Source: Rhodocyclaceae bacterium | GTDB lineage: Bacteria; Pseudomonadota; Gammaproteobacteria; Burkholderiales; Rhodocyclaceae | Direction of reading: 5' to 3' | Assembly: GCA_030824115.1 (NCBI GenBank) | Contig: JAVBYI010000021.1 | Coordinates: 1-45,319 of the forward strand | Length of the DNA: 45,319 bases | In this document: positions 1-45,319 of the stretch, in pieces | How the letters are laid out: every line of letters begins with the position of its first letter | Position numbering within the stretch: position 1 is the first letter of the stretch | The notes under the pieces: generated by a model | Seen by the model: only the letters and a program-made list of their open reading frames with translations | Database searches by the model: none | What the model was told of the DNA's origin: nothing | Made by a program: the position numbers and the translations under genes

Positions 1-1
1 G

Positions 2-406
2 GGGTACCTGGATATCTGCACGGCGGCCAATTTTGGAAAAAAAACGGCCGGCGCCGAAAAAAACGCGCCGGCCAGAGATCCGCGCCTCGACGATCTGCAG
101 CGCATGGGGCTGCCGCGCGTCTGGATGCTGGTTGCCGAAGCGATTGGCGCCGACGCATTTCTGGCGACATGGCGAATTCTCGATTCGGATCCGTCCAGCT
201 GGCACAACGAAACCATCCTGCGCGTGCGCCTGCGGCCGTACCGCTCCTATCTCCGGTACCAGCGCAACCGCTTTATCGAGGCGCTGGTGTCTCAAGGGCT
301 GAAGCCGGACGAGATCAAGCGGCGCCTGCGCATGCAGTTGGGTGAAGATGTCAGTGATCGTCACATATTGCGCCTGGCCAAGGCAGATAGACTCGCGCGA
401 GCATGA
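2..406 (+). CDS. Mor-like small DNA-binding protein, 5' end outside window
   Basis: The frame is open from the window edge to the stop at 404-406, so the gene probably begins upstream. An internal ATG at 104 has no visible ribosome binding site. The C-terminal 100 residues contain an AEAIGADAFLATWRIL segment, then an Arg/Tyr-rich stretch, then a helix-turn-helix-like end (GLKPDEIKRRL followed by VSDRHILRL). This layout resembles the Mor/C activator family of Mu-like phages; that match is from memory of the family pattern and is not certain. The stop overlaps the ATG of the recombinase by 4 nt (ATGA), so the two are probably translated together. A role as regulator or directionality factor of the integrated element is inference. 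Confidence 0.55.
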   Translation, partial: GYLDICTAANFGKKTAGAEKNAPARDPRLDDLQRMGLPRVWMLVAEAIGADAFLATWRILDSDPSSWHNETILRVRLRPYRSYLRYQRNRFIEALVSQGLKPDEIKRRLRMQLGEDVSDRHILRLAKADRLARA

Positions 407-1983
407 GCAAAAACCAAACGGCGATCATCTACGCCCGCGTCTCGACGGCAAGACAGGCCGATGACGGTCTGCCAATCGACAGCCAGATCGAGCAGGCGCA
501 GTCAAAAGCCGACCAGCTCGGGGTAAAGGTGTTGCGGATTTTTCGGGACGACGGAATTTCCGGCAGAACATCGCGCCGCCCGGCTTTTCAGGATGCCATT
601 GCCTTCTGTGCCGCAATGGATGTGGAGTACTTCATCGTATGGAACACCAGCCGCTTCGCCAGAAACAAGATCGATGCCGCCAGCTACAAGGCCCTGCTGC
701 GCCAGGGCGGGACGAAGGTCGTCTATGTAACGTCGGACCTCAATTCAGAGACCGACGAGGGGTGGTTCTCGGAGTCCATCTTCGAGATCGTCGACGAGCA
801 CTACAGCCGCGTGATCGCCCGCGACACCAGGCGCAGCATGCTGAAAAACGCCCGGGATGGGTACTTCAATGGAGGCAATCTGCCATTCGGCTACATCTCG
901 GTACCGGACGGGAAACGGAAGCGCCTGGAGCCGTACCACGCCGAGGTCCAGCTGGTGCGCGATATGTTCCAAATGTACCTGCGCGGACACGGCACAAAAG
1001 AGATCGCCATGGCGCTCAATGCCGAGGAACGCCTGAAGAGGGGCACGAGGTGGAACAAGGGATCCGTGGCCGCCATCCTGAAGAACCCGGTTTACTCGGG
1101 TTACATCGTGTTCAACCGGCGCGACAACCGGGCGCAGCAGGCCCGGCCAGAAGAGGATTGGATCGTGACGCAAAGCCATGAGGCAATCGTCAGCAAGGAG
1201 GATTTCATGCAAGTACAGGACATCATGAGCAAGCGGGCCCCGCGCGAAAACGGCGGGTCGCCCCATAGCGGCTTCATCTTCACCGGCATACTGCGCTGCG
1301 GCAAGTGCGGATCCGCCATGCAAACCGAAAGCGCCACCGGCCGGTCGGCAACCTACCGCTACTACAACTGTCGCAGCGCGTTGAAAGGCAGCGGCTGCCA
1401 GAACAGGCGCATCCCGGCGCAAGAATTTGACGACTGGATGATCACCTGCCTGCTCGACAAAGTACTCACCAGGCAGCGGATATCAGAAATGGTGCGCGAG
1501 ATCTACGAACTGCGCGGCGAATGGCACCGCGATCGCACCATCAGGCGCGACGCCATCGTTGCCGACCTGCGCCAGACCGAAGCGAAGCGGGCAAAACTGT
1601 TCGAAATCCTCGAACTTCACGGGAAAGATGCACCGAACCTGGGAGACCTAACCCGCAGACTCCGGCAGCACAAAGACCGGATCGAGGATCTGGAGGCCAG
1701 CCTGCTGGCCCTGGAGGATGAAGAAGACCCCGTCTTCGACATCAGCGAAGACGATATCGATCAGGCAGCGGCGGTAATGCGGGAAATCATCACCACCACC
1801 ACAGACGCGGTGAAGCTGCGCACGTTCTTTAGCGGCTTTGTGGATCGGATCGTTCTTGAGGGAAGTCTCGCCAGGGTTGAGTACAACCCCGAGAAAATCT
1901 TGAAACCATGCCCCAAAGGGGCGGTTCATAGTGAGACTAGATGGCTCCCCGACCTGGGCTCGAACCAGGGACCTACGGATTAA
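403..1983 (+). CDS. Large serine recombinase (integrase), stop codon inside tRNA-Asn
   Basis: Site-specific DNA recombinase of 526 residues. The N-terminal resolvase domain (about 1-145) has the catalytic serine in YARVSTARQ (S14). A Recombinase domain follows (about 160-280), then a zinc ribbon with C299, C302, C323 and C332, then a coiled-coil region (about 375-440). This is the order seen in large serine integrases of phages and integrative elements. The last 14 residues are read from the antisense strand of the tRNA-Asn gene, and the TAA at 1981-1983 lies within it. The natural protein core probably ends near residue 505. The gene sits directly at the 3' end of the tRNA, as integrases at their own attachment site do. 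Use of a tRNA site is more typical of tyrosine integrases. Confidence 0.93.
   Translation: MSKNQTAIIYARVSTARQADDGLPIDSQIEQAQSKADQLGVKVLRIFRDDGISGRTSRRPAFQDAIAFCAAMDVEYFIVWNTSRFARNKIDAASYKALLRQGGTKVVYVTSDLNSETDEGWFSESIFEIVDEHYSRVIARDTRRSMLKNARDGYFNGGNLPFGYISVPDGKRKRLEPYHAEVQLVRDMFQMYLRGHGTKEIAMALNAEERLKRGTRWNKGSVAAILKNPVYSGYIVFNRRDNRAQQARPEEDWIVTQSHEAIVSKEDFMQVQDIMSKRAPRENGGSPHSGFIFTGILRCGKCGSAMQTESATGRSATYRYYNCRSALKGSGCQNRRIPAQEFDDWMITCLLDKVLTRQRISEMVREIYELRGEWHRDRTIRRDAIVADLRQTEAKRAKLFEILELHGKDAPNLGDLTRRLRQHKDRIEDLEASLLALEDEEDPVFDISEDDIDQAAAVMREIITTTTDAVKLRTFFSGFVDRIVLEGSLARVEYNPEKILKPCPKGAVHSETRWLPDLGSNQGPTD
1910..1922 (-). terminator. Weak hairpin downstream of tRNA-Asn
   Basis: A 5-bp stem GCCCC/GGGGC with a 3-nt loop lies 19 nt past the tRNA 3' end, inside the recombinase coding region. 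On the tRNA strand it is followed by only scattered T residues, so it would be a poor intrinsic terminator. Confidence 0.25.
1942..1983. other. Putative attachment-site region of the integrated element
   Basis: The 3' half of tRNA-Asn is shared with the end of the serine recombinase gene. Elements that insert in tRNA genes restore the 3' part of the tRNA at the junction, so the element would lie to the left of 1942 and continue outside the window. The partner direct repeat cannot be seen here. The exact crossover is unknown, so the limits given are the overlap only. Confidence 0.5.
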
Positions 1984-2017
1984 CAGTCCGGCGCTCTACC
2001 GACTGAGCTATCGAGGA
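1942..2017 (-). tRNA. tRNA-Asn (GTT), CCA encoded
   Basis: On the minus strand the 76-nt sequence starts TCCTCGATAGCTCAG and ends in a genomic CCA. It carries a D loop with GTCGGTA, anticodon loop CTGTTAA (GTT) and T-loop GGTTCGAGCCC. The seven-base-pair acceptor stem TCCTCGA/TCGGGGA pairs fully with one G-U. The gene appears intact, although its 3' half is also the end of the recombinase frame on the other strand. Confidence 0.96.
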
Positions 2018-2029
2018 ATGAAGGCGCGG

Positions 2030-2058
2030 ATGATAGGGACTTTCCCGCTTCCCGTCAA
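2030..2058 (-). promoter_or_regulatory. Sigma-70 promoter of tRNA-Asn
   Basis: On the minus strand a TTGACG -35 box (2053-2058) and a TATCAT -10 box (2030-2035) are separated by 17 nt. A GC-rich discriminator (CCGCGCC) follows, which is typical of stringently controlled stable-RNA promoters. The tRNA 5' end lies 12 nt downstream of the -10 box. Confidence 0.75.
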
Positions 2059-2270
2059 CTCTTTGGCAGCCTTTTACCAAAATTCCCGATCAACACAGGA
2101 CTTCCCGCTCACTTCCCCGAGACGTCAAATGCATTGCTGCATTGCAATATGCGATAATTTGAATGAAGAAAAACTGTATCCCCAGATTTCATGCGGCACT
2201 GATTCAACCTTTGGGTCATTTCTCCGTTACTTGTCTTAGAACGATATTGCACTGCACGAAGGAACTGATC

Positions 2271-2483
2271 ATGAACATGAACAAAGTAGGCAAATTTGAA
2301 GGACTCCGAATCGTCAATGAGTTCGACAAGGCGTTGATCGAGTTGTATGGGATCAACATGACGGATGCGCGCATTACCCGGTATGAAGTCCTGTCGTCCG
2401 TGGACGAAACAGGTTGCCCGCGCAAGTCAGCGCAGAATTTCGGCCTTAGCAAGGGCATCCCGCCCCTTGGACAAGCTGCCTGA
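2271..2483 (+). CDS. Small hypothetical protein
   Basis: A 70-residue protein that I do not recognise. The ATG at 2271 follows a GAAGGA ribosome binding site with about 8 nt spacing, which I prefer to the upstream in-frame ATG at 2163. The middle (NEFDKALIELYGINMTDARI) looks like a folded helical segment with normal composition. The C-terminal part is Gly/Pro-rich and could be a frame-shifted end. It stands alone, 253 nt past the tRNA and just before a copy of the interspersed repeat. Confidence 0.45.
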   Translation: MNMNKVGKFEGLRIVNEFDKALIELYGINMTDARITRYEVLSSVDETGCPRKSAQNFGLSKGIPPLGQAA

Positions 2484-2518
2484 GCATACGATCCAATATG
2501 CGCGCCCGGCGCGGCAAT

Positions 2519-2543
2519 GCCGCCTTGCCAACGCCGACTTTTA
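2519..2543 (+). repeat. Interspersed 25-bp repeat, copy 1 (intergenic)
   Basis: Matches the consensus GCCGTCYYG + CCAGCGCCGACTTTT with two differences (GCCGCC at the start, CCAACG in the middle). It is preceded by CAAT, as copies 2 and 6 also are. It lies between two small convergent genes. Confidence 0.85.
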
Positions 2544-2550
2544 CAGCTGC

Positions 2551-2895
2551 CTAGAAGAGGCTGGCGACGACGAAACGATCACGGGCAGCTAGGCGGGCCA
2601 AGCCCTTTTGGGCTTCGAGCGACGCGCCCCACTTCATGATGTGCGAGAGGAAAGTCGTCAAGGCCAGCGACAGGCCATAGCCGGTTTCGCGCCATTCATC
2701 CCTGAATTCAGAGAAACTGACCGTCCGGGCCGAAAGCTTGCCGCTCTTCATGGGCACCAAGGTCACCTTGTGACCATCGTTACGAATGACAATTGCGGTA
2801 CTGCGTTGAATGTTGGTAACAACCACGGCATATCCCCCATAGGGTTTGCGGATATGCCGGGTTACGGCAGAAATGACAAAAGCTTGAGGTAACAA
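2551..2895 (-). CDS. Hypothetical protein
   Basis: Protein of up to 114 residues with no domain I recognise. Residues 24-56 have alternating hydrophobic positions (VVVTNIQRSTAIVI, then KVTLVPMKSG) that suggest beta strands. The C-terminal half is helical. The start is uncertain. The longest form uses a TTG at 2895 that abuts a GGGGG run with no spacing. A GTG at 2826 has a well-placed GGGGGA six bases upstream and would give about 91 residues. It lies 9 nt past the stop of the next minus-strand small gene, so the two may be cotranscribed. Confidence 0.55.
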   Translation of the reverse strand: MLPQAFVISAVTRHIRKPYGGYAVVVTNIQRSTAIVIRNDGHKVTLVPMKSGKLSARTVSFSEFRDEWRETGYGLSLALTTFLSHIMKWGASLEAQKGLARLAARDRFVVASLF

Positions 2896-2904
2896 CCCCC
2901 TGAT

Positions 2905-3123
2905 TCAGTGCATCCCGGCAGCGATTGAGAGCATCTTCTCGGCGCGCACGCGGCGAGCTTCATCCGGCGTCAGCCCCACCAGCGATTCGGGCGGTAGGGG
3001 CACATCCCAATGCTGCTGGAAGAGATCCACATCTTCTCCCGTATCCAAGTGGGCACGGTAGATCTTTTCCTGATAGGTAGGCGCATTTGGAAGCGCAACC
3101 AGCTCGACCGACTGGATGATCAT
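2905..3123 (-). CDS. Small hypothetical protein
   Basis: A 72-residue acidic soluble protein of unknown function. The ATG at 3123 is preceded by GAGGTG with 5 nt spacing; the upstream extension of the frame reads low-complexity sequence and is not supported. There are no membrane segments or cysteine motifs. The C-terminal LTPDEARRVRAEKMLS is predicted helical. It is followed closely by another minus-strand small gene. Confidence 0.55.
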   Translation of the reverse strand: MIIQSVELVALPNAPTYQEKIYRAHLDTGEDVDLFQQHWDVPLPPESLVGLTPDEARRVRAEKMLSIAAGMH

Positions 3124-3250
3124 GAAACACCTCGACACATGGGTTGAACAATGGTCGCTATCCTGCGCCTCAGGAAGGTCCGACTCAAGCGAAAGGAGGG
3201 AGGTAAAACCCCTGCTACTTGATGATCCCAATCCGCTAATCCGCTTGCCA

Positions 3251-3286
3251 AAGAAAAAGGGCACCTGCCAGTGGCAGGTGCCCTTT
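3251..3286 (-). terminator. Rho-independent terminator of acs
   Basis: A perfect stem of 14 bp (AAAGGGCACCTGCC paired with its complement, 3-nt loop) is followed on the minus strand by TTTTTCTTT. It starts 30 nt after the acs stop codon. Confidence 0.9.
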
Positions 3287-3315
3287 CGTTACCCTCCTCC
3301 GGTTCTTGTTCTGGA

Positions 3316-5298
3316 TTAGATGCCCTGTTTGAGCTGATCCAGAATCCCGGGATTTTCGAGCGTCGATACGTCTTGCGTCACTTCCTCGCCTTTGGCGAGG
3401 GAGCGCAGCAGGCGACGCATGATCTTGCCCGAACGCGTCTTCGGCAGGTTCTCGCCGAAACGAATGTCCTTGGGCTTGGCGATCGGACCGATTTCCTTAC
3501 CGACCCAGTTGCGCAGCTCATTGGCGAGCTTCTTGGCATCTTCGCCCGACGGACGCGAACCCTTCAGCACCACGAAGGCGCAGATGGCTTCGCCGGTCAG
3601 GTCGTCCGGACGACCCACCACGGCTGCTTCGGCCACCAGCGGGTTGGAAACCAGCGCGGATTCGATTTCCATCGTCCCCATGCGGTGGCCGGAAACGTTC
3701 AGCACGTCGTCGATACGGCCCATGATGGTGAAGTAGCCGGTTTTGGCATCGCGCACCGCGCCGTCGCCAGCGAGGTAGAGTTTGCCGCTGAAATCGGGCG
3801 GGTAATAGGACTTGGTGAAACGATCGGGATCACCCCAGATGGTACGAATCATCGACGGCCAAGGCTTCTTGACAACGAGGAAGCCACCGTTGCCCCACGG
3901 CACATCGGCACCTGTCTCATCGACGATAGCGGCCATGATGCCCGGGAAGGGCAGCGTGCAGGAACCCGGCACCAGCGGCGTCGCACCTGGCAGCGGGGTG
4001 ATCATGTGACCACCGGTTTCTGTTTGCCAGAAGGTATCGACGATCGGGCAGCGGCTCCCCCCCACATTGTTGTAGTACCACATCCATGCCTCGGGGTTGA
4101 TCGGCTCACCGACCGAACCGAGGATACGCAGCGACTTGAGGTCGTAGTTCCGCGGATGGGTGGTCGGTGTACCTTCCGACGCCTTGATTAGCGAACGAAT
4201 CGCCGTCGGCGCAGTGTAGAACACGGAAACCTTGTGATCCTGGATCATCTTCCAGAAACGGCCGGCATCCGGATAGGTCGGTACGGACTCGAAAACGATT
4301 TCGGTAGCGCCGCAGGCAAGCGGGCCATAGGTGATGTAGGTATGGCCGGTGACCCAGCCGATATCGGCGGTACACCAGAACACGTCATCCTTCTTGATGT
4401 CAAAGGTCCAGCGCATCGTCAGGACAGCGTGCAACAGATAACCGCCTGAGGAGTGTTGGACACCCTTCGGCTTACCGGTCGAACCGGAGGTGTAGAGGAG
4501 GAACAGCGGATGCTCGGCATCCACCCACTCGGGCTCACAGGTATCGGGCTGGCTGGCAGAAACTTCGTGGTACCAGAAGTCACGGCCAGCAACCATGTTG
4601 CAGGCGCCACCGGTGCGCTTGATCACGAACACGTTCTTGACTTGATGGCCCTGGGCCATGGTCAGTGCCTCATCCACTGCAGGCTTAAGCGGAATGGACT
4701 TGCCGCCACGGCATTGCTCGTCCATGGTGATGACGGCAACCGCGCCGGCATCCAGGATGCGCTCTTCGAGCGATTTGGCCGAGAAGCCGCCAAACACGAC
4801 GGAATGAATCGCACCGATACGGGCACAGGCCTGCATTGCGACGATGCCTTCGACCGACATGGCGACGTAAATCAGAACGCGGTCGCCCTTCTTGACGCCA
4901 GAAGCGCGCATGGCGTTGGCAAACTTGTTGACGCGGGTCAGCAGATCCTTGTACGTCACCTTGGTAACGGAACCGTCATCGGCTTCGAAAATCAGCGCAA
5001 CCTTGTCACCCAGACCGGCTTCGACGTTCTTGTCGAGGCAGTTGTAGGAAACGTTCAGCTTGCCATCGGCAAACCACTTGAAGAAGGGGGCATTCGACTC
5101 ATCAAGCACCTGGGTGAAGGGCTGCTTCCAGACCAGATGTTCTTTGGCCAGACGGCCCCAGTAGCCGGTGTAATCCTGCTCGGCTTCCTTGCACAGAGCC
5201 TCGTAGGCGGCCATGCCGGAAATCGTGGCCCGTTTGACAGTCTCTTCAGAGGGCGGAAAGATACGGCTTTCCGTCATAACTGATTCGATGGCGCTCAT
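3316..5298 (-). CDS. acs: Acetyl-CoA synthetase (AMP-forming)
   Basis: Activates acetate to acetyl-CoA through acetyl-AMP in the cytoplasm. The 660-residue product has the full adenylate-forming enzyme set: [12 protein letters not shown] at 269-280, [10 protein letters not shown] at 421-430, the hinge region [20 protein letters not shown] near 527-546, and [11 protein letters not shown] with the catalytic, acetylatable K625. Length matches typical bacterial Acs. I chose the ATG at 5298 because GAGGAGAAA lies about 8 nt upstream; the frame extends 15 codons further but without support. It is a single gene with its own strong terminator. Together with the CoA-transferase at 21172 it points to acetate use. 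Confidence 0.97.
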
Positions 5299-5501
5299 TG
5301 GGATTTTCTCCTCTCGCAATGACATGGTGAAACCAGAAACCAACCAAATTGCAGTTGGCAGTTTTTATGGATTTGCAGCTTGCCGGCCTGCCGAAACATG
5401 CACTGACCGGTCTTTTTTGAGCTTTGGAGTCTAGCCGATTATTAGAGCCAGCGGAGCTTACGTGCCACTTACGCAGGACGGATTCATACCGTTTCACGAG
5501 T

Positions 5502-5530
5502 CTGAGGATAGGCAGTCAGCCGTGTAGAAT
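5502..5530 (+). promoter_or_regulatory. Possible promoter for yqhA-like gene
   Basis: TAGAAT at 5525-5530 is a good -10 box. The -35 candidate CTGAGG, 17 nt upstream, matches the consensus poorly. The rest of the acs/yqhA divergent region (5299-5564) shows no other clear element. Confidence 0.3.
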
Positions 5531-5564
5531 TTTGCTTTTCCTTCAATCCCGTACCAGCAAACCC

Positions 5565-6098
5565 ATGTCCATCCAAAAAACCGTCAAGGCCCTTGAATAT
5601 TTCATCTTCTGGAGCCGCTGGCTGCAAGCCCCGCTGTACCTTGGACTGATCGCCGCGCAGGGAGTCTATGTCTACCAGTTCATGCATGAACTGGTGCATT
5701 TGGTCAGCAAGGCCGGCAGCCTCAGCGAGAACGAAGTCATGCTGATCGTGCTGGGCCTGATCGACGTGGTGATGATCGCCAACCTGCTGATCATGGTCAT
5801 CATCGGCGGCTACGAAACCTTCGTTTCCCGGCTTGATCTCGAGGACCATCCCGACCAGCCCGAATGGCTTTCCCACGTCAACGCCGGCGTCCTCAAGGTC
5901 AAACTGGCGGTGGCGCTGATCAGCATTTCGTCAATCCACCTGCTGCGCACCTTCATCAATGCCGGACAGGTCGAGGATCGCGTCGTGATCGCCCAGATTG
6001 CCATTCATGCATCTTTTCTGATATCGGCCATCGCCATCGCCTGGACTGACAAGATCATGATGCAGACGCTGTGCATCGGCCACAACGAAAAACACTGA
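5565..6098 (+). CDS. yqhA: YqhA/UPF0114 family inner-membrane protein
   Basis: A 177-residue membrane protein of the TIGR00645 (YqhA) family, whose function is unknown. It has three to four hydrophobic segments: around 20-38, 58-82 (IVLGLIDVVMIANLLIMVII), 108-125 and 140-160. The family signature regions EYFIFWSRWLQAPLYLGL and GGYETFVSRL are present. The ATG at 5565 fits the family N-terminus (MSIQKTVKALEYFIF); the frame is open further upstream but that part looks non-coding. The fumarase gene follows after 27 nt, so they probably share a transcript. Confidence 0.88.
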   Translation: MSIQKTVKALEYFIFWSRWLQAPLYLGLIAAQGVYVYQFMHELVHLVSKAGSLSENEVMLIVLGLIDVVMIANLLIMVIIGGYETFVSRLDLEDHPDQPEWLSHVNAGVLKVKLAVALISISSIHLLRTFINAGQVEDRVVIAQIAIHASFLISAIAIAWTDKIMMQTLCIGHNEKH

Positions 6099-6125
6099 CA
6101 AAACAACAACCAGAGGGAACCCACC

Positions 6126-7649
6126 ATGTCCACGCCCATCAAGCAGGATGACTTCATCCAGTCCATCGCCGACGCCTTCCAGTTCATCAGCTATTACCAC
6201 CCGCTCGACTACATCCAGGCCCTAGGCCGCGCTTACGAGCGGGAGAAGAGCCCGGCGGCCAAGGATGCCATCGCCCAGATCCTGACCAACAGCCGCATGT
6301 GCGCCGAAGGCAAGCGCCCGATCTGCCAGGACACCGGCATCGCCGTAGTCTTCCTCAAGATCGGCATGAACGCGAAATGGGATGCGAAGATGGGCATCCA
6401 GGAAATGGTCAATGAAGGCGTGCGCCGCGCCTACAACCACCCGGACAACAAACTGCGCGCCTCGGTGCTGCTCGACCCGGCCGGCAAGCGCACCAACAGC
6501 AAGGACAACACCCCGGCGGTGATCCATTACGAGATGGTCGAAGGCAACCACGTTGAAGTCATTTGTGCGGCCAAGGGCGGCGGTTCGGAAAACAAATCGA
6601 AGTTCTATGCGCTGAATCCCTCCGACTCCATCGTCGACTGGGTGCTGAAGACCGTGCCGACCATGGGCGCCGGCTGGTGTCCGCCGGGCATCCTCGGCAT
6701 CGGCATCGGCGGCACGCCGGAGAAGGCCATGCTGCTGGCCAAGGAGTCGCTGATGGCGCCGGTGGATATCGACGAGCTGATCGCGCGCGGCCCCAGCAAT
6801 CGCGTTGAAGAACTGCGCCTCGAACTCTACGAGAAGGTCAACGCACTCGGCATCGGCGCCCAGGGCCTCGGCGGCCTCACCACCGTGCTCGACGTCAAGA
6901 TCATGGATTACCCGACCCATGCCGCCAGCCTGCCGGTGGCGATGATCCCCAACTGCGCGGCCACCCGTCATGCGCATTTCCACCTTGATGGCAGCGGCCC
7001 GGCCAAGCTGGAACCGCCGTCGCTGTCCGACTGGCCGAAAGTGGCCTGGGCACCGAATACCGAAACGTCAACCTGCGTCAATCTGGATACGCTCACTCCC
7101 GCCGAAGTCGCCGCCTGGAAGCCGGGCCAGACCCTGCTGCTCAACGGCAAGATGCTGACCGGCCGCGATGCCGCGCACAAGCGCATCCAGGACATGTTGG
7201 CCAAGGGCGAAAAGCTGCCGGTGGATTTCACCAACCGCGTCATCTACTACGTCGGTCCGGTCGACCCGGTGCGCGACGAGGCGGTTGGCCCCGCCGGCCC
7301 CACTACCGCCACCCGCATGGACAAGTTCACCGAGATGATGCTGGCCCAGACCGGCCTGATCTCCATGGTCGGCAAGGCCGAACGCGGCCCAGCCGCGATC
7401 GAGGCAATCAAGAAGCACAAGTCGGCCTACCTGATGGCCGTCGGCGGCGCCGCCTACCTGGTGGCAAAGGCGATCCAGACCGCCAAGGTGGTGGGCTTCG
7501 CCGATCTTGGCATGGAAGCCATCTACGAGTTCGACGTCAAGGACATGCCGGTCACCGTGGCCGTCGATTCCTGCGGCACTTCGGTGCACGAGACTGGCCC
7601 GAAGGAATGGCAAGCCATCATTGGCAAGATTCCAGTGGTCAAACATTAA
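6126..7649 (+). CDS. fumA: Class I fumarate hydratase (iron-sulfur)
   Basis: Interconverts fumarate and malate in the TCA cycle. The 507-residue protein has the fused alpha and beta domains of FumA/FumB-type oxygen-sensitive fumarases. Likely [4Fe-4S] ligands are C67 (RPICQDTG), C185 (GAGWCPPG) and C277 (IPNCAATRH); their spacing matches that in E. coli FumA. The beta domain keeps GPTTATRMD and the near-C-terminal DSCGTSVHETGP. AGAGGGA upstream of the ATG serves as ribosome binding site. The yqhA-like gene is upstream; murI follows after a repeat copy. The gene symbol could equally be fumB. Confidence 0.95.
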   Translation: MSTPIKQDDFIQSIADAFQFISYYHPLDYIQALGRAYEREKSPAAKDAIAQILTNSRMCAEGKRPICQDTGIAVVFLKIGMNAKWDAKMGIQEMVNEGVRRAYNHPDNKLRASVLLDPAGKRTNSKDNTPAVIHYEMVEGNHVEVICAAKGGGSENKSKFYALNPSDSIVDWVLKTVPTMGAGWCPPGILGIGIGGTPEKAMLLAKESLMAPVDIDELIARGPSNRVEELRLELYEKVNALGIGAQGLGGLTTVLDVKIMDYPTHAASLPVAMIPNCAATRHAHFHLDGSGPAKLEPPSLSDWPKVAWAPNTETSTCVNLDTLTPAEVAAWKPGQTLLLNGKMLTGRDAAHKRIQDMLAKGEKLPVDFTNRVIYYVGPVDPVRDEAVGPAGPTTATRMDKFTEMMLAQTGLISMVGKAERGPAAIEAIKKHKSAYLMAVGGAAYLVAKAIQTAKVVGFADLGMEAIYEFDVKDMPVTVAVDSCGTSVHETGPKEWQAIIGKIPVVKH

Positions 7650-7655
7650 TCCAAT

Positions 7656-7680
7656 GCCGTCCTGCCAGCGCCGACTTTTC
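7656..7680 (+). repeat. Interspersed 25-bp repeat, copy 2 (at murI translation start)
   Basis: Full match to the consensus. It occupies positions -27 to -3 relative to the murI GTG start and so takes the place of a normal Shine-Dalgarno sequence. The sequence CCAAT just upstream is mirrored by ATTGG inside the first murI codons. Confidence 0.92.
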
Positions 7681-7682
7681 CA

Positions 7683-8462
7683 GTGATTGGAGTTTTTGAC
7701 TCCGGCCTGGGCGGTTTGTCAGTCCTAGCCGCCATCGCCCGCGAGTTACCGCGGGCGAACCTGATTTATCTGGCCGACACCGCCCATGTTCCCTACGGTG
7801 ACAAGCCGGATAACTTCATCACCGAACGTGTACTCGCCATCGGCCAGCATCTCGCTGATCAGGGCTGCAAACTGATTGTCGTCGCCTGCAACACCGCTAC
7901 CACCACAGCCATTCAGGCACTGAGAGAGCACCTACCGCACATTCAGATCGTCGGCGTCGAACCCGGCGTCAAACCAGCGGCACAGGGTTCCCTCAAGCGC
8001 CACATCGCCGTACTGGCCACTGAAACCACGGCCCGCAGTAAACGCCTCGCACATCTGATTGAAGCCCACGCACCCCAAGTCAAGGTTGAACTCGTCCCCT
8101 GCCCCGGCTGGGCCACACGCGTCGAGACCCTGCAGCCGGATACCCTTGACTTTCGAGCGGAGGTCGAACAAAAGATCCGACCCCTGCTGGCAGCCGGTGT
8201 CGACCGCATCGTCCTCGGCTGTACGCATTACGCCTTCCTGATCCCGATCATTGAGCCGATTCTGGAGGGACGTGCGCAACTCGTCAATGTTGCCGATGCT
8301 GTGGCGCGGCAGGTATTACGCTTGCGTGGCGACAGCTATGCCGACGGAAAAATCAGCCTGCAGGCCACCGCGCATCCAGAACGCCTGTCTGCCGCCCTGC
8401 CCGCCCTGGGACTCAACAAAGTAGCCCGCCGCGTGGCATCGGTTACCGAGGTCAGCGTGTAA
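7683..8462 (+). CDS. murI: Glutamate racemase
   Basis: Converts L- to D-glutamate for peptidoglycan. The 259-residue protein has the family start MIGVFDSGLGGLSV, the two catalytic cysteines C69 (VVACNTATT) and C180 (VLGCTHYAF), and DTAHVPYGDK near residue 32. The start is GTG; no other start is possible between it and the fumarase stop except CTG at 7662. No Shine-Dalgarno is visible because the repeat fills the leader. Its 3' end overlaps the end of the EamA gene on the opposite strand by 11 nt. Expression may depend on readthrough from the fumarase transcript. Confidence 0.95.
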   Translation: MIGVFDSGLGGLSVLAAIARELPRANLIYLADTAHVPYGDKPDNFITERVLAIGQHLADQGCKLIVVACNTATTTAIQALREHLPHIQIVGVEPGVKPAAQGSLKRHIAVLATETTARSKRLAHLIEAHAPQVKVELVPCPGWATRVETLQPDTLDFRAEVEQKIRPLLAAGVDRIVLGCTHYAFLIPIIEPILEGRAQLVNVADAVARQVLRLRGDSYADGKISLQATAHPERLSAALPALGLNKVARRVASVTEVSV

Positions 8463-9339
8463 TCGGTGAGCGGGCGAGATAGATCACCGCTCCCAGAATC
8501 AAAACGCCGCCAACCAACTGGATCGGCATCACCGCCTCGCCCAGTACCACGGCAGCCAGCAGTAGCGTAATCAAGGGTTCCATGGTTGACAGCGTCGAAG
8601 CATCGGCAGCGCCCAGTTTTTCCATGCCCTTGAAAAACCCCAGGATGGCAAACACGGTCGAAAACAATGCAATCGCACTCACCGCCAGCCAGCCGCCCAA
8701 GCTCGCTGGCAGAGCCAACCCTTCGTACAAGGCGCCGGCAGCATAAACCACGGCCGCCGAGAGAATCACGACCGTAGCGGCCACCAGCGGCGAAACCCGC
8801 TGCATCACGCCCTCTCCGATCAGGATATAGACCGAATAAATCAGGGCAGCGCCGATGCCAAGCAGGATGCCCGCCATCTCGCTGTGCAGATCGCCACCAA
8901 CCGTCAGGGCAGTACCTGCCAGTGCCAACACGACGGCCCAGACACGCGGACGCCCGATGGGACGTTTGAGCAGCCAGGCCGACAGTACGACGACGATCGC
9001 CGGATACAGATAGAGCAGCAGACTCACCATGCCGGCACTGGCATAGCGCAATGCGGAAAAGTAGCAATAGGCTTGACCGACATAGCCGACCCCACCCATC
9101 GTCATCAGCCAGAGCAGATCCCGGCCACGCGGCCAATACATGCCGCGCCATTGCCCCCACAGGGCAAGCAGGATGCCCGCCATGGCAAAGCGCAGAAACA
9201 GCATGCTGGAGAGCGTCACCCCGTCGCGATAAGCCAGCTTGGCGAAAATCGCCATGGTACCGAATCCTGCCGCAGAGAAAATGACCCAGAGCGCACCCTG
9301 TCTGCGCTGCGCGGCGGATACCGCGCAGGGGTCAGGCAT
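8452..9339 (-). CDS. EamA/DMT-superfamily transporter
   Basis: A 295-residue inner-membrane protein with ten predicted hydrophobic helices in two EamA repeats (about 15-140 and 155-290), like RhaT/YdcZ/RarD-type metabolite exporters. The substrate cannot be told from sequence. The start ATG overlaps the end of the MCP-PilZ gene by 8 nt, which suggests translational coupling and makes it the last gene of the long minus-strand run. Confidence 0.9.
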
Positions 9340-10966
9340 ATTCCGTCGGTTTGTCGAAGTAGTCGAGACAGGCTTTGATCGCGCTCTTCTGGCTGTCGCT
9401 CATGCTTTCGAAATGTATGCCATAGGCGGGTTCGCCTGCCTCTTCACGGTGCCACATCACCCGGCCTTGCAGGATGATCGGCGCCTGACGCCGGAACTCA
9501 TCCAGGCTGGCACGCGGTAGAAAAATTTCCAGCGGCACAATGGTTCGCACAGCCAGAGGGGCATGGATCGCCAGACGTAAACCGGAAAGGCTCAGGTCAC
9601 GCGACACCCCCTCGTACATTTTGTCGCCCTGACGCAGATTCACGCGCAAGCTGTTTTCAGCACGCGGACAGGAGCGCTTGTCACCTGGCTGGCGTTGCGC
9701 CACCAACTCGCGCTGGAACTCAAAACCGCTCATGGTGCTATTCAGCCGTTCGCTCACTTCGAAAATGGTTTCACCAATCGCTGCAGTCGCATCGACCTTC
9801 GAACCACTTTCATGCAGGGTGGCAAACAGCGCTTCCAGGGTCTTTTCCAGGCGGGCCAGCTCATCCACTTGCACCTGACTGGCGCTGCCGATCTCGCGGC
9901 TGCCATCGGCCGCCACGGAAATTTCGCGCACCATTTCCTCGATCACCGCGACAGTCTCCCCTGCCACCTGGCGGCTGGCGGCGACCCGATCCACCACGGC
10001 CTTCATCGAGTCGGTGACATCACGCACCTGCGTATTCAGCCCGCCGATGATGACAGCCACCTCTTCGGCCGAATTGGTCGAACGTTCGGCCAGCTTGCGC
10101 ACCTCATCGGCCACCACGGCAAAGCCGCGGCCCTGCTCGCCCGCCCGAGCCGCTTCAATCGCGGCATTCAGCGCCAACAGGTTGGTCTGGCCGGCAATCT
10201 CCTTGATGGTGCTGATGATTGAATCGATACGCGCCGCTTCGGCGGCCAACTCGCCAATCCGCGTCGAGGCTGTAGCCACGCCCGCCGAGGTTTCTTCCAT
10301 TTCCCGGATATTGCGCTGCACGCTGGCAATCCCCTCACGACCACGCGATTCCAGTTGCGTCGATTGCGCCATCGCCGAGTCGGCATGCGAACTGACCTGC
10401 TGGGCAATCTGATTGAGCGAATTCGTGGCGGCATTCACTTCGGCAGAGCGGCTTTCCTCCTTGCGGCTGACATCGGCAATCTCGCGCGCAATGGTCGTCA
10501 CCTGAAAGGCCGACTGGTGCATCTGCTTGCCACCATCCTCGATGCCGCGCAGGATTTCGGCAAAGCGCAGGCGCAGGGCATTGAAGCTGAATTGCAGTTG
10601 CCCCACCTCATCCTCGGCCGACTGCTTGATCCCGTGCATCAGATCGCCCTTGGCCATCGACTGCATGGCATCACGCAGGGCCTGGATCGGCCTGACAAAC
10701 AGGGTGGCCACAAACCCGATCACCATGAACTGCACCGCAAACTCGATGCCGGATTCCCAGAAGGAATTGAAGATGTAGGTGGCCCGATTGGCCTCCAGCT
10801 GGGTAATCACCGCTGGCGCCACGTTGCCGGCGCGGGCAATGTCAATCATCTTCGTCAGTTCATGGGTTGCCAGCAGGCGGTTGAAAACCGTTGTGACCAT
10901 CGTTACTACAAAGAAGCCAATTTGAAACTTCCAGCGAATACTCAAACGCGAAAACCAGCCAGCCAT
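9332..10966 (-). CDS. Methyl-accepting chemotaxis receptor with C-terminal PilZ domain
   Basis: A 544-residue transducer. A membrane helix at about 12-30, a short outer segment of about 40 residues and a second helix at about 72-92 are followed by a HAMP domain (to about 140). The signalling coiled coil has the conserved tip [18 protein letters not shown] and the [18 protein letters not shown] segment. The C-terminal about 110 residues form a PilZ domain: an Arg motif near [14 protein letters not shown] and the [14 protein letters not shown] motif (DxSxxG) that bind c-di-GMP in this family. The small periplasmic part argues against classical ligand binding. The fusion would let c-di-GMP alter chemotaxis signalling; that is inference from the domains. 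Confidence 0.93.
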
Positions 10967-11015
10967 GGCAAACCCTCAAGACAGCGTTAACAAACAGGCA
11001 CGCAATGCGTACCGA

Positions 11016-11498
11016 TCAATGCATGTGGCCACCATCGCCATGCACATGACCGTGACCGATTTCCTCGGCCGTCGCGGCACGCACATCATCCACGGTGCAG
11101 GAAAACACCAGGGCCATGCCCGCCAGCGCATGATTGCCATCGACCACCACCTTGCCGTCGGCAATATCGGTAATGGTGTAGAGCATGCCATCCTCTTCGT
11201 CATCTTCCGAGGCACGTTCGAACTGCATGCCGACTTCAATGTTGTCCGGGAACAGTTCACGCGGCTCGACCATGACCAACTCGGCATCGAAATCCCCAAA
11301 GGCTTCTTCGGGCTGCAGACGCACATCCTTCTGGAAACCGGTGGTCTGGCCTTCCAGCTCGGTCTCAATTTTTTCAAAGATGCCGCCATACCCGCCATGC
11401 AGGTAGATGAGCGGCTTTTCGCCAGCATCAATGACATTGCCCGAGGTATCGGTCACACGATAACTAAGGGTCACAACGGTATTCTGGCCAATCTGCAT
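11016..11498 (-). CDS. slyD: FKBP-type peptidyl-prolyl isomerase, SlyD-like
   Basis: Cis-trans prolyl isomerase and chaperone of the cytoplasm. The 160-residue protein starts MQIGQNTVVTLSYRV, has the split FKBP domain with an inserted flap (about 65-125) and the family DGNHALAGMAL motif. It ends in a His-rich tail (GHGHVHGDGGHMH) that suggests nickel or other metal binding, shorter than the E. coli SlyD tail. The ATG at 11498 is preceded by AGGAGA with 5 nt spacing. It follows bcp by 22 nt in the same transcript. Confidence 0.9.
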   Translation of the reverse strand: MQIGQNTVVTLSYRVTDTSGNVIDAGEKPLIYLHGGYGGIFEKIETELEGQTTGFQKDVRLQPEEAFGDFDAELVMVEPRELFPDNIEVGMQFERASEDDEEDGMLYTITDIADGKVVVDGNHALAGMALVFSCTVDDVRAATAEEIGHGHVHGDGGHMH

Positions 11499-11520
11499 AA
11501 AAATCTCCTGATATTGCAAG

Positions 11521-11994
11521 CTAATGTTTGCCGAGTTGTTTGACGAGTTGAAAAACGTCAGCGGCATGTCCCTTGGGAGACACGTCGTAAAGCGCGTGAC
11601 GAATCACGCCATGTTTGTCGATCACGAAGGTGGAGCGGATCAGACACAACTTCCTGTGGCCGTCATGCTCCCGATAATGCATCACCCCGAACTTGCGACA
11701 GATATCGCCTTCCTCATCCGCCAACAGCCGGATCGACAGGCCATGCTTGTCGCGAAAATCGGCATGCGCCAGACAATCATCGCGCGACACACCGATGACC
11801 TCGCAGCCCAGCCGGTTGAATTCGCTCTCGTGATCAGAGAAATCGATGGCCTCAAGCGTGCAGTACGGTGTGCCGTCTTTGGGATAGAAAAACAGCACCA
11901 CGTGCCGCTTGCCCAGCAAGCTGGCCGATTCGAACAGTTCCATATCGGCATCCGGCAAGCTAATGGCCGGTGCGTTCTGCCCTGTCTGCAGCAT
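11521..11994 (-). CDS. bcp: Peroxiredoxin, BCP/PrxQ family
   Basis: Thiol peroxidase of 157 residues. The peroxidatic cysteine is C45 in FYPKDGTPYCTLEA. The resolving cysteine found five residues later in E. coli Bcp is replaced by I50, so the protein is either a 1-Cys form or uses another cysteine (C74, C99 or C117 region). GGAGGA lies 5 nt before the ATG. It sits between a diguanylate cyclase and the SlyD-like gene. Confidence 0.93.
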   Translation of the reverse strand: MLQTGQNAPAISLPDADMELFESASLLGKRHVVLFFYPKDGTPYCTLEAIDFSDHESEFNRLGCEVIGVSRDDCLAHADFRDKHGLSIRLLADEEGDICRKFGVMHYREHDGHRKLCLIRSTFVIDKHGVIRHALYDVSPKGHAADVFQLVKQLGKH

Positions 11995-12030
11995 GCGTTC
12001 CTCCGTTATCGATGACCGATTGTATCTGAG

Positions 12031-13824
12031 CTACAAGAGATCGCCCTGCCCATCCTGACCGTGTCGCTTCGACGCAAACACCCGATAGGCATTGCGTCCC
12101 GATTCCTTCACTTCATAAAGCACCTTATCGGCATTGCGCTGCAGTTGTTCGCTATCCGCACCATGTTGCGGGTAAATCGCCAGGCCGATGCTGGCAGAAA
12201 CATGCGCGGTACCCGCATCAAGGTGGAATGGCTCCGCCATCAGGCGCACCATGCGCTGGGCAATCTGCTCGGCCTCACCGGCATGCAGGATTTCGGACAG
12301 GATGACGGCAAACTCGTCGCCGCCCAGGCGCGCCACGGTATCCGACTCGCGCACGCAACTGATCAGCCGGCGCGACGCCTCAACCAGCAATTCATCACCA
12401 GCCGGGTGGCCGAAAGTATCGTTGACCTTCTTGAAGTGATCGAGGTCGATCATCAGCAGCACGAAGATGCGGTGATAACGATGGGCCTGATTGATCGCCG
12501 CCTGTAGACGATCGTAGAACAGGCTGCGGTTGGGCAAATCAGTCAGGGCATCAAAATTGGCTTTATGACGCAAGATCTCCTCGGCTTCCTTGCGCTGCGT
12601 GATGTCGTTGAACACGGCCAGATAATGTCCACCGGCCGTCTCATCGGCCTCAATGCGCGAGATCGACAACCACTCTACATAGATATGACCATTCTTGTGG
12701 CGATTCCAGATTTCGCCCTGCCAGTGCCCACGTGACTGCAGGGCGTCCCACATGCTGGCGTAATAGCTTGCATCGTGTCGCCCCGACTTGAGCAAGTTGG
12801 GATTCAGGCCGATCACTTCCTTCGGCGTGTAGCCGGTAATCACCGTAAAGGCCGGATTGACCCGCAGGATGTGATTTTGCGCATCCGTGACCATGATCGC
12901 CTCAGCTGCGCTATCGAACACCGCACCGGCAATCCGCAATTCCCGCTCGTTACGCCGCCGCTCTTCCACTTCCAGCTTGAGCGCAACATTGCGCTCAGCC
13001 AATTCTGCCGTACGTGCTGCAATCACGTCCTCCTGTCGTGCAGCTTGTACCTGCAGATCCTGATAATGACGTCGCGCCCGTGCAGCCAGCAGATGCAGCA
13101 GCGCTACCGTCACAATGAAACTCCCCAGAATAATCAGCAAACTGGAGCGGCGCTGCTGATCGCGAATGGCCAGCAAGGCCTCGGCGGGCATCGTGACCGA
13201 AATGCCGCCGCGGATATCGCCCACCTTGTAACCCTGCTTGGCATGGCAGGCCATGCAGGGCTGCTTGACATGCAGGGGGGCCATGTAGCGGTGGGCGGAC
13301 CCCACTTTGTCGCCGAACGGAAACGCCGGAAAGAATTCGATCCGCTCCTTGAGCGCGGCTTCCTCGAACTGGCGCAGGCTCTCTGTTTCCCATGAATCGG
13401 CCGCATTGGCCGGACGAATCGGCTTGAGACTGGTGATATTGAAGCGCACACCCGACTTCTGCGCCGCCAGTTCGGCAATCTGACGCGTCATGAAGGCCGG
13501 ATTGATCATTGTCAACGCACGCCCCTCAGTCGTGGTCTGATCGCGCTGCGGATGCACAAGATACGGATTCGGCTGGGTCGCCTCGGTCACCGGCACATAC
13601 ACGCCGCCATGACTTGCATTCCATTCGCGCGCCATCTCGACCAGGCCAAACAATACCCGCCCGCGCTCCCGTGCCATCGTATCGGCATTGTCGGCCGCCC
13701 GTTGCCATTCGATGAAACCCAAGACCATGAAGAAAACCGCAGAACCGAGATACAGCAAAGCCACCAATCGACCGTAGCGCTGGACGATATGGGGCTTCAT
13801 GTCGGAGGTGATAGTGTCGGCCAT
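12031..13824 (-). CDS. Membrane diguanylate cyclase with periplasmic haem-type sensor and PAS
   Basis: Makes c-di-GMP from GTP. The 597-residue protein has a membrane helix at 20-38, a periplasmic DUF3365/Tll0287-like domain to about 220 with a c-type haem motif C190-M-A-C193-H194, and a second helix at about 228-246. A short coiled coil, a PAS domain (about 300-410, with GYTPKEVIGLNP) and a GGDEF domain (about 425-590) follow. The active motif GGDEF is intact at 501-505 and an RESD inhibition site lies five residues before it, so product inhibition is likely. Redox or ligand sensing through the haem is inferred from the family. Neighbours are the ABC permease (29 nt upstream) and bcp. Confidence 0.94.
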   Translation of the reverse strand: MADTITSDMKPHIVQRYGRLVALLYLGSAVFFMVLGFIEWQRAADNADTMARERGRVLFGLVEMAREWNASHGGVYVPVTEATQPNPYLVHPQRDQTTTEGRALTMINPAFMTRQIAELAAQKSGVRFNITSLKPIRPANAADSWETESLRQFEEAALKERIEFFPAFPFGDKVGSAHRYMAPLHVKQPCMACHAKQGYKVGDIRGGISVTMPAEALLAIRDQQRRSSLLIILGSFIVTVALLHLLAARARRHYQDLQVQAARQEDVIAARTAELAERNVALKLEVEERRRNERELRIAGAVFDSAAEAIMVTDAQNHILRVNPAFTVITGYTPKEVIGLNPNLLKSGRHDASYYASMWDALQSRGHWQGEIWNRHKNGHIYVEWLSISRIEADETAGGHYLAVFNDITQRKEAEEILRHKANFDALTDLPNRSLFYDRLQAAINQAHRYHRIFVLLMIDLDHFKKVNDTFGHPAGDELLVEASRRLISCVRESDTVARLGGDEFAVILSEILHAGEAEQIAQRMVRLMAEPFHLDAGTAHVSASIGLAIYPQHGADSEQLQRNADKVLYEVKESGRNAYRVFASKRHGQDGQGDLL

Positions 13825-13853
13825 GTCGCTTCGATTATGCGCTTTTCCTGCGT

Positions 13854-16349
13854 TCAGGTTTCACGCAATCCGGCCGTAACCGGCACCCCCCGCGCCCGGC
13901 GGGTTGCTGCCAGCCCGGCGCCCATCACACCGAAACTGCCGGCGACAATCCCGACCAGCAGGATGATCGGCGTCGGCAAATAATCCAACTGGAAAACCCA
14001 GCGCGCCAGCCCCGTCGCCATCGCGGTTGCCGCGATGCCGGCCAGCAGGCCCGCCACCCCACCCAGCGCCGCAAACTCGGCCAGCAGGGCCGCGCGCAAT
14101 TGCGCGCCTTGCGCCCCGAGCGCGCGCAAGACTGCCAACTCATGGCGACGCTCGCCAGCACTTGCCTGTAGCGCGGCATACAGCACCACGAGACCCGCCA
14201 GCAGGGCAATGCCAAACACCAGTTGCACAGCACCGATGACCTGATCGAGCGTCTCCTGAATCTGGCGCATCAGCGAGGCCACATCAATCACTGTGAGGTT
14301 CGGCAACTGCCGCACCAGATCGCTGACGACCGCCTCCTGGCCCGCTGGCAAATGGAAGCTGGTGATGTAACTGGTCGGATAGTTGTCCAAGTGGCCTTGC
14401 GGCGCAATGACAAAGAAATTCACCCGCATCGAATCCCAGTCCAGTTGCCGCAGGGAGGTGATGCGCGCCATCAAGGTCTGGCCGGCCACAGCGAATTCGA
14501 GTTCGTCGCCGATATGCAGGTTGAGGGTTTCGGCCAAGCCCTTCTCCACCGAAAACTCGGCGCTCTCGCTTACCCCATGCCAGCGCCCGGCGATCACCTT
14601 GTTGCCTTCGGGCAGATCGTTGCGTTCGGACAAGTTGAACTCGCGCTCGACCAGACGCTGCGCCCGGTCATCGACAAAATCACGGGGCACCACCGGCCGG
14701 CCATTAACCCGCACCAAACGACCGCGCACCATCGGTTCGAGGCGAGGCGGGGTCAATCCCCGCGCATTGAAAAAGTCGGCGATGGCCGGACGCTGGTCGG
14801 GCTGGATGTTGATGACAAAGCGATTCGGCGCATCGACCGGCACACGCGACCGCCACGCGCCGAGCAGATCGTCACGCGCCAGCGTCAGCAATAGCAAGGT
14901 GGTCAGCCCCAATGCCAGCGCCACTGCCTGAACCAATGAGGCATCGGCGCGCCGCCGCAGGTTGGCCAGGCCAATGCGCCAACCGCCTCTCGCCCGGACG
15001 CCCAGCACACGCCAGACACCGAATAGCAGCAGGCGACCGACCAGCGCAAAAACGGCAATCGCCACCAGGAAACCACCGAGCACCACGCTGCCCAGACGTA
15101 CATCACCGGCGATCCAGAACATCAGACCGGCCAGACAGCCCAGCCCGAGCGCGTAGGAGAGAATCGACAGCGGCGCACTGTCGCCCCATTCGCGCCGCAA
15201 CACGCGCACCGTCGGCACCGACTTGAGCCGCAACAAGGGCGGCAACACGAAGCCAACGACCAGCACCACCCCGACGGCCAGCCCGTGCACCCACGGCAAC
15301 CAACCCGGCGCCGGCAGGCGCGCGCCCACCAGTCCGGCCAGCAAGGACTGCAACAGCGTCTGGAAGCCATAGCCGAGCGCACCGCCCAGCAGCGTCGCCA
15401 TCAGCCCGAGCAGGATGAACTCGCCGCCATGAATCAACAGAATCTGTCGTTCACTCGCGCCAAGGCAGCGCATCACGGCGCAGGCATCCAGATGCGTCTG
15501 CATGTAACGCCGTGCCGCCAAGCCAACCGCCACTGCGGCCAGCACCACCGTCAGCAAGGCCGCCAAACTCAGGAAGCGCTGCGCCCGTTCGATGATGTTG
15601 CGAATTTCCGGCCGGGCATTGTCGAGCGCTTCAAGTCGTTCGCCGCGTCCCAGATTGGCCTGTGCCCAGCGCCGAAACTTCGCCACATCGGCCCCCTCGC
15701 CCGCCAGATGCAGGCGCCAGGTGATGCGACTGCCCGGCTGGATCAGCCCGGTGGCGGGCAGATCGGCCAGCGGCAGAATCAGGCGTGGCGCCAGGGAAAA
15801 TGGATTGATGCCGCGATCGGGTTCATGCGTAACAATTGCGGCCACGGCCGTCTCGCCAGCGCCGACATTTAGCCGCTGGCCGGGCGCCAGTGCCAGGGCT
15901 GCGGCCAGACGTTCATCCGGCCAGACCTGCCCCGACTTAGGCGTGCGCTCAACCCCGCTCGCCGGCCTGTCGGGCGCATTCAGTTGCGGCGCAATGCGTA
16001 ACTCACCGCGCAAGGGATAATTGGCCGACACCGCCTTGATCTCCGCCAGTTGCACGCCATCGGCCACTGACACCATGCTGGGGAAACTCGCACTCTCGGC
16101 GAACTGCAGCCCATGCTCAAGGGCCGCGCGCCGGAAGCGTTCATCCCAGGCATGATCGGCCGACAGCAGCAGATCGCCGCCGAGCAACTGGTGCGCTTCG
16201 CTCTCCACTGCCCGCTGCACGCGCTCGGCGAGGAAGCCCACACCGGTCAGCGCCGCCACCGCCAGCACCAGGGCCAGCACCAGCACATTCAGATGGCCAG
16301 CGCGCAGGTCGCGCCGCAGCATGCGGGCCGTCAGTCGAAGGGTATTCAT
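13854..16349 (-). CDS. FtsX-family ABC transporter permease (YbbP-like)
   Basis: An 831-residue inner-membrane permease like E. coli YbbP, which pairs with an ATPase YbbA. It has an N-terminal helix (about 20-42), a large periplasmic domain, several helices between about 260 and 480, a second periplasmic domain (about 500-690) and three C-terminal helices with the FtsX motif (GERRHELAVLRALGA). No ATPase gene is adjacent. Two repeat copies lie inside the gene: one encodes LNVGAGETA at 160-168, the other, more divergent, RPAIADFF near 520-528. Both sit in the periplasmic domains. Its start is 55 nt past radA, with another repeat copy in the gap. Confidence 0.9.
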   Translation of the reverse strand: MNTLRLTARMLRRDLRAGHLNVLVLALVLAVAALTGVGFLAERVQRAVESEAHQLLGGDLLLSADHAWDERFRRAALEHGLQFAESASFPSMVSVADGVQLAEIKAVSANYPLRGELRIAPQLNAPDRPASGVERTPKSGQVWPDERLAAALALAPGQRLNVGAGETAVAAIVTHEPDRGINPFSLAPRLILPLADLPATGLIQPGSRITWRLHLAGEGADVAKFRRWAQANLGRGERLEALDNARPEIRNIIERAQRFLSLAALLTVVLAAVAVGLAARRYMQTHLDACAVMRCLGASERQILLIHGGEFILLGLMATLLGGALGYGFQTLLQSLLAGLVGARLPAPGWLPWVHGLAVGVVLVVGFVLPPLLRLKSVPTVRVLRREWGDSAPLSILSYALGLGCLAGLMFWIAGDVRLGSVVLGGFLVAIAVFALVGRLLLFGVWRVLGVRARGGWRIGLANLRRRADASLVQAVALALGLTTLLLLTLARDDLLGAWRSRVPVDAPNRFVINIQPDQRPAIADFFNARGLTPPRLEPMVRGRLVRVNGRPVVPRDFVDDRAQRLVEREFNLSERNDLPEGNKVIAGRWHGVSESAEFSVEKGLAETLNLHIGDELEFAVAGQTLMARITSLRQLDWDSMRVNFFVIAPQGHLDNYPTSYITSFHLPAGQEAVVSDLVRQLPNLTVIDVASLMRQIQETLDQVIGAVQLVFGIALLAGLVVLYAALQASAGERRHELAVLRALGAQGAQLRAALLAEFAALGGVAGLLAGIAATAMATGLARWVFQLDYLPTPIILLVGIVAGSFGVMGAGLAATRRARGVPVTAGLRET
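14767..14791 (-). repeat. Interspersed repeat, divergent copy 3 (inside ABC permease)
   Basis: On the minus strand, GTCCGGCCATCGCCGAC then TTTTTC; it differs from copy 13 at two positions over 22. It is read as RPAIADFF, which could also be native protein sequence, so this is the least certain copy. Confidence 0.5.
15847..15871 (+). repeat. Interspersed repeat, copy 4 (inside ABC permease)
   Basis: GCCGTCTCG followed by CCAGCGCCGACATTTA. The permease is on the other strand and reads it as NVGAGETA. Confidence 0.9.
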
Positions 16350-16369
16350 GCGGCCATATTACCCGACCG

Positions 16370-16394
16370 GAAAAGTCGGCGTTGGCAGGACGGC
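16370..16394 (-). repeat. Interspersed repeat, copy 5 (radA/permease gap)
   Basis: On the minus strand GCCGTCCTG followed by CCAACGCCGACTTTTC. It lies in the 55-nt gap between the end of radA and the permease start. Confidence 0.9.
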
Positions 16395-16404
16395 AACCTT
16401 GAGG

Positions 16405-17768
<1,364 letters not shown>

Positions 17769-17769
<1 letters not shown>

Positions 17770-18836
17770 CAGCCCCTCACTTCAACAGCCACGCGCGGCG
17801 CCAGCGCGCAGAACAATTCGTAGCTGATCGTGCCGGCAGCCGTGGCCACTTCATCGGCTGGCAGTCCATCCCCCCATAACAATGCCGTCCCGCCAGCGCC
17901 GACATTTACATGGGTGAGATCGACGCAAAGCTTGTCCATCGACACGCGCCCCAGCGTGCGGGTGCGCTGGCCCTCGACCAGCACCGGTGTGCCGGTCGGT
18001 GCGTGACGTGGATAACCATCGGCATAACCGCAGGCCACCACGCCGATGCGCATTGGTTGGTCCGCCGTGAAGGTACAGCCATAGCCGACGCTTTCGCCAG
18101 CCGCGATTTCCTGTACGCCAATGATCTCGCTTTGCAAAGTCATCACCGGCTTCAAATCGAGGGCCGCCGCCGTGGTTTCAGCAAACGGCGAACTGCCATA
18201 GAGCATGATGCCCGGCCGTGCCCAATCGCCAACCTTGTCGGGGTAGCGCAGGATCGCCGCCGAATTGCCCAGCGAGCGAGGATGATCCATACCAGTCGTC
18301 ATTGCGGTAAATCGCGCAAACTGCCAGTCGACGCCACGCGGACCATCGGCATCGGCAAAGTGGGTCATCAGGACCAGTGGCATGCGGCTGGCCAATGCAG
18401 CCTGCGCTGCCACGATCCCGACTGCGTCAAAGCCGAGGCGGTGCATGCCGGAGTCGAGTTTCAGATACACCGGCAGATCGGCTGGCCAGTCGACCGCCAA
18501 CAGGGCCTGTACCTGATCGGCACGATGAACGACGGGAATCAGTCGATGCCGGACAAACAGCGCCAGTTCGTCAGCGTCATAGAAGCCTTCCAGCAACAGC
18601 AACGGATGTGTCAGACCGGACTGACGCAGGGCAATCGCACGTTCGAGTTCGATCAGGGCAAAACCATCGGCTTCATCAGCCAGCGCCGCCACGGCGCGCT
18701 CCAGCCCATGACCATAGGCATTCGCCTTGACCACGGCCCAGAGTTTGTTGGCTCCGACCTGGCGACGTGCCACCGCATGGTTATGCCGCAGTGCGGACAG
18801 GTCAATAATGGCGCGGATCGGCCGCGACGTATTCAT
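17769..18836 (-). CDS. alr: Alanine racemase
   Basis: PLP enzyme that makes D-alanine for the cell wall. The 355-residue form starts at ATG 18836, 14 nt past the LysR stop; an upstream in-frame start overlapping lysR is less likely. K37 in VVKANAYGHG binds PLP and Y252 in GESVGYGCTF is the second catalytic base. A repeat copy encodes NVGAGGTALL at 311-320, in the loop where E. coli Alr has a GIGTPVELWG segment. The fold is therefore probably undisturbed. It is followed directly by radA. Confidence 0.95.
17884..17908 (+). repeat. Interspersed repeat, copy 6 (inside alr)
   Basis: GCCGTCCCG followed by CCAGCGCCGACATTTA, preceded by CAAT. alr on the other strand reads it as VNVGAGGTA, in frame. 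Confidence 0.92.
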
Positions 18837-18850
18837 CACCCGGCCGTCAA

Positions 18851-19759
18851 TCAAGACTTGGTCTTGCACTCCTTGAGACGATCTGTCGCAAAATCAACGA
18901 AAGCCGTCACCAGCCGCGAACGGAACTTCTCTTTCGGGTAGACCATCGAGAGTTTGCGGATCAGGCGCGGCTTGAGCGGGATCGAGACCAGATCGCCGAG
19001 GCGCAGCGATTTCATCACCGAAGTACGCGAAGCAATCGCATAGCCCAGACCGGTTTCCACCACTTCGAGCAGCGCCAGCGGACTGCCCATTTCCATCACC
19101 GGCTGCATGTGGTCGATATCGACGCCATGTTTGCGCAGATACACCTCGGCGAACTCACGCGTTCCCGAGCCCGGTTCGCGCGAGACAAACGGATGCTCGA
19201 TCAGGATTTGCGGCGCAATCTCCTTGAGGCGGGCCAGCGGAAACTTCGGGCTACAGATCACCTGCAACTCGTCTTCGCAGCAGATCTCGGTTTGCAGGTT
19301 AGGCTGGCGCGAGGAAGATTCGATGAAGCCGATATCAATCGTGTGCTCCGACACCCGTGTTTCAATCGTCTCGGAGTTGGCCACCACCAGACGGGGACGC
19401 ACGTTGGGGTATTTGGACTTGAACTCGCCGAGAATGCGCGGCAGCAGAAATTCGGCAATCGTCGTGCTGGCACCGACCAACAGGGAACCGCCCACTTCGC
19501 CGGTCATCTCGGACAGGCGCACATCCATCTCGCCGGATAACCCGAGAATTTTCTCGGCATACGACAACACCAGCTCGCCGGCCGGCGTCAGTGAAATGCG
19601 TCCGTGGCCGCGATCAAACAGACGCGTATTGAAGTGCTCTTCCAGTTGCTTGATCTGAAAAGTCACCGCTGGCTGGGTCATGAAAAGAACCTCAGCAGCC
19701 TTGGTGAATGACAACTGTCGGGCGACGGCGTGAAAGACCTGGAGCCTGCGATCCGCCAT
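18851..19759 (-). CDS. LysR-family transcriptional regulator
   Basis: A 302-residue regulator. The N-terminal winged helix-turn-helix (about 1-60, FHAVARQLSFTKAAEVLFMTQPAVTFQIKQLE) and the effector-binding domain (about 90-295) are both complete. Features such as SREPGSGTREF suggest a CbbR/YeiE-type member, but the effector cannot be assigned. It is divergent from lplT across a 106-nt AT-rich gap holding a likely operator, and it heads the minus-strand run with alr and radA. Confidence 0.93.
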   Translation of the reverse strand: MADRRLQVFHAVARQLSFTKAAEVLFMTQPAVTFQIKQLEEHFNTRLFDRGHGRISLTPAGELVLSYAEKILGLSGEMDVRLSEMTGEVGGSLLVGASTTIAEFLLPRILGEFKSKYPNVRPRLVVANSETIETRVSEHTIDIGFIESSSRQPNLQTEICCEDELQVICSPKFPLARLKEIAPQILIEHPFVSREPGSGTREFAEVYLRKHGVDIDHMQPVMEMGSPLALLEVVETGLGYAIASRTSVMKSLRLGDLVSIPLKPRLIRKLSMVYPKEKFRSRLVTAFVDFATDRLKECKTKS

Positions 19760-19794
19760 GAATTTTCCCCTCGGTGTGGATAGATGTTAGTTAT

Positions 19795-19810
19795 TGTTTA
19801 TATTCAAACA
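19795..19810. promoter_or_regulatory. Candidate LysR-type operator
   Basis: TGTTT-ATATTC-AAACA is a perfect 5-bp inverted repeat with a 6-nt centre in the AT-rich divergent region of the LysR gene and lplT. LysR regulators usually bind such dyads (T-N11-A type) next to their own gene. The link to this regulator is inferred from position. Confidence 0.45.
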
Positions 19811-19865
19811 CAATTTCTTGGCATAAGAAAGCCTGATAAGTCTTTCGTGCTATAAACCGCCGGCC

Positions 19866-21128
19866 ATGAGTCTCGGGTTCTACATCATCATGGCGGCGCA
19901 GTTCTTTTCTGCGCTCGCCGACAACGCCCTGCTGATCGCCGCAATCGCCATCCTGCGCGACATGCAGGCGCCAGCCGAGTACGAACCCCTGCTCAAAACC
20001 TTCTTCACGGTTTCCTACGTCGCCCTCGCCGCTTTTGTCGGTGCCTTTGCCGACTCGATGCCGAAGTGGCGCGTCATGTTCATCAGCAACGGCATCAAGA
20101 TTTTCGGCTGCTCGCTGATGTTCTTCGATGTTCATCCGCTGTTTGCCTACGCGGTTGTCGGCCTGGGGGCTGCGGCCTACTCGCCGGCCAAATACGGCAT
20201 CCTCACCGAATACCTGCCGCATCGCCTGCTGGTGGTGGCCAATGGCTGGATCGAAGGCCTGACGGTCGGCGCCATCATCCTCGGTGTGGTGGTCGGCGGC
20301 ATGCTGATCCAGCCGACCTTCGCCGGCCATTTGCTGGCCTTCGATTTTCCGCTGATCGACACCGGCATCGACACCGTGGCCGAGATGAACCTGCTGATCA
20401 TCGGTTCGCTCTACCTCATCGCAGCCACCTTCAACCTGTGGATTCCTGATACCGGGGTCGACCACAAACCGCTCAAGAAGAACCCGGTCTATCTGTTCCA
20501 CGAGTTCAACCACTGCCTCAAGCTCCTCTGGCGCGACAAGCTTGGTCAGGTATCACTGGCCGTCACCACCCTGTTCTGGGGTGCCGGCGCCACCCTGCAA
20601 TTCATCGTCATCGAATGGTCGCGCGCTGCCCTCCATCTCGACTTGTCCAAGTCGAGCATGCTGCAAGGCGTCGTGGCCATCGGCATCGCCATCGGCGCCG
20701 TGCTGGCCGCCCGCATGATCACCCTGCGCAAATCCGTGCGCGTGCTGCCGCTGGGCATCGCCATGGGTATTCTCGTCATTGGCATGGTGTTTGTGCGCGA
20801 TACCTGGGTAGCCATCCCCCTGCTCATCCTCGTCGGGGTCTGTTCCGGTTTCTTCGTCGTGCCGATGAATGCCCTGCTACAGCATCGCGGCCATATTCTG
20901 ATGGGCGCCGGCCACTCGATTGCGGTGCAGAACTTCAACGAAAATCTCGCCATCCTGATCATGACCACCATGTATTCGTTCCTGATCAAGGCTGGCCTGC
21001 ACATCTACTGGCTGATCACCCTGTTCGGCCTGTTCGTCGCCAGCACCATGTGGCTGGTCAGGCGCCACCACGAGGCCAACCAGCGCGAGCACGACGCCGT
21101 CAGTCCGCTCGATGACAGCCGCCACTGA
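19866..21128 (+). CDS. lplT: Lysophospholipid transporter LplT
   Basis: A 420-residue inner-membrane MFS protein with about twelve helices, like E. coli LplT, which flips lysophosphatidylethanolamine inward for reacylation. Recognised features are the start FYIIMAAQFFSALADNALLI, AAYSPAKYGILTEYLPH and a long second half without an acyltransferase domain. The usual partner aas is not adjacent. The CoA-transferase gene follows after 43 nt with its own strong ribosome binding site. Confidence 0.92.
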   Translation: MSLGFYIIMAAQFFSALADNALLIAAIAILRDMQAPAEYEPLLKTFFTVSYVALAAFVGAFADSMPKWRVMFISNGIKIFGCSLMFFDVHPLFAYAVVGLGAAAYSPAKYGILTEYLPHRLLVVANGWIEGLTVGAIILGVVVGGMLIQPTFAGHLLAFDFPLIDTGIDTVAEMNLLIIGSLYLIAATFNLWIPDTGVDHKPLKKNPVYLFHEFNHCLKLLWRDKLGQVSLAVTTLFWGAGATLQFIVIEWSRAALHLDLSKSSMLQGVVAIGIAIGAVLAARMITLRKSVRVLPLGIAMGILVIGMVFVRDTWVAIPLLILVGVCSGFFVVPMNALLQHRGHILMGAGHSIAVQNFNENLAILIMTTMYSFLIKAGLHIYWLITLFGLFVASTMWLVRRHHEANQREHDAVSPLDDSRH

Positions 21129-21171
21129 TTTCGCACCCGGTGCATAATCGCCTTCCATAAGGGAGGGGGTT

Positions 21172-23187
21172 ATGAATACACGTCAATCACACCCGATGCT
21201 GGCGGCCCTGCGGGGTTCCGATAGCGGCAAGATCGTCGGGGCCCGCGAAGCGGTCCGCCTGATCCGCGATGGCGACACGATTGCGACCGGCGGTTTCGTC
21301 GGCATCGGCTTTGCCGAAAACATCGCCATCGCGCTGGAAGAACTGTTCCTCGACACACGCGACCGGGCGCCACAGGTCAGCGGCCATCCGCGCAACCTCA
21401 CCCTTGTCTATGCTGCCGGCCAGGGCGACGGCAAAGAGCGCGGCCTCAACCACCTCGGCCATGAAGGACTGCTGAAACGCGTCATCGGCGGCCATTGGGG
21501 GCTGGCCCCGCGCCTGCAGGAACTCGCCATCGGCAATCGCATCGAAGCGTGGAATCTCCCCCAGGGCGTCATCACCCACCTGTTTCGCGACATCGCCGCC
21601 GGCAAGCCGGGCACCCTCACCCGCGTCGGCCTCGGCACCTTCGTCGACCCGCGCCACGGCGGTGGCAAGCTCAACGAGAAAACCACCGCAGACCTCGTCC
21701 GTCTGATGGAAATCGACGGCGAGGAATATCTCTTTTACAAGGCCTTCCCGATCCACGTTGGCATCATCCGCGGCACCACCGCCGATCCCGAAGGCAACAT
21801 CACGATGGAAAAGGAGGCGCTGACGCTGGAGGCACAAGCCATCGCCATGGCGGCCCACAACTCGGGCGGCATTGTCATCGCGCAGGTGGAACGCATTGCT
21901 GCCTCGGGCACGCTCAACGCGCGCAACGTCAAGATTCCGGGCGTGCTGGTCGATTGCGTGGTGGTCGCCGAGAAGCCCGAGTACCACATGCAGACCTTCA
22001 TCGAGCAATACAGCCCGGCCTTCTCCGGCGAGATCCGCGTACCGCTCTCCGCCATCCAGACCATCGGCATGGACGAGCGCAAGATCATCGCCCGCCGTGC
22101 CGCGCTGGAATTGACACCCAATGCCGTCGTCAATCTCGGCATCGGCATGCCCGAAGGCATCGCCGCCGTTGCCACTGAAGAAAAGGTACTCGATCTGCTC
22201 ACCCTCACTGCCGAACCGGGCGTGATCGGCGGCATTCCGGCCAGCGGCCTCAACTTCGGTGCCGCCACCAACACCCAGGCGATCATCGATCAGCCCAGCC
22301 AGTTCGACTTCTACGATGGCGGCGGCCTCGACCTGGCCTTTCTCGGCCTCGCCCAGGCCGACCGCGATGGCAACCTCAACGTCAGCAAGTTCGGCCCGCG
22401 TCTCGCGGGCGCCGGCGGCTTCATCAACATCTCGCAGAATGCCCGCAAGGTCGTCTTCGTCGGCACCTTCACCGCCGGCAATCTCGAAATCGCCATCGAG
22501 CACGGGCAATTGCGCATCCTGCAGGAAGGCCGCTCGCAAAAGTTCATTGAGCAAGTCGAACACCGCACCTTCAGCGGCAAGGAAGCCTGGAAGCGTGGGC
22601 AGCCGGTGCTCTATATCACCGAGCGCTGCGTCTTCCGTCTGATTGCCGAGGGTATCGAACTGATCGAGATTGCGCCGGGCATTGACCTCGAACGCGACAT
22701 CCTTGCCCACATGGCCTTTCAGCCCATCGTGCGAGGAACCCCGGCCCTGATGGATGCGCGCATTTTTGCCGAAGACCCGATGAACCTGCGCACCGGTTTC
22801 ATGGATCGTCCCTTGCAAGACCGTCTCAGCTATGACGCAGCACAAAACCTGTTCTTCGTCGACTTTGCCGGCCTGAATGTCCGCACGCCTGCCGACGTCG
22901 AACACATCCGCCAATCGGTCGAGTCGTGCCTCACGCCGCTGGGCCATCACGTCGATGCCATCGTCAATTACGACCGCTTCAGCATCGCACCCGAACTGGT
23001 CGACAGCTACATCGAAATGGTGTCGGGCATCATGGCGCGGCATTACCGGCACGTCACCCGCTATGCCAACAGCAGCTTCCTGCGCCTCAAGCTCGGCGAG
23101 GCACTGGAAAACCACCGCGTCGCACCGCACTTCTATGCCAATGCCGATGAAGCGCTGCGCCAACTTGACATTCCGCAGGCATCTTGA
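21172..23187 (+). CDS. Acyl-CoA:acetate/3-ketoacid CoA-transferase (YdiF/propionate CoA-transferase type)
   Basis: Moves CoA between short-chain acids. The 671-residue protein joins both CoA-transferase domains: an N-terminal part with [12 protein letters not shown] and a C-terminal part with the likely catalytic glutamate E348 in [10 protein letters not shown], followed by GASNxF-like NFGAATN. About 130 extra residues at the C-terminus (from about 525) are longer than in the classic two-subunit enzymes and occur in some family members. A GGGAGGGGG ribosome binding site precedes the ATG. The phasin gene 69 nt downstream suggests a link with acetate/propionate flow to polyhydroxyalkanoate. Substrate is not assignable. 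Confidence 0.9.
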
Positions 23188-23256
23188 TCACAGTCAGACA
23201 AATGTAAACGGAACGTGCTAGATTTAAGATACGAACAACCACAACGGGAGCGGTAT

Positions 23257-23769
23257 ATGGCAAAGAACGAAAACTTGAACGAACTCAATCGCAAAAACAT
23301 GGAGGCCGCGATGCGGCTGGCACAGATGTCGATCGAGAACTCGCAGCGTGTTATGACACTGCAAAACGAGCTGGCACGCCAGCTGTTCACCGATGGCGTC
23401 GAGAATGCCAAGGCACAGGCCGCTGCCAAGGATCCGCAGGAAGTATTGCGCCTGCGTAGCGTCTACGCGCAGGAAACCGCGCAGAAGATGATGCAGACCG
23501 CACAGCAAGTGGCCGCCATCAGCAATGACGCTCGCGTTGAATTCTCGCGCATGCTCACCGAGCAACTCGCTTCCGGCAGTCAGGAAATGGCCGACGCCTT
23601 CCAGGGCTTTTTCAAGACCATGCCCGGTCAGGGCGGCAACATGATGGAAGTCATGCAGCAGGCGATGGCCACGGCCAACAGTGCTTTCGAGCAAATGGCC
23701 AAAGTATCTTCGTCCGCCTTCACCAACATGACGGACATGGCGCAGAAGAGTACCGGTCGTAAAAAGTAA
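23257..23769 (+). CDS. Phasin family protein
   Basis: A 170-residue, helical, Gln/Met/Ala-rich protein of the phasin_2 type that coats polyhydroxyalkanoate granules. Almost all of it is predicted amphipathic helix, and it ends in a basic tail (KSTGRKK). The ATG at 23257 has GGGAG six to seven nt upstream. It follows the CoA-transferase and ends 9 nt before the convergent moaE. Confidence 0.88.
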   Translation: MAKNENLNELNRKNMEAAMRLAQMSIENSQRVMTLQNELARQLFTDGVENAKAQAAAKDPQEVLRLRSVYAQETAQKMMQTAQQVAAISNDARVEFSRMLTEQLASGSQEMADAFQGFFKTMPGQGGNMMEVMQQAMATANSAFEQMAKVSSSAFTNMTDMAQKSTGRKK

Positions 23770-23778
23770 TTCTCGAGT

Positions 23779-24225
23779 TTAGCTACCGCCTGACCAACGT
23801 CGGGCGGCAGCTTCATCCGACTCGCGCGCATCGACCCAACGCCCTCCCGAGGGCGTTTCTTCTTTTTTCCAGAAGGGTGCCTGGGTCTTCAAGTAGTCCA
23901 TGATGAACTCGCAGGCAGCGAACGCATCGCCGCGATGGCGCGAACTGACGCCGACAAACACAATCTGATCGCCCGGGGCCAGCCGCCCGACCCGATGGAT
24001 CACTCGCACCCGACGAACATTCCAGCGCTGGCTGGCTTGACCGACAATGTCCTGCAAAGCCTGTTCGGTCATGCCGGGATAATGTTCCAGCGTCATGGCC
24101 AATATTTCACCACCCCGGACGAGGCCGACAAAGCTCGCCACCGCCCCTGCATCATCATCACCGGCTGAGAGTGCGGCGATCTCGGCACCGCCATCGAAAT
24201 CCGCTTCCTGTACGCTAACCGTCAT
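23779..24225 (-). CDS. moaE: Molybdopterin synthase catalytic subunit MoaE
   Basis: Adds sulfur from MoaD to precursor Z to form molybdopterin. The 148-residue protein has the family segments GAVASFVGLVRG, LEHYPGMTE, RVIHRVGRLAPGDQIVFVGVSSRHR and the catalytic lysine region APFWKKEETPSGGRWVD. Length is typical. It lies 2 nt past moaD at the end of the molybdenum cofactor gene run. Confidence 0.96.
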   Translation of the reverse strand: MTVSVQEADFDGGAEIAALSAGDDDAGAVASFVGLVRGGEILAMTLEHYPGMTEQALQDIVGQASQRWNVRRVRVIHRVGRLAPGDQIVFVGVSSRHRGDAFAACEFIMDYLKTQAPFWKKEETPSGGRWVDARESDEAAARRWSGGS

Positions 24226-24227
24226 GC

Positions 24228-24473
24228 CTAGCCACCCGTGACCGGAGGAAAGAACGCGACCTCATCGCCATCAGCGACCGGCGCATCGAGACCCACCATC
24301 TTCTGATTGACCGCCACCCGCAGATTCTTCGCCATGCGAATCGCCTCATGCTGCCCGGCCAACCAGTCACGCAAACCGCCTGCCGTCGTTACGTCGACAG
24401 GCAGGTTGACGGAATCGGCACTGCGCCCCATCGCTTCACGCAGGCCGGCGAAATAAAGCACTTTCACGCTCAT
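24228..24473 (-). CDS. moaD: Molybdopterin synthase sulfur carrier MoaD
   Basis: Ubiquitin-fold sulfur carrier of 81 residues. It ends in the essential Gly-Gly (FFPPVTGG), which is thiocarboxylated. It starts within the last codons of moeA (ATGA overlap) and is followed by moaE. Confidence 0.95.
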   Translation of the reverse strand: MSVKVLYFAGLREAMGRSADSVNLPVDVTTAGGLRDWLAGQHEAIRMAKNLRVAVNQKMVGLDAPVADGDEVAFFPPVTGG

Positions 24474-25696
24474 GACAGCAAGCCATCCAGCGCGATGTAA
24501 CTGACTTCATCGCCGGCACGGATCACCCCGCCGGCGGGCGTATCGATCAGCCCGTCCGCCCAGGCACAGGAACTCAGCACACCGGAGCCCTGACGCGGAT
24601 GCAACTCGACCCGGCCATCCGGCAGCAAGCGCGCACGCAGAAACTCGCGCCGCTTCGGATCGGCCTTCGGCCAGTCGGAAGCGCAGATACGACGCTGTAC
24701 CGGCAAGGGTGCTGGTGTCATGCCCATACTGCGCAGGATGAAGGGACGTACCAGGATCAGGAAGGTGATAAAGCCCGCCACCGGATTACCGGGTAAACCA
24801 ATAAAGGATGCCGTACCCGCTTCGGGGCATTTCATCTTACCAGCGCCGACTTTTCCAAAGGCAAGCGGCTTGCCTGGTTTGATCGCAATCTTCCATAGGT
24901 CGAGGCGGCCCTCGGCTTCAATGGCGGCTTTGACATGATCCTCTTCTCCGACAGATACGCCCCCCGTCGACAAAATCAGATCGTTGCTTTCCGCCGCCGT
25001 GCGCAGAGCATCCCGTGTCGCCGCCAGCGTATCTGGAATGCGGCCGAGATCGGTCACGGCACAGCCCAAGCCTTCGAGTAGCGCGTGCAGGAAATAGCGA
25101 TTGGAGTTGTAGATCGCCCCTGGCGGCAGTGGCTCACCGGGTTCCACCAGCTCATCGCCAGTCGACAGCAAGGCCACGCGCAAGCGGCGCAATACCGGCA
25201 GCGTCGCCAGCCCCACCGAGGCCGCCAAGCCAAGTTCCGCCGGGCCGAGACGCACGCCCGCCGGGAGAATTTCAACCCCGGCCAGGATGTCCTCACCGGC
25301 ACGGCGAATGTTGTCGCCCGGCTTCGGGACCGTCTGCACCGTCACTACGCCGTCGCCCGCTTCACATTTCTCCTGCATCACCACGGCATCGGCGCCCGGT
25401 GGCACGGGCGCGCCGGTAAAGATACGTGCGGCCGTGCCCGGCTGCAGCGGCTGGCCCACCGTGCCCGCCGGAATACGCTGACTCACAGGCAAGGCCACAC
25501 CGACTTGGGCCACATCCGCGCAGCGCAGCGCATAGCCATCCATCGCGCTGTTGTCGAGCGGCGGCACATGGATAGCCGAGACCTGCGCCTGCGCCAGCAC
25601 GCGACCGCGCGCGGCCACCAGTGGTACGGATTTCGTTTCAGTCACGGGTGTCGCACCCGCCAGTAGTTGTTCAAGCGCTTCTTCGTAACTCAGCAT
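24470..25696 (-). CDS. moeA: Molybdopterin molybdotransferase MoeA
   Basis: Inserts molybdenum into adenylylated molybdopterin. The 408-residue protein has the N-terminal segment VPPLDNSAMDGYA, domain III motifs (LSTGDEL, STGGVSVGEEDHV) and GLPGNPVAG. Between FGK and SFIGLPGNPV the protein carries an extra segment VGAGKMKCPEAGTA (about 282-295) that E. coli MoeA lacks. This is the interspersed repeat, interrupted in its middle by 21 nt. The loop is near the active site cleft but the flanking motifs are intact. It overlaps mobB by 7 nt and moaD by 4 nt. Confidence 0.95.
   Translation of the reverse strand: MLSYEEALEQLLAGATPVTETKSVPLVAARGRVLAQAQVSAIHVPPLDNSAMDGYALRCADVAQVGVALPVSQRIPAGTVGQPLQPGTAARIFTGAPVPPGADAVVMQEKCEAGDGVVTVQTVPKPGDNIRRAGEDILAGVEILPAGVRLGPAELGLAASVGLATLPVLRRLRVALLSTGDELVEPGEPLPPGAIYNSNRYFLHALLEGLGCAVTDLGRIPDTLAATRDALRTAAESNDLILSTGGVSVGEEDHVKAAIEAEGRLDLWKIAIKPGKPLAFGKVGAGKMKCPEAGTASFIGLPGNPVAGFITFLILVRPFILRSMGMTPAPLPVQRRICASDWPKADPKRREFLRARLLPDGRVELHPRQGSGVLSSCAWADGLIDTPAGGVIRAGDEVSYIALDGLLS
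24810..24856 (+). repeat. Interspersed repeat, split copy 7 (inside moeA)
   Basis: The left part GCCGTACCCGC (24810-24820) and the right part CCAGCGCCGACTTTTC (24840-24855) match the two ends of the consensus. They are separated by extra bases that amount to exactly 21 nt, seven codons, so KVGAG-GTA becomes KVGAG-KMKCPEA-GTA. Confidence 0.75.
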
Positions 25697-26187
25697 GGTC
25701 GATCAAGATAATCAAGAATGAATTGAACGATGGCATCAGGATCGTTGAGATCCAGCGTGGGCAGCGGACAATCGATGGCGGCATCGGTAGCCACTGCCAC
25801 GACACTCGGATTTTCCGGCCAGATCGGTGGCCTGCCATGGGCCGGACGATGAATTTCGAGCTTGGAAATCGGCGTTGCTTTAAACCCCTCCACCAGCACG
25901 AGATCGCAAGGCGACAGCACCGCCAGTTGCTCCTCCAGTGTCGCCTCTGGCGCACCGCGCAACTCGTGCATCAACACCCAGCGCGTGTCGCAGGTCAGTA
26001 GCACCTCGCTCGCCCCGGCAGCCCGATGGCGGTAGGAATCCTTGCCCGGCTGATCGACATCAAAATTGTGATGGGTATGCTTGATCAGCGATACCGTCAA
26101 ACCGCGCGCCGTGAAGCGCGGGATCAGCTTTTCGATCAATGTCGTCTTGCCCGAGCCGGAGTAGCCGGCAAATCCAAAAACCTTCAA
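25690..26187 (-). CDS. mobB: Molybdopterin-guanine dinucleotide biosynthesis adaptor MobB
   Basis: A 165-residue P-loop GTPase that assists MobA in making the guanine dinucleotide form of the cofactor. The P-loop is GYSGSGKTT at residues 8-16. The switch region has LIKHTHHNFDVDQPGKDSYRHRAAGA, and LVLVEGFK follows. It overlaps the ATP-grasp-like gene upstream by 4 nt and moeA downstream by 7 nt. No mobA is in the window. Confidence 0.95.
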   Translation of the reverse strand: MKVFGFAGYSGSGKTTLIEKLIPRFTARGLTVSLIKHTHHNFDVDQPGKDSYRHRAAGASEVLLTCDTRWVLMHELRGAPEATLEEQLAVLSPCDLVLVEGFKATPISKLEIHRPAHGRPPIWPENPSVVAVATDAAIDCPLPTLDLNDPDAIVQFILDYLDRPC

Positions 26188-27263
26188 GCTGTCACCACTT
26201 TCGCAAACCCGCCACCCGGCGTTCTGAAGTTCGTCGTCTGCCCCTGATACAAGCGAGCCGTAACAAACTGGACGGCGCCACGATACACATAGTTGCGCAC
26301 GTCCGCCTTGAGTTGCGTCAGTTCGCCAGCAACAGTCACAGGGAAAGTCGAAGGCAAGGCCAGCGCCTGGGCGACATAATCGCCGGCAAGAATCTCCTCG
26401 AACACACGCTTGGTCAGCTTGTCGCCACGATACGTTCCCTTCGAGCCATAGCCTGCGACCGGCTTGAAAAAAAGCTGGCGGCGCCGCTGCCAGAAATCAT
26501 CGGCACGCGCTGGCGTCACCGCCTCGGTGCGTGGAATACCTGCCATCAGGACTGCACGTGTCGCAGCAGCTACACCCCACTCGGTCAGCAGCGCCTCATC
26601 GGTCAGGGCGATCAGGTTCCGCTTGTCGGCATAGCGCGCATGATGTGTCGGGTTGGGCGTGATCACCGCACCCTGCCGCCAAGCCTCGCGCAGCACCGCA
26701 TGTGCAGGCTCCTCGAAAGCGAAGTCGGTCAGCCGGTTATAGACGAGATCAACCTTCGTCTCCTCATGCCAGAGGTTGCCGTGACAAAGCACCAGTTCGG
26801 CCGGATCACAAACCACTGCTGCGATGCCATGCGCCGCGAACAACTGCCGGAAACCGAGAAATTCCGGGTAGAGATACTGAGCCTCCGGCGCCGCATCAAC
26901 GATAGCGATGGCCTTCAATTCACCCGGACATTCCGCGCGGAACATGGCGACGTAGGCAGCCAACACATCCTCGCGCCCAGCCTGCCAGGCGGCAAGCAAG
27001 CCACCGCCGGCATTGGTGTTGATCTCAATCAGTTGCGGGCCAGTCTCGGTCAGATGGAAGTCGTAGCCCATGAACACGCCAGACGGTGCCATCCCGCCAG
27101 CGCCGACTTTTGCTTCCCACTGCGGCAAGGCAATTACCGATTCGATAGCCGCAATGATGGCGGCCATGCGTTCAAGATCAGCCTGTGAAATCGAAACAGT
27201 CGCTGCGGAAAACAGATGCGGCCGTTCGGCCAGCAGTGCCTCCGGCAAGTCCAACGGCATCAT
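26184..27263 (-). CDS. ATP-grasp-like conserved protein of unknown substrate
   Basis: A 359-residue soluble protein. The segments VFMGYDFHLTETGPQLIEINTNAGGG (residues about 63-88), TPNPTHHARYADKRNLIALTDE, FFKPVAGYGSKGTYRGDKL and the C-terminal LKADVRNYVYRG with NFRTPGGG look like ATP-binding and metal-binding parts of an ATP-grasp enzyme. The INTNAGG part sits near the N-terminus, which suggests a permuted order. Residues 52-59 (KVGAGGMA) come from a repeat copy. It overlaps the hemerythrin kinase upstream and mobB downstream by 4 nt each. A ligase or peptide-modifying role is only a guess. Confidence 0.75.
   Translation of the reverse strand: MMPLDLPEALLAERPHLFSAATVSISQADLERMAAIIAAIESVIALPQWEAKVGAGGMAPSGVFMGYDFHLTETGPQLIEINTNAGGGLLAAWQAGREDVLAAYVAMFRAECPGELKAIAIVDAAPEAQYLYPEFLGFRQLFAAHGIAAVVCDPAELVLCHGNLWHEETKVDLVYNRLTDFAFEEPAHAVLREAWRQGAVITPNPTHHARYADKRNLIALTDEALLTEWGVAAATRAVLMAGIPRTEAVTPARADDFWQRRRQLFFKPVAGYGSKGTYRGDKLTKRVFEEILAGDYVAQALALPSTFPVTVAGELTQLKADVRNYVYRGAVQFVTARLYQGQTTNFRTPGGGFAKVVTA
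27088..27112 (+). repeat. Interspersed repeat, copy 8 (inside ATP-grasp-like gene)
   Basis: GCCATCCCG followed by CCAGCGCCGACTTTTG. The gene on the other strand reads it as KVGAGGMA between a helix and the conserved VFMGYDF strand. Confidence 0.92.
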
Positions 27264-28582
27264 GGCCCGCTAACCGGCAGAACCACCCGCATGCGTGTGC
27301 CCTGCCCCACTGCACTTTCCACCTCCAGCCGACCGCCATGCTTCTTGATGATGTCGTAGGTCACGGCCATGCCCAGCCCAGTGCCGGTGCCCACCGGTTT
27401 GGTGGTGAAGAAGGGATCGCACATGCGTTGGCGCGTGGTTTCGTCCATGCCGCAGCCGGTGTCGGCCACTTCGACCCAGACAAAGCCATCATTGGTTGTA
27501 CCGCTGCGCAAGGTGATGGTGCCATGACCGGTAATGGCCTGCGCGGCATTCACCAGCAGGTTGAGAAAGACCTGATTGATCTGCGCTGGCATGCAGCGTA
27601 CCTCGGGCAAGGGCGTCAGTTGGCGCACCACCTCTGCCTTGTCCTTCCACTTATGCATGGCAACACCCAGCGTGCTTTCAAGACCGGCGAGCAGGTCGGC
27701 TTGTTGCCACTCCGCTTCGTCAAGATGTGCAAAATCCTTCAGATTCATCACGATCTTGCGCACACGATCCAGACCATCCTGCGATTCCTTCAACAGGTCT
27801 TTGACGTCCGTGCGCAGGTAATCAAGATCAATCTCGCGCTTGAGTGCCTGACCTTGCGGCGTCGTTGCCCCCAGTTCAGCCAGTTTCAGCAACTGCTCGG
27901 CATAGCGGCCAAGTGTGCCCAGGTTGGAGACGACAAAACCGATAGGATTATTGATCTCGTGGGCGACACCGGCCGCCAACTGACCGACAGACGCCATTTT
28001 TTCGGATTGGAGCAGTTCCTGCGTGCGTGCCGCCACCTTGGCCTCAAGGTTACGATTGGCAGTATCCAAATCATGATTGAGTTGATAAAGCACACCGTAA
28101 AGCCGGTGCATGGCATCCAGCAATGCATGCGTCGAACGCTCGCCACGCTGAGGATCCTCGATTTCGACTTGCCCGGCGGCCCGACGCAATAAGCGCGCCA
28201 TCGCCTGATCTTCACCAAGGATATGAAAGGACAGCCAGGCCACAAGAAAACTGTGCAGAATTTCAGCCGGTGCGCTCATGCTATGTCGCTGCGCCCACAT
28301 CGCCTTGACTTGATCGATGAACTGACGATGCGTCCTGACATGATGATCGAAATGCACGGCATCGATGTGGGCCGCCTGCATCAACTGTTCTTCATTGCGG
28401 AAATGCGTATTGGCATAGGTTGCCAGTTCGCGAAACAAGCCCTCGATAATTTCGGCGTCAGGCGCCTGCGCGCGCAACAGCATTTCACCAACCTGATTCA
28501 CCAGTTCGAACAAGTGCCTGTGCTCGGCATCAATCGACGCCACACCGGTGTCAAAACGTTCACTCCAGACAAAGGCTTCCAC
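27260..28582 (-). CDS. Bacteriohemerythrin-histidine kinase fusion
   Basis: A 440-residue soluble sensor kinase. Residues 1-130 form a bacteriohemerythrin domain with the di-iron ligand set H21, H60, E64, H81, H85, H120 and D125, so oxygen or NO binding is expected. A coiled linker leads to a HisKA domain with H208 in GVAHEINNP and an HATPase domain ([35 protein letters not shown]). There is no membrane segment. It starts at GTG one base after the REC-HD-GYP stop and overlaps the ATP-grasp-like gene by 4 nt. The adjacent HD-GYP regulator is its most likely partner. Confidence 0.94.
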
Positions 28583-28583
28583 G

Positions 28584-30140
28584 TCAGCGGCTTTCCATGC
28601 GGATGTAGATCGTCATCGGCTCGCCGTTGATGTGCTCGAATTCACGCAACTGCTTGATGATCGCTTCGTCAAGCATGCTGCCGCGCGCCAGCAACAGGTA
28701 GCCTTCCTTGTGATTGATATTACGCGTCAGTACCATGCCCGGCTTGAGACGCTCGGAGGACAACGCGATCTCTTTCCAGGTACGCGGCGGCGGCTCGGGC
28801 TGCTTGTCGCGCAAGACACTGCTGGAGACATCGTTGCGGATGAAGAGGAGTAACTTACGCTTTTCCGCCTGCTCCAGGGCCACCAGTTTTCCGATCACAT
28901 CCGCATTGAGTACGCGCCCCGCAGGCAACAGGGTGTAGCCATCGGCATGCGTCAGGTCGCGCGTCAGCACCATGCCGGGCTTCAACTGAGGGGTAGCCAA
29001 TTGCAGTTCCAGTGGACGCTTGGCCACCTCGTCCTTGAGCATGGCGAAGAAGGCGTCGATCACTTCAGGATCGTAACGCCGGCCGCGCTCCTTCTGCAAA
29101 TACTGCTGCGCTTCGACCGGCGTATGCGCATGCAGGGTCAGCGCTCCCGCCTGCAAGGCATCGTAGTCGTTGCACACCGACAGGATTCGTGCGCCCAACG
29201 GAATCTGCAGACCGATCAACCCATCGGGATAACCGCTGCCATCAAGGCATTCGTGATGATGGCGGATGATCTTGGCAGCATTTGCAAGTTGTTCAACGGA
29301 CATCAGCAACTGCTGCCCCTTGGCCGGATGGTGCATCACCTCGGCCTTGCCTTGCGGAGTCAGCGAATTGAAAGGGGCATTCAACAAATTGTCGGGCAGG
29401 CCGAGCTTGCCCACATCGTGCAGCAATGCCGCAAGAAACACATCCTGCTGGTCCGCCTCAACCAGTCCCAGATGCTCGACCAGACGCCGCGAGAGATCGG
29501 CAACCCGGCGCGAATGCCCGGCTAGGCGCCCGCCGCGCAATTCGACCAGCCCGGAGAACAACTGCACCGTCGCCAAAAAGCTGCCGCGTAATTGCGTATG
29601 AGCCGTTTCAAGCGACTTCAGGGCCTTCGCCAACTCGGCCGTGCGCTGGGCCACCTTCTCTTCAAGACTGGCATTGAGGGCCTTCAGTTCCTCGTTTTGC
29701 GAGAGCGTGAGCTGTGTCAGCCGCGCGTTTTCCTCCATCAGGTTGCGGTGAGCCAGCGCCTGTTCCACCGTCATCATCAACTCGCCATCGTTCCACGGCT
29801 TGGCCACATAGCGCCAGATCTTGCCCTGGTTGATTGCCGAAATCGTCGCCGCCGCATCGGCATAGCCGGTCAGCAGGATGCGCTTGGTCGCCGGCCACCG
29901 GGCGAACACCTGTTCGAGGAACTGCGCACCGTTCATCTCGGGCATGCGCATGTCGCTGATCACAAGATCGACCGGCTCATTTTCCAGCAATTCAAGACCT
30001 TCCCGACCGGAGTTGGCCGTCAGGATAGTAAAGCCGTGGGCGCGGAACACGCGCTTCAGCGCGGCAAGTATCGATGGTTCGTCGTCAACGCAAAGAATGC
30101 GTGCGTTACGGCTGTCCTGAGTGGAAGATGACGCGTTCAT
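28584..30140 (-). CDS. REC-HD-GYP response regulator (c-di-GMP phosphodiesterase)
   Basis: A 518-residue regulator of the RpfG type. The receiver domain has phospho-acceptor D63 and KPW at about 114. A coiled coil (about 130-180) follows, then an HD-GYP domain with H241-D242 (LLHDVGKLG) and HHHECLDGSGYPDG (GYP at 303-305), complete for c-di-GMP hydrolysis. About 150 C-terminal residues hold two copies of a motif LKPGMVLTR-(D/N)-hxH-x-(D/E)-GY-x-LL; this duplicated tail is seen in several HD-GYP proteins and its role is unknown. It overlaps the upstream kinase gene by 4 nt. Confidence 0.94.
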   Translation of the reverse strand: MNASSSTQDSRNARILCVDDEPSILAALKRVFRAHGFTILTANSGREGLELLENEPVDLVISDMRMPEMNGAQFLEQVFARWPATKRILLTGYADAAATISAINQGKIWRYVAKPWNDGELMMTVEQALAHRNLMEENARLTQLTLSQNEELKALNASLEEKVAQRTAELAKALKSLETAHTQLRGSFLATVQLFSGLVELRGGRLAGHSRRVADLSRRLVEHLGLVEADQQDVFLAALLHDVGKLGLPDNLLNAPFNSLTPQGKAEVMHHPAKGQQLLMSVEQLANAAKIIRHHHECLDGSGYPDGLIGLQIPLGARILSVCNDYDALQAGALTLHAHTPVEAQQYLQKERGRRYDPEVIDAFFAMLKDEVAKRPLELQLATPQLKPGMVLTRDLTHADGYTLLPAGRVLNADVIGKLVALEQAEKRKLLLFIRNDVSSSVLRDKQPEPPPRTWKEIALSSERLKPGMVLTRNINHKEGYLLLARGSMLDEAIIKQLREFEHINGEPMTIYIRMESR

Positions 30141-31201
30141 GATGTTTCACCGGGAATATGATCGATCGGCAGGAGGATGCGAAACGTGGTGCCGCGCCCA
30201 GGTTCGCTGTTGACCTCGATGTGGCCGCCATGTTTTTCAATGATGCCATAGGAAAGCGCGAGACCAAGGCCGGTGCCCTTGCCGACCGGCTTGGTCGTAA
30301 AAAATGGATCGAAGATTTTATTGAGTGTTTCCCCTGACATACCGGAACCATTGTCGGTCACCTCAACCCACGCTGCGCCATCAGCCGTGCCGCAGCTCAG
30401 GGTGATGGTGCCGTGCCGGTTATCGGGCATGGCCTGCGCGGCATTGACGAGAAGATTAAGGAACACCTGGTTGATCTGCGAGGGAATACATTCGACCAAT
30501 GGCATCTCGCCATACGCTTTCACTACGTCGGCACGATACTTGATCTCGTTCTGCACAATATTCAGGGTGGAATCAAGGCCGGTGCGCAGATCGACCCGTT
30601 CCCAGGCCTGCGTGCTGTCCGCCCGCGAAAAATCCTTCAGGTCCTGGACGATACGGCGTACCCGCTCGGTGCCTTCGCACGACTCGGCCAGCAGCGCGGG
30701 AATGTCCTCCCGGAGATATTCGAAATCAACCTCCTTCTTGAGTATTTCCAGTTCCGTCATCCACGCCGCGCCACCGGGGCCGAGGCCGGCCACCACTTCG
30801 GGTGCAGGCTCGAAATGCTCCAGCAGGCGCAGCAACCGCTCGAAGTAGTGCCCAAGGGATTTCATGTTCGAATGCACGAAACCAATCGGGTTATTGATTT
30901 CGTGGGCCACGCCGGCGGCCAGCTGGCCGATCGAGGCCATCTTCTCCGATTGCATCAGTTGCCGCTGGGCCATTTCGAGCTCCTTGATGAGTGTTTCCTG
31001 CGCAATCTTCTCCCCACGCAGCGAGCGGTTGCGCTCGGTCAGTTCGCCCAGCATCAACTCCATGGAACGCTCACGCAAAGCGCGATCCTCATCAGCCGCC
31101 TGGTAGGCGGCATCGACCGCCTGGACGAAATTGCGCCACTCATCGGGCACCGCTTCGCCGTTCCGGTGACGCCGCAACTGCCTTTCCAGAAGTGGATGCA
31201 T
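30137..31201 (-). CDS. Soluble histidine kinase
   Basis: A 354-residue cytoplasmic kinase without a recognised sensor domain. The first 80 residues are helical and probably form a coiled coil. H100 in GVAHEINNP is the phosphorylation site. The ATPase part has [23 protein letters not shown] and [15 protein letters not shown]. It starts directly after the FIST gene stop (TGAATG), so FIST may serve as its sensory partner. Its catalytic half is closely similar to that of the next kinase (32353-34077), pointing to a duplication. Confidence 0.93.
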
Positions 31202-32332
31202 TCAGTCCTCGGCAAAAGTGGTGATGGTCATGGTCTGGTTGTGCAACTCGCAACGCGCGGTCGGCGTGTAAGGCGATATTTCGCCGTAGGAATAGAAGCC
31301 CGTCAATACCGGGTGCGGCCCGAGGACGTGGCGCACCCCTTCGACCTCCTCCTCAATGCGCTGCTTCAGCACCAACCGACGGCCGACACAGGAAATCAGC
31401 AGCGCCAGGGATGCCTCACCATTCAGTCCAACGCAGGCCGCATCGGCAGCCCCAATCGCGCCATCGATGAGGCGGTCGAAATTCGCCTTCATCATGCGCG
31501 CGTACATGCCTTCCGGCATGTCGCCGGCGAAAGTCATCGATTGATCGTTCTCGTTCACCGCCAGGATCGTACGCACCAGGCCAAGATCGCCCAGTTCGGG
31601 ATCGCGCAGCGCGAGGGGAAACAACAGACCCGTTGCCGGCAGACCAGCCGCGTGCTCGCCAAGGTAACGCTTGTAGAGGGCCAGCGCCGGTTCGCCGTCA
31701 AGTTCGTAGAGAACATTGCCGCGTGCACGCGTGATCAACCGGTCGACGCCGAAAGCGTCCCAGCCGCCCAGCGAGCCGTGGCCGACACGCAGTCGTTTAC
31801 CATACAGGCCGATCGCGGCGACACGGCCGGCGTGCGGCGACAACTCGCCAACCACCACGGCAGTGTGGGCAAAACGTGTACCGTCGCCAGCCAGTCCGCC
31901 GGTAACCGCCACGCCCCCGGGCAGGCTGTCGCGCAGACCGGCCGCCAGTTCAGACCCATTGACCACCAGTCCGTCGGAAAAAACCAGCACATGGACAAGA
32001 TCGGGAGCCATCAGCCGAGTGCCGAGAGAGCGGCCGGCCTCCCGGCTAGCGGCGGCATCGGTCACATCCGCATGTTCGACACGCACACACGTGTCGGCAA
32101 ACGAGATCGCGGTCGCCACGACGCTATCGTCATACACCCGCTCGTCGAGAATCTCGCCTGCGGTCGTACAGCCCACCAGCGCCGCGCTGGGGAACATGAC
32201 GCGCAACTCGGCGCATCGCGCCGCGTCGAGCACCGCACCGGTGCCGAACACCAGCACCAGCGTCGCGGCCGGATCAGCCACAACCGGCTGCCAGCCTTTC
32301 TCGTGAATCCATTGGCATTGCGTCGTTTTCAT
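31202..32332 (-). CDS. FIST-domain sensory protein
   Basis: A 376-residue soluble protein with FIST N (about 20-220) and FIST C (about 225-360) domains, a pair proposed to bind small ligands such as amino acids and often linked to two-component systems. Seen features are ALVGCTTAGEI near 50-60, GGLAGDG near 150 and the C-terminal GFYSYGEISPY followed by LHNQTMTI. The ATG at 32332 has AGAGGGA 5 nt upstream. It lies between two related kinases and abuts the downstream one with no gap. Confidence 0.92.
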   Translation of the reverse strand: MKTTQCQWIHEKGWQPVVADPAATLVLVFGTGAVLDAARCAELRVMFPSAALVGCTTAGEILDERVYDDSVVATAISFADTCVRVEHADVTDAAASREAGRSLGTRLMAPDLVHVLVFSDGLVVNGSELAAGLRDSLPGGVAVTGGLAGDGTRFAHTAVVVGELSPHAGRVAAIGLYGKRLRVGHGSLGGWDAFGVDRLITRARGNVLYELDGEPALALYKRYLGEHAAGLPATGLLFPLALRDPELGDLGLVRTILAVNENDQSMTFAGDMPEGMYARMMKANFDRLIDGAIGAADAACVGLNGEASLALLISCVGRRLVLKQRIEEEVEGVRHVLGPHPVLTGFYSYGEISPYTPTARCELHNQTMTITTFAED

Positions 32333-32352
32333 GATGTCCCTCTCACTGTTTT

Positions 32353-34077
32353 TCAGGCACAGCAACGCGCGTGCGTAATTGGCAACACAACGCGGAAGGT
32401 CGTGCCAATGCCAAGTGCGCTGTCCACCTCGATGCGGCCGCTGTGCTTCTCGACGATACCGTAGGAAAGGGAGAGGCCGAGGCCGGTACCCTTGCCGACC
32501 GGCTTGGTGGTAAAGAAGGGGTCAAATATCTTCTTGCGGGTTTCCTCGCTCATGCCCGCGCCGTTGTCGGTCACCTCGACCCAGGCCTCATTACCGGCGC
32601 TGCCACAGCGCAGCGTGATCGTGCCGCGCCGGCCTTCCGGCATTGCCTGCGCGGCGTTTACCATCAGGTTCATGAACACTTGATTGATCTGCGAGGCGAT
32701 ACATTCGACGGGCGGTATCGTGCCGTACTCCTTTACCACGTCGGCCTTGTATTTGATCTCATTGAGGACAATATTAAGCGTTGAGTCGAGGCCCGCGCAC
32801 AGGTCCGTCCGTTCCCAGCGCTGTTCGCTATCCACACGCGAAAAATCCTTGAGGTCCTGAACGATACGGCGCACCCGTTCAGTCCCCTCGCGCGACTCGG
32901 CCAACAGCGCGGGAATGTCCTCCTTGAGAAATTCGAAATCAGCCTCGGCCTTGAGTGCCTCGACCTCGGCCACCCAGTTCCTGCCGGCCTCGCCGGTACC
33001 CGCGATGAGCTCGCGGTGTCCCTCGAAATGTTCCAGCACCTGCAGGAGGCGCGAAAAGTAATGTTCAAGCGAACCCATGTTCGAATGCACGAAACCGATC
33101 GGGTTGTTGATCTCGTGCGCCACGCCGGCGGCAAGCTGGCCGATCGAGGCGAGCTTTTCCGACTGCATCAGTTGCCGCTGCGCCTCGGCCAGCTGGCCGG
33201 TGCGCTTCTTCACCAGTTCCTCCAGTTCGCTCTGGTGGCGGACCAGCGCTTCCTCGGCACGGCGGCGGTCGGAAACATCCTGCAATGTCTCGATCGCGCC
33301 GATCACGCGGCCGTTGCCGCCGGTCAGCGGCGCGGCGGTGAAGTAGAGCCAGCAGCCGTTGTCGCCAAAGGCAGGGAAATAGTCTTCCGCCTCGTAGGCG
33401 TCCGCAATAAAAGGGGAGCGCGTCAGGCGCTTGTCGCGGTAGTGCGCGCGCAGTTGCTCGGTGGTCGCGCCGTCGACGATGAGATCGGCCATGGTTGGCC
33501 GCCCGGTAGCGTAAAAAATGTGGCGGTGGCCGTCCGTGCCAACGATCTCGTCGGCCGTCTTGCCGGTAATTTCCTGGCAGGCGCGGTTCCAGTGCGTGAC
33601 CAGGTGGCGGTCATTGATGACGAAGGCGGGCACCGGGCTGCCGTCGACGATCTGCGCCAGCAGGGTCTGGAGCCGTTTCTGGCGCGTCTCGGCCTGCTTG
33701 CGCGCGCTGATGTCGCGCAGGATGCCGACGAACTCGCGCCGCTCACCGTCGCGCATCTCGGTGACGCTCAGCTCGACGGGAATCGTCGTACCGTCCGCAT
33801 GGCGGGCGAGAACCTCGCGGCCGATACCGATGATGCGTGCCTCGCCCGTGTTCAGGTAATGATTCAGGTAGCCGTCGTGAGCGCTGGCGTGAGGCTCGGG
33901 CATCAGCATGCTGACGTTGCGGCCTATCAATTGCTCGCGTGGATATCCAAGCAGGCGCTCGGTGGCCGCATTGGCGGACTGGATCAGCCCGCACGCGTCG
34001 ATGGCGATGACACAGTCAAGCATCGCGTCGAGGATGGTGTGGATGCGAGCTTCACTCGCTGTAGTAGGAAGGGTCAC
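32353..34077 (-). CDS. PAS-PAS histidine kinase with FixL-like sensor
   Basis: A 574-residue soluble kinase. I place the start at GTG 34077, with AGGAG 6 nt upstream; the frame stays open further but reads an Arg-rich non-conserved stretch. The first PAS domain (about 10-130) has the FixL pattern: [12 protein letters not shown], then AHDGYL with H67 at the haem-ligand position, then RIIGIGREV with R87. The FixL arginine six residues after the ligand is H73 here. A second PAS (about 135-270) precedes a coiled coil and HisKA with H321, then a complete HATPase domain. Oxygen sensing is plausible but the motif also occurs in PAS domains without proven haem. Confidence 0.92.
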
Positions 34078-34261
34078 AGCGAACTCCTGGTAAAAACTTC
34101 TGCGATCGCATTGACGGCGCCGAGTGCGCCGAGCATCGACGCCAAACTGGCAAAACCTTGAATCCAAGTAAAGGGGCAACCAATCGGCAGCACCCCTTAC
34201 AAACAGTACTTTTGATATAAATTATGCCACGACATCACTCATCAGTTTCCCGTGGGTGTAT

Positions 34262-35569
34262 TCATGATTTTTCAAAAATCGGCGCTGGTGAGACGGCAGC
34301 GGCGTCAGTTTCAGGCGGTTCCACCGGCAGGGTAATCGTAAAGGTCGTGCCCTTGCCCTCCTCGCTGGTCACCTCGATCCTGCCAGCGTGCTTTTTGATG
34401 ATGCCCCAGGTAATCGAGAGGCCAAGCCCTGTCCCCTTGCCCACCGGCTTGGTGGTGAAAAAAGGTTCGAAGAGGCGGTTCATGTGCTCGGGCTGAATGC
34501 CCTTGCCAGTATCCGAAATCCTGATCTGTACCGTATCAGCATCCAGCGTAGAGGTACTGATGACGATCTCACCCTTGGTCTCAATCGCCTGTGCCGCATT
34601 CACCAGCAGGTTCATGAACACCTGATTAAGTTGTGCGGCCAGACAACGCACCTGCGGCAACTCGCCATACGACTTCTTGACGGTACATTTGTACTTGAGT
34701 TCATTCCAGACGATGTTCAGGGTCGACTCGATGCCCTGGTTCAGGTCGGCCCATTGCCACTCTGTCTCACCGGGACGCGAGAAATCCTTCAAGTCCTGGA
34801 CAATCTTCTTCACACGCTGCAAGCCTTCGACCGACTCCGCCAGCAGTTGGTAGATGTCAGTCTTGATGTAAGCAAAGTCCTTTTCCATCTTGATGGCCTG
34901 GATACGTGCAAAATCTTCAGGATTTCCCGCCTCGGTGGCCGCCGCCTCGCACACTGCCGCGATCTGAAAGATATCGTCGATATACGTCTTCAGCGTCCCC
35001 AGATTGCTATGCACGAAGCCGATCGGGTTGTTCAGTTCGTGCGCCACCCCGGCGGCAAGCTGGCCGATTGACGCCATCTTTTCCGACTGCAGCAACTGGT
35101 TATGCGCCTCGGTCAGCTTGAGGTTCAGTGTCTTGGCCTCGGTCAGCGCCCGCTGCAGCGTCTCCTCGGTTTTCTTGCTCCTGTCGATATCACGCACCAC
35201 GGCCAGCACCCGCTGTTCGCCATTGAGCGTAATCATCTTGAGATTCACGGCCACCCAAAAATGCCGATCCTGGCTATCACGCGCCAGCCACTCGAAAGCC
35301 TCCCACCCCTTCTGCATGCAGTGCTCCATCAGCGTCTGCACCTCCATCAGCGTATAGGGCGGCACATTGGCGCTGATCCGGGGGATATCGAGCACCAGCA
35401 GTTGCTCGCGCGTGTAGCCATACATGGCGCAGGCACGGGCATTCACATCGAGAACTTGGCCCGAGGTCGGATCATGCACAAAAATGGCATCGTTGATCGC
35501 ATCGTAGATGATGCGGAACCTGTCATCACTGGCAGCCAGGAGTGGGGAATGCATGTCTGTCCCGGTCAT
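34262..35569 (-). CDS. PAS histidine kinase
   Basis: A 435-residue soluble kinase. One PAS domain (about 15-130; GYTREQLLVLDIPR) is followed by a coiled coil, HisKA with H177 in GVAHELNNP and HATPase with [14 protein letters not shown] and [15 protein letters not shown]. The kinase core is a paralogue of the two neighbours downstream. The last residues AVSPAPIF (425-432) come from a repeat copy just before the stop, past the folded ATPase domain. GGGGGAG lies 6 nt before the ATG. A 184-nt AT-rich gap separates it from the FixL-like kinase. Confidence 0.93.
   Translation of the reverse strand: MTGTDMHSPLLAASDDRFRIIYDAINDAIFVHDPTSGQVLDVNARACAMYGYTREQLLVLDIPRISANVPPYTLMEVQTLMEHCMQKGWEAFEWLARDSQDRHFWVAVNLKMITLNGEQRVLAVVRDIDRSKKTEETLQRALTEAKTLNLKLTEAHNQLLQSEKMASIGQLAAGVAHELNNPIGFVHSNLGTLKTYIDDIFQIAAVCEAAATEAGNPEDFARIQAIKMEKDFAYIKTDIYQLLAESVEGLQRVKKIVQDLKDFSRPGETEWQWADLNQGIESTLNIVWNELKYKCTVKKSYGELPQVRCLAAQLNQVFMNLLVNAAQAIETKGEIVISTSTLDADTVQIRISDTGKGIQPEHMNRLFEPFFTTKPVGKGTGLGLSITWGIIKKHAGRIEVTSEEGKGTTFTITLPVEPPETDAAAVSPAPIFEKS
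34273..34297 (-). repeat. Interspersed repeat, copy 9 (C-terminus of PAS kinase)
   Basis: On the minus strand GCCGTCTCA followed by CCAGCGCCGATTTTTG. It forms codons near the end of the PAS kinase gene, read as AVSPAPIF, three codons before the stop. Confidence 0.88.
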
Positions 35570-35586
35570 GTGTCACTCCCCCTATG

Positions 35587-35611
35587 TAAAAGTCGGCGCT
35601 GACAGGACGGC
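35587..35611 (-). repeat. Interspersed repeat, copy 10 (between kinase genes)
   Basis: On the minus strand GCCGTCCTG followed by TCAGCGCCGACTTTTA. It lies in the 107-nt gap upstream of the PAS kinase, with AAAAGCC/GGCTTTT-like AT-rich flanks. Confidence 0.9.
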
Positions 35612-35676
35612 AAGGCTTTTTCCCTGCAGCGAGCGCCGGGAGTCGTCACCTTGCAGGGAAGTCAACTCCTGGGAAT

Positions 35677-38600
35677 TCATGTCAGGTCGCTCCCTGCTTG
35701 CGCGCGCAAGGCGCGTACCAGTGCGAGAGCTGCCGGATACTGGTACGCGGCAATGGCCTTTTCCAGCTTGGCGTAATCGCTATCCCGGAACAGATTCAGC
35801 CGCGCTGCTGTGCTGGCAAAAAATTGATTCACGCTGGGATCGTCACCTGCCAACAGGTTTTCAAGTGTTTCCAACAAACTGTCCGGTGCAGAAACAGACA
35901 TCGAAGGTAATGGTGCATTTTCCGCTTCCACTCGTGCAAGCTGCAGGCCACGCATCAACTCATCCAGCGCCTGCTCAAGTTCGCCGAGCGCAGCCTGAGC
36001 CGCTTCGTTTGCCGGCGAATCGCGCAAACCCTGTTCAAGCCGCGTGGCAGCAGCGGCCACATGGTGCGCACCCAATGTAGCAGCAACGCCTCTGAGCGCA
36101 TGTGCCTGCCGCATGGCCGTCTCGCTATCGCCGGCCACCAGCAAGGCATGCAACTGTTCGCCATCCTTGGAATGCGCCTGCATGAAGCGATCCAGCATCT
36201 CGGTATAACGCGACTCACGACCGCTCAGCGTTTTCAGACCCGCCACCACATCGAGTCCCGGGATCGACGCGAGGCGCTGTCGCAACGGCAGTGTTGCGTC
36301 GTCAGGCACCACTGACGGCAGCACGGGCAACGAAGAGGCCAATGCCGGCAACCAGCGTAACAGCGTGGCAAACAGCACCTCAGGATTAACCGGCTTGGCG
36401 ATGTAGTCGTTCATGCCGGCGGCAAGACAGCGCTCACGGTCTTCACTGAACGCATTAGCCGTCATCGCCAGAATCGGCGTTTGCCGATAGCCCGGCAGGG
36501 CACGGATTTGTTGCGTCGCTTCGATACCTCCCATTTCCGGCATCTGCATATCCATCAGGATAGCGTCATAGACGGTCACACACGCCATCTCGACCGCCTT
36601 GACGCCGTTATCGGCCAGATCGACAGTCATCCCCGCTTCCACCAAGAGATCGCGCGCCACCTCCTGGTTGATCAGATTGTCCTCAGCCACCAGGATGCGT
36701 GCCCCGCCGCGCGCCTGAATGGCGTGCTGCAAGGATTCATTGCTGTACAAGGAGGGCGACTCAACCGGTACCGTCGATTGGTCGTGCAACGAGGACAGCA
36801 TCTTGTGTCGTCCGGGCTTGCTGCTCTTGCGCAGGCGTACTGTCATCCAGAACCGGCTTCCCACGCCCGGCGTACTATCGACACCGACACTGCCGCCCAT
36901 CAGTTCAGCCAGATGCTGATTGATCGCCAAACCCAGCCCGGTGCCCCCGTAGCGGCGCGTGATTGATGGATCGGCCTGTTCAAATGAACGGAACAGGCGC
37001 GCCAAGTCGTCGGCCGCGATGCCGATACCGCTGTCTTCCACCTCGAAGCGCAACAGGAGATCGTGCTCCCCTGCCTCAATCTGGCGCACACGCAGGATCA
37101 CGAGACCATGCTCGGTAAATTTAATGGCATTACCGGTGTAGTTGAGCAGTGCCTGACGCAAACGAGTCACGTCGCCGCGCAGCAAAGGCGCATCGTCCAA
37201 CAGTGGATCGATATCGATGATCAGTTCAAGCCCGCGTGCCTGCGCCCGCTCGGCAACCAGTGCCGCCACATTTTCAAGTAGCTGGGTCAAGTCAAACTCG
37301 GTATCTTCCAGGGTGAACTTCCCGGACTCGATCTTCGACAGGTCAAGAATGTCGTTGATCAGCGACAGCAGGTGATGCGCAGCCTCAATGATCTTGTCGA
37401 GCCGGTCGCGCTGTCCCGGCTCGTCGATCTGACGCTGCAGCAAGTGGGCTAGGCCCACAATGGCATTCATCGGGGTGCGAATCTCGTGGCTCATGTTGGC
37501 CAGAAATACACTCTTCGCCTGACTGGCCGCTTCCGCCCGTTGCCGCGCATCTTCGAGGTCCACCGTACGTTGGGACACCAGGTCTTCAAGGTGATAGCGG
37601 TATTCGTCTAGCTCCTTGCCGATCCGTTTCTTCTCGGTAATATCTTCCTTGACCGCGACATAGTGCGTGATCCGGCCATCCGGCTGACGCAATGGCGTCA
37701 CAATCGCAAACTCGATGTACTCGCTGCCATCCTTGCGCCGGTTGATGAACTCCCCTTTCCAGGCATGTCCGAGCAACATGGCCTCCCACATCAACGCATA
37801 GGTGGTCGATGGTGTCTTGCCTGAACTCAGAAAGCTTGGATTCCGACCGATCACCTCATCGCGGCGATAGCCGGTAACTTGTAAAAAGGCATCGTTGACG
37901 TACTCGATCCGCGCATCGAGATCCGTGATCAGAACACATTCCGGGCTTTGCTCGACGGCCAGCGACAGCTTGCGCAACTCGGCCTCGACCCGCATGCGCT
38001 CAGTGATATCGCGCGCCAGCCCGATATACAGGCGCTGCCCCTGCTCCACGACCAAACCAACACGGATTTCGCTAGGGAAGATTGAGCCATCCTTGCGCCG
38101 ATGTCGCCCACATACGCTTTCCACCCGACCGGGTTGCATGCCGGCCCAGATACGCTGGGCTGCGGCCAGATCAAAATCCACATCGATATCGGGAACCCCC
38201 AGTTGCAACAACTCGTCCCGGGTATAGCCCAGGCCCAGACAGGCCCGCTCGTTAACCTCGATGAAACGACCGTCATACGTATGCACGAAGAGCGCATCCA
38301 CAGCCGGATCGACCAGTGCTTCATAGCGCGTTTCGCTACGCTGAAGCGCCTCCTCGGCCCGGAGTCTGGCCGCCTGTTCCTGTACGGTCTGCAATTCACG
38401 GCGCTGGAAGAACAGCACCACAAACGCTACAGCAAGCAGCCAGGTCATCACACTGGCAAAGACAATCCACATCGTATCCTTGCGGGCCGCACTGAAAATC
38501 TCCTCCCGATCCGCCTTGGCAATCAAATACCAGGATGTCCCCGCGACCGTTTGCGCCACGCCCATCACGGGCATACCGCGATAATCAACGCCATCCAGCA

Positions 38601-39648
38601 GCAGACTGGGAGAATGATCGGGGGCAAGCGCCTGGACCGCCAGCACGCCTCCCATTGCCAGCGGAATCCGTTTGAGCAAAGCCGTCTGCTGCTCATGACG
38701 CAACTCATTCAGGAACAGCACCGCATCCCCATCGCGCCGGATCAGCAGTGTTTCAGCCGTCTGGCTGGGCACCGGCCAGGATTGCAGGAAGGTATACAGC
38801 GTCGAGCTTACATCGGCGCGCAGGACGATGACAGCGGATATCGCTTTTCCTGGCTCGGCCACAATCGGTGCCACAAAATCGAGATGAATGTGTGCCGGGG
38901 CTGGCGTCTCCATGCGATACAGTTCCGTCATGCGTATTTCACCAGCCGTCACGGCCTGCCGGATCGTGTCACGCAAGGATGCCGGCACCGTATGCCCGGA
39001 GAACCCTGTCTCCAACAGGGCATTACCTTGTGTATCGCAGATCATGACGCCGGTGTGTTTCATGGAAGAGCGAAACATCTCAAGGCGCGACATAAGCCGT
39101 TTGCGCACCTCGGCATCACCGCTTTTTCGCCACTGCGGCAGGTCATCGCGCAACAGCGGTGCCGTTCTCACCACCTCGGCATCGCGGTGACGCTCACTGA
39201 TCCAGGTTTCGATCTGGGTCGCCTTCAGTTCGGCGATGGCCGCCAGTTGCTCATGGGCGGAGTGCTGGTGATAGCGCAGGTTTTGCATGATGCCGCCAAC
39301 CCCGAGCAGGGCGAACACGACCGAGAGCAGCACGATACCGATGATCAGCCCGCGTCGCGGGGCGGGCAGTGCCGTCTCGCCAGTCCCGACTTTTACAGCC
39401 CCGGCCTGCTGCGGCACCACAAAGTGCAGGATCAGCAGAAACAGCAGCAGCGAGGTGACAGAAACAAAAACCAGGCCCTTGAGAGTATTGGCCGCCTGAA
39501 TTCCCTGTGTATCGCTGAACATCAAGGCGACGGCACGATCGGAGAGCAGAATCCACAGCGTGGCAAACAGCGCGTAAAGGAGAACGACTTGTGCAATCGA
39601 ATGCAGTGTCTCACGTGGCAGCGAACGGATCGACATGCCGATCTTCAT
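35677..39648 (-). CDS. Large membrane hybrid histidine kinase (Cache-like, PAS-PAS, REC, Hpt)
   Basis: A 1323-residue sensor. Two N-terminal helices (about 17-38 and 57-78) are joined by a linker with the repeat peptide KVGTGETA (86-93) to a third helix (101-120). A large periplasmic Cache-like region runs to about 395, and a fourth helix ends near 418. Two PAS domains follow (about 435-560 and 565-690, the second with [33 protein letters not shown]). HisKA has H721 in SHEIRTP, the HATPase has [11 protein letters not shown], the receiver has D1033 in [11 protein letters not shown] and the Hpt has H1183 in AHALRGVAA. All phosphorelay residues are present. It overlaps the upstream REC-GGDEF-EAL gene by 4 nt. 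Confidence 0.94.
39371..39395 (+). repeat. Interspersed repeat, copy 11 (inside hybrid kinase)
   Basis: GCCGTCTCG followed by CCAGTCCCGACTTTTA. The kinase on the other strand reads it as KVGTGETA in the linker between two membrane helices. Confidence 0.9.
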
Positions 39649-42200
39649 GCCGCACCACCGTTGTGGGAGGTTCGACGCAGCTCATGGTGCTGGAAGGCAT
39701 CGCGCACCACATCGAGCAGTTCGACATCGTCCCAGGGCTTGGTCAGGAAGCGGAACAGTTCGCCACGATTGACCGCGCTGGTCACCGACTCCAGATCGGT
39801 ATAACCCGAGAGCATGATGCGCACGCTGTCGGGATACATCTCGCGCACCCGGCCGAGGAACTCCGCGCCAGCCATGCCGGGCATGCGCGCATCGGAGATC
39901 ACCACGCCAATGTCGTGTTCCGCCATCAACTCCAGCCCTTCCGCCCCCCCCTCGGCGGTAAAGATCGTGTAACCCTCGCGCCGCAGCAGACGCCGCAGCG
40001 AGGCCAGAATCGAGGGTTCATCATCCACCAGCAACAGGCTGCGACCGTTACGCACCGCATCCTCCGGCGGCGTCAGCTTCCGCCCGGAACGCAACAGGGC
40101 CGCGAAATCGTCGGCAGGCAAAGGCTTGCTGAAGAAGAAACCCTGCATCTCGTCGCAATGGCGCACGCGCAGGAAATTCAGTTGCGCTTCGGTTTCCACG
40201 CCCTCGGCAATCACGGCAAGACCAAGACTGTGCGACAGCGAGATGATCGCCATCGCGATGGCGGCACTGCTCGGGTCCTGCGTCAGGTCGCGGACGAAGG
40301 ACTGATCGATTTTGAGGCGGTCGATGGCAAAACGCTTGAGATAGCTGAGCGAGGAAAAGCCGGTGCCGAAATCGTCGATTGACAGGGTAATCGACAGCCC
40401 CTTGAGCCGTTCAGTGGCCTCGATGAAGGCTTCGGCATCGGCCAGTACCGCGCTTTCCGTCAACTCCAGTTCCAGATACTTGGGTTCCAGACCGGTTTCA
40501 TTGAGGATGTCGCCTGCCAGCAGCACGAGATTCTGCACCGCGATCTGGCGCGCAGAAAGGTTAACCGCAACGGTCACAGGCGGCAGCCCGGCCGCTTGCC
40601 ACGCCTTGTTTTGCTGACACGCCTTGCGCATCACCCATTCACCTAGCGGCACGATCAGCCCGGATTCCTCGGCGAGCGGGATAAAGTCGTTCGGCGGCAC
40701 CAGCCCGCGCACCGGATGTTGCCAGCGCACCAGCGCTTCGCAACCGCAGATGAGGCCACTGTGCAGGTTCAACTGCGGCTGATAATGCAGGATCAGTTCA
40801 TCCCGTTCGAGGGCGCGGCGCAGGCCATTCTCCATGTCCAGGCGTTCGAGCGCACGGGCATTCATCTCCGTCGCATAAAAGGCGAAGTTGTCGCCGCCCC
40901 CCGACTTGACCTTGTACATCGCGGCACTGGCATTCTGCAACAGCACTTCAGCCGTATGCCCATCCACCGGGGCGATGGCAATACCGATGCTCCCGGAAAG
41001 ATAGAACTCGTGTTCGCCCACCCTGAAGGGCTGAGCGAGCGCCCGCAGCATCGGCTGGATCAGACGCGTCACCGCATTGGCATCGACCACCTCGGCCGCC
41101 ATCACGAACTCGTCGCCCTCAGTCCGCGCCAGCGTCTCGATCTCGGCCGCATGGTCACGCAAGCGCCTGGCCGCCTGCGTCAGGACGCCATCTCCCGCCG
41201 CATGCCCCAGGGTATCGTTGATGCTCTTGAATCGATCGAGATTCAGCAGAATCACGGCAAAAACCTGCCCACTCTGCCGGCAACGCTCGACGGCCTGGGT
41301 CAGGCGGTCATTCAACAGATTGCGGTTGGGCAGACCGGTCAGTTCGTCAAAGTTCGACTTGCGCTCGATCTCGGCCAGATAGCGTTTGCGCTCGCCGATC
41401 GCCTGGAAAGTGACCACCGTGCCCAGATGTTCCCCATCTTCCTGCATCGGCTCACAGCTGACTTCAATTTCAAGGGGAGCGCCATCCTTGCACCAGAACA
41501 ACTCCTCCAGGTTATGCACGCTCAGGTTGCCGGACAGACAACCTATCATCGGGCAATCGGCCACCGGATAGGGGCTGCCATCCGGTCGATAGCGATGGAA
41601 CGTGTCATGGGCATGGCGGCCGAGCAGTTCCTCGCGCGGATAACCGAGCATACGTGCTGCAGCGGGGTTGATGAAGCTGATGCGGCCATCCGGGTCCGTC
41701 CCGTAGATACCCTCCCCTGTCGACATCAGGATCGATTCGCGCTGGCGGTTGCGTCGCGCCACTTCCGCTTCCAGATGGAGGTTTTGCTCGCGCAAACGAT
41801 CACGCGCATACTTGAGTTCAAGATGGGTACGCACGCGCGCCAGCACTGTAGGCGGCTGGATCGGCTTGGTGATGTAATCCACGGCACCAAGGGCCAGCCC
41901 GCGTTGCTCATCTTCGCTGTCATCAAGGGCCGTCACGAAGATCACCGGGATATCGCGCGTTGCCGGGTCGGCCTTGAGGCGTTCGATCACCGCATAACCA
42001 TCCAGATCGGGCATCATGATGTCGAGCAGGATCAGATCGGGCTTCGGCTCGTCCTGGGCGATCTTCAGGGCGCGCACCCCACCATTGGCAGCACGCACCC
42101 GATAGTGCGGCTGCAACAACTCGGCCAGCACACTCAGGTTTTCTGGCGTGTCGTCGACGATCAGAATCATCGTACCGTCTGGATGTTCGCTGCTGGGCAT
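39645..42200 (-). CDS. REC-PAS-GGDEF-EAL-REC regulator
   Basis: An 851-residue c-di-GMP protein. The first receiver has D60 ([13 protein letters not shown]). A PAS domain (about 155-270, with [26 protein letters not shown]), a GGDEF domain and an EAL domain follow, then a second receiver with D770 ([13 protein letters not shown]). The GGDEF motif reads EGDEF (361-365), so cyclase activity is doubtful. The EAL domain keeps E488 (CEALVRW), [30 protein letters not shown] and EGVET, so phosphodiesterase activity is expected. The C-terminal receiver resembles the receiver of the HD-GYP protein (KPWDD). No clear ribosome binding site precedes the ATG. It is the first gene of the minus-strand signalling run. 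Confidence 0.94.
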
Positions 42201-42252
42201 GGCGACAGGCGTGGTATGAGGAATGAGTTGTATCCTACTCCGCTAAAGTTAT

Positions 42253-42277
42253 GCCGTCCCGCCAGCGCCGACTTTTT
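42253..42277 (+). repeat. Interspersed repeat, copy 12 (divergent intergenic region)
   Basis: Perfect consensus: GCCGTCCCG followed by CCAGCGCCGACTTTTT. It is centred in the 117-nt gap between the divergent REC-GGDEF-EAL and solute-binding kinase genes. AAAGT and ACTTT flank the GC-rich core as an inverted pair. Confidence 0.95.
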
Positions 42278-42317
42278 CAGATGCTGAACGCCGGCGACAG
42301 GTATAGACTCCCGCATC

Positions 42318-45300
42318 ATGAAAAAGTGGTTTGTCATTGCGCTGATCGTCCTTCTGGCCGGGCCATGGCTCTTCGGCACAGGAGATCGTCACACGACCGG
42401 TGCGCGTACCGTAACGGTCGGTTTTTATGAAAACGCGCCGAAAATCTTTACCACCGCCAGCGGCAAGCCCGCCGGCCTGTTCGTCGAGCTGATCGAGGCG
42501 GTTGCCAGGGCCGAACACTGGCAGTTACGCTACATCCCCTGCGACTGGGCGGACTGTCTGACGAAACTGGCTGCGGGGGAAATCGATCTGATGCCGGATG
42601 TTGCCTTTTCGGCCGAGCGCGCGCAAAAGTTCGACTTCCACCGTTTCTCGATCGCCAACAGCTGGTCGCAGGTGTATTCCCATCCTGATCTGGTCATCCA
42701 GGGCCTGAATGATCTCGCCGGCATGCGCGTCGCCCTGCTGGAAGGCGGCATTCAGCAGAAGTATCTGGCGCAATTGCTGCAAAGCAGCAATATTCCTTAT
42801 CAAATGGTGCCGGTCGGTAATCTGGATGCCGGGTATCAGGCGGTCGTTGATGGCAAAGCCGATGCGGTCGTCACCAACAGTTTTTTTGCGGCACGCAATG
42901 GCGACAAGTACCGGTTGCTTGAAACCCCGATTGTCTTCCTGCCCTCGACACTCTATTTCGCCGCCAACAAGGGCGCCAATGCCGATCTTCTGACCCGCAT
43001 CGACGCCCATCTGATCGACTGGCGTCGCGATGCCGACTCGATCTACTTCGATGCCCTGCATCGCGCCATGGCCGCGCCACCCGAAGTGCTGGTGCCACGC
43101 TGGGCCAAATGGTCACTGCTCGGTCTGTTCATCGGCCTGTTGCTGCTCGGCGGCATCAGCCTGCTGCTGCGCCGCCAAGTGGAGATGCGCACGCGGGAAT
43201 TGCGCCATACCGCAGAAGAGTTGCAAATCCAGCGCGACAATCTCGAACACATAGTTGCTGCCCGCACCGCCGAACTCATGGCGGCCAAGGAGGAAGCCGA
43301 ACGCCTGACGCGCGTCAAAAGCGACTTCCTCGCCAACATGAGCCATGAGATCCGCACGCCGATGAACGCCATTCTCGGCATGCTCTATCTCGCCCTGAAA
43401 GGCGAACTTTCGGCGAGCTTGCGCAACCAGCTTTCCAAGGCCCAGGGCGCCGCCCATTCCCTGCTCGGCATCATCAACGACATCCTTGACTTCTCCAAGA
43501 TCGAAGCTGGCAAGCTGGATATCGAAGCCGTCGAGTTTGGTCTCGACACGGTACTCGAACAACTGGCCGATGCCGTCGGCTATCAGGCCGAAAGCAAAGG
43601 CATCGAATTCCTCATCCGTTACGATCCGGCGATTCCGTCGCGTCTGATCGGCGACCCGTTACGCCTGGGCCAGATCCTGCTCAACCTGTGTGGCAATGCC
43701 GTCAAGTTCACCGAGCATGGCGAAGTGGAACTCGCCTTCCAGTGCCTGAATGCCCACGAAGCCGACATCACCATCCAGGTGTGCGTGCGCGACTCCGGCA
43801 TCGGCATGAGCCCGGAAGCGCAACAAAAAATGTTCGAGAAATTCACCCAGGCCGACCAGTCCACCACCCGGCGTTTCGGCGGTACCGGTCTTGGCCTCGC
43901 CATCAGCAAAAATCTCATCGGCCTGATGGACGGCCGCATCTGGGTCGAGGATTCGCAACCCGGCAAGGGCAGCACGATCTGCTTCACCGTCAAGTTGCAA
44001 ATCGCCCAACAGGCCCAGGCACGCCAGCGCGAACTGGTGGAACAGGCCGGGCCATTGCTCAAAGGCATCCGCGTGCTGGTAGTGGATGACAACGAAGTCT
44101 CGCGCGCGATCCTGGCCGAGATACTGAGTTTCTTCCGCCTTGACGTCAGCACCGCGCACAATGGCACCACCGCCCTGGCCGCCCTGCAGGCGGCAGAAGC
44201 ATCCCCCTACGATCTGGTGCTGATGGACTGGCGTATGCCCGGCATGAATGGCGATGAAGCGACCCGGCGCATTCATGCTGACAGCACCCTGGTGCACAAA
44301 CCCAAGGTCGTGATGGTCACCGCCTATGGCCGCGAAGATGTGATCCGCCTGTCGGAACAGGCCGGCGTGGATGGTTTCCTGATCAAGCCGGTGTCGCCAT
44401 CGACACTGCTCGACACGATCCTGTCCGTCCTCGGACGCGGCCGCATTTTTGGCACCGATGGCCCGGACGGACGCCGTCCGGCCAGCGCCGACATTTCCTT
44501 CAGCGGCAAACTGGCCGGCGCGCGCCTGCTGCTGGTCGAGGATAACGACATCAACCGCGAGTTCGCCCGCGAACTCCTCAAGAGCGAAGGTATCGAGGTG
44601 GATGAGGCCGAGAACGGTGCCATCGCCGTCGCCAAGGTGCAGCAAAAGGATTACGACGGCGTGCTGATGGACATCCAGATGCCGGTAATGGATGGCCTCG
44701 ATGCGGCCCGCCACATCCGCGCGCTGGCCGAACAGCCGGGTGGCGAACGTTTTGCCACGCTGCCGATCATTGCCATGACAGCCCTCGCCATGGCGCAGGA
44801 TGCCGAGAAGACCCAGGTCGCCGGCATGAACGATCATGTCACCAAACCGATTGCACCGGATCGCCTGATGGCCGCACTGGCACGCTGGATCAAGCTCCCC
44901 GTCGAGAGAGCGGACCGCCCGGCGGCCATCAGCCCAACATCACCAGCAGCGGACGACAGCTTCCCGGCTGATCTGGCCGCGCTGACCAGCATTGAGGCCC
45001 GCGAAGGGGTACGCCGCATCGGCGGCAAGGAAGATGCCTACCGCAAGCAGTTACGCCGTTTCCGCGAACATTACCCGAATGCCATTAACGAACTGCGGCA
45101 ACTGATCGCTACCACTGGGGCACTGAAGGCCGAGGAGTACTGCCATGCACTCAAGGGCGTCACCGGCAATCTGGGCGCCCACGCCCTGTACGACCGGATC
45201 GCCGCGATCGACCAGGCACTGAAACAGGAAGAAGTACCGGGGGATGCCCTGCTCGATGAGGCAGCGACACAACTGCAACAGGTGATGCGCGAAATCGACG

Positions 45301-45319
45301 CACTGTCCCCCCTCACCAC
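42318..45319 (+). CDS. Hybrid histidine kinase with periplasmic solute-binding sensor, 3' end outside window
   Basis: The frame is open from ATG 42318 to the window edge (1000 codons). A signal/anchor helix (3-20) precedes an SBP_bac_3-type amino-acid-binding-like domain (about 30-255; VTVGFYENAPKIF, AAGEIDLMPDVAFS, DAVVTNSFFA). A membrane helix at about 261-285 and a coiled coil lead to HisKA with H343 ([14 protein letters not shown]). The HATPase has [12 protein letters not shown]. Receiver 1 has D637 (LMDWRMPG) and receiver 2 has D785 (LMDIQMPVMDG). The C-terminal Hpt has H943 (YCHALKGVTG). This is a BvgS/EvgS-like arrangement. A repeat copy encodes RRPASADIS (719-727) in the linker between the two receivers. 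Confidence 0.93.
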   Translation, partial: MKKWFVIALIVLLAGPWLFGTGDRHTTGARTVTVGFYENAPKIFTTASGKPAGLFVELIEAVARAEHWQLRYIPCDWADCLTKLAAGEIDLMPDVAFSAERAQKFDFHRFSIANSWSQVYSHPDLVIQGLNDLAGMRVALLEGGIQQKYLAQLLQSSNIPYQMVPVGNLDAGYQAVVDGKADAVVTNSFFAARNGDKYRLLETPIVFLPSTLYFAANKGANADLLTRIDAHLIDWRRDADSIYFDALHRAMAAPPEVLVPRWAKWSLLGLFIGLLLLGGISLLLRRQVEMRTRELRHTAEELQIQRDNLEHIVAARTAELMAAKEEAERLTRVKSDFLANMSHEIRTPMNAILGMLYLALKGELSASLRNQLSKAQGAAHSLLGIINDILDFSKIEAGKLDIEAVEFGLDTVLEQLADAVGYQAESKGIEFLIRYDPAIPSRLIGDPLRLGQILLNLCGNAVKFTEHGEVELAFQCLNAHEADITIQVCVRDSGIGMSPEAQQKMFEKFTQADQSTTRRFGGTGLGLAISKNLIGLMDGRIWVEDSQPGKGSTICFTVKLQIAQQAQARQRELVEQAGPLLKGIRVLVVDDNEVSRAILAEILSFFRLDVSTAHNGTTALAALQAAEASPYDLVLMDWRMPGMNGDEATRRIHADSTLVHKPKVVMVTAYGREDVIRLSEQAGVDGFLIKPVSPSTLLDTILSVLGRGRIFGTDGPDGRRPASADISFSGKLAGARLLLVEDNDINREFARELLKSEGIEVDEAENGAIAVAKVQQKDYDGVLMDIQMPVMDGLDAARHIRALAEQPGGERFATLPIIAMTALAMAQDAEKTQVAGMNDHVTKPIAPDRLMAALARWIKLPVERADRPAAISPTSPAADDSFPADLAALTSIEAREGVRRIGGKEDAYRKQLRRFREHYPNAINELRQLIATTGALKAEEYCHALKGVTGNLGAHALYDRIAAIDQALKQEEVPGDALLDEAATQLQQVMREIDALSPLT
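44473..44497 (+). repeat. Interspersed repeat, copy 13 (inside solute-binding hybrid kinase)
   Basis: GCCGTCCGG followed by CCAGCGCCGACATTTC, read as RRPASADIS on the coding strand. Its left end is part of a perfect 8-bp inverted repeat CCGGACGG-ACG-CCGTCCGG (44463-44481). Confidence 0.92.

Follow-up and report, generated by a model that had tools for sequence, protein, structure and literature searches.

A 25-bp repeat within and between genes

The window, the whole 45,319-bp stretch of Rhodocyclaceae DNA analyzed here, carries all thirteen places that the initial annotation had listed as copies of an interspersed repeat, nine in plus and four in minus orientation, with five between genes and eight inside genes (as judged with a simple home-made gene caller). 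The first copy, TGCCGCCTTGCCAACGCCGACTTTT (2518..2542, +), is intergenic, and the orthologous place in G011, the closest relative read, has no copy and unrelated bases. The copy at 7655..7679 (+) is positioned between the fumarase and racemase (murI-like) genes, in a gap that was aligned in 16 same-genus genomes; 15 of these have a copy there (weak and of a different dialect in G016), while G005 has none. Another copy (15846..15870, +) lies antisense in an FtsX-domain gene. It is identical in G011 and missing in five more distant relatives, each of which has a copy about 100 bp off. A second place in the FtsX-domain gene (14771..14795, -), listed earlier as a divergent copy, is a doubtful member: its matrix score is the lowest of the thirteen (27.3 bits) and relatives vary at this site as protein would, with an aligned flank reading Q-x-P-A-I-A-D-F in the FtsX-domain protein. 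It was rejected on these two grounds, which leaves twelve of the listed copies in the family, and the place is probably conserved protein sequence.

Further along, one copy (16371..16395, -) occupies the gap adjoining radA and another (17883..17907, +) is antisense in an alanine racemase gene, where it is retained in G011, G002, and G013. The copy in a moeA-like gene (24809..24854, +) had been described as split. This description is borne out, since its left half (24809-24813) and right part (24835-24854) are separated by a precise 21-bp insert, TACCCGCTTCGGGGCATTTCA (24814..24834, +), that is not present at the same site in G011, which has the short form. The insert of this rare long form is short and hairpin-like. 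The reverse holds for the copy at 27087..27111 (+), in the gene at 26184-27263, where it is G011 that carries the longer form with 21 extra bp. A histidine-kinase gene has one copy at its 3′ end (34274..34298, -) and another in the gap upstream of it (35588..35612, -). The remaining three are at 39370..39394 (+), antisense near the 5′ end of a large hybrid-kinase gene (the G011 ortholog is a consensus copy); at 42252..42276 (+), intergenic and upstream of a GGDEF-EAL gene; and at 44472..44496 (+), antisense in the gene at 43659-44837.

The consensus is Y-GCCGTC-YY-G-CCAGCGCCGAC(T/a)TTT, with sharp edges and random flanks, and contains 37.4 bits of information (150 copies). The unit is 25 bp long; the pattern in the initial annotation lacked the preceding pyrimidine (T or C), which is part of the unit. 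That the copies are commoner than chance is clear from the window itself, where CCAGCGCCGACTTTT at up to three mismatches has 18 matches vs. a mean of 1.87 and a maximum of 5 in 100 dinucleotide shuffles. Moreover, the score distribution is bimodal, with 98 sites of at least 8 bits in 445 kb vs. one in the reversed sequence. The claimed lack of an internal dyad is supported by single-strand folding of two short window copies, at only -0.7 and -0.5 kcal/mol; 152 and 174 of 200 shuffles, respectively, fold at least as well. The copies are also neither tandem nor CRISPR-like: across the window and contig C1, two motif deserts excluded, the gaps range from 525 to 11,533 bp and average 3,658 bp. 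An Rfam search of the window matched nothing except one tRNA, and no report of the motif was found in the literature searched.

Abundance, dialects, and placement

The window's own genome (G000; 2,999,174 bases in 24 contigs) has 379 forward and 370 reverse matches (749) at up to two mismatches, compared with 3 and 6 (9) for the reversed pattern. With a 23-column pattern and up to three mismatches the numbers are 371 + 370 = 741, relative to 0 + 2. The initial annotation had anticipated copies on the order of a thousand per genome; the actual number is approximately 740, or about one copy per 4 kb. Counts no higher than expected from composition had been set beforehand as grounds for dropping the family, and the counts found are far above that expectation. 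Among 395 genomes of the family (up to three mismatches), 57 have at least 63 copies, 55 of them more than 100, and 338 have at most 24, while the maximum in 386 genomes of the order outside the family is 6 (up to two mismatches). The carriers thus comprise dozens of relatives, several with a slightly altered spelling. In the motif-poor genomes G428, G688, G475, and G070 the copies occur in clusters, which suggests imported DNA. A viral collection contains 93 stretches with the exact core, and 14 of the 80 loci read, in phage or host DNA, have at least three copies.

The altered spellings are taxon-specific dialects, e.g., CGCCGCCcCGCCaGCGCCGAGTTTc in G016, a final c in G017, and A at column 16 in g9; beyond G000 and G017 the dialects rest on 5-27 copies per genome. 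With respect to placement, 44 of 142 sites (31%) in G000 outside masked low-GC stretches are intergenic or at gene edges vs. 8.3% expected (P=9e-15), and the same applies to 28 of 83 sites in G011 outside masked stretches vs. 10.3% expected (P=7e-9). The mask covered C1 220-310 kb, which is wider than the desert itself. Pooling the two genomes, which mixes orthologous sites, gives 72 of 225 sites that are not inside genes. Between G000 and G011 the copies are better conserved than the 25 bp next to them (identity 0.842 vs. 0.766; 0.85-0.88 further out).

Copies are also scarce in DNA that appears acquired, as judged from GC content and a few mobile genes. Nineteen 10-kb windows with GC <0.59 contain 19 copies vs. 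126 in the other 43 (p=3e-6). In the two C1 deserts, one of which carries a phage-type integrase and a Mu-type transposase, there are 2 copies vs. 30.3 expected (P=3e-11), a value that is overstated because the deserts were chosen for looking empty; the GC-window test is free of this bias.

A candidate uptake sequence and its rivals

Three roles had been proposed for the repeat at the outset: a DNA uptake signal, a micro-mobile element, and a binding site for a chromosome-organizing protein. On balance, we consider the repeat a likely DNA uptake sequence, longer than the known types and unrelated to them, in a Rhodocyclaceae/Sterolibacteriaceae lineage. Of the features expected of an uptake sequence, we find over-representation, balance between strands with no polarity, depletion in islands together with enrichment at permissive positions, and dialects. 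The strand balance, dialects, permissive positions, scarcity in islands, and block-like differences at a few orthologous sites of one genome pair make the uptake signal the best fit of the three roles, while the evidence on ComEA (see below) speaks against it. Most of these properties have been reported for the uptake sequences of Neisseria and Haemophilus. PMC2397512 describes recombination, as opposed to point mutation, as a frequent origin of uptake sequences, which are located in permissive parts of the core genome and are missing from acquired genes; PMC7811141 describes them as under-represented in acquired segments and in coding sequence.

In the proposed mechanism, the 25-bp word would be a password that lets a receptor, predicted to belong to a type IV pilus, favor same-species DNA during natural transformation. 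A surface protein would read the word as double-stranded DNA, and the tagged DNA would enter through ComEC. Copies would then be spread and maintained by recombination of tagged fragments, in the way described in Neisseria and Haemophilus.

The main rival, which we regard as unlikely, is that the copies are sites for a cytoplasmic chromosome-organizing or replication/repair protein, e.g., a nucleoid protein or condensin loader, and are kept evenly. A rather even spread is in keeping with such a role: outside the two C1 deserts the 89 gaps vary less than random placement predicts (CV 0.70, simulated P=0.0004), although a KS test gave p=0.076, and copies were found in 18 of 20 samples across a complete chromosome. 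The spacing counts equally in favor of the uptake reading. The placement of the copies as a DNA feature, rather than one of protein or RNA, and the few copies in low-GC DNA also agree with this rival. However, FtsK-orienting, matS, and parS sites show ori/ter polarity or domain restriction, and the repeat shows neither; in the one-contig genome G017 (20 samples, 400 kb) the copies divide 39 to 36 between the G-rich and C-rich strands (p=0.82). A polar site of the Chi/KOPS type was rejected for the same lack of replication polarity. Moreover, 37 bits far exceeds the ~22 bits that we estimate are needed in 3 Mb, and a dialect shift within one genus, patchy genera, and near-absence in G005 would be unusual for a housekeeping function.

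The uptake reading can also be compared with that of a micro-mobile element, inserting now or formerly by an encoded transposase, with the 46-bp long form as the complete element. The comparison of orthologous sites, which involves one genome pair (G000-G011) with most loci counted from both sides and 138 copies that could not be aligned, makes this explanation improbable. In its favor are 21-bp long/short differences at three orthologous sites, three loci where the two genomes have copies in opposite orientations at overlapping or adjacent positions, and a site in G011 (C43 50097) that exceeds the empty one by 18 bp, with flanks 93% identical. Against it, both genomes have a copy in 83 aligned rows, and in 56 of these the site together with 30 bp on each side is unchanged in length. 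Ten of the 93 aligned rows are "empty", but they take in long forms, flipped copies, and alignment edges, which leaves four clear absences. A clean 25-bp insertion explains none of the four: one is the 18-bp difference, and another retains the right half. The few sites that differ do so in a block-like manner, which, with the loci of opposite orientation as reused permissive spots, is more in line with uptake. In addition, the short form has no dyad, the seven loci displayed show no target duplication, 153 of the 225 copies outside masked stretches are inside genes, and the dialects differ coherently by genome, a pattern not expected if one element had been copied.

It is more doubtful still that the copies are a self/non-self mark for a recombination or defense nuclease, Chi-like but long. 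The copies are indeed on DNA of typical GC content with few in low-GC stretches; however, Chi-like marks are short and polar to replication, and the repeat is non-polar and 25 bp long. Finally, a conserved peptide or RNA element, repeating via a protein motif or transcript structure, is hardly credible: most in-gene sites (107 of 153) are in codon phase 2 and antisense copies are somewhat commoner than sense (89 vs. 64, binomial p=0.052), but every phase and both strands are used and 72 of 225 sites are outside genes, so that a protein repeat was rejected; taken together, the copies are not protein sequence. The lack of a stable fold in the two copies tested, the occurrence on both strands, and the single tRNA found by Rfam speak against an RNA element or transcription terminator.

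Competence genes and known uptake systems

If the repeat is an uptake sequence, its carriers are expected to have competence genes. Of 61 relatives, 55 have a ComEC above its family cut-off, including 19 of 20 carriers, and a minor-pilin operon is present in the four same-genus carriers read. PF16732, a family of ComP-like pilins, was detected in 18 of 20 carriers and in 35 of the 41 remaining genomes (53 of 61 genomes). As carrier markers neither is decisive: ComEC is nearly universal, and PF16732 is present in carriers and non-carriers alike. No ComEA above the TIGR00426 cut-off was detected in 19 same-genus genomes, and for 11 of the 13 carriers tested PF12836 gave no short ComEA-like protein above its cut-off. 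Nine of these 11 match PF12836 only in a 795-1000-aa open frame, which we take to be Tex-like, and two have no hit; two of the nine have a further PF12836 hit below the cut-off. Among the carriers tested, only two g88 genomes have a ComEA candidate of ~200 aa. Given that a short match is present in three of five non-carriers tested, ComEA, if anything, goes with the non-carriers.

G005 has 5 motif matches in its whole genome. It retains ComEC and the pilin operon and PF16732 is in both classes; thus, none of the known competence genes tested (ComEC, ComEA, PF16732, and the pilin operon) tracks the motif. In a RadA tree, G005 falls within eleven carriers of its own genus (support 95/99) on a long branch. 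The tree has 29 rows from 30 genomes (the partial G016 row was excluded and the G110 row is a distant second copy), and carriers are labeled at 50 copies, which includes the intermediates G277 and G064. It requires four changes for the carriers, has ten open forks and long branches for G005, G110, G025, and G023, and places the radA genes of G000 and G011 with other genera. Since radA therefore does not follow genus, the placement of G005 is weak, and a loss of the system in G005, the one copy-poor species of the genus, is suggested by one conflicting gene tree. A k-mer search of 56 kb of G005 gave no convincing over-represented substitute word; the best was a GC-rich palindromic 12-mer with 6 counts over both strands (3 places).

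Similar to the DUS of Neisseriaceae (PMC3630211 and PMC2397512), the repeat occurs in hundreds to thousands of copies on both strands, in and between genes, with dialects that follow phylogeny, core/permissive placement, absence from or scarcity in acquired DNA, and, as a few sites suggest, a block-like origin. PMC3630211 describes the DUS as the 10-mer GCCGTCTGAA or a dialect thereof with an invariant CTG core. This core is not conserved in the repeat, as only 37 of 150 copies read CTG at columns 8-10, and GCCGTCTGAA itself occurs twice in 630 kb (reversed control, 1). The repeat, at 25 bp vs. 10-12, is about twice as long as the DUS and would be, to our knowledge, the longest uptake password. 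It is found about once per 4 kb, compared with 1,892 DUS in N. meningitidis. Unlike DUS, the copies do not form close inverted pairs (525 bp is the shortest of the gaps measured), the carriers have no ComP assignment, and most carriers tested gave no canonical ComEA. The likeness between the two words is little above chance (P=0.047), and shared ancestry via the common GCCGTC was rejected on this value. The USS of Pasteurellaceae, like the repeat, has a core and an AT-rich part and is under-represented in coding and acquired DNA (PMC7811141). Its core, AAGTGCGGT, differs from the repeat and occurs once in 630 kb (reversed control, 5), and the alternative core ACAAGCGGT three times (reversed control, 15).

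Among other repeats, HIP1 of cyanobacteria, an 8-bp palindrome, is a very abundant interspersed chromosomal short word, as is the repeat, which however is 25 bp and lacks a dyad. REP/RAYT, Correia, and similar repeats are short and interspersed as well, and the rare hairpin-like insert resembles them, but they are palindromic and mostly intergenic, and the repeat is neither.

More tentatively, and somewhat short of probable in this detailed form, a DNA-uptake language independent of DUS and USS, with a 25-bp password, may have evolved in the Sulfurisoma-Rugosibacter branch of the betaproteobacteria and split into dialects, operating without canonical ComEA and with a receptor that is still sought. 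We know of no carrier that is transformable, and no report of transformability was found in the literature searched. Should the repeat not be an uptake sequence, a 37-bit site that is present 740 times would nonetheless require a DNA-binding protein, as yet unknown.

Uptake passwords are on record from Neisseriaceae and Pasteurellaceae. If a different betaproteobacterial lineage had its own, with an unrelated sequence of twice the length, one could ask which features of such systems are general. The dialects and the motif-poor G005 offer natural comparisons for finding the receptor. The repeat would also be a cheap marker of imported DNA, with islands visible as motif deserts, and its presence would predict natural transformation in genera for which we found no report of it, providing a genetic handle for them.

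Selection on a 25-bp word

All 13 places named in the initial annotation were confirmed in the window, and the word is over-represented against shuffled sequence: the 15-base core has 18 matches with up to three mismatches in the window, compared with a mean of 1.87 and a maximum of 5 in the shuffles. The consensus Y-GCCGTC-YY-G-CCAGCGCCGAC(T/a)TTT, derived from an alignment of 55 copies in the window and at 30 fetched loci, describes a 25-bp unit with sharp edges and almost no signal in its flanks; the information content of the unit is 37.4 bits (150 copies). In 445 kb of the window's own genome (G000), a weight matrix detects 98 sites of at least 8 bits vs 1 in reversed sequence; intermediate scores are few, and 83 sites score at least 28. 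Moreover, a 23-column pattern matches 741 times in the whole of G000, evenly on both strands, with 2 matches for the reversed control, where the initial annotation had suggested that a genome could hold on the order of a thousand.

Placement was analyzed for sites of at least 19 bits in six stretches, i.e., the window and contigs C1 and C22 of G000 together with three stretches of G011, the closest relative read; two low-GC regions of C1, at 73.4-115.3 and 220-310 kb, were masked. Of 225 sites, 153 fall entirely within genes, leaving 72 (32%) between genes or at a gene edge against an expectation of 9.1% (P=6e-22). The excess is present in G000 alone (44/142 vs 8.3% expected, P=9e-15) and in G011 alone (28/83 vs 10.3%, P=7e-9). 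The genic copies are antisense in 89 cases and sense in 64 (binomial p=0.052), and every one of the three codon phases is used, on both strands. The excess at intergenic and edge positions, the use of both strands, and the use of all codon phases hence indicate that the word is selected as DNA and not as a peptide or transcript. For the copies as a class, the use of both strands and of all codon phases also contradicts the alternative, raised at the outset, that they reflect protein sequence only.

Across 89 gaps (mean 3.66 kb, CV 0.70), the spacing of neighbouring copies is more even than that of random points in simulation (P=0.0004), with p=0.076 in a KS test. In 20 samples of 20 kb from G017, a complete one-contig relative, no strand bias by replication (G-rich strand, 39 copies; C-rich strand, 36; p=0.82) and no obvious gradient along the chromosome were seen; two of these samples are copy-free.

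Orthologous sites and copy-poor DNA

Orthologous sites in G000 and G011 were compared in HSPs of at least 78% identity, with most loci counted twice. Of the copies, 93 are alignable (47 from G000, 46 from G011) and 138 are not (101 and 37). The partner has a copy in 83 of the 93 rows, and the 10 that score empty comprise two long/short forms, three flipped rows, one row at the edge of an alignment, and four clear absences. The flipped rows represent two loci where each genome carries a copy, but the two copies, which overlap or adjoin, point in opposite directions; a third flipped locus, C1 415898, falls among the "present" rows. The alignments, as read, place the clear absences at window 2518, G011 C43 11475, G011 C43 50097, and G000 C22 51419, whose partner retains the right half of the motif alone. 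At these few sites of one genome pair, the differences are block-like: the 25 bp at window 2518 are 48% identical, compared with 79% in the flanks. Identity between the two genomes is 0.842 in the copy, 0.766 in the 25 bp beside it, and 0.85-0.88 further out; thus, the word occupies small permissive pockets and is better conserved than its immediate neighbours. The fumarase/racemase gap carries a copy in 15 of the 16 same-genus genomes aligned, that of G016 being weak and of dialect type, and none in G005, the motif-poor genome of the genus; G010 and G018, where this gap is not alignable, are outside the count.

The six stretches hold 186 right halves (at most one mismatch), five of them without an adjoining left half. 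Two of the five carry a 21-bp insert, TACCC(GCTTC or CATGC)GGGGCATTTCA, placed between GCCG and TC. Of the remaining three, one resembles a chance match, one corresponds in G011 to the doubtful copy at window 14771, and one is the half motif in the partner of C22 51419. The insert is found at window 24814-24834, in G011 contigs C7 and C43, and at fetched loci L108, L133, and L202. At the three alignable long-form sites the partner genome always has the short form, with orientation unchanged. The insert comes and goes inside the motif, and its stem-loop-like centre has two versions, CCCGCTTCGGGG and CCCCATGCGGGG. A length of 21 bp corresponds to two helical turns and to seven codons; that either is relevant is speculation.

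Copy number tracks GC content in 62 ten-kb windows of G000 (Spearman 0.56, p=2e-6), with 19 copies in the 19 windows below 0.59 GC and 126 in the remaining 43 (p=3e-6). Two stretches of C1, 73.4-115.3 and 240.3-309.7 kb, chosen for looking empty, hold 2 copies vs 30.3 expected, and both have reduced GC and a reduced coding fraction by the host codon table. Pfam searches covered 10 proteins out of 45 called genes >500 bp in both stretches. The first resembles a mobile island, and its matches include a phage-type integrase, a Mu-type transposase, an SbcC-like protein, and an RND efflux pair. The matches in the second are to ABC transport, HMGL-like, polysaccharide, and B12-radical-SAM genes, and its likeness to an island is confined to composition.

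In the window itself, a large serine recombinase gene (403-2017; Resolvase, Recombinase, and zinc ribbon) overlaps the end of a tRNA-Asn gene (1942-2017) on the opposite strand. The first 2.5 kb, without a repeat copy, may mark the border of an integrated element. Elsewhere, 27260-35569 is a locally duplicated kinase gene set, with four copies of a sensor-kinase region and two repeat families (D1 and D2) that are 64-83% alike.

Distribution among relatives

In a sample of 395 genomes of the family, 57 have at least 63 matches and 338 have at most 24. Motif-rich genomes make up 18 of the 19 in the window's genus and, among other genus groups, 22/22 of g2 (one with merely 63), 9/9 of g88, 4/4 of g70, the single genomes of g9, g62, and g69 (107 in the last), and 1/2 of g47 (69). 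No high count was found outside the family (maximum 6 among the 386 non-family genomes of the order survey). Named records with an exact match include, among those listed, Sulfuritalea, Rugosibacter, and Rhodocyclaceae MAGs; Sulfurisoma and Rugosibacter are Sterolibacteriaceae in the NCBI taxonomy. The spelling varies between genomes at columns 1, 6, 7, 16, 21, 22, and 25.

G005 has 5 matches in 2.3 Mb and none in the 80 kb read. In a RadA tree, which is not a species tree because radA of G000 and G011 clusters with other genera, G005 is nested on a long branch among eleven same-genus carriers (motif-rich genomes; support 95/99), and this would mean that it lost the motif. RadA of G000 (window 16405-17769), G011, and G026 of g9 is 95-96% identical, measured from G000, and RadA of G000 and G011 is just 82-86% identical to that of other same-genus carriers read; carriers belonging to different genera may have exchanged radA. 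At G110:C1:2298032-2321073, radA is broken into two pieces separated by ~22 kb. A more diverged radA-like copy (72%) lies in the interval, which may be an island that inserted in radA and carries its own copy.

Small clusters in otherwise near copy-free genomes, at G428:C3:24185-30943 (L444), G475:C34 (L446), and G688:C55 (L445), are candidates for DNA imported from a carrier. Viral-classed contigs L355, L364, L415, and L426 have five or six copies; in L364, four follow in 316-bp steps and a fifth 385 bp further. In G001:C1, core copies recur 54 bp apart at 566170-566400, 580735-580803, 590701-590823, and 644197-644265, as if the word were caught in an 18-codon tandem repeat.

Comparison with uptake sequences

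By sequence, the repeat is neither the Neisseria uptake word (DUS) nor that of Pasteurellaceae (USS), as neither the DUS 10-mer nor the USS cores exceed background in 630 kb. GCCGTC is shared with DUS, with a chance of 0.047. The DUS is reported to have a fixed CTG core and dialects that follow phylogeny (PMC3630211), whereas just 37 of 150 copies here have CTG at comparable columns. Literature searches for "DNA uptake sequence" with Rhodocyclaceae, "uptake sequence" with Rhodocyclales, and AAAAGTCGGCGCTGG returned no paper, most subscription journals and all preprints being outside their scope; matches to CCAGCGCCGAC were unrelated, judged by title and start of abstract.

Of 61 relatives, 55 have a ComEC above the family cut-off, including 19 of 20 carriers; the exception is G018, whose genome is 83% complete. 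A minor-pilin operon, adjoined by genes that we take to be ispH- and ileS-like, is present in the same-genus carriers read (G000, G001, G002, and G017) and in G005; the G011 match has a different location. Carriers (18/20) and others (35/41) are not distinguished by the ComP-like family PF16732. ComEA is above cut-off in none of 19 same-genus genomes, and a short ComEA-like protein was not found in 11 of 13 carriers tested and is present in 3 of 5 non-carriers tested. Either carriers without ComEA use another periplasmic import protein, or their ComEA is too diverged for the models, or uptake is the wrong reading.

Published work describes many new Neisseria DUS as too divergent from homologous sites for an origin by point mutation, DUS as residing where the core genome is permissive and as themselves conserved, and recently acquired genes as lacking them (PMC2397512). 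Haemophilus and Neisseria uptake sequences are likewise described as under-represented both in acquired segments and in coding sequence (PMC7811141), with one orientation commoner in reading frames but no such bias across the genome in general (PMC2346458). Where tested, the repeat family agrees with these properties as far as the sources describe them (PMC3630211, PMC2397512, PMC7811141, and PMC2346458), and on balance, by analogy, we favour regarding it as a putative DNA uptake sequence.
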